From Fischerella sp. JS2 (lineage in GTDB: Bacteria; Cyanobacteriota; Cyanobacteriia; Cyanobacteriales; Nostocaceae): DNA of 64,000 bases. Positions 1 to 64,000 of this stretch are shown piece after piece. The notes beneath the pieces are model-generated. The model ran no database searches. It was not told where the DNA came from and saw only the letters and a program-made list of their open reading frames with translations. The DNA lies in NCBI RefSeq assembly GCF_032393985.1, contig NZ_CP135918.1, forward strand, positions 2,232,001 through 2,296,000. Reading direction: 5' to 3'. The position numbers and the translations under genes are program-made. Position 1 is the stretch's first letter. Each line of letters begins with the position of its first letter.

Positions 1-2
1 CT

Positions 3-143
3 CCCTATGTTGGTGCAGATTTAAGTGTAATGGAAAGGGATGCCAAAAAAATGCGCGGTGATAAACCCTTTATTTTTACAAATTTAAAAACAAAAACAGG
101 TTTAGCAGATGTAATTGAATTCGTGACTAAAAATATTTGTTAG
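3..143 (+). CDS. ureG: Urease accessory protein UreG, C-terminal fragment
   Basis: The window opens inside this gene; only the last 46 residues are present, beginning [20 protein letters not shown]. This stretch, followed by [10 protein letters not shown], is the conserved C-terminal part of UreG. UreG is the SIMIBI-class GTPase that, with UreD, UreF and UreE, delivers nickel to the urease active site in the cytoplasm. The P-loop and switch regions lie upstream of the window. The frame closes with TAG, and the neighbourhood downstream is not urease-related, so ureG is probably the last gene of its operon. Assignment rests on remembered family sequence, not a search. Confidence 0.85.
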
Positions 144-290
144 TGCTTAGGAATCAGTTAACAGTTAACAGGGAGTAATAGAATTTGATAACTGATAACT
201 GAAATACACCCCACACTCCCCACCTCCCTACCTCAATCTGTACCAGATAAACTTCAAGTAAAGTTGCCATTACTCGCACCTTTTTTAATA

Positions 291-524
291 ATGTTAGTTT
301 TAACGAGGTTAGGTGGAGTTTGTGCAGCACCAACGCTGTATCTGAAAACAAATCGTAACTGGCGGTTATTTGGTGCAATATTGCTAGTAATTGCTGCTCT
401 AATTTTTGTTTTTGTCGGTTATCTTGCTACTGGAATCATCTTGCAGAATATTCTAATTAGAAACCATTACCAATGCGAATGCCATAAGGGGATAGCCAGA
501 ATAGCGATCGCGCTGGCAGTATAA
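291..524 (+). CDS. Possible small membrane protein
   Basis: A 77-codon frame from an ATG; a TTG nine codons upstream (264) is a less likely start. Residues about 26-52 form one long hydrophobic segment, preceded by a basic KTNRNWR stretch, so a single-span inner-membrane protein is plausible. The tail is short and cysteine-containing. I do not recognise a family. No convincing ribosome binding site is visible, and the reading frame could be the remnant of a longer gene. It lies alone between ureG and the pentapeptide-repeat gene. Confidence 0.3.
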   Translation: MLVLTRLGGVCAAPTLYLKTNRNWRLFGAILLVIAALIFVFVGYLATGIILQNILIRNHYQCECHKGIARIAIALAV

Positions 525-914
525 AGTTCTCTTTTATGAAAATTTCCTGATTTTTATCAGGGTAATTTAACAAAAAATTTACATTGAGAACGTACTATTA
601 TGGCTTTCACAACCGATAAAAAATTTTTTCCTATTTTTTCTAGATTTGCTACCTAATTTATAAGCTTTTGGGGTGTAATCTCAAGATACATATATCATCA
701 GGGCAAAATTTAACACTCGTTCCGAATGGAGTATGAAGCCACTTCAATTTGGAATTTATAGTTCGGAATTCGGAGTTACTTTGATCATTAATTACCAGTA
801 AAACTCTGAGCCAATTTACGAGCGAAGTATTGAGATGACAATTTTTTCTAAAAAAATTATCAGTAAATGCTTTGCCCCTACTACTACATCTAGGCACATT
901 AAGGAATAAATCAC
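525..914. other. Gene-free AT-rich intergenic region
   Basis: No coding frame with protein-like composition. It holds a small hairpin at 546-561 (CCTGAT / ATCAGG arms around a T-rich loop) and a GGAATTCGGAGTT-like stretch near 771 that resembles dispersed cyanobacterial repeats. The promoter of the pentapeptide-repeat gene must lie here, but I cannot place its boxes with confidence. Confidence 0.5.
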
Positions 915-1535
915 ATGCAAAACCATGCTGACAAGCAAGAGAAAGTTTTAAGTCAAATCATAGAGAGAAATGTTGAAGGTAGAGACTTTAGTGGATGTGA
1001 CTTAAGTGGCATTGATCTTAGAGGAATTGATTTAAGTAGAATAAATTTTAGAGGAGCAGATTTACGTAGCGCAAATTTGAGTGGGGCGATACTTATTGGT
1101 GCAAATCTTAGAGAAGCAAATTTACAACAAGTAAATTTCTGTGATGCTAATTTAAGTCAAGCTGATTTAACCCAAGCAAATTTGTGTAAAGCTTGTTTGT
1201 GTCGAGTACAACTAAATGGTAGTAAATTGTGGGCTGCTTCTCTATGTAATGCTGATTTAAGGGAAGCTGACTTAAGTGCAGCCCAAATAATTGAAGCGTC
1301 GCTGGTTGAAGCTAATTTAGTCAGAGCAAATCTTACTGAAGCAAAGTTATGTGGATCTGTTTTAGTAGAAGCTAATTTTAATCAAGCTAACTTAACAAGT
1401 GCAGATCTAAAATGGGCTAATCTCATGGCTGCAAACTTCAGCGAAGCTAATCTAGAAAATGCCAATTTTAAGAATGCAAAATTTTATGAAACAATTATGC
1501 CTGACGGTACAATTCGAGTAGATCTTAGGAGATAA
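915..1535 (+). CDS. Pentapeptide repeat protein
   Basis: A 206-residue protein. From about residue 24 to 198 it consists almost entirely of A(D/N)LXX pentapeptides (ADLRSANLSGAILIGANLRE and on), about 34 tandem units. These fold into a right-handed quadrilateral beta-helix. There is no signal peptide or membrane segment, so a soluble cytoplasmic protein is expected. Such proteins are very numerous in filamentous cyanobacteria and their roles are mostly unknown; a few bacterial members protect DNA gyrase by mimicking DNA, but nothing here indicates that. Several cysteines lie in the repeats. The frame stops cleanly with TAA and the gene appears monocistronic. Confidence 0.9.
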   Translation: MQNHADKQEKVLSQIIERNVEGRDFSGCDLSGIDLRGIDLSRINFRGADLRSANLSGAILIGANLREANLQQVNFCDANLSQADLTQANLCKACLCRVQLNGSKLWAASLCNADLREADLSAAQIIEASLVEANLVRANLTEAKLCGSVLVEANFNQANLTSADLKWANLMAANFSEANLENANFKNAKFYETIMPDGTIRVDLRR

Positions 1536-1641
1536 GGGAAAGGGAACGGGGACAAGGGGGACGTAGAGGAGTAGGAACACAAGGGAGAATTTCTCCCTAA
1601 TTTATTTCCCAATTCCTGATTTCCGTCCCTAATCCCTGATC

Positions 1642-2421
1642 CTAAAACTCCCGTTGTGAAAAAATGAGGATAGCGATCGCTAACAACATCAAGCTGTACA
1701 ATAAGCCATAACCAACATTACTAATGAGTGTACTTAAATTAGGTAATGCAGCCAGACCATAAATAGCATCATTTTTCACATCTAATCTAGATAAATCTGG
1801 CAATATAAGATACAAAGCTTGAGTCAAAGTTTCAATTCCATGTTTACGACCAAGACGACCAAGTTGTAGTATGTCTTGAGTTATATTACCCATTAAATAC
1901 ACAGCAAAGGTCAAAACAGTTGCTAACAGTGAACTAGTAAACACACCCAAAGTAATAGCTACAGCCGTTATTAAAGACAACTGCAAAAATAGAAAAAATG
2001 CAGAAATTAGAATACTAGCTATTGAATAAGGAACTTTGCCTAATTGCAAAAACACAAGAATGATCACTGTCATAGCAGTAATCAGAACTGCTAGCAATGA
2101 CAACAAGCCCAAATATTTACCAACGATCAACTCAGCACGACTGATAGGTTTAGCAATTAACACTAAAACAGTACGTTTCTCAATTTCCTTATTAATTAAT
2201 CCTGTACCAACAAATACTGCTACAATCAAACCAAGAAGATTCATCGCCGCCAGAGAAAAATCTAGAAACATTTTGTCTTCTGTAGCAGCAGCAAATTCAG
2301 GGAGAAAGTAGATAGCAGTGGCAAGGATGATGATATAAAAGCCAATCATAAATAAGATGCGATCGCGCACCACTTCTCGAAATACATTTGTTGCAATTAC
2401 GTAAAGTCTGCCAAAATTCAT
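1642..2421 (-). CDS. fraE: FraE, ABC-2 type permease for filament integrity
   Basis: A 259-residue membrane protein with about six hydrophobic segments (roughly residues 25-45, 60-82, 105-130, 140-165, 170-190, 232-253) and the ABC-2 permease layout (NVFREVVRDRILF at the N-terminus, INKEIEKRTVLVLIAKPISR after the second span). Length, order and strand match the third gene of the Anabaena fraC-fraD-fraE operon. There FraE is needed for long filaments under nitrogen deprivation and for proper heterocyst development. No ATPase partner is adjacent. It is transcribed after fraD with a 149 bp gap that is filled by short tandem repeats. Identification rests on the three-gene synteny and sizes. Confidence 0.82.
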   Translation of the reverse strand: MNFGRLYVIATNVFREVVRDRILFMIGFYIIILATAIYFLPEFAAATEDKMFLDFSLAAMNLLGLIVAVFVGTGLINKEIEKRTVLVLIAKPISRAELIVGKYLGLLSLLAVLITAMTVIILVFLQLGKVPYSIASILISAFFLFLQLSLITAVAITLGVFTSSLLATVLTFAVYLMGNITQDILQLGRLGRKHGIETLTQALYLILPDLSRLDVKNDAIYGLAALPNLSTLISNVGYGLLYSLMLLAIAILIFSQREF

Positions 2422-2427
2422 CGCTTT

Positions 2428-2513
2428 TTAGTCATTAGTTATTTGTCATTAGTCATTTGTAGTTAGTTATTGATTAATGGTCAATGGTTAGTGGTTAGTT
2501 GTTGGTAGTTGTT
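2428..2513. repeat. Short tandemly repeated repetitive (STRR-like) sequence
   Basis: Degenerate heptamers of the type TTAGTCA / TTAGTGG / TCAATGG repeat across the fraD-fraE gap. STRRs of this kind are characteristic of heterocystous cyanobacterial genomes. Smaller patches of the same composition occur at 5,800-5,835 and 14,200-14,225. Confidence 0.7.
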
Positions 2514-2570
2514 TGTTCACTACTCCTTACACTCCACCCTGCCTTAAGCCGCTACGCGTCTACACACTCC

Positions 2571-3584
2571 TCACAGTGCAGGTGGTGAACCCATAATCCT
2601 ATTGCTACTGCGACCGCATTCAATATCTGCAACTCTCAAGACTTCCCCTGGTCTTCTAGAAGCGTTAATCGGTTCTACCCGACAAGACTTTCTCAAGTAA
2701 TACTCATTTCCAGTGGAACTAGGCCCACTCCAGATACTCAGTAAATCCAATTTATATATGTCAGGATTTTTTTGATCAAGGCTAGATATACGCGCTTCCG
2801 TTCGCCATAAAGACTTTTCATCAAATTCACGTAAGCTTGCGTCTATTACTTCCCTACCTAAACTATTGACTCTGTTATTTGCAGTCTTTAACCACTGTTC
2901 TACTTCTGACCAAGGTCTGTTAGCTATTTGCTCTTTCACGATTGGCTCAAGTTTATTCAAAATTAAAACACCATTTCTGGGAGTTTTACTAATTTGTGGT
3001 TCTGTTCTCACCACAAAAGACCGCCTAAAGTTGTCTGTCTGTAAACTAGGGAATTCTTGTAACCATTTATTTACTACAAATCCAAGTTGTAGCCAACAAC
3101 TAATTACCATACAACTGCCAACCAGAATAATAATTTTTTGGCGGTCTTCTATCTTAGGAACCTGAGTACTGAACTCCGTCCCTGTTCCCTCAAAAAATTC
3201 TGGAATCGCTGTGATGAGTGCTGAAATTGTTGGCCAGAAAACAATTGTTCTGGCTGTAATTTCTTGTCCTGGTTCCCTAAAAGCAAAAGCACTCACTAAA
3301 AATCCAGTTACTAGCGCCCCAATAGGCATATTCGTACCAGGAATAAGTACAGGATTTTCAGTTGTATACCAAGCAGTCCCTGCTATCAATAATGCCCAGC
3401 CACAAAAGGCGATCGCAGATTTGACAAAACCTGTAGATAGGGAGGACATCAACCAAGAAAAAATACTTAAATATACTAATGTTTGCCAAGCAAAAGCCCT
3501 TTTGGGAATAAAAAAATCTTTTATATTGTCGTAAATTTCTCCAATAAACCCAAATAAAGCAAATAAATCTCTAATTAGTTCCAT
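2571..3584 (-). CDS. fraD: FraD, septal junction protein
   Basis: A 337-residue protein with five predicted membrane segments in the first half (about residues 33-50, 55-75, 87-105, 112-135, 150-172) and a soluble C-terminal half of about 165 residues. Anabaena FraD has the same design: five spans plus a periplasmic part that sits at the cell-cell septum. There it is needed for septal junction (nanopore) formation, molecular exchange and diazotrophic growth. The gene lies between fraC and fraE on the minus strand, 84 bp downstream of fraC, which supports one operon. The ATG start at 3584 gives MELIRDLFALFGFIGEIYDN. The family is restricted to filamentous cyanobacteria. Confidence 0.85.
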   Translation of the reverse strand: MELIRDLFALFGFIGEIYDNIKDFFIPKRAFAWQTLVYLSIFSWLMSSLSTGFVKSAIAFCGWALLIAGTAWYTTENPVLIPGTNMPIGALVTGFLVSAFAFREPGQEITARTIVFWPTISALITAIPEFFEGTGTEFSTQVPKIEDRQKIIILVGSCMVISCWLQLGFVVNKWLQEFPSLQTDNFRRSFVVRTEPQISKTPRNGVLILNKLEPIVKEQIANRPWSEVEQWLKTANNRVNSLGREVIDASLREFDEKSLWRTEARISSLDQKNPDIYKLDLLSIWSGPSSTGNEYYLRKSCRVEPINASRRPGEVLRVADIECGRSSNRIMGSPPAL

Positions 3585-3668
3585 ATTGCAACCTTGGTAT
3601 TCCTAGTCATATTTTTATTAGTTTTGGTCATTAGTTTAGTACAAAACTCAAAAAAATCATCACTAACT

Positions 3669-4205
3669 TCATACAATTCTGAAAATCAAAAATAAAACTA
3701 ACACAACAGCAGTGTAACTGAGTGCATTAGCTATTAGTACACTAGTAAAAATATTTTTTGATTGTAATTTTCTTTTAAAATCACGACGAGAATAGAATTT
3801 TTGAGGAGTAGACTCAGGTTCTTGTTTCCAAAAATCAGTCAATGAAATTAATGCAACTCTTAATATTAATGATTTCACTAAAAAAGTTCCAAAAAAAATA
3901 ATAAAAGCAGTCAAAATCATCAAATTTATGAGATTAGGTAGTATTTGATTAAAGAATATTAAATTTATTAACCCAGATCTTAATCTAATAGAAAGAAATG
4001 GTTCTATCAAAAAGAATATTACCCAACCGATAACGTTGGAAAATAAATTCATACAAATGGCATAAAAACTAGAAGTTTTTTTATCAAATTTGAGAATTGA
4101 ATTTAAAATATAGGCTTCCAAGGGAATAGATATCAGTAAAAATAAAAAACTAAACAAAATTGCACCAAGGGGCAGGACTTTAGGAATTAAAGGAAAATCA
4201 AGCAT
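3669..4205 (-). CDS. fraC: FraC, septal protein for filament integrity
   Basis: A 178-residue strongly hydrophobic protein, first gene of the fraC-fraD-fraE operon. Hydrophobic segments lie at about residues 12-33, 48-70, 90-115 and 157-177, separated by a basic loop (YSRRDFKRKLQSK). Length agrees with Anabaena FraC (about 179 residues), which localises to septa and is needed to keep filaments intact without combined nitrogen. Base composition is more AT-rich than that of its neighbours. Its promoter should lie in the 450 bp divergent region shared with the P-loop gene at 4659. Confidence 0.82.
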   Translation of the reverse strand: MLDFPLIPKVLPLGAILFSFLFLLISIPLEAYILNSILKFDKKTSSFYAICMNLFSNVIGWVIFFLIEPFLSIRLRSGLINLIFFNQILPNLINLMILTAFIIFFGTFLVKSLILRVALISLTDFWKQEPESTPQKFYSRRDFKRKLQSKNIFTSVLIANALSYTAVVLVLFLIFRIV

Positions 4206-4658
4206 AAGTCTAGTTCGTTACTAAATTTAACTATGGTTATAGAGATATGGGGGTATAAGGGTGTAAGGGTATAGGAGAAAAATTGTATTTCTTTGTTGCT
4301 AGTGGCAATCACCGCTAGTAGTCGGTTCATATCTTTATCTTTTATTAAAGGTAAAGGAAGAATTTTAGACATCCTATTTTCTCCCTCATTCCTTTATTTG
4401 CTCATTCTCTTATACCCTTTGTTGAATGACTTAAGAAAGTATAGCCGCAACCTAGTCAAATGATGATACTAAGTTGCGGTCTAGCGTAACACTTTGGGAG
4501 GTCAGAGGTGGGAAGTGTGGGGAGTGTGAGGGGTGTACGGAGTTTTTTTGCAAATTAAATAGGAATTCTCAATACAGTTAAGCTAGTAAATTTTCCCCTA
4601 CCTTCTTACGCAAGACCTTGGGTAAGATAAAAAACTGCCACTTACAGCTTTTAGTGAG
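4206..4658. other. Divergent intergenic region upstream of fraC
   Basis: This 453 bp stretch separates fraC (minus) from the CobA-like gene (plus) and must hold both promoters. A clear imperfect hairpin lies at 4445-4479, with arms CCGCAACCTAGT and ACTAAGTTGCGG (one G-T pair) around an 11-base loop. It has no following T-run on either strand, so it looks like an operator or a dispersed repeat rather than a terminator. The 61-codon minus-strand frame at 4187-4372 lacks protein-like features and overlaps the start of fraC. Confidence 0.5.
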
Positions 4659-5795
4659 ATGACAAGGAACGGCATTGGAATTCGCACAGCACAAGTGCGT
4701 CAACAAAGGGTGACAGGGCAAATTCACGTTTATGATGGTGCAGGCAAAGGCAAATCCCAAGCAGCTTTAGGAGTCGTTTTGCGCTCAATTGGCTTGGGGA
4801 TCAATACACCGAGTAATTCTAACCGCGTCTTGCTGCTGCGGTTTTTAAAAGGGCCAGAACGAGACTATGATGAAGATGGCGCGATCGCAGCTTTGCAACG
4901 AGGATTTCCTCATTTAATTGATCAAGTTCGCACTGGTAGAGCAGAGTTTTTTGGGCCAAATGAAATTACTGCCTTTGATAGGTCTGAAGCTGCACGGGGT
5001 TGGGATGTAGCAAAAGGCGCGATCGCTTCTGGTTTGTATTCAGTTGTTGTTTTAGATGAAATTAATCCTGTCTTGGATTTAGGTTTATTGTCGGTGGATG
5101 AAGTGGTACACACACTCACATCTAAACCAGAAGAGTTAGAAATTATTGCAACTGGTCGTGCTGCACCACAAAAGTTGCTAGATATTGCCGATTTGCACTC
5201 AGAAATGAAACCTCATCACCACCCAACTGCAACTGCACTCTTAATTGAAGGTATTGAAATTTATACAGGTGCTGGTAAAGGTAAATCTACTAGTGCTTTG
5301 GGTAAAGCACTGCAAGCTATAGGTCGAGGTATTAATCATCCAGGATCTACTCGTGTATTAATTATGCAGTGGCTTAAAGGTGGTACTGGCTACACTGAAG
5401 ATGCAGCATTAGCAGCTTTACAACAGTCGTATCCACATGTGATAGATCATCAACGCTGTGGTCGAGATGCGATCGTTTGGCGTAATTCTCGGCAGGAGTT
5501 AGACTATGTGGAAGCAGAACGAGGTTGGGAAATTGCCAAAACTGCGATCGCTTCTGGACTTTACAAAACCATCATCCTTGATGAGCTTAACCCCACTGTT
5601 GACTTAGAATTGCTGCCTGTAGAACCAATTGTGCAAGCTTTACTCCGCAAACCTCGTCATACTGAAATTATCATCACTGGTCGCTGCCAAAACCAACCAG
5701 CTTATTTCGACCTAGCTAGCATTCACTCTGAAGTTTACTGCCATAAACACTATGCGAATCAAGGCGTGGAACTTAAGCGGGGAGTAGATTTTTAA
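4659..5795 (+). CDS. Tandem-duplicated CobA/BtuR-like P-loop NTPase
   Basis: A 378-residue protein made of two homologous halves. Each starts with a Walker A loop, GAGKGKSQ near residue 29 and GAGKGKST near residue 206. Each continues with an (R/Q)(F/W)LKG motif, a Walker-B-like VVLDEI or IILDEL, and ends with TGR and a (L/I)HSE motif. This is the fold and motif order of cob(I)alamin adenosyltransferases of the CobA/CobO/BtuR family, which transfer adenosyl from ATP to corrinoid; the usual enzyme is a single domain of about 200 residues. Both halves keep an intact P-loop, so both may bind nucleotide. Whether it really adenosylates cobalamin or is a paralogue with another role cannot be told from sequence. 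It is divergent from fraC. Confidence 0.75.
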   Translation: MTRNGIGIRTAQVRQQRVTGQIHVYDGAGKGKSQAALGVVLRSIGLGINTPSNSNRVLLLRFLKGPERDYDEDGAIAALQRGFPHLIDQVRTGRAEFFGPNEITAFDRSEAARGWDVAKGAIASGLYSVVVLDEINPVLDLGLLSVDEVVHTLTSKPEELEIIATGRAAPQKLLDIADLHSEMKPHHHPTATALLIEGIEIYTGAGKGKSTSALGKALQAIGRGINHPGSTRVLIMQWLKGGTGYTEDAALAALQQSYPHVIDHQRCGRDAIVWRNSRQELDYVEAERGWEIAKTAIASGLYKTIILDELNPTVDLELLPVEPIVQALLRKPRHTEIIITGRCQNQPAYFDLASIHSEVYCHKHYANQGVELKRGVDF

Positions 5796-6026
5796 TGTAG
5801 TTAATGGTCAATGGTCAATAGTCAATCGTTAAAAAACTATTAACTCTGAACAATTGACATTTGACAATGGACTCTTGATTAATAGCTAATGATTCTTCCT
5901 TCTCATGGAAGAAAAAACAACTATGTCAAAAGTTCGATGAAAACTTAAGATGAAACTGCACAAATTAGATTTAGGAAATACTGCGTTCATAATTATCCAT
6001 CTCAGAGAAACTATTACACTAATCCT

Positions 6027-6458
6027 ATGGAAACCGAAGTGCAGCAAAAACAATACAATGATGTTCCCTCAACAGAAGCTGTGGCAGCAATTGAAGGTTC
6101 AGATTCTCAAAACTTAGCAAAGTTACCTCCAGCTCAGGAATCTGAAAGTCAATGGCAGCTCATTACCAGAGAATTAACAAGCTTTTGGCAGGAAATTTCC
6201 CAAAACTTTAACAAGTTTTTTCAAGCATACAAGCCACTGTTGATTAACCTGGCTTGGCTGTTGGCAGCAGTTGTGTCAGTTAAGGTAATTCTGGCAGTAC
6301 TAGATGCAATCAACGATATTCCGCTAGCACAACCAGTGTTAGAGTTAGTGGGAATTAGTTACACCATCTGGTTCGTCTTTCGCTATCTTCTTAAAGATTC
6401 CACACGACAAGAATTAGTAACAGAAATTGATTCAGTAAAAAAGCAATTTTTGGGTTAA
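6027..6458 (+). CDS. CAAD/CURT1-type thylakoid membrane protein
   Basis: A 143-residue protein with a polar acidic N-terminus (about 45 residues), an amphipathic stretch (LTSFWQEISQNFNKFFQAYK), two hydrophobic segments (about 72-92 and 98-122) and a charged C-terminal helix (DSTRQELVTEIDSVKKQFLG). This layout is that of CAAD domains, found in cyanobacterial aminoacyl-tRNA synthetases, and of the related CURT1/CurT proteins that shape thylakoid membranes. Length agrees with stand-alone CurT. It sits alone between the P-loop gene and a repeat-rich gap. A hairpin at about 6470-6496 and a better terminator at 6597 follow it. Confidence 0.75.
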   Translation: METEVQQKQYNDVPSTEAVAAIEGSDSQNLAKLPPAQESESQWQLITRELTSFWQEISQNFNKFFQAYKPLLINLAWLLAAVVSVKVILAVLDAINDIPLAQPVLELVGISYTIWFVFRYLLKDSTRQELVTEIDSVKKQFLG

Positions 6459-6596
6459 TTACCTAGTTTGATGCAAATCAATTTAAATTTGCATCATTAC
6501 AAATAGTAGGCTATAAATAAATTCTTCATTTTGTTTACAAACAAGTTTTATTTATGCCTGCATACTTACCAAAAAAATATGTTCCATTTTGTGAAG

Positions 6597-6631
6597 ATAA
6601 GCCAGGATATAAATTCCCTGGCTTATGTTTT
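6597..6631 (+). terminator. Rho-independent terminator
   Basis: A perfect 10 bp stem (ATAAGCCAGG / CCTGGCTTAT) with a 10-base AT loop is followed by GTTTTTAG. It is about 140 bp after the CAAD gene and is the most likely end of that transcript. Confidence 0.6.
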
Positions 6632-6719
6632 TAGTTATTTAATTCCCTTCTCTAATCCCCTTCGTACCAAGTTGCATTCATAGATATTACCTCACCACGG
6701 CTACGCCACCCCTCTCCTT

Positions 6720-6821
6720 ATACCAATTCAATTAATGATTGCAACACATCCTTGGATAAAGACGCGATTCATCGCGTCTACAAGATGCCCTATCTGTCGC
6801 ATTCTTTTGGCGAATTGGTAT
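6720..6821. repeat. MITE-like palindromic element
   Basis: About 102 bp bounded by perfect 10 bp terminal inverted repeats, ATACCAATTC at the left and GAATTGGTAT at the right. Inside is a second palindrome at 6760-6779 (AGACGCGAT / ATCGCGTCT). No coding capacity. The structure suggests a small non-autonomous mobile element, but without another full copy in the window this is an inference. Confidence 0.5.
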
Positions 6822-7227
6822 TACTGAGAGGGAATGGGGGGTCCCCTCTTGGGATAAGGGGCAGGGGGTGAGGTTTTTAAACACACTTGGTATCAATACC
6901 CCTATGAAGGGGAAGATAAGGATTTTTAATATTGGAGGGTTATAGTGAGGTTAAAAATATTTGTACAAGATGTCTATCATAATCAAGTTATAATAACCAC
7001 TTTATATTTGCACTATAATTGTAACTATGCAGGTAACATCTTACATTACCAATTACCTATTCCTAAAAATCGGAATTTGTTAAATATATATATCCTTAGA
7101 CAGATAAAAATCTTTATTTGTATATTCTAAACACTTCTTTAGATAGTTAGGCTGGCTTTATTAAAAAACTAATATAGTCCTTGGATTGAATGATTAAAAT
7201 GCATTAATTGTAAGGGGCACATAAATT

Positions 7228-7641
7228 ATGACTAATAATGAAGCTTATAACAAAGGAGCAGATACATCTGATCGCGTTCGCGAAAATAAATATGATCCAC
7301 ATATTGTCCCTGCTGAAACCGCAGCACGTAAAGAAAGAGAAGGAGATTTATTTAAAACAAAACCTACAGAACAAAAAGAAGCCAGTGCTACCACTGATGA
7401 TCAAACTCATCCTGGTGAAAGCATACGTACCACAGATGGCTACACTGTAGACAAAGAAGGTTTGTTAAACAACTACGCCGTTGAACCAGAAATGTACTAC
7501 GAAGTACCAGGCGATGCGCGTCAAGAAGCACAAGAAGATACAGCACATCGCGTAGAAGAATTAACAGAAATTAACGAAGATAAGCAAGGCGAATTAACAA
7601 TGGAGGGCGACGAACGAGGTAGAGGCCCTGGTGTGGTCTAG
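7228..7641 (+). CDS. Acidic hydrophilic protein of unknown function
   Basis: A 137-residue protein rich in E, D, T, K and G with no hydrophobic core segment, no cysteine and no signal peptide; it is predicted to be mostly disordered. Distinct pieces are DPHIVPAETAARKEREGD and a GYTVDKEGLLNNYAVEP stretch that contains the only aromatic cluster. The composition resembles desiccation- or stress-related hydrophilins, but I recognise no named family. The ATG is preceded by TAAGGGGCAC, a plausible ribosome binding site. A strong terminator lies 50 bp after the stop, which supports a real monocistronic gene. Confidence 0.7.
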   Translation: MTNNEAYNKGADTSDRVRENKYDPHIVPAETAARKEREGDLFKTKPTEQKEASATTDDQTHPGESIRTTDGYTVDKEGLLNNYAVEPEMYYEVPGDARQEAQEDTAHRVEELTEINEDKQGELTMEGDERGRGPGVV

Positions 7642-7690
7642 TTTTATTGGTGTTGCTAAGCTGGGGATTTAATTTTTCAGAAGGCACGTC

Positions 7691-7727
7691 GCGATGAGTG
7701 AGAATTTTCTCACTCATCGCTTTTTGT
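7691..7727 (+). terminator. Strong rho-independent terminator
   Basis: A perfect 14 bp stem, GCGATGAGTGAGAA and its exact complement, is separated by TT and followed by TTTTTGTTGT. It terminates the 7228 gene. The opposite strand has no T-run, so the convergent phosphoesterase is not obviously served by it. Confidence 0.85.
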
Positions 7728-7732
7728 TGTAC

Positions 7733-9283
7733 TCAAATAGTAAATGGTTGAACTTCGCGATCGCGCCATTGACGTTGGTAACGTTCGACTACCAAAGGAC
7801 GAATAATAAACTTGGGAGGACAACCGTCTTTAACATCAATACGCAAACACGAATACGGTCGGCGTTTTTGAGAACCTTGTCCTGTGCGGCCTACAAATAA
7901 ATGCGATCGCGCTACTAATTTTTGGTCTTCTAATAAATCTGTTCCTTCAGTCCGTTGACGCCGCAAACTGTAACCACTACCACCGCAGACAATCCAGTTA
8001 ATATTGCGATCAGCGTGACCTGTATCCATTGTTTGTAGGTATTCTAAACAGTGAGCGTGACCATTCAAAACCAAATCTACTAAGGGACGATCCTCAGCCA
8101 GAGAACCTAACTCTGCTGCTACTCCATCCAGTACATCACGCAGGCGATCACGCACAGCCATAGTTTGTGCCTGATTCCATTTTGTTGCTTCAGTGACGTA
8201 AGGAGGATGGTGAAAATAAATAACTCTACCACGTACTTCTTTAGTATGCCAGGATTCTATCAGGCGCTGCTTCAACCAATCTAGTTGTTCAGTATCTACT
8301 ACCATTTTGTGGTCAGCAGCAAGTTGCTTGTCGATATCAACAACAATTTCTTCAATTTGTGCCAATTTCACCCGCAAATCATCCAATTGTTCAGCTTCAG
8401 CAGGTTCATTAGTATCTAATTGGGTCAAAGTTTCCATAATTTCCTGCTTCTGTTCTTCCATCTCGACACGGCGCTTTTGCAAAATCTGGCGGTCAACTTC
8501 TCCTTGTTTTGTTGCTGGTAGTGGAGGCGGATCGTTGAATGTATTAGAATCTAAAGCAAAGAAATCTATGCCACCATAGCGGAAGGTGTAGTAACGATTG
8601 GGCAGACGAGTAAAGCTTCCTGGCTCATAACGCAGACATCGACCAGTTTCAGTCTTGGCTGTGTAGTGTGTATCTAAATGACGAGCAAGGTCTGGCGGTA
8701 GTATGAAAGCTTTTAAATAGTCTAGGAAAGCTTTTGCATAGGCATCACCTTGTCTGGAACCGTGCCAACCAACATCAAAATCCAGTTTGGAGATGAAAAA
8801 TTTGCGTACAGGAAGTGTAGCTAGAGATAGCACTCCAAACACAAGCGACAAATCGTAGTAATCATGATTTCCCGGCACAGGTAGGATCGGCAACTGAAAA
8901 ACCATTTGGTCATAAGCAATACGCTGGGGTTGTTCACCTCCACAGATAAACTCACGATAAGGTTCAATGAAATTCTTTTGGTAATACTCGCTTGACCCTA
9001 CTAAATAAATCACATCGCCTGTATGCAGCACAAAACGGCAGTCCTGACGATGGGGGAGCATTAATTCTGCAACTTGTCGTTGAGGATTATGTGTATAGTG
9101 TGACCCGGAACCACTGTCACCCATCACTAAGAATGAAAATTCCGGTTCTTCGTCCCGACCGTCATCTAGCATTAGCCGAGTTTGATCTATGTGACGTTGC
9201 ACCACTAACGGGTCTTGCCACTTTACCCGTTGGTTCATCTTACGAATTTTATCAGCGATCGCTGGTTCAGATACAAATTTCAT
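7733..9283 (-). CDS. Purple-acid-phosphatase-like metallophosphoesterase
   Basis: A 516-residue protein with the calcineurin-like metal-binding motifs in order: GDSG (about residue 55), GDVIY (about 92), GNHDYYD (about 137), a histidine in HHPPYVTE (about 368) and GHAHCLEY (about 420). The GDxG / GDxxY / GNHD / GHxH set is that of purple acid phosphatases, which use a dinuclear metal centre to hydrolyse phosphoesters. A charged coiled-coil-like insertion, rich in E, Q and K, lies at about 270-330. No signal peptide is visible. A TTG two codons upstream (9289) is possible, but the ATG at 9283 is preferred. Its 3' end is convergent with the 7228 gene. Confidence 0.82.
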   Translation of the reverse strand: MKFVSEPAIADKIRKMNQRVKWQDPLVVQRHIDQTRLMLDDGRDEEPEFSFLVMGDSGSGSHYTHNPQRQVAELMLPHRQDCRFVLHTGDVIYLVGSSEYYQKNFIEPYREFICGGEQPQRIAYDQMVFQLPILPVPGNHDYYDLSLVFGVLSLATLPVRKFFISKLDFDVGWHGSRQGDAYAKAFLDYLKAFILPPDLARHLDTHYTAKTETGRCLRYEPGSFTRLPNRYYTFRYGGIDFFALDSNTFNDPPPLPATKQGEVDRQILQKRRVEMEEQKQEIMETLTQLDTNEPAEAEQLDDLRVKLAQIEEIVVDIDKQLAADHKMVVDTEQLDWLKQRLIESWHTKEVRGRVIYFHHPPYVTEATKWNQAQTMAVRDRLRDVLDGVAAELGSLAEDRPLVDLVLNGHAHCLEYLQTMDTGHADRNINWIVCGGSGYSLRRQRTEGTDLLEDQKLVARSHLFVGRTGQGSQKRRPYSCLRIDVKDGCPPKFIIRPLVVERYQRQWRDREVQPFTI

Positions 9284-9473
9284 AGTCAAGAGTTATTAGT
9301 CATTAGCATTAGTTGCTTGAAACAACTATCTACTAAACTATTAACCACTAACACTCCACATCGACTTATTTATTTTGGTTCATTTACAAAATTCTAAAAG
9401 CCTACCGACAAACAGTAGTATATTGAATACAGACTTTTTTAGATGTATTTTTTAGCCAACAAGGAAAACACAG

Positions 9474-10436
9474 ATGCGGATTGCCGACAATATAACAGAA
9501 TTGGTAGGCAGAACTCCTTTAGTTCGCTTAAACAGAATTCCTCAAAGTGCGGGAGCAGTAGCTCAGATTGTGGTGAAATTAGAAAGTATGAATCCAGCCG
9601 CATCTGTGAAAGATAGGATTGGGGTGAGTATGGTAGAGGCTGCGGAAGCTGCTGGCTGGATCAAACCTGGACAAAATATTTTAGTTGAGCCAACTTCTGG
9701 AAATACAGGCATTGCTTTAGCGATGGTAGCAGCTGCCAAAGGCTATGATTTGATTTTGACAATGCCGGAAACCATGAGCAAAGAAAGACAAGCGATGCTT
9801 AGAGCTTATGGCGCAAAACTGGTATTAACACCAGGATTAGAAGGAATGCGGGGTGCGATCGTTCGGGCTGAACAAATAGTAGCACAAACACCTAATGCCT
9901 GTATGTTACAGCAGTTTCGTAATCCAGCCAATCCCAAAGTGCATCGCGAAACCACAGCCGAAGAAATATGGGAAGATACAGAAGGACAGGTAGATATTTT
10001 GGTGGCGGGAGTTGGCACTGGTGGAACAATTACGGGTGTAGCAGAAGTAATCAAACAACGTAAACCAACTTTTCAAGCGATCGCTGTGGAACCAGCTAGT
10101 AGTCCTGTACTAGCAGGAGGTCTACCCGGACCACATAAAATTCAAGGTATCGGTGCTGGCTTTGTTCCAGACATCTACCGTTCAGACTTAGTGGATGAAG
10201 TCATTCAAGTTACAGATGAGCAGTCAATTTCCTATGGTCGTCGTTTAGCCAGAGAAGAAGGCTTATTATCAGGAATTTCTGCTGGTGCAGCTTTGTATGC
10301 AGCGATTCAAGTTGCAAAGCGTCCAGAAAACGAAGGCAAATTAATTGTGATGATTCAACCTAGTTTTGGTGAACGCTACTTGAGTACATCACTTTTCCAA
10401 GAACCACAAGAAACTGAATGGTTGCAGAAAGTGTAA
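9474..10436 (+). CDS. cysK: Cysteine synthase (O-acetylserine sulfhydrylase)
   Basis: A 320-residue PLP enzyme that makes cysteine from O-acetylserine and sulfide in the cytoplasm. Visible motifs are the PLP lysine in SVKDRIG (K46), the substrate loop PTSGNTG (about 73-79), the phosphate-binding GTGGTITG (about 180) and the C-terminal [10 protein letters not shown] signature of CysK/CysM enzymes. Length is normal for the family. The ATG is preceded by AAGGAAAACAC. No other sulfur gene is adjacent. The N-terminus [19 protein letters not shown] is typical of cyanobacterial CysK. Confidence 0.95.
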
Positions 10437-10448
10437 ACTTGACTAATT

Positions 10449-10482
10449 GGGGAGCCAGTGCATTGCTGCGCGGGTTCCCCCC
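10449..10482. repeat. Dispersed palindromic repeat downstream of cysK
   Basis: An imperfect palindrome with arms GGGGAGCC and GGTTCCCCCC around a GC-rich centre. It has the look of a dispersed repeat found in many filamentous cyanobacteria. There is no T-run after it, so terminator function is uncertain. Confidence 0.45.
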
Positions 10483-10731
10483 TGTTGTAGCATTGGAATC
10501 ACCTCTTTTCCAATCACTACTAGGCTGCCAAGGGATAATTTATCTGTGTCTATCGGTGTGCATTTGTGTTTATCGGTGTACCCTGCCTTAAGCCTATGAG
10601 CGCGTCTACGATTTCTCAAAACATGATCTTTGTCATCGCTGCACTATTTTGGCTACAATTTATTACTTTTTCTGTAAATTATTATATCAATGTGATAATT
10701 TTTAATCTGAGTCAAGTAATTACACAGCCAC

Positions 10732-11061
10732 ATGCCTCTAGCTGTAATTAAATTTTCTAGTGAAGACTGCGGTATTTGCCACAAAATGTCGTTTTATGAC
10801 AAGAAAGTGGCAGAGGAACTAGGTTTAGAATTTATTGATGTCAAAATGCAGGATACGGCTACTTACCGTAAATATCGTCAGATTTTATTGACGCAGTATC
10901 CAGATAAGTCGCAGATGGGATGGCCTACCTACATTATTTGTGATTCTCCAGAAGGAGAATTTCAGATTGTAGGCGAGGTAAAAGGTGGTCATCCCAAAGG
11001 TGAATTTAGAAGTCGTCTGCAAGCAGTTTTAGGTTCTACTTCAGCAGATCAAAAGATTTGA
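10732..11061 (+). CDS. Thioredoxin-fold protein with CGIC motif
   Basis: A 109-residue protein whose N-terminal strand leads into EDCGICHKM, a CxxC redox motif at residues 14-17, followed by a helix and the cis-proline region (MGWPTYIIC, about 65-73) expected of thioredoxin folds. There is no signal peptide, so it should act in the cytoplasm. It is shorter and more divergent than TrxA (CGPC). The specific partner is unknown. Its 3' end overlaps the convergent gene at 11036 by 26 bp. Confidence 0.75.
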   Translation: MPLAVIKFSSEDCGICHKMSFYDKKVAEELGLEFIDVKMQDTATYRKYRQILLTQYPDKSQMGWPTYIICDSPEGEFQIVGEVKGGHPKGEFRSRLQAVLGSTSADQKI

Positions 11062-11263
11062 CTTCTAAAACAGGGCCAATCATCGCGATCGTCATGACAT
11101 CTTCACGCACTTCGCCTGTGACTTTGGCTTTTTGTCCGGCTTTGAGTAAGCTTTTATCAGCACCTCTGAGAATTTCGTAAGTAGTACCATCATTACTTAC
11201 TAATGCCCAAGCGCCAGTACCTATATCACGGCGTTCGACAGTTCCTGTGACTGTAATGCTCAT
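11036..11263 (-). CDS. Small beta-rich conserved protein
   Basis: A 75-residue protein with alternating hydrophobic and polar strands (SITVTGTVERRDIGTGAW, KAKVTGEV, VLEVKSFDLL), consistent with a small beta-barrel of OB-fold type. I do not recognise a named family. The ATG is on the minus strand and the C-terminus overlaps the end of the thioredoxin-like gene, so the two are convergent. The steady strand pattern and lack of low-complexity sequence argue that it is a real gene. Confidence 0.6.
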   Translation of the reverse strand: MSITVTGTVERRDIGTGAWALVSNDGTTYEILRGADKSLLKAGQKAKVTGEVREDVMTIAMIGPVLEVKSFDLLK

Positions 11264-11418
11264 TTTCAGTAAAGCTCCTGAATTTAAAGTAGAGTGATCG
11301 GGAACTCGGGAGGTAGGGTGATAGGGTGATGGGGAGAAAAATTACTTCCTCGTCCTTCTTGTCCTCCTTGTCCTCCTTGTCCAGTTTGTCTCCCTTATCT
11401 CCCTAGTCCCTCTGAATT

Positions 11419-13245
11419 TTAGGCTGATTGTTCCTCGTTTTTCACGGCTAAACGAGCTAAACCAAAACAAAGTAGGGCATTAACTATTAGGAAGCTACGG
11501 GCTAACATACCACTTCCCAAACCCCAAACGGCGGGATCTAATACTGCACTTACCCCTAAGCAGGCGGCGACACCCAAGGATGAACCGATCGCAAACCATT
11601 TCCATTGGAGATGTCCTAGCAGTAGTACTACTAACACAAGGGGAATAAGTACGCTAGCAAAAATGGGGTTTAAGGCGCTGGTTCCTTGCAGTGTATTACC
11701 GAGTTCTGGTATAGAACTACCCAATAGGCGGAAAGGCCACTGTGGTAAGTCAAAAATGTAGATTGTTTTGAGGAAAAACAATCCAGAACTACCAGCCACT
11801 AAACCACTCAATAAACTCCAACTCCAGGTAAACGGGAAATAAACCCGTAAAAACCAAGCTAACAAATAAGAACCCAATACCATCAAAATTTTGGGTAATA
11901 ATGCTACTGCACCGCCATCAATCCAAAAACCAGGGTTGAGATAGCCATTATCCCGCAACCAACGGAAAAAGTCTTGAAAACTGATTTGTCCACGTACGGC
12001 ACGTTGGACTGCGGCTTCAGCATTGAGTTGTCCCGCACCATAGTAGTTTAAGCTATCTTCCTCTATGGCTCTGGCTGATTCCTTGAGGACTTGCAAAACT
12101 TCATCTGGTTCTTGCACACCAGCCGCTTCAATAAGTGCAGCTACACCTGCAACGTGGGGAGAAGCCATGCTTGTGCCTTGCAAACCAAGAAACACACCTT
12201 CACCAGTTTCGGGGTCAATAGTTTGTTGCAAAACTTTACCCGCATCACTACCGCCAGGAGCAGAAATATCTACCCCAGCACCAAAGTTAGAATAGGGGGC
12301 TTTTTCGCCATCTGGGCCTAAGGCAGAAACGCCAATGACATGGGGATAACGGGCTGGATAGGCGGCAGAATTTTCGTTTTCGTTCCCTGCCGCCGCCACT
12401 ATCACTACACCTTTTTTATGGGCGTATTCGATCGCATCTTTCATCAGATGGCTTTCACCACCACCACCCAAGCTCATATTTATGACGTTTGCACCATTAT
12501 CAGCAGCAAACTTAATTGCTTCGGCAATGTCAGCAACAGTACCGCCACCATAGCTGCTGAGTACTTTTAAAGGCATAATATTAGCCTCGTAGGCAACTCC
12601 CGCTACGCCATAATTGTTATTGGTAGCTTGAGCGATCGTACCAGCAACGTGAGTCCCGTGTCCGTTGTCGTCTTTGGCTTCTTCTGTGTCGTTAACAAAG
12701 TCGTAGCCTTTGACAAACTTCGTTTCTGCTAAGTCACGCACCTGGGTAACACCAGTATCAATTACTGCTACTGTGATGCCACTACCTTTAGTTTCCTTCC
12801 ATGCACCGACAACACCAATGTTATGCAAATGCCATTGCTTGCTATACATTGGGTCGTTAGGTTCGTTAGCACTAGGTGTGAAGCGCTCATCTGGAACTCT
12901 GTCTTCATCCAATATGGGAATTCTATAAATATAGTTAGGCTCAATAAATTCCGTCGCTGAGGCTATTTTCGACTTTCGCAGTTCTTTAAGTCGCTTTTTA
13001 TCACCTTCGATAATATAGACATTATCCTTGGCGGAGAATTTATTATCTAATCGGGGTGTGACATTGTACTGTTGAGCGATCGCTTGCAAATCGCTTTGCA
13101 ATTCTTCTTTGGAAATATTTTCCCGAAAATCCAGCACAATCGTCTCAAATTCGCCTTTTGCTGCTAGTCCCTGCAAATTCAGGAAACCAAATATCGCAGC
13201 ACTAAGCCCGATGACAAACAGGCACAAAAATAAAACCCTTCTCAT
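11419..13245 (-). CDS. Subtilisin-like serine protease with membrane C-terminus
   Basis: A 608-residue S8 family peptidase. Residues 1-28 form a signal peptide or anchor; 35-105 look like an I9-type propeptide; the catalytic domain spans about 130-420 with Asp163 (VIDTGV), His196 (NGHGTHVAG), oxyanion Asn288 (AAAGNEN) and Ser359 (GTSMASPHVAG). Residues about 445-605 hold four or five hydrophobic segments, an unusual extension for a subtilase. The protease domain is therefore probably held at the outer face of the plasma membrane or in the thylakoid lumen. All catalytic residues are present. It stands alone on the minus strand. Confidence 0.9.
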   Translation of the reverse strand: MRRVLFLCLFVIGLSAAIFGFLNLQGLAAKGEFETIVLDFRENISKEELQSDLQAIAQQYNVTPRLDNKFSAKDNVYIIEGDKKRLKELRKSKIASATEFIEPNYIYRIPILDEDRVPDERFTPSANEPNDPMYSKQWHLHNIGVVGAWKETKGSGITVAVIDTGVTQVRDLAETKFVKGYDFVNDTEEAKDDNGHGTHVAGTIAQATNNNYGVAGVAYEANIMPLKVLSSYGGGTVADIAEAIKFAADNGANVINMSLGGGGESHLMKDAIEYAHKKGVVIVAAAGNENENSAAYPARYPHVIGVSALGPDGEKAPYSNFGAGVDISAPGGSDAGKVLQQTIDPETGEGVFLGLQGTSMASPHVAGVAALIEAAGVQEPDEVLQVLKESARAIEEDSLNYYGAGQLNAEAAVQRAVRGQISFQDFFRWLRDNGYLNPGFWIDGGAVALLPKILMVLGSYLLAWFLRVYFPFTWSWSLLSGLVAGSSGLFFLKTIYIFDLPQWPFRLLGSSIPELGNTLQGTSALNPIFASVLIPLVLVVLLLGHLQWKWFAIGSSLGVAACLGVSAVLDPAVWGLGSGMLARSFLIVNALLCFGLARLAVKNEEQSA

Positions 13246-13792
13246 ATCAAGTCATCACCGCTTTTTGCCAGTATGCTCATTACCATAACTTATACAGTCC
13301 CCCAGTGGCTGTATTTTGCATCATAGCTACATATTAGAAAATTGCACTCTCACTGCCAAGCTTACGCGCTCGGCGGGAGATTCTTGCTTTACCGAGACCT
13401 GCTTTTTGGTACGAGTACCAATGAGTCTTACAGTCTCTCTACAAGCTTGAAATTCTGTAGTGTCCCACAGTATTTGTTGACAGTTTTCTAATTCCTTCTG
13501 CCCTCAAGTTCCTTGCTGAAAGTAGAGAACCAGGTAAAAAAATTCTAGACGCTGTGACGATCGAGCGTGTGATCACTTGCAGGCTAAAGCAGTGATTCGC
13601 CTCAGTCAATTTTATGTTGGTCGCAATTCATCTCCCAGTAAACTTCGTTGTACCGGGAGTCAAGAATGCTCCATTTAAGATAGGGTAAGGGGTAAAGGTT
13701 AAAGGGGAATGGAAGCTATTTTCCTTTACCTTGTTTCTTTAACCTTTTTCTTCAAAAGTTCTTTCTTCCTGACTTTAGAGTTAAAATTCATC
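13246..13792. other. Intergenic region with transposon debris
   Basis: It separates the subtilase from the 13793 gene. It holds the TnpB remnant described separately and, to its right (13550-13680), further sequence that I could not assign but which may be the rest of the same element. No other gene is visible. Confidence 0.5.
13326..13503 (-). pseudogene. TnpB C-terminal remnant (IS200/IS605 type)
   Basis: Reading the minus strand, an open stretch of about 58 codons ends at 13326 and includes FQACRETVRLIGTRTKKQV followed by SVKQESP. This matches the C-terminal tail seen in many cyanobacterial TnpB proteins of the IS200/IS605 group. The frame is closed upstream near 13504 and has no start, RuvC-like motifs or zinc finger, so this is a decayed fragment. 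It was recognised from memory of the family tail, not by search. Confidence 0.5.
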
Positions 13793-14203
13793 ATGGAACA
13801 TGGTCTTTTATGGCTACCTCTGTTAGCAGCGTTTTTCTGGTTAGCTTGGCAAGGTTCTCAAGAATATCAAAAAATTGAAGCCTATCGAACTTGGGCAGAG
13901 CAATTTGATAAGGCAAAGTACGATATTTATGCGGTACTAGGAAAAAAAGGTAACTCTATTACTTGGGGTAAACCAACACCTCAAGGCCCGATTAAGTTAG
14001 AAACATTTTCTTTAGATAATGTTCAAGAAATACACCTTTTGGTGGATGAAAAAGCTGTAGATAAAAATATACCTCCAGAAAAAGGTCGGACTATTGAGTT
14101 GGAATTTGTATTTCCTACTGCTAATTCTGTGCGAGTTCCCTTTACAGAAATTCCTTTAGCAGCAGAATGGGGTAAATATTTGCAAAGTCAATTAAATCAG
14201 TAA
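13793..14203 (+). CDS. Conserved hypothetical membrane-anchored protein
   Basis: A 136-residue protein. The ATG at 13793 gives an N-terminal hydrophobic anchor (LLWLPLLAAFFWLAWQGSQE, residues 4-23) followed by a soluble, probably beta-rich domain. An upstream ATG at 13709 in the same frame would add 28 residues with a second hydrophobic stretch but lies in low-complexity sequence. I recognise no family. One-span topology suggests the domain faces the cytoplasm or periplasm at a membrane. Confidence 0.6.
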   Translation: MEHGLLWLPLLAAFFWLAWQGSQEYQKIEAYRTWAEQFDKAKYDIYAVLGKKGNSITWGKPTPQGPIKLETFSLDNVQEIHLLVDEKAVDKNIPPEKGRTIELEFVFPTANSVRVPFTEIPLAAEWGKYLQSQLNQ

Positions 14204-14255
14204 ACAGTCAACAGTTAACAGTGAATATAGCATTTATAAATCATTCGTGAACAAA

Positions 14256-14289
14256 AGATCTCCAACTTCGCAGAAGAAGTCGGGGATCT
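14256..14289. repeat. Dispersed palindromic repeat
   Basis: Arms AGATCTCCAACTTC and GAAGTCGGGGATCT pair with two G-T pairs around GCAGAA. It resembles the AGATCCCCGACTTC-type palindromes common in cyanobacterial genomes. No T-run follows. Confidence 0.5.
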
Positions 14290-14418
14290 GACCTTTAAGC
14301 GAGCAATAACTAATCAAGTCGGAACTAATTGAATAGATATAGAGTCATGGAATTTATGTAAGACTGCGAATTAGTCGATGCATTTGCTTGATATTTTTGG
14401 AAAAATAAATATTAAAAT

Positions 14419-15999
14419 ATGAATTTTCTAGATATTAAAACTTTTCTTAAAATTACAGGTATTTTATTTATAGTTAGTGCTTGTACTGCTCCAATTGATA
14501 ATAATGCTCAGGCTGTAAAAGGTGAAGTCAAAAACTGTCCTAAGTCTGCGGTTTTGTCTTTAAGTGTACCAGGAGAACAGGCAGATTTTTATGAGCGATT
14601 TGATTTTCATATTCGTAATGTTATTGCTGATGCTGATACTGTGAAATTTCAAACTCGTAATCAAGATTTTGTGTTTTGTCGAGGTAATAATAGCTGGACA
14701 GTGCAGTCAGGAACTTTACCTGAGAATCTAAAGCCACAAAATTATTCAGAGTATTCTCAAGATTTCCAAACTATTCAATTTCAAGGTGAAACTTATCGAT
14801 ATCGAGTTCTCAGAGAACCATTAACACCAACAGTACCAGATCCAAATAAAGATAGAGTCTTTTTTGAATTAATTACTCCTAAGAGTAAACAGCCCCAGCG
14901 TCAAACTTTATATACTCTCAAACAATTGCAACAACAGACAAATACAAGTATAGGCACACAACTAGGTTTACCACGAATTACTGCTGCTGTGATTTATGGA
15001 AACCGGATTTGGTGGTCAGTTGCCTTTGAACAAGGTGAAGGTAATGATGGCATTGCGACAATTGTGGGTTACGAACCACAAACAAATAAGTTTACCTTTA
15101 TTAAACCCGAAGAATTGCGATCGCATCAAATTACTGATTTAGTTGTCACAGGAAATCCTGACGACCCAACGTTTTGGATGGGTACAAAAATTAGTGGTGA
15201 AGGTAATCCTTATCTTGCTGCTAAAGGTTTAGTTGCTTATCGTCCTAATCCTCAAAATCTCAATTCCGGTTCTTTAACTTCCTACAATGTTTATAATAGT
15301 CCTTTGGTAGGAGCAATCCCAGACAAGTTGAGATTGGAAAATAATCAGCTTTGGGTTGGTACGGGTAACGGTGTTTGTCAAATTAATTTACAAGCAGTTG
15401 ACAATCCTCAAAGTTGGTCTTGTTGGCGATTTGCAGCAATGGCTCAATTGCCAAAATCTGGTTTACCAATTTACAGTGAATTATTGAGTCAAACGCCAGC
15501 TTTCACTCTATCTCCTAATCAGGATAATGAAACAATTGAAGTACTTTGGTGGAGTCCCAGAGATTTTCAAACTCGCAAAGGTCGTTATGAAGTCAGGACA
15601 ACACAAGGCTTTACAGTCAAGCTAGATCAAGGTGCTAGTCGATATGACTTTGGGCGATTTTTACCACCAGAAAAACCACTTGTATATTGGCCTGGTTTTG
15701 AATGGCATTGGAATGGAGAACGCTTTGTCCGAGGTTTTGATGAAGTAGCTCTAAATTATAGTGGTGGTGGTCCGACAGGTATTGGCGTTAACTTTGATCC
15801 TACTGGTAATAAAAGAAGTGCAAATGCTATTCGTGGTGATTTGGAATTACTGGAAATTTCACCAAAATCTACTAGTGTAAAATACTATTCTGGCTGGATA
15901 GATGAAAGCAACTTGAATCCCTACTTAACAGTAGTACCACACACAAAACCACAAAATCAACAGCCAAATCCTTTAGCAGCGATCGCCAAGCAACTATAA
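14419..15999 (+). CDS. Large putative lipoprotein, probable beta-propeller
   Basis: A 526-residue protein with a short basic N-terminus, a hydrophobic segment and the lipobox IVSAC, so cysteine 22 is the probable lipidation site. The mature part contains repeated strand-turn motifs (ITAAVIYGNRIWWSVAFEQG, ITDLVVTGNPDDPTFWMGT, LRLENNQLWVGTGNGVCQIN), consistent with a beta-propeller of two-component-regulator type. It should sit on the periplasmic side of a membrane. I do not know its function. A 215 bp gap with a palindrome precedes it, and a long gene-free region follows. Confidence 0.65.
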   Translation: MNFLDIKTFLKITGILFIVSACTAPIDNNAQAVKGEVKNCPKSAVLSLSVPGEQADFYERFDFHIRNVIADADTVKFQTRNQDFVFCRGNNSWTVQSGTLPENLKPQNYSEYSQDFQTIQFQGETYRYRVLREPLTPTVPDPNKDRVFFELITPKSKQPQRQTLYTLKQLQQQTNTSIGTQLGLPRITAAVIYGNRIWWSVAFEQGEGNDGIATIVGYEPQTNKFTFIKPEELRSHQITDLVVTGNPDDPTFWMGTKISGEGNPYLAAKGLVAYRPNPQNLNSGSLTSYNVYNSPLVGAIPDKLRLENNQLWVGTGNGVCQINLQAVDNPQSWSCWRFAAMAQLPKSGLPIYSELLSQTPAFTLSPNQDNETIEVLWWSPRDFQTRKGRYEVRTTQGFTVKLDQGASRYDFGRFLPPEKPLVYWPGFEWHWNGERFVRGFDEVALNYSGGGPTGIGVNFDPTGNKRSANAIRGDLELLEISPKSTSVKYYSGWIDESNLNPYLTVVPHTKPQNQQPNPLAAIAKQL

Positions 16000-16160
16000 A
16001 ATACTATGTAATCTGATTTAACTTGAGTTTGATAGATATTATTAGCCCAACATACCGTCCTCAAGTAAATTTGGGGTTAAACCAAAATCCACTCCAAGTG
16101 GGTTGAAGACCTTAAAAACTTGGTAAAAAGCTTCACAACTTCACAGAGCTATTTCGTTCC

Positions 16161-16222
16161 TAGCATAACCCGCCCAGAAATAAATTTCTGGGCTAATAGC
16201 CAAAGTCAACAGAAGTGGACTA
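16161..16222 (-). repeat. REP-like palindromic repeat, left inverted copy
   Basis: The core palindrome, with arms GCCCAGAAAT and ATTTCTGGGC, lies at 16172-16193 and is followed by TAATAGC and AGTGGACTA. The reverse complement matches the element at 16605-16668 with few mismatches, so the two form a long inverted repeat. A diverged third member lies at 51969-52053. Confidence 0.7.
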
Positions 16223-16604
16223 AAAGATTTTCGTCTGCACCTTGAGAAAGACAAATTCGTCCATAACTAGTGTGATCCCTCTTACTAGTAGTTTGGCAAG
16301 TCAACGCAAGCTGGCTAAATCAACCTTTCTATTTCTCTTCTTTTCCTCTTCCTTTGCGCTCTTGGCGTCTTGGCGGTACCCTGCCTTAAGCTGCTGCGCT
16401 TTTTGTTAATTCTTGCATAAGTCATGTCTCTGCTAACTCTGCGTTTGGAGCAGGTTAGAAGTAATTTATTTAACCACAGAGGCACAGAGAACACAGAGGT
16501 CAAAGATGATAGAGGAATTTAGTTTTAAGAATTTTTATCCACCTTGCAAGGGCTATTCCTGTTAACTAAATTACACTCCACTACCGGATTAACACTGCAT
16601 ATTT

Positions 16605-16668
16605 TAGTCCACTTAAGTGGATTTAAGCTATTAGCCCGGAAATTTATTTCTGGGCGGGATAAGATTTT
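16605..16668 (+). repeat. REP-like palindromic repeat, right inverted copy
   Basis: It begins with the palindrome AGTCCACTTAAGTGGA, continues AGCTATTAGCC, and has the core hairpin CCGGAAAT / ATTTCTGG followed by GCGGGATAAGATTTT. It is oriented opposite to the copy at 16161. Confidence 0.7.
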
Positions 16669-17292
16669 CTGCACAATAGAATTTAACATCTCCCCAAAGT
16701 AATAAAATCAGGTTTAATTTCATAAACTAAATAAAAAAACTATTTTTATAAGTATTGCCTATAATTAGCATATTGCCAAATGCAACAAATTCCTAATAGA
16801 GTAAATAGGAACTATTGAAAATAAATCTCAACTTAGTGGAAGAAAAGTTGTATTATTGGCCAAGCAATAACGCGGAGTCTTTCATGAGGCAACACTAAGG
16901 TCTGTTCAAAGTTTTCCCAATAGAGTTCTCCTGAAGTTGTGGCGAAAAACCCTATTTTTGGAACTTTCAGAGTATGTTATGGTTTTGAACTTATCCATAC
17001 AGTTTTCTGTCCCACTCAAAACTTTAAGGAGTATCAATTGCAATTAAATAAAAAGAGTTGTCGACAAATCAATAACATTATCGAGAAAAGCCAGTCACAG
17101 CAAGCATTTCAAACATTTTGAATTTGAATAGTTAAAAACTTGACTGTACAAGCACTTGATCGATTTTGGACATTATTTAGCGACAACTTTAGAAGTATGA
17201 AGCCAGTACTTTGACTCACCTAGAGTTAAATGTGCCGCAGGCAAAACATATTCAGCTATTGTTCGTGTGCATCTCAATGCCTAAGGCGGAAA

Positions 17293-20200
17293 ATGATCCC
17301 AGTTTTGAATGGCTTACAAGTTCCCCATCACTGTGCAACAGTTGTTGATTTGCTGCGCGATCGCAGTATCACACAACCACACCAGACAGCATTTACTTTC
17401 CTTGAAGACGGAGAAACTCAAGAATCGACGCTGACTTACCATGAATTGGATCAGCGCAGTCGAGCGATCGCATCTCAACTCCAAGCTTTGAACTTAAAAG
17501 GGGAACGTGCCTTACTACTCTATCCGCCAGGACTAGATTACTTAAGTGCTTTTTTTGGTTGTCTCTACGCTGGGGTTGTAGCGGTTCCAGCTTATCCGCC
17601 TCAGAATAAACGCAAAGCACCCAGAATCCAGGCTATCAGCACAGATGCACAGGCTAGCATCGCTCTCACTACAACAGCGATGCTCCCTACATTACAATCC
17701 ATACTTGCACAGCAAACACACCTGGAAAATATACGCTGGCTCGTTACCGACAACCTAGCACAGGGTCTGGAAGATTCTTGGCAACAACCTGATATCAATG
17801 CGGATACCATAGCCTTTCTCCAATACACCTCAGGTTCTACAGGCATCCCCAAGGGAGTTATGCTCAGTCATGGCAACCTGCTGCACAACGCCGCCGCCAC
17901 TTATCAATTCATGAGACATTCACCCAACAGTAAATTTGTCTCCTGGCTACCCCTATACCATGACATGGGACTGATTGGTGGTATTTTGCAACCTTTGTAT
18001 GGCGGTTTTAGTTGCATCTTGATGTCGCCAGCATCTTTTTTGCAACGACCTTTGCGCTGGTTGCAAGCTATTTCTAGATATCAAGGGACAACGAGTGGCG
18101 CTCCTAACTTTGCCTACGAATATTGTATTCAAAAGATTACCCCAGAACAACGCTCTTGTCTTGATCTCAGCAGTTGGAGTGTAGCGTTTAATGGTGCTGA
18201 ACCTGTGCGGCAGGATACTCTAGAGCGATTTGCGCTCACCTTCTCAGAGTGTGGATTTCGTCGGGAAGCCTTCTACCCTTGTTACGGCATGGCTGAAGCA
18301 ACCCTGATGGTTTCTGGTGGCAGCAAGACAGCCTTACCGATTGTGAAAACGGTCCAGAAATCTGCACTTGCAAACAATCAGGTCATTGAAGTTAGCGTTC
18401 AGATACAAGATAAAGATATCCAAACCTTTGTCAGTTGCGGTCAAACTATTCCTCAACAACAAATTGTAATTGCCAATCCTGAAACATTAACACGCTCTTC
18501 ACCAAATCAAGTGGGAGAAATTTGGGTATCAGGACTAAGTATTGGTCAGGGTTATTGGCGTCGGCAAGAGGAAACAGAGCAAACCTTCCGTGCCTACCTC
18601 ACAGATACAGGAGAAGGGCCGTTTTTGCGGACTGGGGATTTAGGCTTTTTGGACAATGGAGAACTCTTCATCACTGGCAGAGCAAAAGATTTAATCATCA
18701 TTCGAGGTCGCAACTTCTATCCCCAAGATATTGAGTTAACCGCAGAACGCAGCCATCCATTATTGCGATCAAGTAGTACAGCTGCTTTTTCAGTTGAGGT
18801 TGATGATGAAGAACATCTGGTCGTCGTGCAAGAATTGGAATTTCGCGCCAAACCGGATATCAATGAAGTCACCACTGCTATTCGTCAAGCAGTGACCGAA
18901 GAACATGAAGTACAAGTTCATGCAGTAGTTTTGATTAAACCAGGTACTATTCCTAAAACTTCCAGTGGCAAAATTCAACGTCGTGCCACCAAAGCAGCTT
19001 TTCTCGCAGGCGAACTGGATGTGGTCGGCAGTAGTATCAGTGAAAATACTGCTTATTTAGGTAAAGAAAACCGCTTACAACGACAAACTCTCTTAGCGCT
19101 GACTCCAGAAGAGTCTCAGCCACTTTTAGAATCTTATCTCAGAGAACAAGTAGCACGCGCCCTTGGTGCCGCACTGAAGGAAATTCACCCGCAACAGCCA
19201 TTAAGCAGCTTGGGACTCGATTCTTTGAGAGTATTTGAGTTAAAAAACCAGATTGAGGCTGACCTAGAAGTCACTGTATCCGTAGCAGACTTCTTTGAAG
19301 GGTTGAGTACGCGATCGCTCTCCACTAAGATACTTACTCAATTAGCAACAACAACTTCCATCCCATCTATATCTGTTACTCAAGTTCAGAAAACTACATC
19401 TGTTCACCCTTTATCTTTCTCTCAGCAGGGATTATGGTTTATCCATCAGTTTGTACCTGATTCGCCTGCATATAACATTCCCATATTGATTAACTGCCAA
19501 GGTGAAGTTAACGAGGCGGTAGTCGCCCAAAGCTTAAATGAAATCATCAGACGTCACGAAGTTTTGCGAACAAACTTTGTGGTGGTGGATGGGCAACCTC
19601 TGCAAGTGATTCAGTCAGCTAGGAGATTAACCTTGCTCACAGAGGATTTACAGCAAGTTATACCCAACCAACGCGCTGAACAAGTACAACGTTTAGCCAG
19701 CGAATTTGCTCAGCAACCATTCGACTTATCCAGTCAACCACTTTTGCGTGCCAAACTACTGCGCTTAGACCAACAAGAGTACACATTGCTCCTCACCCTC
19801 CACCACATCATTGCCGATGGCTGGTCAATCGGAATTCTCATTCAAGAATTGGCAGCACTGTATGCAGCATTCTCTCGTGGAGAACCCTCACCACTGCCGG
19901 AACTGCCTATTCAGTATACAGATTTTGCCTATTGGCAGAGGCAATGGTTGCAAAGCGATCGCATCCAAACCCTGTTGACCTATTGGAAACAGCAGCTGGG
20001 TGGTAAACTGCCTGTCTTGAATCTACCTACAGACCGTCCGCGATCGCCTATCCAAACCTTCCAAGGCGCTCAAGCAAAACTAGTTCTGTCCCCAACCCTG
20101 ACAGCAGAACTGAAAAAACTAAGTCATAGCGAAGGCGCGACCTTGTTTATGACAATGCTTGCGGCTTTCAAAGTCTTACTTTATCGCTATACAGGGCAGA

Positions 20201-22800
20201 CTGATATTTTGGTAGGTTCTCCGATCGCCAATCGTAACCAAACAGAGGTAAAAGCATTAATTGGATATTTTGTCAATGTTTTGGTGCTACGTACAGACCT
20301 AGCCAACCAACCCAGTTTTAGAGAATTGCTCTCCCGGGTAAAATCAACTGCCTTAGAAGCTTATATTCATCAAGACTTGCCTTTTGAGAAGTTAGTCGAG
20401 GAACTACACCTAGATAGAGACCTCAGCTACAATCCCCTCTTCCAAGTCATGTTTGTTCTCCAGAATGTGCCAATACCGAGTCCCAAGTTATCAGATATAT
20501 CCATAACTTGTCAGGAAGGCGAAAACGGCACAGCAAAGTTCGACCTGACTCTATTTGTGGCAGACACAGATCATGGATTGGTGGTAACAGCTGAATACAA
20601 CACTGATTTGTTTAATGCCGATACCATTCATCGGCTGCTAGGGCATTTCCAGACATTGCTCACAGGGATTGTCAACAATCCCGATCAGTGCATTGCAGAT
20701 TTACCTTTACTCACAGCACCTGAAAAACAACAACTTTTAGTTGACTGGAATGATACCAAAACAGAGTATCCGCAAAATCTGTGCGTTCATCATTTGTTTG
20801 AGGAGCAGGTAGAACGAACACCCGATGCGATCGCTGTTGTCTTTAACAAAGAAACATTCACCTACCGAGAATTAAATCAAAGAGCCAATCAAATTGCTCA
20901 TAGCTTGCAACAATTGGGTGTGAAACCAGATGTGGTCGTTGGTATTTGCATGGAGCGATCGCTCTTAATGGTGATTGGTATCTTAGCCATCCTCAAAGCG
21001 GGTGGTGCTTATTTACCTCTAGATCCCGCCTATCCTCAAGAGCGTTTGGCATTGATGTTGGCAGATGCTGGTGTAAAAGTGTTACTCACTCAACAACATT
21101 TAGTTAAAAAACTACCGCCACACCAAGCGCAAGTTATATGCCTAGACACAGACAGTGAAACTTTTGCTGCTCACAACCAAGAGAATCTAGTGGGTGAAGT
21201 TAAACCAGAAAATCTCGCCTATGTCATCTATACCTCTGGTTCTACAGGCATACCCAAAGGGGTAATGAATACTCATCTGGGTTTATGCAATCGTTTGTTG
21301 TGGATGCAAGATGCTTATCAATTAACACCAGCAGATAGAGTTTTACAGAAAACACCTTTTAGCTTTGATGTCTCTGTCTGGGAATTCTTCTGGCCTTTGT
21401 TGACAGGCGCAATCCTAGTTTTAGCCAAACCCGAAGGTCACAAAGATGCTAGCTATCTAGTCGAACTGATTGCTCAGGAACAAATTACCACACTGCATTT
21501 TGTTCCCTCAATGCTGCAAGTATTCTTAGAAGCACCAGGATTAGAGAACTGTCAGAGTCTCAAACGTGTCATTTGTAGTGGAGAAGCTTTAGCTTTTGAT
21601 CTACAAGAACGCTTCTTTGAGTATTTAGATGCAGAATTATACAATCTTTATGGACCCACCGAAGCCGCCATTGATGTCACAGCCTGGCACTGTCAACGGG
21701 GTAGCAACGAAAAAATAGTTCTTATCGGTCGACCGATTGCCAATACCCAGATATATATATTAGATAGAAATCTTCAACCTGTCCCTATCGGAGTTCCGGG
21801 TGAGTTGCATATTGGTGGTGTGGGATTGGCACGAGGCTATCTAAATAGACCTGAATTGACAGAAGAAAAGTTCATTCCCAACCCCTTGACCCATTTTGAA
21901 TTACCGATTCTAGATTCTCAACTGGGGGATTGTAGTAAAAATCCAGAAGATTGCGATCGCACGCAATTTAGTAATCCAAAATCCGTCTTGGAAAGTTCTG
22001 ATCAAAGGAGACCTCCGCTCAGACTTTCCGCAAAATCTCAAAATCTAAAATTTAATCGCCTTTACAAGACAGGGGATTTAGCACGTTACCGTCCTGATGG
22101 GAACATCGAATTTCTGGGAAGAATTGACCACCAAGTGAAAATTCGCGGCTTCCGCATCGAACTAGGAGAAATTGAAGCAGTGCTGGGACAACACCCACAG
22201 GTACGGGAGGTAGTTGTGATCGCCACAGAGGATAGACTCAGTGAACGCCGTTTAGTTGCCTATGTGGTTCCCAATCAAGATCATGCACCTTCTATTGATC
22301 AATTACGCGATCGCCTCCGAGAAAAGCTACCTGAATATATGGTTCCCTCTGCTTTTGTGATCTTAGATGCATTACCACTCACACCTAACGGCAAAGTAGA
22401 TCGCCACGCCTTACCTGCTCCTGATAGCTTGCGTCCCGAGTTAGCATCTACATATCAACCTCCCCAGTCCCAGATAGAACAAGAAATAGCTAAAGTTTGG
22501 CAAACAGTACTGCATCTAGAAAAGGTAGGCGTCAACGATAACTTCTTTGACCTTGGCGGTAATTCATTATTGATGGTTCAGGTTACTAATAAACTGCAAG
22601 CTATTTTTCAGCGGAATTTGTCAGTTGTAGCCATGTTTCAACATCCAACGATAAATTCCTTGGCCCAATATTTAAGCCAGCAGCCAGAGGATGTACCTGC
22701 TTTTAGGTCAATGCACGATCGCGCTCAAAAACAAATGGAAGTGCTAAATCAACGAAAAAATCTCTGGATAAAACAAAATAAAAAGACTCGTAATCAGTGA
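17293..22800 (+). CDS. FAAL-ACP-C-A(Ser)-PCP loading NRPS
   Basis: A 1,835-residue first enzyme of the line. Domains: fatty acyl-AMP ligase (about 1-575; YTSGSTGIPKGVMLSHGN near 178, PLYHDMGLIG near 219, KTSSGKIQRR near 557), ACP with GLDSL (serine about 641), condensation domain (about 705-1130, HHIIADGWS near 838), adenylation domain (about 1165-1700) and PCP with LGGNSL (about 1756). FAAL activates a free fatty acid and loads it on the ACP, so the product should be N-acylated. My read of the adenylation pocket is D-V-W-H-I-S-L-I-D, nearly the standard serine code. A repeat-derived insert of about 55 residues sits before RLYKTGDLARY. The ATG at 17293 is chosen over one at 17230, because homology starts at MIPVLNGL. 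Confidence 0.9.
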   Translation: MIPVLNGLQVPHHCATVVDLLRDRSITQPHQTAFTFLEDGETQESTLTYHELDQRSRAIASQLQALNLKGERALLLYPPGLDYLSAFFGCLYAGVVAVPAYPPQNKRKAPRIQAISTDAQASIALTTTAMLPTLQSILAQQTHLENIRWLVTDNLAQGLEDSWQQPDINADTIAFLQYTSGSTGIPKGVMLSHGNLLHNAAATYQFMRHSPNSKFVSWLPLYHDMGLIGGILQPLYGGFSCILMSPASFLQRPLRWLQAISRYQGTTSGAPNFAYEYCIQKITPEQRSCLDLSSWSVAFNGAEPVRQDTLERFALTFSECGFRREAFYPCYGMAEATLMVSGGSKTALPIVKTVQKSALANNQVIEVSVQIQDKDIQTFVSCGQTIPQQQIVIANPETLTRSSPNQVGEIWVSGLSIGQGYWRRQEETEQTFRAYLTDTGEGPFLRTGDLGFLDNGELFITGRAKDLIIIRGRNFYPQDIELTAERSHPLLRSSSTAAFSVEVDDEEHLVVVQELEFRAKPDINEVTTAIRQAVTEEHEVQVHAVVLIKPGTIPKTSSGKIQRRATKAAFLAGELDVVGSSISENTAYLGKENRLQRQTLLALTPEESQPLLESYLREQVARALGAALKEIHPQQPLSSLGLDSLRVFELKNQIEADLEVTVSVADFFEGLSTRSLSTKILTQLATTTSIPSISVTQVQKTTSVHPLSFSQQGLWFIHQFVPDSPAYNIPILINCQGEVNEAVVAQSLNEIIRRHEVLRTNFVVVDGQPLQVIQSARRLTLLTEDLQQVIPNQRAEQVQRLASEFAQQPFDLSSQPLLRAKLLRLDQQEYTLLLTLHHIIADGWSIGILIQELAALYAAFSRGEPSPLPELPIQYTDFAYWQRQWLQSDRIQTLLTYWKQQLGGKLPVLNLPTDRPRSPIQTFQGAQAKLVLSPTLTAELKKLSHSEGATLFMTMLAAFKVLLYRYTGQTDILVGSPIANRNQTEVKALIGYFVNVLVLRTDLANQPSFRELLSRVKSTALEAYIHQDLPFEKLVEELHLDRDLSYNPLFQVMFVLQNVPIPSPKLSDISITCQEGENGTAKFDLTLFVADTDHGLVVTAEYNTDLFNADTIHRLLGHFQTLLTGIVNNPDQCIADLPLLTAPEKQQLLVDWNDTKTEYPQNLCVHHLFEEQVERTPDAIAVVFNKETFTYRELNQRANQIAHSLQQLGVKPDVVVGICMERSLLMVIGILAILKAGGAYLPLDPAYPQERLALMLADAGVKVLLTQQHLVKKLPPHQAQVICLDTDSETFAAHNQENLVGEVKPENLAYVIYTSGSTGIPKGVMNTHLGLCNRLLWMQDAYQLTPADRVLQKTPFSFDVSVWEFFWPLLTGAILVLAKPEGHKDASYLVELIAQEQITTLHFVPSMLQVFLEAPGLENCQSLKRVICSGEALAFDLQERFFEYLDAELYNLYGPTEAAIDVTAWHCQRGSNEKIVLIGRPIANTQIYILDRNLQPVPIGVPGELHIGGVGLARGYLNRPELTEEKFIPNPLTHFELPILDSQLGDCSKNPEDCDRTQFSNPKSVLESSDQRRPPLRLSAKSQNLKFNRLYKTGDLARYRPDGNIEFLGRIDHQVKIRGFRIELGEIEAVLGQHPQVREVVVIATEDRLSERRLVAYVVPNQDHAPSIDQLRDRLREKLPEYMVPSAFVILDALPLTPNGKVDRHALPAPDSLRPELASTYQPPQSQIEQEIAKVWQTVLHLEKVGVNDNFFDLGGNSLLMVQVTNKLQAIFQRNLSVVAMFQHPTINSLAQYLSQQPEDVPAFRSMHDRAQKQMEVLNQRKNLWIKQNKKTRNQ
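21990..22029. repeat. Palindromic insert inside the Ser adenylation domain
   Basis: A hairpin with arms GGAAAGTTCTGA and TCAGACTTTCC (one bulge) lies within a longer foreign segment (about 21,890-22,055) that keeps the reading frame. The encoded residues are absent from the other adenylation domains of the cluster at this place. Confidence 0.6.
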
Positions 22801-22946
22801 AAATATAGCACTTCTCATTTGGATGAAATACAGCTTTATCCGTGTGCATCTGTGTTCGCTTTTTCCCTGGTTTGAAGATTTTTCTTAGCAGAACAATTTC
22901 AAGGTAGCAGATAATTCGTTCATATTTGAACAAAGCAGGAAAGACA

Positions 22947-25900
22947 ATGGAAGGAATTGTAATTATTGGTATATCAGGACGCTTCCCTGGAGCCAAAAAT
23001 ATTGAAAAATTTTGGCAAAATTTGCACTCAGGAGTAGAATCAATTTCTCTGTTTACAGATGAAGAGTTAATCGCTGCTGGAATCGAACCTGGATTATTAA
23101 ATAACTCTAATTATGTGAAAGCAGGTGCAATCTTAGAAGATATAGATTTATTTGATGCTGCTTTTTTTGGTTTTAATCCTAAAGAAGCTGAAATCACCGA
23201 TCCACAACACCGTCTGTTTTTAGAATGTGCATGGGAAGCACTAGAAAACGCTGGCTATGATTCTATGAGGTGTGAAAGTCGGATTGGTGTTTATGCAGGT
23301 GCTAGTTTAAATAACTATTTATCATTTAATATAAATCGTGACCAAATCGGGTCAGCGAATAGTTTTCAAAAGTTGATTGGTAACGATAAAGATTTTCTGA
23401 CTACTCGTGTTTCTTATAAATTAAATTTATCTGGTCCGAGTGTCACAATTCAAACAGCTTGTTCTACTTCCCTAGTAGCAATAACTCTGGCTTGCCAAAG
23501 CTTATTAAACTACCAATGCGATATGACATTGGCAGGTGGAGTTTCAATTAGAGTGCCACAAAAAACAGGTTATTTATATCAAGAAGGAGGAATTTTATCG
23601 CCAGATGGGCACTGTCGTGCCTTTGATGCCAAAGCACAGGGAACAATTATTGGCAATGGTGTAGGAGTGGTAGTTTTAAAGCGTCTTGCAGATGCGATCG
23701 CAGATGGGGATCACATATATGCAGTAATTAAAGCAGCTGCGATCAACAACGATGGCTCTGGTAAAATTGGTTACACCGCACCCAGCGTCAACGGTCAAGC
23801 AGAAGTCATAGCAGAAGCGCTGGCTTTGGCGGGAGTGGAACCGGAAAGCATCAGCTATATTGAGGCACACGGCACAGGCACTAATTTGGGTGATCCCATT
23901 GAAATCAATGCCCTGAGCAATGTTTTTCGCGACTATACTGACAAAAAAGGCTTCTGTGCCATAGGTTCTGTCAAAACGAATATCGGTCATTTAGATGCTG
24001 CTGCCGGAGTAGCAGGGGTCATCAAAACCGCCCTGGCTCTCCAGCATAAATTGATACCACCTAGCCTGAACTTTCAGCAGCCCAATCCTGAGATTGATTT
24101 TGCCAATAGTCCTTTTTATATCAATACAAAACCCACACAATGGCAAGCTGAAAAAACTCCCCGCCGTGCAGGTGTCAGTTCCTTAGGAATTGGTGGCACT
24201 AATGCCCATGTAATTCTGGAAGAAGCACCAGTTGTAGAGACGAGAGGTGGCACGTCTCTACACTCTCGTCCTTGGCAGTTGTTACTAGTTTCTGCCAAAA
24301 CAGAATCTGCCCTGGAAAATGCGACTCAAAATCTCACTCACCATCTGAGTGAACATCCGGAAGAAAACTTGGCAAATGTGGCTTATACCTTGCAAGTGGG
24401 ACGCAGGGAATTTGACTATCGTCGCATGTTGGTATGCCAGGATATTGCAGATGCTGTCAATACATTAAATAGGCACGATGTACAAAGAGTTTTAACCCAC
24501 TTCCAAGAACCGCTAGAACGTCCCATCGCCTTCATGTTCCCGGGACAAGGCGTTCAGTATGTGGAAATGGGTAAAGAACTTTACCAGACTGAGGTGATAT
24601 ACCGTGAACATCTGGATCATTGCTGCTTGATGCTCAAACCTTTCTTAGGGGTTGATTTGCGATCACTATTCTATCCCGATGAAAATCAGGTGCAAGCAGC
24701 AGAAAAACTCAAACAAACCAGTATCGCTCAAAGCGCATTGTTTGTAATTGAGTATGCGCTGGCTCAGTTGTGGATGTCCTGGGGGATTTCTCCCAGCGCC
24801 ATGATTGGCCATAGTATCGGCGAATATGTCGCGGCTTGCCTTGCTGGTGTGATGTCCTTGGAAGAAGCTTTAACTCTGGTGGCGATGCGGGGACAACTGA
24901 TGCAGCAACTACCAACAGGTGCAATGCTCTCTGTTGCACTCCCAGAAGAGGAAGTCAAAACCCTACTTAATCAAGAGTTATCTTTAGCTGCTAGCAACGC
25001 TCTCCATTTGTGTGTAGTTTCGGGAAGTCATGACGCCATCAACACTTTTGCAGCACAATTGCAAGCCAAAGGCGTAGAATGTCGCCGCCTGCATACTTCC
25101 CACGCCTTCCATTCCCAGATGATGGAACCGATCTTGGAACCATTCATTGCTGAAGTTAAAAAGGTAAAACTCAATCCTCCCCAGATACCTTTCATCTCCA
25201 ATGTCACAGGAACTTGGATCACCCCAGAAGCAGCCACAGATCCCAACTATTGGGCAAAACATTTACGCTCTCCTGTTCGCTTTAGTGCGGGAATATCTGA
25301 ATTACTGCAACAACCAAATCGGATTCTCCTAGAAGTAGGACCAGGACGTACTTTGTGTACACTCACCAAACAGCATTCCCACCAAGCAGCAGGACAGGTG
25401 GTTTTACCAAGCTTACGCCACCCCCAGGACAAACAATCGGATGTGGCTTTTATACTCAACGTCTTGGGTAGACTCTGGTTGGCGGGAGTATCGATCAATT
25501 GGTCTGGTTTTTATGCTCACGAACAACGTCAGCGCGTACCATTACCAACTTACCCCTTTGAGCGTCAACGTTACTGGATTGAACCCCAATTAACAGTAGA
25601 AAAATTTGCACAAGCAGAAAATAAACTTGGTAAAAAATCCAATATAGCTGACTGGTTTTATATTCCTTCATGGAAACAAATTCCTCTAGTCAAAACTGGA
25701 GAGAAAAAGTCTACTTGTTATCTAGTTTTTGTTGATGAATGCACCATAGGTTCGCAAATTGTTCAACATTTGCAACAAACAGGACAAGATGCGATCGCAG
25801 TCCTAGCAGGTGCGGAATTTAGCCAAGTTAATCATAACACTTACACAATCAATCCTGCCCAACAAGATGACTATCACACTTTACTCCAAGCTATTCACCA

Positions 25901-27584
25901 ACAAGGTAAAATACCAGAAACAATCATTCATTTGTGGAGTCTCACTCATTTAACCCATCAGTCACTAGAAACAGTTCAAAATCATAGTTTCTGGAGTTTA
26001 ATTTACCTAGCGCAAGCTTTAGGACAGCAAAATATTAGTAACTCAAAAATTCAACTTTTAGTTGTAAGTAATCATTTATATGATGTCACTGGTAATGAGG
26101 AATTATTGCCTGCAAAAGCTACTATTTTGGGACCTTGTAAAGTCATACCCCAAGAGTATCCAAGTATAAAATGCCGTCAAATTGATGTAGTATTACTGAC
26201 TTCCAGCATTGACCATCTTGTACAAGAATTGGTCGCAGAAATTACAGCAGAATCCAACGAAACTGTTATCGTCTACCGCAATCATCATCGTTGGGTACAA
26301 GTATTTGAACCGATAACTTTAGAAAAACCTACCAGCAGCAAAACACGATTACGGCAAAAAGGAGTATATTTAATCACTGGTGGTACAGGGGGTATAGGCA
26401 TAGAACTTGGCAAGTATCTTGCCCAAACAGTACAAGCTAAACTTATCCTTGTTGGACGTTCTCAATTACCAGCAAAAGAGCATTGGCAACAATGGCTAGC
26501 GACTCATGATACATCTGATCCTACTAGCCACAAAATTCAAAAATTGCAGGAATTAGAGACACTGGGGGCTGAAGTTTTAATATTGTCTGCCGATGTCACT
26601 AATTATGAACAAATGCAAAGTGCAGTTTCTCAATCTCTAGAAAAATTTGGCGAAATTAATGGCGTCATTCATGCAGCTGGAGTTGCAGGCAGTGGTATAG
26701 TTCAACTGAAAACTTCAGAGATTGTAAACAGTGTTTTTGCTCCCAAATTGCAGGGAACATTAGTGTTAAATGAAGTCCTCAAAGACATCAATTTAGATTT
26801 CTTGGTACTTTGTTCTTCTCTTAGTTCAATTTATGGAGGATTTGGACAGGTAGATTATTGTGCAGCCAATGCATTTTTAGATCAATTTGCTCATTTTAAT
26901 ACATCCAAAAATGGTAAACTGACATTAGCAATCAACTGGGATGCATGGCAAGAAGTGGGAATGGCAGTCAATACCGTCGTTCCTGAAGAACTTAAGAAAT
27001 GGCGCTCTGAAACTCTCAAAAATGCACTGTTGCCAGTAGAAGCAGTAGAAGCATTTGAGTGGATTTTGGCAAATCCACTTCCTCAAATTTTAGTTTCCAC
27101 ACAAGAATTACAATTAGTCATTGACCAATTTAATCAATTTCTTGCATCAAGTTTTCTTAACTCTCAATCAGAGAATTATACTCACTTATCTGGCACAAGA
27201 CATGCACGAACTCTCCAAGAAACTACTTATGTTGCTCCCCGTAACGAAATTGAGGAAAGTATTGCCAATATTTGGGAAGAACTGATAGGTATTGACAAAG
27301 TAGGAATTTATGACAACTTCTTTGAATTAGGCGGACACTCTTTACTAGCTGTACAAACAATTTCTCGCTTACGTGAAACATTTCAAGTAGACCTACCCCT
27401 GCGTACTCTTTTATTTGAAGCCCCCACTGTAGCTGAACTAGCTATTGTCATAGCAGAAAAACAACCAAAGGCAGAAGAATTGAAGGAGATAGAACAGCTA
27501 TTAGCAGAGGTAGAAAATCTTTCACTGGATGAAATTAAACAACAACTTGCTCAAGAATCACAAGCTAGTGGTTTGTGTCATTAA
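22947..27584 (+). CDS. Type I PKS module KS-AT-KR-ACP (PKS 1)
   Basis: A 1,545-residue cis-AT module. KS: active cysteine 172 in TACSTS, histidines in EAHGTG and NIGHL. AT: GHSIGE (serine about 622) and HTSHAFHS, where HAFH is the usual malonyl-CoA signature. KR: NADPH loop TGGTGGIG (about 1144), catalytic serine and tyrosine in SSLSS and DYCAANAFLD, so it looks active. ACP: ELGGHSLLAV (about 1463). It should add malonate to the seryl intermediate and reduce it, giving a statine-like beta-hydroxy unit. The ATG at 22947 has GCAGGAAAG upstream; a TTG at 22926 is less likely. The KS-AT linker carries a 28-base palindrome. Confidence 0.92.
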   Translation: MEGIVIIGISGRFPGAKNIEKFWQNLHSGVESISLFTDEELIAAGIEPGLLNNSNYVKAGAILEDIDLFDAAFFGFNPKEAEITDPQHRLFLECAWEALENAGYDSMRCESRIGVYAGASLNNYLSFNINRDQIGSANSFQKLIGNDKDFLTTRVSYKLNLSGPSVTIQTACSTSLVAITLACQSLLNYQCDMTLAGGVSIRVPQKTGYLYQEGGILSPDGHCRAFDAKAQGTIIGNGVGVVVLKRLADAIADGDHIYAVIKAAAINNDGSGKIGYTAPSVNGQAEVIAEALALAGVEPESISYIEAHGTGTNLGDPIEINALSNVFRDYTDKKGFCAIGSVKTNIGHLDAAAGVAGVIKTALALQHKLIPPSLNFQQPNPEIDFANSPFYINTKPTQWQAEKTPRRAGVSSLGIGGTNAHVILEEAPVVETRGGTSLHSRPWQLLLVSAKTESALENATQNLTHHLSEHPEENLANVAYTLQVGRREFDYRRMLVCQDIADAVNTLNRHDVQRVLTHFQEPLERPIAFMFPGQGVQYVEMGKELYQTEVIYREHLDHCCLMLKPFLGVDLRSLFYPDENQVQAAEKLKQTSIAQSALFVIEYALAQLWMSWGISPSAMIGHSIGEYVAACLAGVMSLEEALTLVAMRGQLMQQLPTGAMLSVALPEEEVKTLLNQELSLAASNALHLCVVSGSHDAINTFAAQLQAKGVECRRLHTSHAFHSQMMEPILEPFIAEVKKVKLNPPQIPFISNVTGTWITPEAATDPNYWAKHLRSPVRFSAGISELLQQPNRILLEVGPGRTLCTLTKQHSHQAAGQVVLPSLRHPQDKQSDVAFILNVLGRLWLAGVSINWSGFYAHEQRQRVPLPTYPFERQRYWIEPQLTVEKFAQAENKLGKKSNIADWFYIPSWKQIPLVKTGEKKSTCYLVFVDECTIGSQIVQHLQQTGQDAIAVLAGAEFSQVNHNTYTINPAQQDDYHTLLQAIHQQGKIPETIIHLWSLTHLTHQSLETVQNHSFWSLIYLAQALGQQNISNSKIQLLVVSNHLYDVTGNEELLPAKATILGPCKVIPQEYPSIKCRQIDVVLLTSSIDHLVQELVAEITAESNETVIVYRNHHRWVQVFEPITLEKPTSSKTRLRQKGVYLITGGTGGIGIELGKYLAQTVQAKLILVGRSQLPAKEHWQQWLATHDTSDPTSHKIQKLQELETLGAEVLILSADVTNYEQMQSAVSQSLEKFGEINGVIHAAGVAGSGIVQLKTSEIVNSVFAPKLQGTLVLNEVLKDINLDFLVLCSSLSSIYGGFGQVDYCAANAFLDQFAHFNTSKNGKLTLAINWDAWQEVGMAVNTVVPEELKKWRSETLKNALLPVEAVEAFEWILANPLPQILVSTQELQLVIDQFNQFLASSFLNSQSENYTHLSGTRHARTLQETTYVAPRNEIEESIANIWEELIGIDKVGIYDNFFELGGHSLLAVQTISRLRETFQVDLPLRTLLFEAPTVAELAIVIAEKQPKAEELKEIEQLLAEVENLSLDEIKQQLAQESQASGLCH
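24234..24261. repeat. 28-base palindrome in KS-AT linker of PKS 1
   Basis: Arms GTAGAGACG and CGTCTCTAC with an imperfect centre (AGAGGTGGCA). It is translated in frame as VETRGGTSLH between the KS end (EEAPV) and SRPWQLL. The same site in PKS 3 and PKS 5 carries a perfect version. Confidence 0.8.
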
Positions 27585-27922
27585 TTTTGATAAGTTACAT
27601 AGTTTAATGAATTACCCTATTTCTCTCTTCTCTTGGCGTACTTGGTGCTTTGGCGGTTTAATTTTAATCCCTCAGAACTAATGCAACAAATCACTAGACT
27701 CTCACAGGCAATTGCCAACAACGAGGAGATGAAGAATATAACGAACACAGATGAACACAGATGGTTTATGGGTTTGCTCCTAATTTGATCTGCGATCGCT
27801 ATTGTCAAAACAGCTAATTACACTAGGTTATGGCACAAACCTTGCTATAAAAATTCTTACCCCTTCTGCCATCTGCTCTCTGCCTTCTGCCTTATTTTCA
27901 AGACAATTGTAAATAACTCAAA
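27585..27922. other. Repeat-containing intergenic spacer
   Basis: A 338 bp gap between PKS 1 and LLM 1. It contains CTTGGCGTACTTGGTGCTTT- and GAACACAGATGAACACAGAT-type dispersed repeats and a HIP1-containing stretch, but no gene. AACTCAAAATGG immediately precedes the LLM start; no strong ribosome binding site is obvious. Confidence 0.55.
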
Positions 27923-29008
27923 ATGGAATTCAGCTTACTATATTTTTCTGGTGATGGGTCAACAACCCAAGTAGATAAATATCATCTCTTACTTGAAACA
28001 GCCAAGTTTGCTGATCAACATAATTTTGCAGCAATCTGGACTCCTGAGCGGCATTTTCACCCCTTTGGAGGACTCTATCCTAATCCATCGGTAATTAGTG
28101 CTGCGTTGGCAATGGTAACTGAAAAAATTCAGCTACGATCTGGTAGTATTGTCATGCCGTTACAACATCCCGTCCGAGTTGCTGAAGAGTGGGGTGTAGT
28201 TGATAATCTTTCTAAGGGTAGAGTCAGTCTTTCTTTTGCACCGGGTTGGCACGCTGATGATTTTTTATTAGTTCCAGAAAATTATGCAGCTCGTAAAGAA
28301 ATAATGTGGCGGGGTATTGAGACAGTCCAAAAACTTTGGCAAGGTGAATCAATTGGATTTAAAGGAGGGACTGGAAATGTTGTCAATATCAAAACGTTCC
28401 CGCGTCCCATACAATCAAAATTACCGATTTGGATTACTTGTCAAGCAGATAATACATTTATTGGTGCTGGAAAAATTGGGGCTAATGTTTTAACTTCTTT
28501 GCTATATGCCACTCCAGAGGATTTAGGACAACAAATATCTCTTTACCGTGATTCTTTGATGCAACACGGTCATGATCCCAAGAGTGGAAAAGTAGCGCTG
28601 ATGATGCATACTTTTATTGGGGAAGATACTCAATCAGTAAAGCAGAAAGTCAAGGAGCCTTTTTGCAATTATTTAAAAACTCATTTTGGACTAGTTGAAA
28701 ACTTAGCCAAAACAATTAATTTTCAGGTAGATATAAAATCTTTTACGGAAGAAGATCGTAATAGCCTTTTATCATTTGCTTTTGAACGCTATTTTCAAGG
28801 ACGAGTCATGATAGGAACGATCGCAACCTGTCGTGAAACTATTGAATATATGCATTCAATTGGTGTTGATGAAATTGCGTGTTTGATTGATTTTGGCTTG
28901 GATTTTGATTCTGTGATGACAAGCTTATATAAGTTGCAAAAAATAACAGAAGAGTATCAAGTGAAAAAGACTGTGGGACATTACTCAGCACTCAGCTTTT
29001 TTGGGTGA
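27923..29008 (+). CDS. Luciferase-like flavin monooxygenase, LLM 1
   Basis: A 361-residue free-standing monooxygenase of the luciferase-like superfamily, in the group called MupA/Atu3671 or natural-product luciferase-like monooxygenases. Diagnostic stretches are LLYFSGDGST at the N-terminus, WTPERHFHPFGGLYPNP (about 38-54) and VDNLSKGRVSLSFAPGWH (about 93-110). Such enzymes use reduced FMN, supplied by a separate reductase, and O2 to oxidise carrier-bound intermediates; in many clusters the domain is fused within a megasynthase. Here it is discrete, only 6 bp before the next NRPS gene, so it is co-translated with that module. Site and type of oxidation cannot be told. Confidence 0.87.
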   Translation: MEFSLLYFSGDGSTTQVDKYHLLLETAKFADQHNFAAIWTPERHFHPFGGLYPNPSVISAALAMVTEKIQLRSGSIVMPLQHPVRVAEEWGVVDNLSKGRVSLSFAPGWHADDFLLVPENYAARKEIMWRGIETVQKLWQGESIGFKGGTGNVVNIKTFPRPIQSKLPIWITCQADNTFIGAGKIGANVLTSLLYATPEDLGQQISLYRDSLMQHGHDPKSGKVALMMHTFIGEDTQSVKQKVKEPFCNYLKTHFGLVENLAKTINFQVDIKSFTEEDRNSLLSFAFERYFQGRVMIGTIATCRETIEYMHSIGVDEIACLIDFGLDFDSVMTSLYKLQKITEEYQVKKTVGHYSALSFFG

Positions 29009-29014
29009 TTCATT

Positions 29015-31786
29015 ATGAATGATTTTGCAAAAAGAATTGCGGCACTTTCTCCAGAACAAAGAACGCTGTTTGAACTGCGTCTAAAACAGAAAGAATTAAA
29101 TTTAAAAAATATCACATCGACATCAATCCCTAAGAGAAAAGCTTCTGATGTCTTATCCTTATCTTTAATTCAGGAAAGGTTGTGGTTTCTTTACCAATTA
29201 CAACCAGATATTCCCTTATATAATGAATCTAATCTGTTTCGGATTACAGGTAATCTTAAAAGTATTGTTTTAGAGCAAAGTCTTAACGAAATCATTAAAC
29301 GGCATGAAATACTGCGCACCACTTTTCAAACTGTAGATGCTCAACTAATTCAAGTTATTGCCCCGGCACTAACAGTCACACTACCAATCATAGACCTGCA
29401 AGAGCGTTCAGAGACTGAACAAGCAGAATTAATCAAACAAATAGTCACTGAAAAATCAACTCAACCCTTCGATCTTAGTCAAGGCCCTTTATTACGAGGT
29501 ACGCTCATTCGGCTAAAAGAGCAAGAACATTTAATGCTCCTAACCATGCACCATATCATCTCTGATGGTTGGTCGTGGCGAGTCTTTTATCGAGAATTAG
29601 GAACACTTTACCAATCCTTTTGTGATGGCACTGCCCCAGCTTTGCCAGAATTGCCTATCCAGTATGCAGATTTCGCTCTTTGGCAGCGGCAATCTTTGGA
29701 TGACCAAACGTACAAGCCTCAATTAATTTATTGGCAGCAAAAACTAGAAAACTTACCTCCAGTTCTTGCCTTACCAACAGACAATCCACGTCCCGCCGTT
29801 CAAAGCTTGCGAGGTGCGCGCCAAACTCTCATCCTTCCTCAATCACTGACAGAGGCACTGAAGTCCTTAAGTCAAAAGGAAGGCGTGACTTTGTTCATGG
29901 TGTTACTTGCGGCATTTAAGACTTTGCTCTATCGCTACACAGGACAAACAGACCTGGTAGTTGGTACTCCCATTGCCAATCGCAACCAAATTGAAACCGA
30001 AAATTTACTAGGTTGTTTTATTAACACTTTGGTTTTGCGAACTAATCTTTCTAACAACCCTAGTTTTCGAGAACTATTAGCACGGGTACGGGAAACCACC
30101 TTGGCAGCTTATGCCCATCAAGACTTACCGTTTGAGCAACTGGTGAAGGAACTGCAACCAGAACGGACATTGAGTCATAACCCTCTGTTCCAGACGATGT
30201 TCGTTTTCCAGGATGCGCCACTGCAAGCCCTAGAATTGCCTGGTTTGAAATTGACTCCCTCTATTGTAGACAGTGGATTTGCTGAGTTTGACTTGACTTT
30301 GTTCTTAGAAGATACAAAGCTGGGACTAATGGGAGCCTTAGAGTACAACACCGACTTGTTTGGGGCAGACACCATTAACCGCATGATTGGGCATTGGCAA
30401 ACTTTGCTGGCAGGGATTGTTTCTCACCCCGATGAGAATATCTCAAAATTACCTTTACTGACTAAGTTTGAGGAAAATCAGCTACTTGTAGATTGGAATC
30501 AAACAACAACAGACTATGCCAAAGACCAGTGCATTCATCAACTGTTTGAAGCCCAGGTGGAAAGAACACCAAATGCAGTGGCGGTGGTGTTTGCAGATCA
30601 GCAGTTGACTTACCGAGAACTCAACGAGAAAGCCAACCAACTGGCCCATTATTTGCAAAAGTTGGGAGTGCAACCAGAAGTGCCAGTGGGGATTTGTGTT
30701 GAGCGTTCCTTAGAGATGGCGATCGCAATCTTAGCCATCTTAAAAGCCGGTGGCGCTTATGTGCCCATAGACCCAAACTATCCCCAGGAACGTGTAGCCT
30801 ACATCTTGGCGAATTCCCAAGCGCTTGTACTTCTAACTCAGGAAAAATTAATCAAAGAACTGCCTGAGCATCAAGCATGTGTTGTCTGTTTGGATACAGA
30901 CTGGCAAGCCATCTCGCAGGAGAGCCAGAGCAATCCCTTTAGTAATACTGGATGCGAAAATTTAGCTTATGTGATTTACACTTCTGGTTCTACAGGCACA
31001 CCCAAAAGTGTATTAATTACACATAAATCTTTAGTTAATTTTACTGAAGCTGCTGTTATTGAATATGGACTGACAGAGTGCGATCGTGTGCTTCAGTTTG
31101 CCTCGATTAGTTTTGATGCAGCAGCAGAAGAAATTTATCCCTGCCTGACGTGTGGTGGAACTTTGGTTCTACGTACTGATGAAATGCTCAGTGATGGGCA
31201 GACATTTCTGCAAAAGTGCCAGGATTTAAAGCTGACGGTGTTAGATTTGCCGACTGCCTACTGGCAACAACTCATGTCTGACATCGCCACAGCAGATTTA
31301 CGGCTGCCTGACTCACTCCGGCTAGTAATTATTGGCGGAGAGCAAGCGCAGGGAAAACAAGTAGAAATTTGGCGAAATTGTCTAGGCGATCGCCAAGAAC
31401 TGATCAATACATACGGCCCCACAGAGGCAACTGTTGTCGCAACGACATACAAATTACCGTTAGCACCCACAGACAACCCGTCACTCAAGATACCGATTGG
31501 ACGCCCGATTCCCAATGCTCAAACCTATGTATTAGATAAATATTTGCAACCAGTTCCTGTTGGTGTTGTTGGTGAACTATACATTAGTGGTGTTGGTATT
31601 GCTAGGGGATACCTCAACCGTCCAGATTTGACCGCCGATAAATTCATTCCCCACCCCTTCAGCAATGGTTCAGGAACTCGATTGTACAAAACTGGGGATT
31701 TGGTACGCTATCGGCAAGACGGTAACATCGAATTCCTGGGGCGGATTGACAATCAAGTGAAAGTCGGGGATTCCGCATCGAGTTAG
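29015..31786 (+). CDS. NRPS C-A, 5' part of a frameshifted C-A-PCP-E gene
   Basis: The open part encodes 923 residues: a docking-like N-terminus, C domain (about 45-480, HHIISDGWS near 180) and A domain (about 510-915, YTSGSTGTPKS near 655). A one-base deletion in the A8 motif (31763-31765; KVGDSASS where the family has KIRGFRIELGE) ends the frame. The following sequence (31765-33786) continues the same protein one frame over. My pocket read is D-A-E-L-I-G-T-V-V; it recalls the DAE-type codes known for lysine-like residues but is not a firm match, so the substrate is left open. The epimerase downstream predicts the D-isomer. The ATG at 29015 follows LLM 1 by 6 bp. Confidence 0.82.
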   Translation: MNDFAKRIAALSPEQRTLFELRLKQKELNLKNITSTSIPKRKASDVLSLSLIQERLWFLYQLQPDIPLYNESNLFRITGNLKSIVLEQSLNEIIKRHEILRTTFQTVDAQLIQVIAPALTVTLPIIDLQERSETEQAELIKQIVTEKSTQPFDLSQGPLLRGTLIRLKEQEHLMLLTMHHIISDGWSWRVFYRELGTLYQSFCDGTAPALPELPIQYADFALWQRQSLDDQTYKPQLIYWQQKLENLPPVLALPTDNPRPAVQSLRGARQTLILPQSLTEALKSLSQKEGVTLFMVLLAAFKTLLYRYTGQTDLVVGTPIANRNQIETENLLGCFINTLVLRTNLSNNPSFRELLARVRETTLAAYAHQDLPFEQLVKELQPERTLSHNPLFQTMFVFQDAPLQALELPGLKLTPSIVDSGFAEFDLTLFLEDTKLGLMGALEYNTDLFGADTINRMIGHWQTLLAGIVSHPDENISKLPLLTKFEENQLLVDWNQTTTDYAKDQCIHQLFEAQVERTPNAVAVVFADQQLTYRELNEKANQLAHYLQKLGVQPEVPVGICVERSLEMAIAILAILKAGGAYVPIDPNYPQERVAYILANSQALVLLTQEKLIKELPEHQACVVCLDTDWQAISQESQSNPFSNTGCENLAYVIYTSGSTGTPKSVLITHKSLVNFTEAAVIEYGLTECDRVLQFASISFDAAAEEIYPCLTCGGTLVLRTDEMLSDGQTFLQKCQDLKLTVLDLPTAYWQQLMSDIATADLRLPDSLRLVIIGGEQAQGKQVEIWRNCLGDRQELINTYGPTEATVVATTYKLPLAPTDNPSLKIPIGRPIPNAQTYVLDKYLQPVPVGVVGELYISGVGIARGYLNRPDLTADKFIPHPFSNGSGTRLYKTGDLVRYRQDGNIEFLGRIDNQVKVGDSASS

Positions 31787-33786
31787 GAGAAATTGAGTCG
31801 GTGCTGAGTCAACATCCGGCCGTGCGAGAAGTGGTGGTTTTAGCACGAGAAGAAAAAGCGGGAAATAAACGCTTAGTAGCTTATATAGTTCCCAAGCAAG
31901 AAGCACAAGATTTAGATAATAGTAATATTCATCACTCAGCACTCAGCCATGACCTGCGTTACTTTGTGAAAGAAAAGTTACCAGAATACATGATTCCTGC
32001 TGCCTTCGTATTCCTGGAAGTCATGCCTTTAACCCCCAACGGTAAGGTAAATCTGCAAGCACTACCAGCACCAGAACAGCAAACTCCAGAAATAGACTCA
32101 GCTTTCATTGCTCCTGAAACCACAGTCGAAAAACAGTTAGCTGCGATTTGGGCGCAGGTACTAGGTAGGGAAAAGGTAGGTATCAACGACAACTTTTTTG
32201 AATTAGGTGGAGACTCCATCCTCAGTCTTCAGGTCGTTTCTAAAGCTCGAGAAGCCGGACTACAATTAACACCAAAGCAGATTTTTCAATACCAGACGAT
32301 CGCGGAATTAGTAGCAGTAGTCAGTACAACTGAGACCATCATTGCCGCCGAACAAGGAATTGTCACCGGAACAGTACCTTTGACGCCAATTCAGCACTGG
32401 TTCTTTGGCCAAAATCTCCTTTTTCCTCACCACTATAATCAAGCAGTTCTGCTCGCACCTAAGCAACCACTGGATATTACTTGCTTAGAGAAAGCAGTGC
32501 AAGCATTACTCCAGCACCACGATGCACTTCGCTTGCGTTTTGTCAAGGGGGAATCTGGTTGGCAGCAGGTGAATGCTGATGTTGATGGCGTAGTTCCGTT
32601 GGTACAGCGAGATTTTTCGTCTCTGCCGGAAACTCAACAAAAACAAGCAATTGCAGACGCTGCCAACGAATTCCAAGCCAGCCTCAATTTATCTCAGGGG
32701 CCATTGCTTCGGGTCGCCTTATTTCACCTCGGCTGCAATCAACAGCGCCTACTGATTGTGATCCATCACTTAGCGGTTGATGGGGTATCGTGGCGTATCC
32801 TATTGGAAGATTTGCAGAGGAGTTATGAGCAAATCTGTTGTAGGCAAAGGATTCAGCTGGCTTCTAAAACGACTTCCTTTAGACAGTGGGCTGAACAACT
32901 ACAAGCCTATGCCCAAGCAGACGCATTCAAGCAAGAACTCAATTACTGGCAACAAGAACTGCAACAACCCATTGCTTCCCTAACCGTGGACTTTCCAGGG
33001 GGAGAGAATACAATGGCTAAAGCTCAAATTGTCTCTGTAGCTTTGAGTCAAGAAGAAACTCAAGCTTTCTTACAAGAGGTTCCCCAAGCCTACAACACTC
33101 AAATCAATGATGTGTTACTGACAGCTTTGGCACAGACCTTTGCCCGATGGCAGGGGATAGATTGTTTGTTGGTAGATTTAGAAGCCCATGGCCGGGAAGC
33201 GTTTTCAGAATCGATAGATTTATCCCGGACTGTGGGTTGGTTTACTTCCGTTTTTCCGGTACTGTTGAAAGTAAGTCCAGATAGTCATCCTGGGGAAGCT
33301 TTAAAAGCAGTTAAAGAACAACTGCGGCGCATTCCCAATCAGGGCATGGGCTATGGGATATGGCACTACCTCAGAGGTGATGAAGCCGCCCAAGTACTGC
33401 AAGCATTACCTCAAGCTGAGGTGGCTTTCAACTATCTGGGTCAGTTTGACCAGAGTTTGTCCTCATCCTCTCTATTTCAGTTCGCACCAGAATCAAGTGG
33501 TCGCGTCTACAGTCCACAGGAAACCCTGCCATACCTTTTAGAAATTAATGGACTGGTGAGTGCAGGTCAATTGCGCTTGGAATGGAGTTTTAGTCAAGAG
33601 ATATATCAAAGTGCAACAGTGGAAAAATTGGCTGTTGGTTATATAGATGCATTGCGATCGCTAATTACTCACTGTCAATCTCCCGATGCAGGTGGCTTTA
33701 CTCCTTCCGATTGTGCTGAATTTCAGCAAAGTCAATGGAATCAAGCCGATCTGGATGCAATTACCGCAGTCATTAGAGGAATGTGA
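31765..33786 (+). CDS. NRPS A(end)-PCP-E, 3' part of the frameshifted gene
   Basis: This frame resumes exactly where the upstream one fails (RGFRIELGEIESVLSQHPAV), with no start codon of its own before a GTG at 31801. It encodes the end of the adenylation domain (LTPNGKVN), a PCP with ELGGDSILSL (the GGDS form typical before epimerases) and an epimerization domain (about 32,380-33,650) with HHLAVDGVSWRIL, EAHGRE, RTVGWFTS and FNYLGQFD. The E domain should convert the bound residue to its D-form. The C-terminal tail may be a docking helix. The stop (TGA, 33784-33786) is one base before the next start, so the next gene is translationally coupled. Confidence 0.85.
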   Translation, partial: RGFRIELGEIESVLSQHPAVREVVVLAREEKAGNKRLVAYIVPKQEAQDLDNSNIHHSALSHDLRYFVKEKLPEYMIPAAFVFLEVMPLTPNGKVNLQALPAPEQQTPEIDSAFIAPETTVEKQLAAIWAQVLGREKVGINDNFFELGGDSILSLQVVSKAREAGLQLTPKQIFQYQTIAELVAVVSTTETIIAAEQGIVTGTVPLTPIQHWFFGQNLLFPHHYNQAVLLAPKQPLDITCLEKAVQALLQHHDALRLRFVKGESGWQQVNADVDGVVPLVQRDFSSLPETQQKQAIADAANEFQASLNLSQGPLLRVALFHLGCNQQRLLIVIHHLAVDGVSWRILLEDLQRSYEQICCRQRIQLASKTTSFRQWAEQLQAYAQADAFKQELNYWQQELQQPIASLTVDFPGGENTMAKAQIVSVALSQEETQAFLQEVPQAYNTQINDVLLTALAQTFARWQGIDCLLVDLEAHGREAFSESIDLSRTVGWFTSVFPVLLKVSPDSHPGEALKAVKEQLRRIPNQGMGYGIWHYLRGDEAAQVLQALPQAEVAFNYLGQFDQSLSSSSLFQFAPESSGRVYSPQETLPYLLEINGLVSAGQLRLEWSFSQEIYQSATVEKLAVGYIDALRSLITHCQSPDAGGFTPSDCAEFQQSQWNQADLDAITAVIRGM

Positions 33787-33787
33787 T

Positions 33788-36700
33788 ATGGGCATGAAAA
33801 ATATTGCAGATTTTTATCCCCTCTCGCCCATGCAACAGGGCATCCTCTTCCACTGTCTAGCAGATCCCAAATCAGGAGTATATTTTGACCAATTTAGCTG
33901 CACCATAGAAGGCAATCTCAAGATTGCAGCCTTCAATCGTGCTTGGCAGCAGGTCGTAAATCGACACCCAATTTTGCGCACCTGTTTCCTGTGGGAAGGC
34001 TTAAAAGAACCTGTGCAAGTCGTGCATCGTCAAGTAACACTACCTTTTGTGCATCACGACTGGCGGCATGTGTCTTCAGTTGCACAGCAGGGACAAATTG
34101 AGGCTTTTTTGTCAAGCGATCGCTGCCAAGGCTTTAATCTGACAATTGCACCTCTGATGCGTTTGGTGCTGATTCAACATACCGACCATTCTTATCATTT
34201 TATTTGGAGCAGCCATCACCTGCTGTTAGATGGTTGGTCTGTTCCTTTAATTTTCCAAGAAGTTCTGGCCTTTTACAAAACTTTCAGTCAAGGTCAAACT
34301 CTCTCCCTCCCATCTCCACGTCCTTACCGGGATTACATCGTCTGGTTACAGCAGCAAAATCTTTTCGAGGCTGAAACATTTTGGCGACAGACCCTCAAAG
34401 GTTTTACTGCTCCTACAAAGATATGGGAAAACCAAAATAATCAGCAAACATCTACTGGTAACCACAAAGAACAACAACTGCGGCTACCAGCATCAACAAC
34501 AGCCGCCCTCCAATCACTAGCACAACAACACCAGCTAACACTTAACACTCTTGTGCAGGGAGCTTGGGCTTTACTCCTGAACCGCTATAGTGGGGAAGTA
34601 GACGTATTATTTGGGGTAACAGTCTCAGGTCGTCCGGCGGCGCTGCCCAAAGCCGAATCAATGGTGGGGTTATTTATCAACACACTGCCATTCCGAGTCA
34701 AAGTTGATCCCGAAGCTTTCCTCTTACCTTGGCTAAAGCAGGTTCAAGTTCAACAAGTTGAGACACGGCAGTACGAATATAGTCCACTCGTAGAAATTCA
34801 GGGTTGGAGTGAAATTAACAGAGGTCTGCCTCTGTTTGAGAGTATTCTCGTTTTTGAGAACTACCCCGTAGATATTTCCTTATCAGAACCAGGTTTAGAC
34901 CTAGCAATTAAGAATTTTCGTAGCATTGAACAGACTAACTATCCCCTAACGCTAAGTGTGATCCCGGGTAGAGAGCTGTTGCTTACCATTGCCTACAATG
35001 AAGGTGAGCGCTTTGCTGCTGCCACTATCGAGCGTATGCTAGGACATCTGGCAACTTTGCTCAATGCAATGATTGCCAATCCCCAACAGCGTCTGAAAGA
35101 AGTATCACTTTTAACAGCAGCTGAAAAACATCAGCTACTGGTGGAGTTGAATAACACTAAGAGTGACTATCCCCAAGACCTATGCATCCATCAGTTGTTT
35201 GAAGCCCAGGTGGAACGTACACCTGATGCTGTAGCCGTAGTTTTTGCAGACCAGCAATTAACTTATCGGGAACTCAACTGCCGTGCCAACCAACTGGCCC
35301 ATGAATTGCAAAAGTTGGGAGTGGGGCCAGAGGTATTAGTGGGGGTTTGTGTTGAGCGATCGCTCTTAATGGTAATTGCTATTCTGGCAATTCTCAAAGC
35401 AGGCGGGGCATATATCCCCCTAGATCCATCCTATCCACCACAAAGGTTAGCTTTGATGTTGGAAGATGCCCAGCCTTTGGTACTGCTGACCCAGGCACAG
35501 CTAGTTGCCGAACTCCCACCACACACAGCTAAAGTTATACTTATTGATACTAATTATTTCAGTAATATTCCTGTTAAATCACAACAAACTCAGAACAATC
35601 CCATCAGTGGGACTAAACCAGAAAACCTAGCCTACGTAATTTATACATCAGGTTCTACAGGTCGAGCAAAAGGTGTGGCAATTCAGCACAGCAGCCTCGT
35701 CAATGCTTATTTTGCTTGGGAAGAAACTTACCACCTACGCACAGATGTAACCTGTCACCTGCAAATGGCAAGTTTCTCCTTTGATGTTTTTTCTGGAGAT
35801 TTAATTCGTGCTGTTTGTTCGGGTGGCAAACTGGTTTTATGTCCCCGCGACCTACTACTGTCTCCCCAAGACCTATACAACCTGATGATCGAAGAAAAAG
35901 TTGACTGTGCCGAATTTGTACCAGCAGTTTTGCGAAACTTGATGCAGTACTTGGAGGAGAGTCAACAGCAACTTGACTTTATGCGGTTGCTGATTTGTGG
36001 TTCTGATGTTTGGTACACAAAAGAATATCAAAAATTTCAGAACTTTTGCGGTTCCCACACCCGCTTAATTAACTCTTTCGGTTTGACCGAAGCCACAATT
36101 GACAGTTCCTGGTTTGAAACCACAACTCAGGAGTTAGTTAATGATCAATTAGTATCAATAGGACACCCATTTGCTAACACCGAGTTGTATATTTTCGACT
36201 CTAACTTGCAGCCAGTACCGATTGGAGTTCCTGGAGAACTATACATCGGTGGTGCTAGCCTAGCTAGAGGTTATTTGCATCGTCCTGATTTGAATTGTGA
36301 AAAATTCATTCCCCATCCCTACAGCAACGAATCGGGAGTGCGTTTATACAAGACTGGAGACTTAGCTCGTTATTTGCCTAGTGGAGATATAGAGTACATA
36401 GGTCGCATTGATCACCAGGTAAAAATTCGGGGTTTCCGCATTGAACTGGGAGAAATTGAAGCAGTCATCAGCCAACACCCAGCCATATCTGCGAGTGTGG
36501 TTACTGTTCGGGAGGATGACACTGCAAATAAAACTTTAGTAGCATATATAACTCTCCACCCAGACCAGACACTGACAATTGCCGAACTGCGCCGCTTTTT
36601 GGAGGCAAAACTACCAAACTACATGCTGCCAACAGCTTTTGTCATCCTAGAAGCGCTACCTTTGACGCCCAATGGCAAGATAGACCGCCGGGCGCTACCA

Positions 36701-39700
36701 ACACCAGACCCTACACAACTAATATCTGAGTCTAATATAGTAGCTCCTTCCACACCAGTTGAAGAAATGCTCGCTGGAATCTGGGCAGAAGTGCTTGGCA
36801 TTAAAAAAGTAAGCATTCACGACAACTTCTTTGAGTTGGGGGGACATTCCCTGCTGGCTACTCGTGTTATTTCGCAACTGCGGCAAGTATTTAAAGTGGA
36901 ACTACCCTTGCGTTGCTTGTTTAACCAGCCAACAGTCGCGGGGCTAGCCAAGGAAATCGAAAAAGCTACCAAAGCAGACTTAGGATTAGAAATACCGCCT
37001 ATTAAGCCTATTTCCCGGACAGCAGATTTACCCCTGTCCTTTGCCCAACAACGACTCTGGTTCCTGGCTCAGTTAGAGCCAGATAGTCCTTTTTACAACA
37101 TTATCGACGCCGTACATTTACAGGGGCAGTTAAATCTAGCAGCCCTAGAGCAGAGTTTTCATGAAATTCTACGCCGTCACGAAACCCTGCGAACTAATTT
37201 TAAGACCATCGAAGGGCAACCTGTAGCATTTATTTCATCGGTAACATCGCAGCTATTAACAGTCATTGATCTGGCGGAATTGCCTGCTAATCAACGAGAA
37301 ACCAAAGTCAAACAACTAGCACTTGCAGAGGCGCAACAGCCCTTTAACCTGGAGACTGATACTCTGTTGCGAGTGAAATTACTGCGGCTTGGTGAACAGG
37401 AATATGTGATCCTGTTGACCATGCACCACATCGTTTCTGACGGTTGGTCAACAAGCGTACTAGTGCATGAATTAGCAACACTTTATAAAGCTTTTTCTAA
37501 TGGGCAACCTTCACCGTTACCTGAATTACCAATTCAGTACATAGACTTTGCCGCTTGGCAGAAGCAGTGGCTCACAGGAGAAGTACTCGAATCCCAGCTT
37601 GCTTACTGGCGTCAGCAGTTAGATGGTGCGCCAGCTGTTCTAGAGTTACCTACTGATCACCCACGACCTGCTGTTCAGTCTTTCCGAGGTGCTACCTATT
37701 CTTTCCGGCTATCTCCAGAGCAAACTGTTGCATTGAAAAATTTGAGTCAGCAAGAAGGAAGTACATTATTCATGACCTTGCTGGCAGCTTTCAAGACGCT
37801 GCTGTATCGCTACACCGGAAACAATGATATTGTGATTGGTTCTCCCATTGCCAATCGTAACCACAGGGAGATAGAAGGGTTAATTGGTTTTTTTGTCAAT
37901 ACCCTAGTGCTGCGAACCGATTTTTCTGGCAATCCTAGCTTTCGAGAGTTGCTACGTCGGCTGCGGGAAGTCGCTTTAGGAGCTTATGCCCACCAAGATG
38001 TGCCCTTTGAAAAATTAGTAGAAAAATTGCAGCCCCAGCGCAACTTAAGTCACACACCTCTATTTCAAGTGATGTTTGTGCTTCAGAATGCCCACAGTTT
38101 AGAGATAGAATTACCGGGTTTGACCTTGAGTACCCTAGAAAGTGATAGTGGCACTGCCAAGTTTGATTTGACACTGTACATGGCAGAAACAGCCTCCGGC
38201 ATGATTGGCAGTGTGGAGTATAACACTGACTTATTCGAGCCGCAAACTATACAACGGCTGGCAGAGTATTACCAGAGATTACTTTCTGGGATAGTTGCCA
38301 ATCCAGAACAACGGCTTGAGGATTTACCACTATTAAGCGAAGCTGAACAACAGCAGCTATTAGTCGAGTGGAATGATACTGAGGCTGAGTATCCTCAACA
38401 GTGTATCCATCAGTTATTTGCAGCCCAGGTGGAACGTACACCTGACGCTGTAGCAGTAGTTTTTCAAGACGAACAATTAACCTATACTCAATTAAATCAA
38501 AGAGCCAATCAACTAGCGCACTATTTGCAAAAGCTGGGAGTCAAACCAGAGGTACTGGTAGGAATTTGCTTGCCGCGTTCCGTAGAAATGTTGGTTGGAT
38601 TATTGGCAATTCTAAAAGCGGGTGGGGCTTATGTACCAATAGACCCAGCTTATCCGCAACAGCGCTTAGCTTTGATGTTGGAAGATGCCCAAGTGTCACT
38701 GCTACTGACTCAACAACATTTGCTGGAGAAACTTCCAGCACATCAGGCACGGGTGGTTTGTCTGGACAGCGATCGCAGTAGTATTGCTCAGGAGAGCCAA
38801 GACAACCCCGTCAATAGTTCTAGTGCCAACAGTCTGGCTTATGTCATCTATACTTCTGGCTCTACAGGTAAACCCAAGGGAGTTTTAGGTCTGCATCAAG
38901 GCGCTGTCAACCGTTTTGCTTGGATGTGGCAGAACTATCCTTTTAAATCGGGGGAGGTGTGTTGTCAAAAGACATCCTTAAATTTTGTGGATTCGATTTG
39001 GGAAATTTTTGGGCCCCTACTCCAAGGAGTGCGGATAGTAATTATACCAGATAGTGTTGTTAAGGCTCCGCAACAGTTCATAGAAACTCTGGCTAGCAAC
39101 AAGATTACACGACTGGTTGTTGTCCCCTCGTTGCTACGTGTACTCTTGGATACTCACACTCACTTACAGCAGCGGCTGCCTCAGTTGCAGCTTTGGGTAA
39201 CAAGTGGGGAAGCACTTTCTCATAACTTATTACAAAAGTTTCGCCAGACGCTGCCGGAAAGTACTCTTTTAAACCTTTACGGTTCGTCGGAAGTATCTGC
39301 TGACGTTACTTGCTACAGTATAAGTCCACAAGATGCAGTTCCGGCGCGGATTGTGATTGGTCGTCCCATAGCTAATACCCAAGTATATGTGCTGGATAGA
39401 AACCTCAAACCTGTGCCTATTGGTGTACCGGGTGAGGTCTATATCGGTGGAGTCGGATTGGCAAGGGGTTATTTCAACCGACCTGAGATGACGGTGGAGC
39501 GGTTTATACCAAATATTTTTTCGGCGTCGCATAAAATGGGGATGGAGAATGAACCGCCATACACGCGAAGCGGGTTCCCGAAGGGTAGACGCCAAGAAAG
39601 CCAAGAATTTTCTTTGGGTTTTCCTGAAGTAGGAACACGGCTATACAAAACTGGGGATTTAGCTCGTTATTTAGCTGATGGAAATCTAGAATTTCTTGGA

Positions 39701-40372
39701 CGGATAGATAATCAGGTAAAAATTCGTGGTTTCCGGATTGAAGTAGGAGAAATTGAAGCGGCGCTAGTTCAACATTCGGGAGTGGAGGATGCTGTAGTTG
39801 TAGCTAGGGAAGATAGACCAAATCATAAGCAACTGGTGGCGTATGTAGTTGCTCAAAAGGAGCAGACGATTATGGTCAGTGAACTGCATCATTTCCTGAA
39901 AGAGAAACTGCCTGACTATATGTTGCCATCAGCTTTTGTGATTCTGGAAGCTATACCACTGCTGCCGAATGGTAAGGTAGACCGCCATTCGTTGCCAGCA
40001 CCCGACCAAACACGTCCGGAGTTGGCAGCGACTTATCAACCACCCCAAACTGAGGTAGAAAAAATAATTGCTGATATTTGGCAAGAAGCACTGCATGTGA
40101 ATGAAGTGGGTATTCATGACAATTTCTTTGAACTGGGTGGTCATTCATTACTCTTGTTACAGATTCATAACCAGTTGCAAAAAAGATTTCAGCAAAGTTT
40201 ATCGATCTTAGAACTGTTTAGATATCCGACTATTAGCTCTTTGGCTAAATATTTAAGTCAGGAGCAAAACGAACAAGTATCTTTGCCGGAAACTGGCGAT
40301 CCCTCGGAACAGTTAGAAAAAGGCAAAGCACGAATTAAGCAATTTTTGACAATTAGTAAGAGAAATCAATAA
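33788..40372 (+). CDS. NRPS C-A(Orn)-PCP-C-A(beta-Ala)-PCP
   Basis: A 2,194-residue dimodular NRPS. The ATG at 33788 gives MGMKNIADFYPLSPMQQGIL, a C domain of the kind that follows an epimerase (HHLLLDGWS near 143). A1 has YTSGSTGRAKG near 618 and pocket D-V-G-E-I-G-S-I-D, the known ornithine code. PCP1 is LGGHSLLATR near 1017. C2 (HHIVSDGWS near 1213) precedes A2 (YTSGSTGKPKG near 1687), whose pocket reads V-D-W-V-V-S-L-A-D. The usual Asp235 is replaced by Val and Asp is shifted to the next position, the hallmark of beta-alanine domains. PCP2 is ELGGHSLLLL near 2115. A repeat-derived insert of about 40 residues lies in A2. An upstream in-frame start at 33686 overlaps the previous gene and is rejected. 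Confidence 0.92.
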   Translation: MGMKNIADFYPLSPMQQGILFHCLADPKSGVYFDQFSCTIEGNLKIAAFNRAWQQVVNRHPILRTCFLWEGLKEPVQVVHRQVTLPFVHHDWRHVSSVAQQGQIEAFLSSDRCQGFNLTIAPLMRLVLIQHTDHSYHFIWSSHHLLLDGWSVPLIFQEVLAFYKTFSQGQTLSLPSPRPYRDYIVWLQQQNLFEAETFWRQTLKGFTAPTKIWENQNNQQTSTGNHKEQQLRLPASTTAALQSLAQQHQLTLNTLVQGAWALLLNRYSGEVDVLFGVTVSGRPAALPKAESMVGLFINTLPFRVKVDPEAFLLPWLKQVQVQQVETRQYEYSPLVEIQGWSEINRGLPLFESILVFENYPVDISLSEPGLDLAIKNFRSIEQTNYPLTLSVIPGRELLLTIAYNEGERFAAATIERMLGHLATLLNAMIANPQQRLKEVSLLTAAEKHQLLVELNNTKSDYPQDLCIHQLFEAQVERTPDAVAVVFADQQLTYRELNCRANQLAHELQKLGVGPEVLVGVCVERSLLMVIAILAILKAGGAYIPLDPSYPPQRLALMLEDAQPLVLLTQAQLVAELPPHTAKVILIDTNYFSNIPVKSQQTQNNPISGTKPENLAYVIYTSGSTGRAKGVAIQHSSLVNAYFAWEETYHLRTDVTCHLQMASFSFDVFSGDLIRAVCSGGKLVLCPRDLLLSPQDLYNLMIEEKVDCAEFVPAVLRNLMQYLEESQQQLDFMRLLICGSDVWYTKEYQKFQNFCGSHTRLINSFGLTEATIDSSWFETTTQELVNDQLVSIGHPFANTELYIFDSNLQPVPIGVPGELYIGGASLARGYLHRPDLNCEKFIPHPYSNESGVRLYKTGDLARYLPSGDIEYIGRIDHQVKIRGFRIELGEIEAVISQHPAISASVVTVREDDTANKTLVAYITLHPDQTLTIAELRRFLEAKLPNYMLPTAFVILEALPLTPNGKIDRRALPTPDPTQLISESNIVAPSTPVEEMLAGIWAEVLGIKKVSIHDNFFELGGHSLLATRVISQLRQVFKVELPLRCLFNQPTVAGLAKEIEKATKADLGLEIPPIKPISRTADLPLSFAQQRLWFLAQLEPDSPFYNIIDAVHLQGQLNLAALEQSFHEILRRHETLRTNFKTIEGQPVAFISSVTSQLLTVIDLAELPANQRETKVKQLALAEAQQPFNLETDTLLRVKLLRLGEQEYVILLTMHHIVSDGWSTSVLVHELATLYKAFSNGQPSPLPELPIQYIDFAAWQKQWLTGEVLESQLAYWRQQLDGAPAVLELPTDHPRPAVQSFRGATYSFRLSPEQTVALKNLSQQEGSTLFMTLLAAFKTLLYRYTGNNDIVIGSPIANRNHREIEGLIGFFVNTLVLRTDFSGNPSFRELLRRLREVALGAYAHQDVPFEKLVEKLQPQRNLSHTPLFQVMFVLQNAHSLEIELPGLTLSTLESDSGTAKFDLTLYMAETASGMIGSVEYNTDLFEPQTIQRLAEYYQRLLSGIVANPEQRLEDLPLLSEAEQQQLLVEWNDTEAEYPQQCIHQLFAAQVERTPDAVAVVFQDEQLTYTQLNQRANQLAHYLQKLGVKPEVLVGICLPRSVEMLVGLLAILKAGGAYVPIDPAYPQQRLALMLEDAQVSLLLTQQHLLEKLPAHQARVVCLDSDRSSIAQESQDNPVNSSSANSLAYVIYTSGSTGKPKGVLGLHQGAVNRFAWMWQNYPFKSGEVCCQKTSLNFVDSIWEIFGPLLQGVRIVIIPDSVVKAPQQFIETLASNKITRLVVVPSLLRVLLDTHTHLQQRLPQLQLWVTSGEALSHNLLQKFRQTLPESTLLNLYGSSEVSADVTCYSISPQDAVPARIVIGRPIANTQVYVLDRNLKPVPIGVPGEVYIGGVGLARGYFNRPEMTVERFIPNIFSASHKMGMENEPPYTRSGFPKGRRQESQEFSLGFPEVGTRLYKTGDLARYLADGNLEFLGRIDNQVKIRGFRIEVGEIEAALVQHSGVEDAVVVAREDRPNHKQLVAYVVAQKEQTIMVSELHHFLKEKLPDYMLPSAFVILEAIPLLPNGKVDRHSLPAPDQTRPELAATYQPPQTEVEKIIADIWQEALHVNEVGIHDNFFELGGHSLLLLQIHNQLQKRFQQSLSILELFRYPTISSLAKYLSQEQNEQVSLPETGDPSEQLEKGKARIKQFLTISKRNQ
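38324..38693 (+). repeat. Conversion tract, copy A (beta-Ala module C-A junction)
   Basis: About 370 bp, from TTACCACTATTAAGCG through the A1-A2 motifs, are almost identical to 48120-48489 in the Gly module, with only a handful of base differences. The similarity drops sharply on both sides, as expected for recent gene conversion. Confidence 0.75.
39517..39638. repeat. Repeat-derived insert in the beta-Ala adenylation domain
   Basis: The segment includes GCGAAGCGGGTTCCCGAAGG and CGCCAAGAAAGCCAAGAA, both resembling dispersed intergenic repeats of this genome (compare 50,175-50,215). It is read in frame between the FIPN and RLYKTGDL motifs, the same linker that carries a different insert in the Ser module. 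Confidence 0.6.
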
Positions 40373-40374
40373 AA

Positions 40375-43300
40375 ATGAGTTATACAGTAGAATTTAGTCG
40401 GAATGGTTTAGAAATAGCCATCATTGGCATGGCGGGTCGTTTTCCAGGTGCTAAAAATATTGAAGAATTTTGGCAAAATCTGCGAAATGGCGTAGAGTCT
40501 ATTACTGCTTTCACTAATGAAGAGTTGCTCGCTGGCGGCATAGACCCTGACCTACTCAACGATCCCAATTATGTGAAAGCTGGGGCTGTACTAGAGGACA
40601 TAGAATTATTTGATGCTGAATTCTTTGGGTTTAATCCCAGAGAAGCAGAGATTATTGATCCGCAACATCGTCTGTTTTTAGAGTGTGCCTGGGAGGCTAT
40701 GGAAAATGCCGGCTACAATTCAAAAATTTACTCAGGTTTGATCGGAGTTTATGCTGGCGCAGGCTCAAACAACTATGTACTAAATATTTATTCCAATCAA
40801 AATATTAGAAATTCTATAGATCGTAACCAACTTTTCTTTGGCAATGACAAAGATTTTTTGGCTACACGGGTATCTTACAAATTAGACCTTGAAGGGCCGG
40901 CTGTAGGTATTCAAACTGCCTGCTCAACTTCATTAGTTGCAGTACACTTAGCCTGCCGAGGTCTGTTGGGTGGTGAATGTGATATGGCTTTGGCTGGTGG
41001 TGTGGCGATCGATGTGCCGCAAAAAGAAGGATATCTTTATCAAGAAGGGGGAATTGTGTCTCCCGACGGTCGCTGTCGTGCCTTTGATGCTAAAGCGCAG
41101 GGAACTGTTTTTAGTAATGGTGTGGGTATAGTTGTTTTAAAGCGATTAGAAGATGCGATCGCTGACGGCGATTGTATTTATGCTGTGATCAAAGGCTCTG
41201 CTATTAATAATGATGGAGCTTTCAAAGTTAGCTACACTGCACCACGTATAGATGGACAAGCAAAAGTAATTAGGGCAGCCCAAGTTATGGCTGAGGTTGA
41301 TCCCGAGACAATTACCTACATCGAGGCCCACGGCACTGGAACATCCCTTGGAGATCCGATTGAAATTTCTGCACTCACACAAGTGTTTCGTGCAAGTACT
41401 GACAAGAAAGGTTTCTGCGCTGTCGGTTCGGTCAAGACAAATATTGGACACTCAGATATCACAGCTGGTGTTGCAGGACTAATTAAAACTGTCCTCGCCC
41501 TCAAACATAGACAAATACCACCCAGTTTACACTTTCAGCAGCCCAATCCCGAGATTGATTTTGACAACAGTCCCTTCTATGTAAATACCACGCTTTCCCA
41601 GTGGCAGACAAACGGCACACCCCGTCGTGCAGGGGTTAGTTCTTTTGGGATTGGGGGAACTAATGCCCATGTAATTCTAGAAGAAGCGCCTGTTGTCAAA
41701 GCTTCTAGTCCTTCTCGACCTTGGCATCTGTTATTACTCTCTGCTAAAACCAGAACGGCACTGGAAACTGCAACAGCAAACTTAGCAGCCTACCTTCAAC
41801 AACATCGTGATTTAAACTTGGCTGATGTTGCCTATACTCTGCAAGTAGGTCGGCAAGCATTTGAGCATCGCTTCATGGTAGTATGTCAGAACCTTGAGGA
41901 TGCAGTCAAAAAATTGGAGTTTGCCAACCAAGAGCAAGGTTCGACTTACTTAAAAGAACTCCATAATCGACCTGTTGTATTTATGTTTCCTGGGCAAGGG
42001 GCGCAGTATGTCAACATGGGTCGGGAACTTTACCAAACTGAATCTATATTTCGCGAAGAGGTAAATCGCTGCTGTGAACTGCTCAAGCCTCACTTAGGTA
42101 TAGATTTGCGCCATGTCCTCTATCCCAGTGAAGAACAGATTGAGGCAGCTACAGGCCAACTACAACAGACTCATATTACCCAGCCAGCCTTATTTGTGAT
42201 TGAGTATGCCCTCAGCCAGTTATGGATGGCGTGGGGCATCCACTCGGAAGCCATGATTGGTCATAGCATTGGCGAGTATGTCGCAGCTTGTTTAGCAGGT
42301 GTGTTTTCCTTAGAAGATGCTTTGACATTGGTTGCTGTGCGTGGACAACTGATGCAGCAACTGCCAACAGGTGCAATGCTTTCTGTTCATCTTCCAGAAG
42401 ACGATCTGCGACCCTGGCTTGGTAAAGAGGTTTCTCTCGCTGCCAGTAACGCACCTAATTTGTGTGTTGTTTCTGGTTCTGAGGAAGCGATCGCTCATTT
42501 GCAAAGTCGTCTCACTGACCAAGGTGTGGAGTGTCGTTGCCTGCATACCTCCCACGCATTTCATTCCCCAATGATGGATTCTATCTTGGAATCGTTCACA
42601 AACCAGGTAGAAAAAATTAAACTAAACCCTCCTCAAATTTCTTTTATTTCTAACTTAACTGGTACTTGGATTACCGCAAAAGAGGCAACTGACCCAACCT
42701 ACTGGGCTAAACATCTACGACAAACAGTCCGCTTTGCCCAGGGAATGGCTGAGTTAATGACACAGCCAGAACGAATTCTGCTGGAAGTTGGGCCGGGGAT
42801 GACATTAAGTACCTTTGCCAGACAAAGTAAGGCGGATGAACCTACGGTTTTGGCAACACTCCGCCATCCAAAATACCAAAAATCAGATTCAGCATTTTTG
42901 CTGACCACCGTAGGTCAACTCTGGCTAGCGGGTGTGCAGGTAGATTGGTATAAATTTCATGCTCAGCAGTCGCGTCAACGGATACCCTTACCAACATATC
43001 CCTTTGAGCGCCAGCGTTACTGGATTGAAGCCCAAAAAGTAGACAACTCTAACCATCCTCAAATCAAACTAACCAGAAAACCGAATATGGCTGACTGGTT
43101 CTACATTCCTGCTTGGAAACGAGTAATGTTGCTTGAACCCTGGAAAACAGAAGGGTTAACTCAGCAAAAGTCCTGCTGGTTGGTCTTTGTCGATCCATGT
43201 GGAGTGGGTTCACAAATCGCCAAACGACTGGAACAAGCAGGTCAGGATGTAATTATAGTCACAATAGGAGAAGAGTTCACAAATCTTAGTGATTGCATCT

Positions 43301-45078
43301 ACACAATCAATCCTCAGCAACGGGATGATTATACTACCTTACTGCAAACTCTTCGCGAACTAGGTAAAACTCCACAAAATATTGCTCATTTCTGGGGTGT
43401 CACAGCAAATACTACATCACTGGGTAAAACTTTACACGCACAGACACAATTAGGAATCGAGGACTTTTCCAAGTCTCAGGATCTAGTTTTCTACAGTCTG
43501 CTATTCCTAGCACAGCAATTGACCAAACACAATTTAACTACTCCGGTGCAAATAACAGCCGTAACCAACAACATGCACGAGGTGGTAGGTCAAGAACAGT
43601 TGCAGCCAGAAAAAGCGACAGTGCTAGGCCCATGTAAAGCGATCGCCCAAGAATATCCACATATCACCTGTCGCAGTATTGATATCGTCATCCCTGAATC
43701 GGAGACTTTTCTGGAAAAGCAACTTATAGACCAACTCATAGCTGAACTAACTCAACAACCATCTGATTTAGTTGTTGCTTACCGTAATGGTCATCGTTGG
43801 GTGCAAACCTTTGAACCAATTCAATTGAACGAAGTAGTTCCAGAAAAAACACGGTTAAGAGAAGGGGGAATTTACCTCATCGTCGGTGATCCGGTCAAAG
43901 GTTTGGGTTTAGTGTTTGCAGAATATTTAGCTCAAACAGTACACGCCAAACTCATCTTAATCGAAAATTCAGAGTTGCCAACAAGAAATGAGTGGGGACA
44001 ATGGCTAGCAACTCATGATCAACACAATCATATCAGTGATCAAATTAGAAGAATCCAGGCTTTAGAAGAATTAAGCGGAGATGTTCTGATCATCAAAGCT
44101 GATGTTGCCAATAAAGAACAAATGCAAGAGGCTATGACCATAACTTATGAGCGTTTTGGTCAAATTCATGGAGTGTTTTATGTACCAGAAATCAGTGGTA
44201 ATGAAAAGTCAACTTTATCTATTCATGAAATAGGTAAAACTGAATGTGAGCAGGAATTTCACTCAAAAGTACATGGACTTATTGTATTAGAAAAATTTTT
44301 ACAAGGGAAAAAGCTTGATTTCTATCTTTTACAATCTTCACTATCATCAATATTGGGAGGATTAGGACTAGTTGCCTATGCAGCAGCTTACCTATTTATG
44401 GACGCATTTGTTCATCAAAAAAAACAGCAAAACTCTGTTCCTTGGTTTAGTGTGAATCGCCAAGCTTTTCTCTCTGATTTAGAAAAAGAAGAATATGTGG
44501 CGTTGGGATCAACTGCAACAGAATTATTCATGACACCGCAGGAGGTTTGGGAAGCTTTTCAACGCATTTTGTTTATGGGTGCGGCAAATCAGGTTGTTGT
44601 TTCCACAGGGGATTTACAAGCAAGAATTAATCAATCACTGAAGCTAAAACCTATAGAAACTGCAAGCAATTCTCAAGACTCACAGCAGGCAGATTCTTTT
44701 TCACAGCACTCAAGACCGAATTTACAAACTGTTTATGTAGCTCCCACAAATAAGATTGAGCAAACCATTGCCAACATTTGGCAAGAGATTCTTGGAGTTT
44801 CTCTAGTAGGCGTGAATGACAACTTTTTTGAATTAGGAGGACACTCTTTACTAGCTGTTCAGGTTACTTCTCGTCTGCGAGAAACTTTTCAAGTAGATTT
44901 ACCGCTTAACAGTATTTTGCTTGAGGCATCCACTGTTGCTGGACTTGCTGCTGTTATTGCTCAACAGCAACCTCAACAGGAAGAATTAGAAGAAATGGTT
45001 GCTTTATTACAAGAGGTCAAGAATCTATCAGCGGAAGAAGTTCAAGCAGAAATGGTTAAAGATTTTTCGTCTAGCTAA
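40375..45078 (+). CDS. Type I PKS module KS-AT-KR(degenerate)-ACP (PKS 2)
   Basis: A 1,567-residue module that starts 3 bp after the previous stop. KS: cysteine about 183 in TACSTS, EAHGTG, and NIGHS where others have NIGHL. AT: GHSIGE (about 631) and HTSHAFHS, malonyl type. The KR region is full length but the NADPH loop reads VGDPVKGLG instead of TGGxGGIG, the HAAG motif is YVPE, and the YxxxN pair is YAAAY, so the asparagine is lost. The ketoreductase is therefore predicted inactive and the beta-ketone kept. ACP: ELGGHSLLAV (about 1490). The linker between KS and AT lacks the palindrome found in PKS 1, 3 and 5. Confidence 0.9.
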   Translation: MSYTVEFSRNGLEIAIIGMAGRFPGAKNIEEFWQNLRNGVESITAFTNEELLAGGIDPDLLNDPNYVKAGAVLEDIELFDAEFFGFNPREAEIIDPQHRLFLECAWEAMENAGYNSKIYSGLIGVYAGAGSNNYVLNIYSNQNIRNSIDRNQLFFGNDKDFLATRVSYKLDLEGPAVGIQTACSTSLVAVHLACRGLLGGECDMALAGGVAIDVPQKEGYLYQEGGIVSPDGRCRAFDAKAQGTVFSNGVGIVVLKRLEDAIADGDCIYAVIKGSAINNDGAFKVSYTAPRIDGQAKVIRAAQVMAEVDPETITYIEAHGTGTSLGDPIEISALTQVFRASTDKKGFCAVGSVKTNIGHSDITAGVAGLIKTVLALKHRQIPPSLHFQQPNPEIDFDNSPFYVNTTLSQWQTNGTPRRAGVSSFGIGGTNAHVILEEAPVVKASSPSRPWHLLLLSAKTRTALETATANLAAYLQQHRDLNLADVAYTLQVGRQAFEHRFMVVCQNLEDAVKKLEFANQEQGSTYLKELHNRPVVFMFPGQGAQYVNMGRELYQTESIFREEVNRCCELLKPHLGIDLRHVLYPSEEQIEAATGQLQQTHITQPALFVIEYALSQLWMAWGIHSEAMIGHSIGEYVAACLAGVFSLEDALTLVAVRGQLMQQLPTGAMLSVHLPEDDLRPWLGKEVSLAASNAPNLCVVSGSEEAIAHLQSRLTDQGVECRCLHTSHAFHSPMMDSILESFTNQVEKIKLNPPQISFISNLTGTWITAKEATDPTYWAKHLRQTVRFAQGMAELMTQPERILLEVGPGMTLSTFARQSKADEPTVLATLRHPKYQKSDSAFLLTTVGQLWLAGVQVDWYKFHAQQSRQRIPLPTYPFERQRYWIEAQKVDNSNHPQIKLTRKPNMADWFYIPAWKRVMLLEPWKTEGLTQQKSCWLVFVDPCGVGSQIAKRLEQAGQDVIIVTIGEEFTNLSDCIYTINPQQRDDYTTLLQTLRELGKTPQNIAHFWGVTANTTSLGKTLHAQTQLGIEDFSKSQDLVFYSLLFLAQQLTKHNLTTPVQITAVTNNMHEVVGQEQLQPEKATVLGPCKAIAQEYPHITCRSIDIVIPESETFLEKQLIDQLIAELTQQPSDLVVAYRNGHRWVQTFEPIQLNEVVPEKTRLREGGIYLIVGDPVKGLGLVFAEYLAQTVHAKLILIENSELPTRNEWGQWLATHDQHNHISDQIRRIQALEELSGDVLIIKADVANKEQMQEAMTITYERFGQIHGVFYVPEISGNEKSTLSIHEIGKTECEQEFHSKVHGLIVLEKFLQGKKLDFYLLQSSLSSILGGLGLVAYAAAYLFMDAFVHQKKQQNSVPWFSVNRQAFLSDLEKEEYVALGSTATELFMTPQEVWEAFQRILFMGAANQVVVSTGDLQARINQSLKLKPIETASNSQDSQQADSFSQHSRPNLQTVYVAPTNKIEQTIANIWQEILGVSLVGVNDNFFELGGHSLLAVQVTSRLRETFQVDLPLNSILLEASTVAGLAAVIAQQQPQQEELEEMVALLQEVKNLSAEEVQAEMVKDFSSS

Positions 45079-45457
45079 TCAAAGAAATTAATAATTAGCA
45101 CCATCAATTACATGTGACTTCATCGGTGCGCATCTGTGTTCATCTGTGTTCATCTGTGTTCGTTTTTTATCTTTTACTGTATTCAAATTCTTTTTTCAAG
45201 GTAGATTTTCCGTGGGCAATTGCCCTCAAGGAGGTGATGAAAAATTAACGAACACCGATGCACACAGATGGACACAGATGGATTATGGGTTTGCTGTTAA
45301 GTTACTCCCCAATTTCTATTTTCAAGGTAGTCAATCACGAGAAAATCCACAAAGAGTGCATGAAAATATTCATCTTCCTACACCCCTACACCCAAACCAC
45401 CCCCACACCCATTTTCAACCTAATAATCCCTCACATCAAAACATCAGGAGTTAGAGA
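45079..45457. other. Repeat-containing intergenic spacer
   Basis: A 379 bp gap between PKS 2 and LLM 2. CATCTGTGTT is repeated in tandem at 45,125-45,165, and its complement-like form (CACAGATGGACACAGATGG) at 45,262-45,282, so the two can pair in RNA. A good ribosome binding site, CAGGAGTTAGAG, precedes LLM 2. No gene. Confidence 0.6.
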
Positions 45458-46513
45458 ATGGAATTCGGTTTATTTTATTTTTCCGGTGATGGTTCAACAA
45501 ATCAAACAAACAAGTATAATTTATTAATAGAATCTGCTAAATTTGCAGATAAACATGGTTTTTCTGCGGTTTGGACTCCGGAACGACATTTTCATCCGTT
45601 TGGAGGGCTTTATCCCAATCCATCTTTAACTAGTACAGCCCTAGCGATGGTAACTGAACAGATTCAGTTACGGGCTGGAAGTGTTGTGATGCCACTTCAT
45701 AATCCAGCACGGATTGCTGAAGATTGGTCTGTGGTTGATAATTTGTCTCAAGGTAGAGTAGCGATCGCTTTTGCCTCTGGTTGGACGGTAGATGATTTTG
45801 TACTGTCTACTGAAAGTCATGCCAATCGCAGAGAAGCTATGTGGCGTGGAATCGAGACTGTACAAAGGCTGTGGCAAGGTGAACAAGTAGAGTTCCAAGA
45901 TGTTACGGGAAGAAGTTTCAAGCTGAGAACTTTTCCCAAACCAGTGCAGCCCAAGTTCTCACTTTGGATTGTTTGTCAATCTCCAGCAACATTTATTGAA
46001 GCAGGCAAGATCGGGGCTAACATACTAACTTCTCTTTTGGGAGGGACTCTAGAAGAGGTGGCAACTCAAATATCACTCTATCGCGAATCTTTGGCAAAAC
46101 ATGGTCATGATCCTCTAGCTAAAAAAGTAGCAATGATGTTGCATACTTTTGTGGGAGAAGACTTCGATATCGTCAAAGAACAAGTTAGGGAACCTTTTTA
46201 CAATTACCTCAAAACCCACATTGACTTGCTTGAGAATCTAGCGAAAAATTCCGGCGTCAACGTGAATTTGGCAACATTCACCGAAGCGGATATAAACAGT
46301 CTTTTGCGCTTTGCTTACGAAGGCTGGCTGAAAGGGAGGACTTTAATTGGTTCAAAAATTACCTGTATGCGAATGATAGAACTCTTAAAGCAAGCTGGTG
46401 TTGATGAAGTGGCATGTCTCATTGATTTTTACTCAGATTTTGATGCCGTGATGACGAGTTTATCTTATCTCAAAGAGTTAAAAGATATTTGTAATTCAAA
46501 AAAGAAAAAGTAA
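45458..46513 (+). CDS. Luciferase-like flavin monooxygenase, LLM 2
   Basis: A 351-residue paralogue of LLM 1 with the same landmarks: LFYFSGDGST, WTPERHFHPFGGLYPNP, VDNLSQGRVAIAFASGW and a C-terminal VDEVACLIDF. It differs at FASGWTVDDF where LLM 1 has FAPGWHADDF. It follows PKS 2 as LLM 1 follows PKS 1, so each monooxygenase is paired with an amino-acid-plus-malonate unit. It should use FMNH2 and O2 on a carrier-bound chain. Substrate position is unknown. The start is supported by the ribosome binding site CAGGAGTT. Confidence 0.87.
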   Translation: MEFGLFYFSGDGSTNQTNKYNLLIESAKFADKHGFSAVWTPERHFHPFGGLYPNPSLTSTALAMVTEQIQLRAGSVVMPLHNPARIAEDWSVVDNLSQGRVAIAFASGWTVDDFVLSTESHANRREAMWRGIETVQRLWQGEQVEFQDVTGRSFKLRTFPKPVQPKFSLWIVCQSPATFIEAGKIGANILTSLLGGTLEEVATQISLYRESLAKHGHDPLAKKVAMMLHTFVGEDFDIVKEQVREPFYNYLKTHIDLLENLAKNSGVNVNLATFTEADINSLLRFAYEGWLKGRTLIGSKITCMRMIELLKQAGVDEVACLIDFYSDFDAVMTSLSYLKELKDICNSKKKK

Positions 46514-46694
46514 GTTTACTCAACTAATAAATTAACGTATAGCCCTTCTCTCTTGGATAAAGCACTGCTTTATCGGTGTTCATCTGTGTACCCTGCGGGA
46601 AGCCTATGAGCGCGTCTACATCTGTGTTCGTTTTTTCCCCTGTACATCACCCAACTACAAATATTTAAATATAAATTAACTCAGGTATTAATTA

Positions 46695-49600
46695 ATGAGA
46701 GATTTGTATCAACAAATAGCAGATCTATCTCCAGATCAGCGGGCATTATTTGAAAAGCGACTGAAGCAAAAAGGCTTGAGTTCTGTAAAAATCTCCAGAA
46801 TTTCTCAAAGAAAAGATTCTGATTCTTTGCCTTTATCTTTTGCTCAGCAAAGGCTATGGTTTATCCAGCAATTGGATCCTGACAACAGTGCTTATAACGT
46901 TTTTAGTGCCTTACGTATTCAGGGTCAACTAAACGTAGCAGTGCTAGAACAAACCTTCACTGAAATTGTCAGACGTCATGAAACCTTACGCACAACTTTT
47001 ACTACCAATGCTTCTGGGGAACCGATCCAGGTTATTACTCCGCCTCAGCCCTTAACTTTGCCGATCATGGATCTGACAGAAGTCTCTAAGCCGGAGGAGG
47101 AGGTGCAGCAGCTAGTAGTCAAGGAGGCACAGCAACCCTTTGACTTAACGAAATCATTGCTGCGGTTGACCCTTCTGAGATTAGGCGCAGCAGAACATAT
47201 ATTGCTGTTGACAGTACATCACATCATCTGCGATCGCTGGTCAATGGGAATATTCGTCCGGGAAATGAAAGCACTTTATGAGGCTTTTGTCAATGGCAAG
47301 CCTTCACCCCTTCCCGAACTGCCAATTCAGTACGCAGACTGGGCAATTTGGCAACGCCAGTGGTTACAGGGACAGGTGTTAGAACAGCAGCTAACTTATT
47401 GGCAAAAGCAGCTTCAAGGTAACTTGCCAGTGTTAAAATTGCCAAGCGATCAACCCCGGCCAGTTGTTCCGACTTATCAAGGTTGGCAACAGTCGTTAGT
47501 ATTATCTAAACCTCTATCGGATGCTCTGAAGGATTTGAGTAAAAAGGAAGGGGTAACGCTGTTTACGTTACTATTAACAGCTTTCAACATTTTGCTTTGC
47601 AAGTACACTCATCAGGATGACATCATCGTTGGTACTGATATTGCTAATCGCAATCGGGTTGAAACCGAAGGATTAATTGGGTTTTTGATCAACACTTTAG
47701 TATTGCGTACTAGCTTGTCCGGCAACCCCAGCTTTCGTGAATTACTCCATCGGGTACGTGAAGTGATGCAGGGAGCATATGCCCACCAAGATTTACCCTT
47801 TGAAAAGCTGGTGGAACAGTTGAATCCGGAGCGAACTCTCAGCCAGATGACGCCACTGTTTCAAGTCAAGTTTGATTTACAGCTGGCACAGGTGGAACCA
47901 CCAGAACTTTCGGGTCTGACTGTCAGTCCTTTAGCATTTGATAACGGGACTGCAAAATTTGAACTGCGTTTTAACCTCTCGGATACAGAACAAGGGATAA
48001 TAGGACTAGTAGAATACAGCACTGACTTATTCAATGACAGTACCATCACTAGGATGGTACAGCACTTTCAAACTTTACTCTCTGGCATAGTTGCCAATCC
48101 AGAACAGCGACTAGAGGCGTTACCACTATTAAGCGAAGCTGAACAACAGCAGCTATTAGTCGAGTGGAATGATACTGAGGCTGAGTATCCAAACCAGTGT
48201 ATCCATCAGTTATTTGCAGCCCAGGTGGAACGTACACCTGACGCTGTAGCAGTAGTTTTTCAAGACGAACAATTAACCTATACTCAATTAAATCAAAGAG
48301 CCAATCAACTAGCGCACTATTTGCAAAAGCTGGGAGTCAAACCAGAGGTACTGGTAGGAATTTGCTTGCCGCGTTCCGTAGAAATGTTGGTTGGATTATT
48401 GGCAATTCTAAAAGCGGGTGGGGCTTATGTGCCAATAGACCCAGCTTATCCGCAACAGCGCTTAGCTTTGATGTTAGAAGATGCCCAAGTATCAGTACTG
48501 CTGACTTCTGTTGAGTTAGCAGGGCAATTGCCAGAACATCAAGCCAAGGTAGTATGCCTAGATGCCGACTGGGAGAAAATTAGCAAACAGAGTATTGATA
48601 ATCCTATAAATAAAGCCAGCACTGAAAACTTAGCCTATGTAATTTATACTTCCGGTTCTACAGGTCGACCAAAAGGAGTACAAATTCCCCACGGCGCTGT
48701 GGTTAATTTCTTAAGTACAATGCGCCAAACTCCGGGATTGACTCAAGACGATATTCTCTTATCTGTCACTACCCTATCTTTTGACATTGCGGCACTGGAA
48801 CTATATCTACCACTGATTGTCGGCGCTCGTTTGATTGTAGTTAGCCGTGAAGTTGCTAGCGATGGCGTTCAATTGTCAAAACAACTAGATTTGCACCAAG
48901 CAAATGTCATGCAAGCCACACCAGCCACTTGGCGGTTACTGCTGGGTGCTGGGTGGCAAGGTAGTAAGCAATTGAAGATTCTCTGCGGAGGGGAAGCGCT
49001 TGATCGCTCTCTTGCCAGTCAGTTACTTGAACGTAGCAAGCAAGTGTGGAACTTATACGGCCCCACAGAAACCACTATTTGGTCGGCTGTGCAAATTGTA
49101 GAAAACAAGACAGAACAAACAGATAGCATTGTCTCTACTGGTCGCCCGATTGCCAACACGCAATTTTATGTCCTCGACCAACACCAACGTCTTGTTCCCA
49201 TAGGTGTTCCAGGTGAATTATATATCGGCGGTGCTGGGGTAGCTCGTGGTTATCTCAACCGACCAGAACTCACAGCCGAGAAATTTATTCCCAACCCCTT
49301 CCACAAAGAGGCAGGAGGACGTCTTTACAAGACAGGCGACTTAGTTCGGTTGCGATCGGACTCCAGCATGGAGTTTTTAGGGCGGATTGATAATCAAGTC
49401 AAACTTCGTGGTTTTCGCATTGAACTGGGAGAAATTGAAGCGTTCTTAAACCAATATCCAGGGGTTGAAACCAGTATAGTTTTGAGCCGGGAGGATCAAC
49501 CCGATTCTCAACGTTTAGTTGCCTATGTAGTCCTACAGCCAAACCAGACACAGACAATTCCTGAACTGCGCCATTTTTTGAAGTCGAAGTTGCCGAACTA

Positions 49601-50054
49601 TATGGTTCCAACAGCTTTTGTGACGCTAGAGGCACTGCCGTTGACACCTAACGGTAAGGTAGATAGGAGGGCGCTACCAGCACCTGACCAAACACGACCG
49701 GAGTTGGAAACGACTTATCAACCACCCCAAAATGATCTAGAGCAAACTATTGCTAATATTTGGCAAGAAGTACTGCATGTGAATGAAGTGGGTATTTATG
49801 ACAATTTCTTTGAATTGGGTGGTCAATCATTACTCTTAGTTCAGGTTCATAGTAAGTTGCAAAAAATATTGCCGCGAGATTTATCTTTGGTGGAAATGTT
49901 TCAATATCCAACGATTAGCTCTTTAGCTAAATATTTGAATCAGGAGCAAAATGAAGCAGCGGCTTTGATAAAAGATTCTTACCGTAATGAAGTTAGAACA
50001 GCTTCAATTAAGCGTCGTAGAGAAGTCAGACAAAATTATAGAAAAACAACATGA
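46695..50054 (+). CDS. NRPS C-A(Gly)-PCP
   Basis: A 1,119-residue single module. An N-terminal docking-like segment (DLYQQIADLSPDQRALFEKR) resembles that of the 29015 gene. The C domain carries HHIICDRWS (about 178) where HHxxxDGWS is expected: the glycine is arginine. The A domain (about 505-1010, YTSGSTGRPKG near 650) has pocket D-I-L-Q-L-G-L-I-W, an exact match to the known glycine code. The PCP is ELGGQSLLLV (about 1050). The tail is rich in R and K. The upstream partner is PKS 2, so the C domain must accept a polyketide-type donor. There is no epimerase, as fits glycine. Confidence 0.9.
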   Translation: MRDLYQQIADLSPDQRALFEKRLKQKGLSSVKISRISQRKDSDSLPLSFAQQRLWFIQQLDPDNSAYNVFSALRIQGQLNVAVLEQTFTEIVRRHETLRTTFTTNASGEPIQVITPPQPLTLPIMDLTEVSKPEEEVQQLVVKEAQQPFDLTKSLLRLTLLRLGAAEHILLLTVHHIICDRWSMGIFVREMKALYEAFVNGKPSPLPELPIQYADWAIWQRQWLQGQVLEQQLTYWQKQLQGNLPVLKLPSDQPRPVVPTYQGWQQSLVLSKPLSDALKDLSKKEGVTLFTLLLTAFNILLCKYTHQDDIIVGTDIANRNRVETEGLIGFLINTLVLRTSLSGNPSFRELLHRVREVMQGAYAHQDLPFEKLVEQLNPERTLSQMTPLFQVKFDLQLAQVEPPELSGLTVSPLAFDNGTAKFELRFNLSDTEQGIIGLVEYSTDLFNDSTITRMVQHFQTLLSGIVANPEQRLEALPLLSEAEQQQLLVEWNDTEAEYPNQCIHQLFAAQVERTPDAVAVVFQDEQLTYTQLNQRANQLAHYLQKLGVKPEVLVGICLPRSVEMLVGLLAILKAGGAYVPIDPAYPQQRLALMLEDAQVSVLLTSVELAGQLPEHQAKVVCLDADWEKISKQSIDNPINKASTENLAYVIYTSGSTGRPKGVQIPHGAVVNFLSTMRQTPGLTQDDILLSVTTLSFDIAALELYLPLIVGARLIVVSREVASDGVQLSKQLDLHQANVMQATPATWRLLLGAGWQGSKQLKILCGGEALDRSLASQLLERSKQVWNLYGPTETTIWSAVQIVENKTEQTDSIVSTGRPIANTQFYVLDQHQRLVPIGVPGELYIGGAGVARGYLNRPELTAEKFIPNPFHKEAGGRLYKTGDLVRLRSDSSMEFLGRIDNQVKLRGFRIELGEIEAFLNQYPGVETSIVLSREDQPDSQRLVAYVVLQPNQTQTIPELRHFLKSKLPNYMVPTAFVTLEALPLTPNGKVDRRALPAPDQTRPELETTYQPPQNDLEQTIANIWQEVLHVNEVGIYDNFFELGGQSLLLVQVHSKLQKILPRDLSLVEMFQYPTISSLAKYLNQEQNEAAALIKDSYRNEVRTASIKRRREVRQNYRKTT
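48120..48489 (+). repeat. Conversion tract, copy B (Gly module C-A junction)
   Basis: Near-identical to 38324-38693. It covers the C-A linker and the A1-A2 motifs up to MLEDAQVS, after which the two adenylation domains diverge and keep different specificity pockets. Confidence 0.75.
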
Positions 50055-50266
50055 GTTCAGTCTCTATTAGGCACACAAATTGAGCATTGATAGACAGGAT
50101 TTACGCAAGAATTGCTAACAAGCTAGTGATTGGGTAAGTCAACTTTGATGGGGAAAAGAATGAACCACGTTAGATGCGAAGCGGCTTCCCGTAGGAGTAG
50201 ACACGAAGAACGCGAAGGATGCGTAAGTCTTAATAGAGTTACTCAACAATTATTCTGGAGTATCAA

Positions 50267-51961
50267 ATGACATTAAGTAAGCGTCAACAAGAAATGACAA
50301 AACAAAATTACGTAGCTGAGACTGAACAAACATTGCAGTATACGATTGCCGAAAAAGTTACGCAGTTATTTACGCCATCCAGTCACTCGGTATCTGTAGA
50401 AAGTGAGATGGATCTGCAAGTTAATACTTTAGTTGATGATTTTTTAGGTGAGATTAATACTAATACTGATGTTGATTTGAATGCGTTAGTGTCTAAGTTT
50501 ACTGATAGTAAGGTACCTGTTGAACCTTATAATTTTGATAGCTATGTTGAATATTTAGCTAATAATGTTGTTGCTCATTCTATACACACATCTTCGCCAC
50601 GATTTATTGGTCATATGACCTCTGCTCTTCCCTATTTTGTGCGACCATTGGCAAAGCTGATGACAGCAATGAACCAAAATGTCGTCAAAATGGAAACCGC
50701 TAAAGTCTTAAGTCCTTACGAACGTCAGGCTTTGGCGATGATGCATCGACTAATTTATAATTTTTCTGATGATTTCTATACTCAGCATATTCAAAATAGC
50801 CAGAGTACATTGGGTATTTTGGTTTCTGGAGGTACAGCAGCAAATATCATCGCGCTGTGGTGTGCCCGTAATGCTTCTTTGGGTCCAAAAGATGGTTTTG
50901 CTGGTGTAGAAAAGGAAGGTTTAGCTGCGGCTTTAGATTACTACGGCTACAAAGGAGCAGTAGTAATAGGTTCTGATTTGATGCATTATTCTTTTGATAA
51001 AGCAGCAGACTTATTAGGCATTGGTACACATGGATTGATTAAAGTCCCCACTAATTGCAATAATGAGGTTGACTTACAAGCGTTGCGCCAAGCTGTTGCA
51101 GACTGTCGCGCTCAGAACTTGCATATTATTGCGATCGTGGGTGTTGCTGGGACTACGGATTCTGGTAATGTTGATCCACTTGTAGCGATCGCGGATATTG
51201 CTCAAGCAGCCAATGTTCATTTTCATGTAGATGCAGCTTGGGGTGGACCACTTATCTTTTCTGAACAACATCGACACAAACTTGCTGGTATTGAACGGTC
51301 TGATTCCGTAACCATTGATGGACACAAACAACTGTATCTGCCAATGGGGATTGGTATGCTTTTTCTGCGCGAACCACAGCTGGCTGCATCAATTGAAAAG
51401 AGTGCTAGTTACACTATGCGTAAGGGTTCCTTCGATTTAGGGAAACGCGCTCTGGAAGGCTCTCGACCTGGTATGGCATTATTTTTACATGCTGGACTAA
51501 ATCTGATTGGGCTGAAGGGATATGAATTTTTGATTGATGAAGGAATCCGCAAGACACAGTATATGGCTGCGCATATCTGTGCCATGCCTGAGTTTGAGTT
51601 ACTGGCAGAACCAGAGATGAATCTCCTTGTTTATCGCTACATTCCGGAGCGATTCAGAGGACTTGCTGCCAAAAACCAATTGACGGAAACAGACAATCAA
51701 CAAATTAATCAATTTAATCAACGCCTTCAGAAAATTCAGCGTCAAGCTGGTCGTACTTTTATTTCACGGACAACGAAAACAATTACCTGCTTTGGAGAAA
51801 AAATTTCTATTACTGCACTGCGTGCAGTGCTTGCCAATCCACTTACTACTCAAGATGATATTGACGCAGTTTTAAATGATCAGATTCAGATTGCTTCAGA
51901 TTTATCAACTTACATCTTGCACCTACCCTATATCCCGCCTCGGAATAAATTCCGAGTCTAA
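50267..51961 (+). CDS. panP: PLP-dependent aspartate 1-decarboxylase, PanP type
   Basis: A 564-residue group II PLP decarboxylase. Diagnostic stretches are VAHSIHTSSPRFIGHMTSAL (about 103-122), LVSGGTAANI, VGVAGTTDSGNVDPL, HVDAAWGGP and TIDGHKQLYLPMG with the PLP lysine at about 354. The HMTSALPYF and GGTxANI pattern is that of PanP, the PLP alternative to the pyruvoyl enzyme PanD; it turns L-aspartate into beta-alanine. Glutamate or diaminobutyrate decarboxylase are alternatives within the family. It lies inside the cluster, on the same strand, next to a module series with a beta-alanine-type adenylation domain, so it probably supplies that unit. The N-terminal 60 residues are poorly conserved. 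Confidence 0.82.
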   Translation: MTLSKRQQEMTKQNYVAETEQTLQYTIAEKVTQLFTPSSHSVSVESEMDLQVNTLVDDFLGEINTNTDVDLNALVSKFTDSKVPVEPYNFDSYVEYLANNVVAHSIHTSSPRFIGHMTSALPYFVRPLAKLMTAMNQNVVKMETAKVLSPYERQALAMMHRLIYNFSDDFYTQHIQNSQSTLGILVSGGTAANIIALWCARNASLGPKDGFAGVEKEGLAAALDYYGYKGAVVIGSDLMHYSFDKAADLLGIGTHGLIKVPTNCNNEVDLQALRQAVADCRAQNLHIIAIVGVAGTTDSGNVDPLVAIADIAQAANVHFHVDAAWGGPLIFSEQHRHKLAGIERSDSVTIDGHKQLYLPMGIGMLFLREPQLAASIEKSASYTMRKGSFDLGKRALEGSRPGMALFLHAGLNLIGLKGYEFLIDEGIRKTQYMAAHICAMPEFELLAEPEMNLLVYRYIPERFRGLAAKNQLTETDNQQINQFNQRLQKIQRQAGRTFISRTTKTITCFGEKISITALRAVLANPLTTQDDIDAVLNDQIQIASDLSTYILHLPYIPPRNKFRV

Positions 51962-51968
51962 TAGCATA

Positions 51969-52053
51969 AGTCCGTTTAAACGGACTCAAAGACTTTCCTA
52001 GTCAGATTTATCTGACTTTCGCTATCAGCCAAGAAATTTATTTCTTGGCGGGA
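51969..52053 (+). repeat. REP-like palindromic repeat cluster
   Basis: Three palindromes in a row: AGTCCGTTTAAACGGACT (51969-51986), AGTCAGATTTATCTGACT (52000-52017) and arms GCCAAGAAAT / ATTTCTTGGC (52028-52049) followed by GGGAC. The last, with its GCTATCAGCC lead, is a diverged copy of the elements at 16161 and 16605. Confidence 0.7.
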
Positions 52054-52154
52054 CGAAAAGTTGGTGCAAGATATGAATCAATATCAAATTCTCTAGAAGC
52101 TGCTGAGAACGTAGCGTAGTTGCTGTGAATCAGAATCGGTGGGGATTTTTTGCT

Positions 52155-54221
52155 ATGAATAATTTCAATGAATTAAACAGCTTCGACGATCGTGATGAAA
52201 TAGTCATCATTGGCATGGTAGGTCGTTTTCCTGGGGCGAACAATATTGATAAATTTTGGCAAAATCTCCGAGATGCTGTAGAATCAACTACTCGTTTCAC
52301 AGATGAGGAACTGGTATCTGCGGGGATAGACTTAGCTGTGCTACGTGATCCCAATTATGTCAAAGCAGGCAGTGTACTGGAAGATATAGACTTATTTGAC
52401 GCTTCATTCTTTGGCTTTACTCCCAGAGAAGCCGAAATCACAGACCCACAACACCGCCTGTTTTTAGAATCTGCTTGGGAAGCTTTAGAAAATGCTGGCT
52501 ACAACTCGGAAACTTACACTGGTCGCATCGGTCTTTATGCTGGTGTTGCTTTCAGTAGTTACTTTTTTACGAACCTCTACCCCAACCGAGACTTAACACA
52601 GTTAGTAGATGATTTCCAAACTTTTATTGGTAATGATAAAGACCACTTACCAACCCAAACTTCTTATAAGTTAAACCTCACTGGGCCCAGCGTTAATGTT
52701 CAAACTACTTGTTCCACATCATTGGTTGCAGTCCACTTAGCGTGCCAGAGTTTGCTGAATGGCGAAAGTGATATCGCCTTAGCCGGCGGTGTTTCGATAC
52801 AAATACCGCAAAAAGCTGGCTATCTCTATCAAGAAGGAGGAATTAATTCTCCTGACGGACACTGTCGAGCTTTTGATGCTAATGCTCAGGGAACTGTTTT
52901 TGGCGATGGTTTGGGCATTGTAGTATTGAAGCGATTAGCAGATGCCCTTGCTGATGGTGACTATATTCATGCAGTCATCAAAGGTTCAGCTATCAATAAC
53001 GACGGTTCCTTAAAGGTTGGTTACACAGCCCCCAGTGTAGATGGTCAAAGAGAAGTAATTTTGGAAGCACTTGCTTTAGCTGGAGTGGAACCCGAGACCA
53101 TCAGCTATATTGAAACTCATGGAACTGGAACTCCTTTAGGAGATCCGATTGAAATTGCAGCTCTTACACAGGCTTTTCGTCGCAGTAGTGACAAAAAAGG
53201 CTTCTGTGCTATTGGTTCGGTTAAAACCAATGTGGGACATTTGAATACAGCTGCCGGTGTAACTGGTTTAATTAAAACTGTTCAAGCCCTTAAAAATAAA
53301 CAAATACCCCCTAGCTTACACTTTCAACAGCCCAACCCCCAGATAGATTTTGCCAACAGTCCCTTTTACGTCAATACTAAACTTACCGAATGGAAAACAA
53401 ACGGTATACCTCGCCGCGCTGGCGTCAGTTCTTTTGGAGTAGGGGGAACTAATGCCCACGTTGTCCTGGAAGAAGCGCCAGTTGTAGAGACGCGAGATCT
53501 CGCGTCTCTACAATCTCGCCCTTGGCAATTGCTGGTGCTTTCAGCTAAAACCGAAACCGCTTTGCAAACTGCTACAGCTACTTTGGCTTCTCATCTCCAG
53601 CACCACCCTCAGTTGAATTTAGCTGATGTGGCTTACACGCTGCAAGTGGGTCGGCGAAGTTTCGATTATCGCCGCATAGTAGTTTGCCACTCCCTTGAAG
53701 ACGCACTCAAAGTCCTAACAGACCAAGATCCGCAACGTGTTTTCACTCACCAGCATAAACCCGGTCAATGTCCAGTCGTGTTCATGTTCTCAGGTCAAGG
53801 AAGCCAATATGTAAATATGGGGCGCCAACTTTACGAAGTAGAACCAACATTTCGCCAGCATGTAGATGATTGCAGTCAGATACTCAAACCCCACCTGGGA
53901 GTAGATATCCGCAATATACTTTATCCAACTGCTCAACAAAGCGAACAAGCATCACAACAACTACAACAAACAGCAATCACACAGAGTGCATTATTTGTCA
54001 TAGAATACGCCCTCGCCCAGTTGTGGATGTCTTGGGGTGTGCTACCTACGGCAATGATTGGTCACAGTATCGGGGAGTATGTAGCAGCAACAATTGCTGG
54101 GGTGTTCTCAACAGAAGATGCCTTGGCAGTAGTCGCAGCAAGGGGTAAACTCATGCAGCAACTACCAACTGGCAGTATGCTAGCAATTGGGGTTGGGGAA
54201 AACAAGTGCAGCCTCTGTTAG
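52155..54221 (+). CDS. PKS 3, 5' part: KS and first half of AT (frameshifted)
   Basis: The open part encodes 688 residues: KS with cysteine about 186 (TTCSTS), ETHGTG and NVGHL; a KS-AT linker with a 28-base palindrome; and the AT up to [21 protein letters not shown] one-base loss in an A-run (54199-54202; four A where the twin copy in PKS 4 has five) ends the frame just after SMLAIGVGE. The rest of the gene continues, broken, to 56841. The undisturbed protein would be a KS-AT-KR-ACP module of about 1,560 residues. The ATG at 52155 is preferred; a GTG at 52125 is possible. Confidence 0.82.
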   Translation: MNNFNELNSFDDRDEIVIIGMVGRFPGANNIDKFWQNLRDAVESTTRFTDEELVSAGIDLAVLRDPNYVKAGSVLEDIDLFDASFFGFTPREAEITDPQHRLFLESAWEALENAGYNSETYTGRIGLYAGVAFSSYFFTNLYPNRDLTQLVDDFQTFIGNDKDHLPTQTSYKLNLTGPSVNVQTTCSTSLVAVHLACQSLLNGESDIALAGGVSIQIPQKAGYLYQEGGINSPDGHCRAFDANAQGTVFGDGLGIVVLKRLADALADGDYIHAVIKGSAINNDGSLKVGYTAPSVDGQREVILEALALAGVEPETISYIETHGTGTPLGDPIEIAALTQAFRRSSDKKGFCAIGSVKTNVGHLNTAAGVTGLIKTVQALKNKQIPPSLHFQQPNPQIDFANSPFYVNTKLTEWKTNGIPRRAGVSSFGVGGTNAHVVLEEAPVVETRDLASLQSRPWQLLVLSAKTETALQTATATLASHLQHHPQLNLADVAYTLQVGRRSFDYRRIVVCHSLEDALKVLTDQDPQRVFTHQHKPGQCPVVFMFSGQGSQYVNMGRQLYEVEPTFRQHVDDCSQILKPHLGVDIRNILYPTAQQSEQASQQLQQTAITQSALFVIEYALAQLWMSWGVLPTAMIGHSIGEYVAATIAGVFSTEDALAVVAARGKLMQQLPTGSMLAIGVGENKCSLC
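53484..53511. repeat. 28-base perfect palindrome in KS-AT linker of PKS 3
   Basis: Arms GTAGAGACGCGAGA and its exact complement. It is read in frame as VETRDLASLQ at the same position as in PKS 1 and PKS 5. The centre differs from the other copies yet stays self-complementary. Confidence 0.85.
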
Positions 54222-55980
54222 ACGACGGTCTATCATTAGCAGCAATTAACAGTCCCTGCTCTTGTGTAGTTTCAGGAACAACGGATGCTATCAGCGAACT
54301 ACAAAAACAACTAGCTTCTCAAAACATCGAATCTCGGGTTTTGCACACATCTCATGCATTTCATTCTCATTTGATGCAACCAATGTTGGGGAGTTTGTGC
54401 AGTTGCTGAGAAACGTCCAACTTCAGCCTCCCCAGATTCCTTTGATTTCCAACCTCACAGGCACTTGGATTAATCCTCATGAAGCGACAAATCCTGAGTA
54501 TTGGGGTCAGCATCTGCGACAAACAGTGAGATTTTCTTCCGGTGTATCTCACCTATTACAGCAACATGACGGCATTTTCCTAGAAGTAGGACCAGGACGA
54601 ACCCTCAGCACACTCACAACCCAACATCTTAACGGTAATCAAAAACAAAAACATTTGGTTTTAACTTCCCTACATCATCCCCAACAACAACAATCAGATG
54701 TTGCTTGGTTGTTACAGACATTAGGTCGGTTGTGGTTGTTTGGAGTCGAAATCGATTGGTCGGAATTTAATAGCCATCAGCAACGTCATCGCTTACCTTT
54801 ACCCACCTACCCCTTTGAACGCCAAAGATACTGGATTGAACCAGAAAAACAACAACAACAGCATCACTACCATCCTACCCCTGCACTTGGCAAAAATCAG
54901 ACATTTCGCAGTGGTTCTACATACCTTTCTGGAAACCATCTTTACTACCAGTACAAATTGAAGTCCAACAACAAACAACGCCAAAATCTTGTGTTTTGCT
55001 GTTTGTTGATGATTATGGCTTGGGTAACAAACTCAAAAAACAACTCCAACAACAAAATCAAGATGTGATTACTGTCAAAGTTGGACATAACTTGACAAAG
55101 TTAAACGAGTTTGAATATACCCTCAATCCTCAACAACCTGATGATTATGATGCTTTAATTCAAGAACTTTTCAAACAACAAAAGTTACCAAATAAGATTG
55201 TTCATTTGTGGAGTATCACACCTTGTTGTCAACAACAATTAGAATTTGAAAAAGTTGAACAAGCTCTAACAAGGGGATTTTATAGTTTACTATTTCTGGC
55301 GAAAGCTTTCGCAAGACAGACAACAAACGAATGATGATTTTTCTATTACTGTTATTTCTAATCACTTGCAGCCAGTAACACCGACTGAGTTAGTTTCTCC
55401 AGAGAAAGCAACTTTACTTGGGGCAATTAAAGTTATTCCTCAAGAGTATGCAAATATCACCTGTCGCAGTATTGATGTTTTTGTTCCTGAAAATGGAAGT
55501 TGGCAAGAACAAAAACTTGTAGAAAGTTTGCTTGGGGAATTGAGTATTTCTAGTTGTGAGAAAGTGATTGCTTACCGAGGTGGCAATCGCTGGGTTCAAT
55601 GTTTTGAGCCGGTGCGCCTTGAGCAGGCTAAGAGTAATACGCCACGATTGAAACAAGGGGGAGTCTATCTGATTACAGGTGGACTTGGAGGTATTGGACT
55701 TGTTTTGGCTGAGTATTTGGCACAAAATTACAAAGCGAAACTGGTGCTGATTGGACGAAGAGCTTTTCCTAACCAACAGGAGTGGTCTGAATGGTTACTG
55801 AGTCACGACTTCAATGATGTCATTAGCTGCAAGATTCGTAAACTCCAACAACTTCAACAGTTGGGTGCGGAGATTTTGGTTCTCGGTGCTGATGTGACTG
55901 ATTTACAACAAATGCAGCAGGCGATCACTTCTGCACATTCCACTTTTGGTCTACTCAATGGGGTTTTCCATGCTGCTGGA
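53781..55980 (+). repeat. 2.2 kb direct repeat, copy 1 (PKS 3 AT-KR)
   Basis: Near-identical to 58787-60989. By eye only two substitutions and five indels separate the copies. Similarity to PKS 5 begins further upstream, at 53533 (63206 there). Confidence 0.85.
54206..55365 (+). pseudogene. PKS 3, middle part: broken AT end and KR structural region
   Basis: The AT C-terminal half (HTSHAFHSHLM, malonyl type; VGPGRTLSTL) and the KR structural subdomain (VDDYGLGNKLKKQL) are present but spread over three frames. Breaks relative to PKS 4: one G lost at 54387-54390, one A lost at 54892-54896, and GACA duplicated at 55315-55322. Frames covering it are 54206-54409, 54262-55068 and 54996-55334; none starts at a natural initiation site. 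No sequence is missing apart from these indels. Confidence 0.75.
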
Positions 55981-56841
55981 GTTCCAGGAGGCAGCGTAAT
56001 TCAGCGAAAAACCCGGGAAGAAGCGGAAAGTATATTAGCTCCTAAACTAAAGGGTACACTGGTTCTTGATGCTGTCCTCAAAGATACTCAACTAGATTTC
56101 TTTATCTTAACCTCATCAATTAATTCAATTCTCGGGGGATTTGGACAAGTAGATTATTGTGCGGCTAATGCTTTTCTTGACGCTTTTGCTCACTGCAATA
56201 TCACAAAATCTCACACATTCATTACAAGTATCAACTGGGATACTTGGCAAGAAGTTGGGATGGCGGTAGACACAGCATTGTCCAAACAACTCCAAGAATT
56301 GCGTGCAGAAAATCTCAAACAAGGAATATTGCCCCAAGAAGGTATAGATGCTTTGACACGTATTTTAGAAAGTACAATACCTCAAGTTGTGGTATCTCCC
56401 TCTGATTTCCTGAATTTATTTCAGCAGCACAATTCTGATCAAAAAATACTCATCTCGGAAGTTTTAGAGACAATCAATAAATCACACGCAACACATCCAC
56501 GACCCGAATTAAGTAATGATTTTGTTGCACCTAGAAATGACATTGAGCAAAAGCTTGCTGACATTTGGCAAAAAATTCTCGGAATTGAGCGCATAGGAAT
56601 TCATGATAATTTCTTTGAACTGGGTGGTGATTCTCTCATAGGCATTCAAGTTATTTCTCAAGTAAATAAGGCGTTTGATTTAAATGTTCCTATTGCTAAG
56701 CTTTATGAATGCCCAACTGTCAGTTCTATGGCAAAAATTTTGATTCCGGAAGAAGATGAAAAAACGAATTTTGAACAACGATTGCTGCGAGGACAAAGAA
56801 GAAGACAGATGAAAATGCAAAAAATGCTAGACGAGAGTTAG
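55366..56841 (+). CDS. PKS 3, 3' part: KR and ACP
   Basis: The frame after the last break encodes 491 residues: KR with TGGLGGIG (about 104), HAAG, SSINS and DYCAANAFLD, all catalytic residues present; then an ACP with ELGGDSLIGI (about 428). It reads as the end of PKS 3 and has no natural start (TTG at 55366). The KR C-terminal half resembles PKS 1, not PKS 2 or PKS 4. The tail is basic (LLRGQRRRQMKMQKM), like other C-termini of this cluster, and may be a docking element. Confidence 0.82.
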   Translation: MQPVTPTELVSPEKATLLGAIKVIPQEYANITCRSIDVFVPENGSWQEQKLVESLLGELSISSCEKVIAYRGGNRWVQCFEPVRLEQAKSNTPRLKQGGVYLITGGLGGIGLVLAEYLAQNYKAKLVLIGRRAFPNQQEWSEWLLSHDFNDVISCKIRKLQQLQQLGAEILVLGADVTDLQQMQQAITSAHSTFGLLNGVFHAAGVPGGSVIQRKTREEAESILAPKLKGTLVLDAVLKDTQLDFFILTSSINSILGGFGQVDYCAANAFLDAFAHCNITKSHTFITSINWDTWQEVGMAVDTALSKQLQELRAENLKQGILPQEGIDALTRILESTIPQVVVSPSDFLNLFQQHNSDQKILISEVLETINKSHATHPRPELSNDFVAPRNDIEQKLADIWQKILGIERIGIHDNFFELGGDSLIGIQVISQVNKAFDLNVPIAKLYECPTVSSMAKILIPEEDEKTNFEQRLLRGQRRRQMKMQKMLDES

Positions 56842-57184
56842 TCTTATGTAAATTGCAAAGTTTTATTTAAGCCAATTTGATTGGGATGAAAAGGAATTTT
56901 ATTTTGATATTAAATAGGACTTACAGAAAATTATGAAAAACGAACCGCGAAGGACGCAAAGAACGCAAAGTCAAGAGGTTTAGGAGATATTTGACGCTCT
57001 ACACTGATAAATCCAGGTTAGGAAAATCCCAAAGTTTTCAAAACACAAAACGAAGTAGCTCTGATTAACACTCTGCGTTCCTTTGCGTTAACCTCTGCGC
57101 TCCTCAGCGTTTAAAAATAAAAACATTTGGGATACTCCCCCAGGTTGTAACAATGATTGATTTCTAGTTACTTTGAAAGAGAAA
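56842..57184. other. Intergenic spacer with inverted repeat debris
   Basis: A 343 bp gap between PKS 3 and PKS 4. It contains CGCGAAGGACGCAAAGAACG at 56,947 and a CTCTGCGTTCCTTTGCGTTA stretch at 57,070 that could pair with it, both resembling dispersed repeats. No gene is visible. Confidence 0.5.
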
Positions 57185-60100
57185 ATGATAAGTACTTATA
57201 AAATACTGGAACAAGCATCAGATTTAGACATAGCCATAGTAGGAATGGCTGGTCGATTTCCAGGTGCGAAGAATATCAATGATTTTTGGCATAATCTTCA
57301 GAATGGAATCGAATCTATTTCTTTTTTTTCAGAGCAAGATTTGGTATCTTTAAATGTTGAAGATACTGTTTTCAACGACCCAAATTATGTGAAAGCAGCA
57401 CCTGTACTAGAAGATATAGAGTTTTTTGATGCTAGATTCTTTGGCTTTAGTCCCAGGGAAGCTGAAGTGATTGATCCCCAACACCGTTTCTTCATGGAAT
57501 GTGCTTGGGAGGCTCTTGAAAATGCTGGTTATGACCCTGAAAAGTATGAAGGTTTGATAGGGGTTTATGCTGGTACAAGCACTAATACTTACTTTTTTAA
57601 TAATATTTATAACAATTCTAATTTGAATGATCTTGCCAATACATATGCTCTTAATAAGGATTTTCTCACTACGAATATCTCATATAAATTAAATCTTACT
57701 GGCCCAAGTGTAGGTGTCCAAACTTACTGCTCAACATCATTAGTAGCTGTACACTTAGCCTGTAAAAGTTTGCTGGATGAAGAGTGTGATATGGCTTTGG
57801 CAGGTGGAGTTGCCATCAGTGTGCCACAAAAGTCAGGCTATCTCTATCAAGAAGACGGAATTTTATCTCCTGATGGTCACTGCCGCGCTTTTGATGCTAA
57901 AGCACAAGGCACAATTTTTGGTAGTGGTCTCGGAATTGTCGTTTTAAAAAGATTTAAAGATGCTGTTACTGATGGTGACTGTATTCATGCAGTGATCAAA
58001 GGTTCAGCTATCAACAACGACGGTTCTTTAAAAGTCAGCTATACAGCACCAAGTGTAGATGGTCAGGCAGAGGTGATTGTAGAAGCTTTAGCCAATGCTG
58101 GCGTGGAAGCTGATGATATCTCATACATAGAAACTCACGGAACTGGAACACCTACTGGCGATCCTGTGGAAATCGCTGCGCTTACCAAGGCTTTTCGTAC
58201 CTTTACACAGAAAAATGGCTTCTGTGCGATCGCTTCGGTAAAACCAAATATTGGACATTTAGATACAGCAGCTGGTATAGCAAGTCTTATCAAGACCATC
58301 TTAGCATTAAAGCACAAACAAATACCCCCTAGTTTAAATTTTGAGACTCCCAATCCTCAGATTGATTTTGCTAATAGCCCCTTTTACGTCAATACTAAAC
58401 TTACCGATTGGAAAACTAACCGTACTCCACGCCGGGCTGGCGTTAGTTCCTTAGGCTTTGGTGGAACTAATGCTCACATCATCCTTGAAGAAGCCCCGGA
58501 AATAAAACATTGTGAAGAATCTCGACCTTGGCAATTGCTATTATTGTCAGCCAAAACTAGTTCGGCACTTGAAAGTGCAACTGCGAATCTGGTTACGTAC
58601 TTAAAACAGCATCCAGATACAAATCTAGCCAATGTAGCATACACTCTTCAGGTTGGTCGCAGGGCTTTTAACTATCGCCGGATGTTGGTTTGCCAGAATG
58701 TTGAAGATGCTGTAACCGCCTTGGAAACACTGGAGGAGAAACGGGTTTTAACTGCATACCAAGAACAAAGAGAACAACCGATCATATTCATGTTCTCAGG
58801 TCAAGGAAGCCAATATGTAAATATGGGGCGCCAACTTTACGAAGTAGAACCAACATTTCGCCAGCATGTAGATGATTGCAGTCAGATACTCAAACCCCAC
58901 CTGGGAGTAGATATCCGCAATATACTTTATCCAACTGCTCAACAAAGCGAACAAGCATCACAACAACTACAACAAACAGCAATCACACAGAGTGCATTAT
59001 TTGTCATAGAATACGCCCTCGCCCAGTTGTGGATGTCTTGGGGTGTGCTACCTACGGCAATGATTGGTCACAGTATCGGGGAGTATGTAGCAGCAACAAT
59101 TGCTGGGGTGTTCTCAACAGAAGATGCCTTGGCAGTAGTCGCAGCAAGGGGTAAACTCATGCAGCAACTACCAACTGGCAGTATGCTAGCAATTGGGGTT
59201 GGGGAAAAACAAGTGCAGCCTCTGTTAGACGACGGTCTATCATTAGCAGCAATTAACAGTCCCTGCTCTTGTGTAGTTTCAGGAACAACGGATGCTATCA
59301 GCGAACTACAAAAACAACTAGCTTCTCAAAACATCGAATCTCGGGTTTTGCACACATCTCATGCATTTCATTCTCATTTGATGCAACCAATGTTGGGGGA
59401 GTTTGTGCAGTTGCTGAGAAACGTCCAACTTCAGCCTCCCCAGATTCCTTTGATTTCCAACCTCACAGGCACTTGGATTAATCCTCATGAAGCGACAAAT
59501 CCTGAGTATTGGGGTCAGCATCTGCGACAAACAGTGAGATTTTCTTCCGGTGTATCTCACCTATTACAGCAACATGACGGCATTTTCCTAGAAGTAGGAC
59601 CAGGACGAACCCTCAGCACACTCACAACCCAACATCTTAACGGTAATCAAAAACAAAAACATTTGGTTTTAACTTCCCTACATCATCCCCAACAACAACA
59701 ATCAGATGTTGCTTGGTTGTTACAGACATTAGGTCGGTTGTGGTTGTTTGGAGTCGAAATCGATTGGTCGGAATTTAATAGCCATCAGCAACGTCATCGC
59801 TTACCTTTACCCACCTACCCCTTTGAACGCCAAAGATACTGGATTGAACCAGAAAAACAACAACAACAGCATCACTACCATCCTACCCCTGCACTTGGCA
59901 AAAAATCAGACATTTCGCAGTGGTTCTACATACCTTTCTGGAAACCATCTTTACTACCAGTACAAATTGAAGTCCAACAACAAACAACGCCAAAATCTTG
60001 TGTTTTGCTGTTTGTTGATGATTGTGGCTTGGGTAACAAACTCAAAAAACAACTCCAACAACAAAATCAAGATGTGATTACTGTCAAAGTTGGACATAAC

Positions 60101-60631
60101 TTGACAAAGTTAAACGAGTTTGAATATACCCTCAATCCTCAACAACCTGATGATTATGATGCTTTAATTCAAGAACTTTTCAAACAACAAAAGTTACCAA
60201 ATAAGATTGTTCATTTGTGGAGTATCACACCTTGTTGTCAACAACAATTAGAATTTGAAAAAGTTGAACAAGCTCTAACAAGGGGATTTTATAGTTTACT
60301 ATTTCTGGCGAAAGCTTTCGCAAGACAACAAACGAATGATGATTTTTCTATTACTGTTATTTCTAATCACTTGCAGCCAGTAACACCGACTGAGTTAGTT
60401 TCTCCAGAGAAAGCAACTTTACTTGGGGCAATTAAAGTTATTCCTCAAGAGTATGCAAATATCACCTGTCGCAGTATTGATGTTTTTGTTCCTGAAAATG
60501 GAAGTTGGCAAGAACAAAAACTTGTAGAAAGTTTGCTTGGGGAATTGAGTATTTCTAGTTGTGAGAAAGTGATTGCTTACCGAGGTGGCAATCGCTGGGT
60601 TCAATGTTTTGAGCTTATAGGTGCGCCTTGA
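57185..60631 (+). CDS. PKS 4, 5' part: KS-AT and KR structural region (frameshifted)
   Basis: An 1,148-residue open part: KS with cysteine about 182 (TYCSTS), ETHGTG and NIGHL; AT with GHSIGE and HTSHAFHSHLM (malonyl type); and the KR structural subdomain ending VIAYRGGNRWVQCFE. At 60615-60619 TTATA stands where PKS 3 has a single C, a net gain of four bases, and the frame stops. The catalytic KR and ACP continue at 60621. The ATG at 57185 is preferred over a TTG at 57173. The KS-AT linker (EIKHCEESRPW) lacks the palindrome. From 58787 on, the gene is near-identical to PKS 3. Confidence 0.85.
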   Translation: MISTYKILEQASDLDIAIVGMAGRFPGAKNINDFWHNLQNGIESISFFSEQDLVSLNVEDTVFNDPNYVKAAPVLEDIEFFDARFFGFSPREAEVIDPQHRFFMECAWEALENAGYDPEKYEGLIGVYAGTSTNTYFFNNIYNNSNLNDLANTYALNKDFLTTNISYKLNLTGPSVGVQTYCSTSLVAVHLACKSLLDEECDMALAGGVAISVPQKSGYLYQEDGILSPDGHCRAFDAKAQGTIFGSGLGIVVLKRFKDAVTDGDCIHAVIKGSAINNDGSLKVSYTAPSVDGQAEVIVEALANAGVEADDISYIETHGTGTPTGDPVEIAALTKAFRTFTQKNGFCAIASVKPNIGHLDTAAGIASLIKTILALKHKQIPPSLNFETPNPQIDFANSPFYVNTKLTDWKTNRTPRRAGVSSLGFGGTNAHIILEEAPEIKHCEESRPWQLLLLSAKTSSALESATANLVTYLKQHPDTNLANVAYTLQVGRRAFNYRRMLVCQNVEDAVTALETLEEKRVLTAYQEQREQPIIFMFSGQGSQYVNMGRQLYEVEPTFRQHVDDCSQILKPHLGVDIRNILYPTAQQSEQASQQLQQTAITQSALFVIEYALAQLWMSWGVLPTAMIGHSIGEYVAATIAGVFSTEDALAVVAARGKLMQQLPTGSMLAIGVGEKQVQPLLDDGLSLAAINSPCSCVVSGTTDAISELQKQLASQNIESRVLHTSHAFHSHLMQPMLGEFVQLLRNVQLQPPQIPLISNLTGTWINPHEATNPEYWGQHLRQTVRFSSGVSHLLQQHDGIFLEVGPGRTLSTLTTQHLNGNQKQKHLVLTSLHHPQQQQSDVAWLLQTLGRLWLFGVEIDWSEFNSHQQRHRLPLPTYPFERQRYWIEPEKQQQQHHYHPTPALGKKSDISQWFYIPFWKPSLLPVQIEVQQQTTPKSCVLLFVDDCGLGNKLKKQLQQQNQDVITVKVGHNLTKLNEFEYTLNPQQPDDYDALIQELFKQQKLPNKIVHLWSITPCCQQQLEFEKVEQALTRGFYSLLFLAKAFARQQTNDDFSITVISNHLQPVTPTELVSPEKATLLGAIKVIPQEYANITCRSIDVFVPENGSWQEQKLVESLLGELSISSCEKVIAYRGGNRWVQCFELIGAP

Positions 60632-60989
60632 GCAGGCTAAGAGTAATACGCCACGATTGAAACAAGGGGGAGTCTATCTGATTACAGGTGGACTTGGAGG
60701 TATTGGACTTGTTTTGGCTGAGTATTTGGCACAAAATTACAAAGCGAAACTGGTGCTGATTGGACGAAGAGCTTTTCCTAACCAACAGGAGTGGTCTGAA
60801 TGGTTACTGAGTCACGACTTCAATGATGTCATTAGCTGCAAGATTCGTAAACTCCAACAACTTCAACAGTTGGGTGCGGAGATTTTGGTTCTCGGTGCTG
60901 ATGTGACTGATTTACAACAAATGCAGCAGGCGATCGCTTCTGCACATTCCACTTTTGGTCTACTCAATGGGGTTTTCCATGCTGCTGGA
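58787..60989 (+). repeat. 2.2 kb direct repeat, copy 2 (PKS 4 AT-KR)
   Basis: Twin of 53781-55980. It begins at TTCATGTTCTCAGG and ends at GCTGCTGGA inside the KR HAAG motif. This copy keeps an open frame through the AT, unlike copy 1. Confidence 0.85.
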
Positions 60990-61847
60990 ATCGTTGGCGG
61001 CAAGTCTTTTGCAGCCATTGACAAGATAACTAAAACAGATTGTGAACAGCAATTCCAAGCAAAAGTATACGGACTTATTGTTTTAGAGAAAGTATTAAAG
61101 CATACACAACTTGACTTTTGTTTATTGCTGTCTTCCTTATCATCTGTTTTAGGAGGATTAGGATTTGTTGCCTACTCAGCAGCAAATAATTTCATGGACA
61201 CTTTTGTACACCAATATAATCAAAACCATCCCGTTTCATGGATTAGCGTCAGCTGGGATAGTTGGCAACTTGAAACAGAAAATCAACAAAGTACATCTTT
61301 AGGCGCAAGTGTGAGTGAATTCGCATTCAATGCCCAAGAAGGTCTAGAAGCTTTGCAAAGAATTTTGAACTATAGTCAATTCAATCATGTAGTTGTCTCT
61401 ACTGGAGAACTGCAAGCTAGGATTGACCAATGGATTGATCTGAAATCTTTCCCACAACAAACAAATTTATTATCACTTCATCCCAGACCCGATTTACAAA
61501 ATCCCTACGTTCCTCTCACAAATGAAATTGAACAAACAATTGCCAATATATGGCAAGAGGTTCTGGGGATCAAAGATGTAGGTCTCTATGATAATTTCTT
61601 TGAATTAGGTGGAGATTCGCTATTAATAATTCAGGTTCGCAGCAAACTTCTGAAAACGCTAAACAAAAATTTATCAATCGCTGATCTATTTGAATATTCG
61701 ACTATCAGTGCTTTGGCAGAATATCTCGGCGAAAAACAGGTTGAACAGCCAACATTTCAGCAAGCTGATGAACGTGCCAAGAAAAAAGAAGAGGCTATGC
61801 AAGAAAAAAGGCAATTAATGAAACAAAGGAGGAAGGCAGATGGATAA
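60621..61847 (+). CDS. PKS 4, 3' part: KR and ACP
   Basis: A 408-residue continuation of PKS 4: KR with TGGLGGIG (about 24), HAAG, SSLSS and AYSAANNFMD, so Ser, Tyr and Asn are kept and the domain looks active; ACP with ELGGDSLLII (about 343). Its first third is identical to PKS 3, but after HAAG it changes to sequence of the PKS 2 type (KVYGLIVLEKVLK, GGLGFVAY, VVSTGELQARI), so the KR is a chimera. It has no natural start (GTG at 60621). The stop codon overlaps the next start (ATGGATAA), so PKS 5 is translationally coupled. Confidence 0.83.
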   Translation: MRLEQAKSNTPRLKQGGVYLITGGLGGIGLVLAEYLAQNYKAKLVLIGRRAFPNQQEWSEWLLSHDFNDVISCKIRKLQQLQQLGAEILVLGADVTDLQQMQQAIASAHSTFGLLNGVFHAAGIVGGKSFAAIDKITKTDCEQQFQAKVYGLIVLEKVLKHTQLDFCLLLSSLSSVLGGLGFVAYSAANNFMDTFVHQYNQNHPVSWISVSWDSWQLETENQQSTSLGASVSEFAFNAQEGLEALQRILNYSQFNHVVVSTGELQARIDQWIDLKSFPQQTNLLSLHPRPDLQNPYVPLTNEIEQTIANIWQEVLGIKDVGLYDNFFELGGDSLLIIQVRSKLLKTLNKNLSIADLFEYSTISALAEYLGEKQVEQPTFQQADERAKKKEEAMQEKRQLMKQRRKADG

Positions 61848-63819
61848 TCAACAAATCCACAATTCCGTCAAAGGCATAGCCGTAATCGGTATGGTTGGTC
61901 GTTTTCCAGGAGCCAAAAGTGTTGATGAATTTTGGCAGAATCTATGCAATGGCAAAGAGTCTATTTCTTTTTGGAGTGATGAAGAATTAGAGCTTGCAGG
62001 CATAAACTCAGCATTGCTGCGTGACCCTCATTATGTCAAAGCTGATGCCCGTCTGTCAGACATTGAAATGTTTGACGCTGCTTTCTTCGATTTCTCGCCC
62101 AGAGAAGCCGAAATTATGGATCCCCAACACCGGATTTTGCTGGAGTGTGCCTGGGAAGCGTTGGAAAATGCTGGTTATGACCCTGGTGCAGACCCAGGTT
62201 TAACTGGTGTTTACGTGGGGACTAACCTGAGTATCTATATGCTGAATAAACTCAGTGCCAATCCCGAACTGAGTAAATCAATCGGTTCTTCGATTTTCTT
62301 TAGTAATGTTCAAGATTTTGCAGCTACACGAATTTCATACAAATTAAACCTGAGAGGGCCAAGTATCAACATTAGCACCGCTTGTTCTACGTCATTGGTA
62401 GCTGTTCACTCAGCCTGCCAAGGATTGATGAACTATGAGTGCGATATGGCTTTGGCAGGTGGTGTTTCAATCCAGTCTCTACAACAAGAAGGTTATTTCT
62501 ATCAAGAAGGGGGAATGACTTCTCCCGATGGTCACTGTCGCGCCTTTGATGCTAAAGCACAGGGGACTGTTTTCGCCGACGGGGTAGGCATTGTTGTACT
62601 CAAAAGACTAGAAGATGCTTTGGCAGATGGCGATCGCATTCACGCAGTCATCAAAGGTTCAGCTATTAATAACGATGGTGCTGCTAAGGTAGGTTACACC
62701 GCTCCTAGTGTAGGTGGTCAAGCCTTAGCCATCGCTGATGCTGTTGCGATCGCTGGGTTTAATCCAGAGACAATTACTTACATCGAAACTCACGGAACCG
62801 GTACAGCCTTAGGAGATCCGATCGAAATTAGTGCCCTCAAGAAGGTGTTTGCAGCCCGCACCAGTCAGAAGGGATTTTGTGCCATTGGTTCGGTAAAGAC
62901 TAATGTGGGACATCTGAATATAGCTGCTGGTGTGACTAGTTTAATCAAAACAGTCATGGCACTCAAACACAAGATGATTCCACCCAGTTTACATTTTGAA
63001 CAACCAAATCCTGAAATAGACTTCGCTAACAGTCCCTTTTACGTCAATACTACGTTATCAGAATGGAAAACTGATGGGATTCCTCGCCGCGCTGGCGTCA
63101 GTTCTTTTGGTATTGGAGGGACTAATGCCCATGTGATTTTGGAAGAAGCACCAGTTGTAGAGACGTGCCATGGCACGTCTCTACACTCTCGTCCTTGGCA
63201 ATTGTTGGTGCTTTCAGCTAAAACCGAAACCGCTTTGCAAACTGCTACAGCTACTTTGGCTTCTCATCTCCAGCACCACCCTCAGTTGAATTTAGCTGAT
63301 GTGGCTTACACGCTGCAAGTGGGTCGGCGAAGTTTCGATTATCGCCGCATAGTAGTTTGCCACTCCCTTGAAGACGCACTCAAAGTCCTAACAGACCAAG
63401 ATCCGCAACGTGTTTTCACTCACCAGCATAAACCCGGTCAATGTCCAGTCGTGTTCATGTTCTCAGGTCAAGGAAGCCAATATGTAAATATGGGGCGCCA
63501 ACTTTACGAAGTAGAACCAACATTTCGCCAGCATGTAGATGATTGCAGTCAGATACTCAAACCCCACCTGGGAGTAGATATCCGCAATATACTTTATCCA
63601 ACTGCTCAACAGCGAACAAGCATCACAACAACTACAACAAACAGCAATCACACAGAGTGCATTATTTGTCATAGAATACGCCCTCGCCCAGTTGTGGATG
63701 TCTTGGGGTGTGCTACCTACGGCAATGATTGGTCACAGTATCGGGGAGTATGTAGCAGCAACAATTGCTGGGGTGTTCTCAACAGAAGATGCCTTGGCAG
63801 TAGTCGCAGCAAGGGGTAA
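61840..63819 (+). CDS. PKS 5, 5' part: KS and start of AT (frameshifted, runs off window)
   Basis: It starts with the ATG that overlaps the stop of PKS 4. The true homology is KS (cysteine about 182 in TACSTS; ETHGTG; NVGHL), the palindrome-bearing KS-AT linker, and the AT up to about 63,605. There two A are missing relative to PKS 3 and PKS 4 (CAACAGCG for CAACAAAGCG), and the last 70 residues are read out of frame. From 63206 to the window end the DNA is near-identical to PKS 3. KS details ([25 protein letters not shown]) show that it is a distinct module, not a second copy of PKS 3. Confidence 0.83.
63157..63184. repeat. 28-base perfect palindrome in KS-AT linker of PKS 5
   Basis: Arms GTAGAGACGTGCCA and its exact complement, read in frame as [10 protein letters not shown]. 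It has the same length, ends and site as in PKS 1 and PKS 3, with a different but still self-complementary centre. Confidence 0.85.
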
Positions 63820-64000
63820 ACTCATGCATGCAACAACTACCAACTGGCAGTATGCTAGCAATTGGGGTTGGGGAAAAACAAGTGCAGCCTCTGTTAGACG
63901 ACGGTCTATCATTAGCAGCAATTAACAGTCCCTGCTCTTGTGTAGTTTCAGGAACAACGGATGCTATCAGCGAACTACAAAAACAACTAGCTTCTCAAAA
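63607..64000 (+). pseudogene. PKS 5 AT continuation, broken, cut by window edge
   Basis: The AT active site ([14 protein letters not shown]) resumes one frame over after the two-base loss near 63,610. The frame is lost again at about 63,826, where CATGCATGCAACAAC replaces CATGCAGCAAC (net four bases more). The final 170 bases match the AT of PKS 3 and PKS 4 in the third frame. The rest of the module lies beyond the window. Confidence 0.75.

Follow-up and report, generated by a model that had tools for sequence, protein, structure and literature searches.

In kirromycin biosynthesis, as covered in the available parts of two reports (PMC5818483, PMC4979870), KirD makes the terminal β-alanine that KirB adds, pyridone closure is the work of the Dieckmann cyclase KirHI, and the ring double bond arises via the P450 KirOI. 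The accessible sections of PMC10956176 describe a Cys-Asp-His triad for Dieckmann cyclases of the KirHI class, as well as certain cis-acting thioesterases (TEs) that perform Dieckmann closures with Ser. For puwainaphycin, the excerpted PMC4219810 jointly assigns aminotransferase and monooxygenase domains to 3-amino-2-hydroxy tailoring. AB3403 carries a Cys nucleophile with the Asp in its usual place, and its product is given as uncharacterised in the part of PMC11298585 at hand. The same part places the triad Asp of SulM/ObiF-type TEs after strand β7 (position II) and gives Gln-Cys-Asn as the SulM motif.

The locus compared here begins in the window, the whole 64,000-nt stretch that was analysed (C1:2232001-2296000), which belongs to the 7.02-Mb single-contig genome (G000) of Fischerella sp. 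JS2. It encodes an assembly line of an ordinary class whose release end is unusual, conserved and open to testing.

Organisation of the assembly line

Large plus-strand ORFs begin at 17230 and the line runs past the window end, the right flank being taken from the same contig. The co-directional FAAL/NRPS/PKS line spans ~54.5 kb and finishes 7.7 kb outside the window, with the TE ending at ~71702 (Table 1). FAAL loading is followed by eleven extension modules, six of NRPS and five of PKS type. The order is FAAL-ACP, Ser, malonate (KR intact), luciferase-like monooxygenase (LLM), a basic-looking residue with an epimerase, Orn, β-Ala, malonate (KR degenerate), LLM, Gly, three malonates (last KR dead), β-Ala and TE. 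The original prediction had described this co-directional line, a FAAL-started lipopeptide-polyketide one in which an amino acid is repeatedly paired with malonate, and its module order; Pfam scans and pocket reading bore out both. Its start, 17293, falls inside the first ORF but is not where that ORF begins; the three or more malonate modules expected after Gly number exactly three, and the TE sought to the right of the window was found there.

Table 1 Features of the assembly line, its internal repeats and its right flank, in window positions
Position	Strand	Feature	Basis or remark
17230..22800	+	FAAL-ACP-C-A(Ser pocket DVWHISLID)-PCP; putative fatty acid loading and Ser module	Pfam, pocket
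22926..27584	+	PKS KS-AT(malonyl-type HAFH)-KR(intact K-S-Y-N, GGTGGIG)-ACP	Pfam, motifs
27923..29008	+	LLM 1, MupA/Atu3671 family	TIGR04020, 507 bits (cut-off 244)
29015..33786	+	C-A(basic-looking DAEDIGTVV)-PCP-E	Pfam; frame break at ~31764 splits the ORF (29015, 31801)
33686..40372	+	C-A(Orn DVGEIGSID)-PCP-C-A(β-Ala-type VDWVVSLAD)-PCP	Pfam, pockets
40375..45078	+	PKS KS-AT-KR-ACP; KR degenerate (GDPVKGLG, N to Y)	Pfam, motifs
45458..46513	+	LLM 2	TIGR04020, 494 bits; closest solved sequence PuwE 6ket
46695..50054	+	C-A(Gly DILQLGLIW)-PCP	Pfam, pocket
50267..51961	+	PLP-dependent aspartate 1-decarboxylase PanP	TIGR03799, 628.6 bits (cut-off 606.1)
52125..56841	+	PKS KS-AT-KR-ACP, KR motifs intact	4 frame breaks within near-identical repeat
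53781..55980	+	Repeat copy 1	99.4% identical to 58787-60989
57173..61847	+	PKS KS-AT-KR-ACP, KR motifs intact	1 frame break within repeat
58787..60989	+	Repeat copy 2	first 1.06 kb (58787-59846) 99.2% identical to 63454-64513
61840..66438	+	Last PKS KS-AT-KR-ACP, KR dead (Lys to Gln, no cofactor motif)	window ends at 64000
66577-67344	+	Methyltransferase, outside window	Pfam
67593-71702	+	C-A(β-Ala-type VDWVISLAN)-PCP-TE(Cys), outside window	Pfam, pocket
72041-73420	+	P450, outside window	Pfam
from 74405	+	SDR, outside window	Pfam
from 75342	+	Suc/Fer-like (sucrase/ferredoxin-like protein), outside window	Pfam
76503-77879	+	MATE exporter, outside window	Pfam

The C and A domains matched Pfam profiles at E-values down to 1e-120 or below, which is not chance. 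As in FAAL-initiated lipopeptide synthetases, a FAAL-ACP, modules of C-A-PCP and KS-AT-ACP type that have their core motifs, and a release domain are all present; the FAAL was called from AMP-binding and DIP2-like Pfam matches together with its position. The KS Cys-His-His triad is intact in all five KS domains, and HHxxxD is kept in all six C domains and the single E domain, the C domain of 46695 lacking the final G. The carrier Ser motif occurs in all ten proteins searched, with that of the FAAL-linked ACP seen by eye. GHSIG and HAFH were present in the three ATs checked (of five in the line), which we take to indicate malonyl-CoA specificity.

The A-domain pockets, read via alignment to the line's first A domain, are DVWHISLID, DAEDIGTVV, DVGEIGSID, VDWVVSLAD, DILQLGLIW and, in the terminal module, VDWVISLAN. 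We take DVWHISLID and DILQLGLIW to be Ser and Gly pockets, respectively, and the VDW pockets (VDWVVSLAD and VDWVISLAN) to be of β-Ala type, while DAEDIGTVV, possibly a Lys pocket, is treated as basic-looking. This reading agrees with the Ser, Orn, β-Ala and Gly pockets originally proposed, and the D-residue module proposed alongside them does carry an epimerase motif (HHLAVDG), next to the basic-looking pocket. Among the six codes sought in the open-access literature, that of ornithine (DVGEIGSID) alone was found, in an excerpt of PMC3992020. The available part of the A-domain review PMC11253843 contains no β-alanine pocket; it describes Asp235 as holding the β-amine in solved β-amino acid A domains. 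The Asp of the VDW pockets is shifted relative to this residue and sits at 236.

K-S-Y-N and the cofactor motif are retained in the module-1 KR and in the first two KRs after Gly. The KR ahead of the second LLM has a GDPVKGLG cofactor motif and Tyr in place of Asn, and from these residues the β-keto group of its module (40375..45078) is expected to remain. The label of unreduced malonate once given to this module thus suits the degenerate motif but passes over a KR domain that is nonetheless there. In the last KR, the catalytic Lys is replaced by Gln and the cofactor motif is lost, a state in which a β-ketone would be left before the terminal module.

These patterns recur among 71 distinct KRs from annotated PanP loci and additionally fetched LLM clusters. 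Eleven of them precede an LLM and the cofactor motif is broken in nine, the two intact ones being the orthologous module-1 KRs of this genome and its congener G069. The broken majority fits a mechanism in which the LLM hydroxylates the acidic α carbon of a β-ketoacyl-ACP; the outcome might instead be of Baeyer-Villiger type. LLM 2 has PuwE (6ket) as its best PDB match (E 6e-114). Gln or Glu occupies the catalytic Lys position in 18 of the 71 KRs, none of which keeps the cofactor motif, and these are followed by a TE in ten cases, by the locus end in eight and by another KS in none. The remaining 42 KRs, which are not pre-LLM, retain the Lys in 41 and the cofactor motif in 40 cases; after them come another KS (39) or the locus end (3), and never a TE.

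The PanP between the Gly module and the three malonate modules passes the NCBIfam cut-off for pyridoxal-dependent aspartate 1-decarboxylases (Table 1) and likely supplies β-alanine locally, judging from this family assignment. A dedicated aspartate decarboxylase for β-Ala, as in kirromycin-like release, is therefore predicted. PanP directly follows an NRPS/PKS carrier domain in 24 of 25 annotated loci; in the exception, L027, it follows the Ser-TE of another cluster. PanP, the eight frame breaks and the near-identical internal repeats had gone unmentioned in the original prediction.

Frame breaks, repeats and maintenance

Frame breaks were sought frame by frame in two stretches (52-67 kb and 28.9-34.8 kb). 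Eight were located, namely at 31.76 kb, four at 54.2-55.3 kb, and at 60.6, 63.6 and 64.15 kb, the last just outside the window. A suspected break at ~33.7 kb was ruled out, as the same 100-nt gene overlap is present in the congener. The eight breaks, of which the one at 31.76 kb lies outside the repeats, could mean that the cluster is decaying and that strain JS2 gets no product from it. Seven of the eight are nevertheless within near-identical internal repeats, whose copies differ by five gaps against two substitutions in one comparison and five gaps against one in the other (three and one substitutions by blastn). This excess of gaps fits uncorrected consensus errors better than decay, and the seven repeat-borne breaks look like errors of the assembly consensus. 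The gene broken at 31.76 kb is open in G069 as one 1619-aa ORF, and the matching genes on the G069 contig C81 are open up to the contig end. Pairwise dN/dS against G069 was 0.07-0.25 over 18 ORFs; for five ORFs of the repeat zone, the G069 pieces compared yielded no ortholog. With such values and with breaks mostly in repeats, the decay that the original prediction had allowed for is not borne out: decay of the cluster is unlikely, and a line now silent through real frame breaks is quite improbable, although a very recent loss in strain JS2 alone is conceivable.

Both other sampled genomes of the genus match the cluster DNA. In G069, contig C81 matches at 92-97% over 10.6-53.7 kb and C84 covers the tail at 92-95%; in G070, C93 matches at 95-97%, C90 covers the tail at 92-95%, and further contigs match more weakly. 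The congener was read gene by gene on G069 C81, up to the first KS after Gly. The draft contigs of G069 and G070 end at window positions 53.7 and 53.35 kb, just ahead of the repeat, which suggests that both congeners also carry it.

Relatives and the conserved terminal cassette

Outside the genus, relatives were collected from the best 80 of 589 PanP loci, a set that may omit the window's own relatives, and 25 were annotated. All 25 were cyanobacterial, with genera including Fischerella, Scytonematopsis, Nostoc, Desmonostoc, Calothrix, Brasilonema, Argonema and Leptolyngbya. Within 10-kb flanks, a TE behind PanP was reached in eight loci, and its nucleophile was Cys in all eight. An LLM precedes PanP in three of the 25 loci and also in the clusters of G024, G081, G124, G138, G151, G193 and G210, which were fetched for their LLMs (L025 and L026 duplicate the G138 and G024 records, respectively). 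Upstream pockets vary among the relatives and are presumably of Asn, Asp, Thr, Ser, Ala, Gly, Cys and β-Ala types; another, DIWEMVADD, is left without an assignment. The nearest in order is G193 (β-Ala, Gly, malonate-LLM-Gly-PanP, three malonates, methyltransferase, β-Ala-TE), which likewise has P450s, an SDR, Suc/Fer and MATE genes downstream. The cluster belongs to a widespread cyanobacterial family with a common 3' half, and what is informative about it is the conserved release end rather than the variable residue order.

The terminal PCP-TE was used to search 217 genomes of the host's taxonomic family. By hand count, 78 places in 71 genomes matched at ≥54% identity, and the other matches listed were at ≤48%. 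Of these places, 72 were read: L169-L238 (70), G210 and the source genome's own second cluster. The nucleophile in L169-L238 is Cys in 69 termini and Ser in one; the terminal pocket is VDW..AN in 67, GDW..AN in two and Ala-type in one, and a P450 is the next recognised gene in 67. The last PKS module was visible in 38 loci, where the KR has Gln for Lys in 28, is absent in nine and is intact in one (L235). The Gln-KR motifs are QSYN (22), QSDY (3), QSDS (1), QSDN (1) and QSSH (1, in L236). PanP is found in 33 of the same 38 loci. G210 combines a Cys-TE with a VDWIISLAN pocket and a Gln KR, and the second cluster of the source genome a Cys-TE with IDWVISLAN and no KR. In a sample of 386 genomes of the phylum, nine matches reached E 1e-110 or better, of which six fell within the host's family and three outside it but in the same order.

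As controls, 20 TEs were hand-picked near the top of the ≤48% matches, one per genome; 19 have Ser and one (L248) has Cys, in the latter case without a β-Ala pocket. In a FastTree phylogeny built from 96 distinct TEs with one Ser control as root, a single 75-tip clade (support 0.92) contains every Cys TE apart from L248. L248 is sister to this clade, and L236, with its Ser-TE and Ala-type pocket, is nested within it. With the Cys TEs falling essentially into a single clade, the associations of Cys, pocket and P450 are not independent and stand phylogenetically close to a single event.

The nucleophile motif of the family is G-x-C-[YF]-G, and an Asp occupies the aligned position 27 residues beyond the Cys in all 83 Cys-TE sequences (duplicates included) and likewise in the 21 Ser sequences. 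A SulM/ObiF-type β-lactam/β-lactone TE was ruled out on this motif and on the Asp at +27, as in Ser TEs. Triad spacing was also dropped as a mark of cyclases, since Ser TEs overlap in range. By sequence and Foldseek, the TE is an ordinary type I NRPS/PKS TE, nearest to the AB3403 and Pks13 TEs, the model itself being weak (pLDDT 64). NcmC was absent among the 35 solved-sequence matches and the 50 Foldseek matches listed, so that a recognisable TrdC/NcmC-type cyclase is unsupported by either comparison. No stand-alone TrdC/NcmC/KirHI cyclase was recognised among the genes scanned with Pfam and NCBIfam profiles, none of which is specific to that family. What is read directly from the sequences is the domain content, the residues of the pockets, the loss of KR motifs, the Cys triad, the presence of PanP and a P450, and the conservation of all these.

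Proposed release and comparison with known systems

With the pocket substrates, colinearity, hydroxylation sites, ring closure and oxidation that we infer, a fatty acid would be loaded and extended with Ser, a malonate (reduced, then hydroxylated by the LLM), a D-basic residue, Orn and β-Ala. A malonate that keeps its ketone and is α-hydroxylated by the second LLM would follow, then Gly, two reduced malonates, an unreduced one and a terminal β-Ala produced locally by PanP. The dead KR, the β-Ala-type pocket and the Cys-TE predict a β-ketoacyl-β-alanyl thioester on the TE Cys, to which the chain would be transferred. Dieckmann C-C bond formation would then release a 3-acyl-piperidine-2,4-dione, and the adjacent P450 may oxidise the ring towards a 3-acyl-4-hydroxy-2-pyridone, as in kirromycin. 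By the same logic, L236 (degenerate last KR, Ala-type pocket, Ser-TE) would yield a tetramate. By analogy with kirromycin, we favour a complete, maintained line with Dieckmann release on the Cys-TE followed by P450 oxidation to a pyridone, a reading whose chance of being right we put a little short of even. The ordinary type of the TE, the shifted pocket Asp, the intact last KR of L235 and the exceptions L236 and L248 count against the ring closure.

The Cys-TE may instead release the chain conventionally, by macrolactamisation, macrolactonisation or hydrolysis, leaving the terminal β-keto amide open or enol-methylated; such an enol cap could be the task of the methyltransferase (66577) preceding the terminal module. 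The fold and sequence match to ordinary type I TEs suits this, and the predicted chain holds nucleophilic side chains, the proposed acceptors being the hydroxyl of Ser, the side-chain amine of Orn or of the basic residue, and a polyketide hydroxyl. Cys TEs are also known for other closures, the β-lactam of SulM and the β-lactone of ObiF (excerpts of PMC11298585 and PMC6668435). What conventional release leaves unexplained is the joint retention of a dead or absent last KR, a β-Ala-type pocket and a P450 while upstream residues vary, and we regard it as a real but doubtful possibility. Another reading, that the product is a siderophore or metallophore, draws on the fact that 3-acyl-1,3-diones chelate metals: the acyl-dione or pyridone, the α-hydroxy-β-keto units and the Orn or basic amines would bind metal for uptake. 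A different NRPS/PKS cluster, all2641-all2649 of Anabaena PCC 7120, is FurA-regulated and siderophore-linked according to the available text of PMC4005646. Against a metallophore, a TonB receptor, a ferri-siderophore transporter and an N-hydroxylase were all absent from the scanned neighbours (nine ORFs at 0.9-16 kb; TE to 80.4 kb) and the exporter is a MATE protein, which makes this reading very unlikely.

Orphan hybrid clusters are common in cyanobacteria, and a new module order alone therefore says little. Searches of the open-access literature turned up no described cyanobacterial product of this type, so that the product is provisionally undescribed, in line with the original prediction; the cluster itself is not unique and belongs to a widespread family. 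Through the conserved release cassette, about one third of the sampled family genomes (71/217) come under a single testable hypothesis, that of one head group on many tails. If true, it would add a cis-acting, Cys-based, six-ring Dieckmann release and help in mining for this large orphan family and in naming it. We propose, more tentatively still, that a cyanobacterial lineage evolved its own kirromycin-type 3-acyl-4-hydroxy-2-pyridone (or dihydro-pyridone) head, with the integrated Cys-TE as Dieckmann cyclase, and that dozens of species carry this head on differing tails as an undescribed class. The head would then be the constant pharmacophore of that natural product class.

Among known systems, all2641-all2649 was set aside as a homologue because its described gene content, seven NRPS and two PKS genes, is at odds with the present line (PMC4005646, partial text). 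The tychonamide, pahayokolide and floridanemamide lines resemble the present one as cyanobacterial PKS-NRPS systems with monooxygenases tied to 3-amino-2-hydroxy units (excerpt of PMC13252402). Floridanemamide differs in starting from an α-keto acid, in its aminotransferase and dual TEs and in having 11 amino acids predicted, and the main text of the same paper makes no mention of β-alanine. Puwainaphycin/minutissamide lines share the FAAL start, the hybrid PKS-NRPS architecture and an LLM of the PuwE family (PMC4219810, in part). The line described here differs in its residue order, in several PKS modules deep in the chain, and in its PanP, terminal β-Ala-type module and Cys-TE. Its Pfam scans yielded no aminotransferase domain save a weak Aminotran_5 match (1.3e-5) inside the PLP decarboxylase. 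A puwainaphycin-type synthetase was accordingly ruled out, the PKS-aminotransferase-monooxygenase starter unit being absent although the LLM is homologous. AB3403 of Acinetobacter baumannii (4zxh) is, like the terminal protein here, a C-A-PCP-TE with a Cys nucleophile; it is the best sequence match of the TE and has the top TM-score to the model (0.70) among the 50 Foldseek matches listed, at 23% identity. The likeness to kirromycin and aurodox (elfamycins) lies in a dedicated aspartate decarboxylase, a terminal module of putative β-Ala type after a predicted β-ketoacyl chain, a Cys acyl enzyme and a P450, which would act on the ring (available parts of PMC5818483 and PMC4979870). In contrast to the stand-alone KirHI of kirromycin, the candidate cyclase here is an integrated TE, and a PLP-dependent PanP, a FAAL start, PKS modules with their own ATs, a lipopeptide tail and a cyanobacterial host further set this line apart.

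Repeats within PKS modules and flanking features

Three successive PKS modules of the assembly line contain parts that are 99% identical, the last running past the window end, and are less alike outside these parts. The repeats are attributed to recent duplication or gene conversion, and they are apparently common to the genus because the draft genomes of both congeners (G069 and G070) break at the repeat. The genomes of the congeners contain many copies of a short intergenic element of the window, at about 75-92% identity. Just 5' of the line lie two ORFs in which no Pfam family was detected at E 1e-5.

Coordinates of the features (G000:C1, chromosome containing the window; L and other G numbers, fetched loci and sampled genomes)
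Feature	Location	Details
ORF 5' of line	window 13709-14203	
ORF 5' of line	window 14419-15999	larger, 526 aa
PKS repeats	window 53781-55980, 58787-60989, 63454-64513	
Intergenic element	window ~57026-57139	
Second cluster (L016, L017), content	G000:C1 ~5975000-5997000	Cys-, Ser-, beta-Ala-type pockets; PanP; KS; KS-AT-ACP without KR
Second cluster, end	G000:C1 ~5975000-5997000	beta-Ala-type module with Cys-TE; three P450s
L236	G173:C12:174000-188500	
L248	G141:C113:9500-18000	
DIWEMVADD carriers		L018, L019, L021-L024, L029, L033, L034, L038, L039, L041, L042, G124

A second family cluster and a recurrent pocket

Another cluster of the family, split into many ORF pieces and with one TAG in a C domain, was found in the genome that contains the window. 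The A-domain pocket DIWEMVADD recurred in 13 of the 25 named relatives, annotated from the best 80 of 589 PanP loci, and in G124.

Termini at and beside the Cys-TE clade

In the TE tree, L248 was sister to the family. Its C-A-A-KR-carrier arrangement, possibly an alpha-keto acid module, is followed by a Cys-TE, and its A-domain pocket reads VAITLGASG. The TE of L236 was placed within the Cys-TE clade, and its nucleophile is Ser; this terminus combines an Ala-type pocket with a degenerate last KR. If the proposed Dieckmann closure by the TE holds, the predicted product of L236 would be an Ala-derived tetramate.
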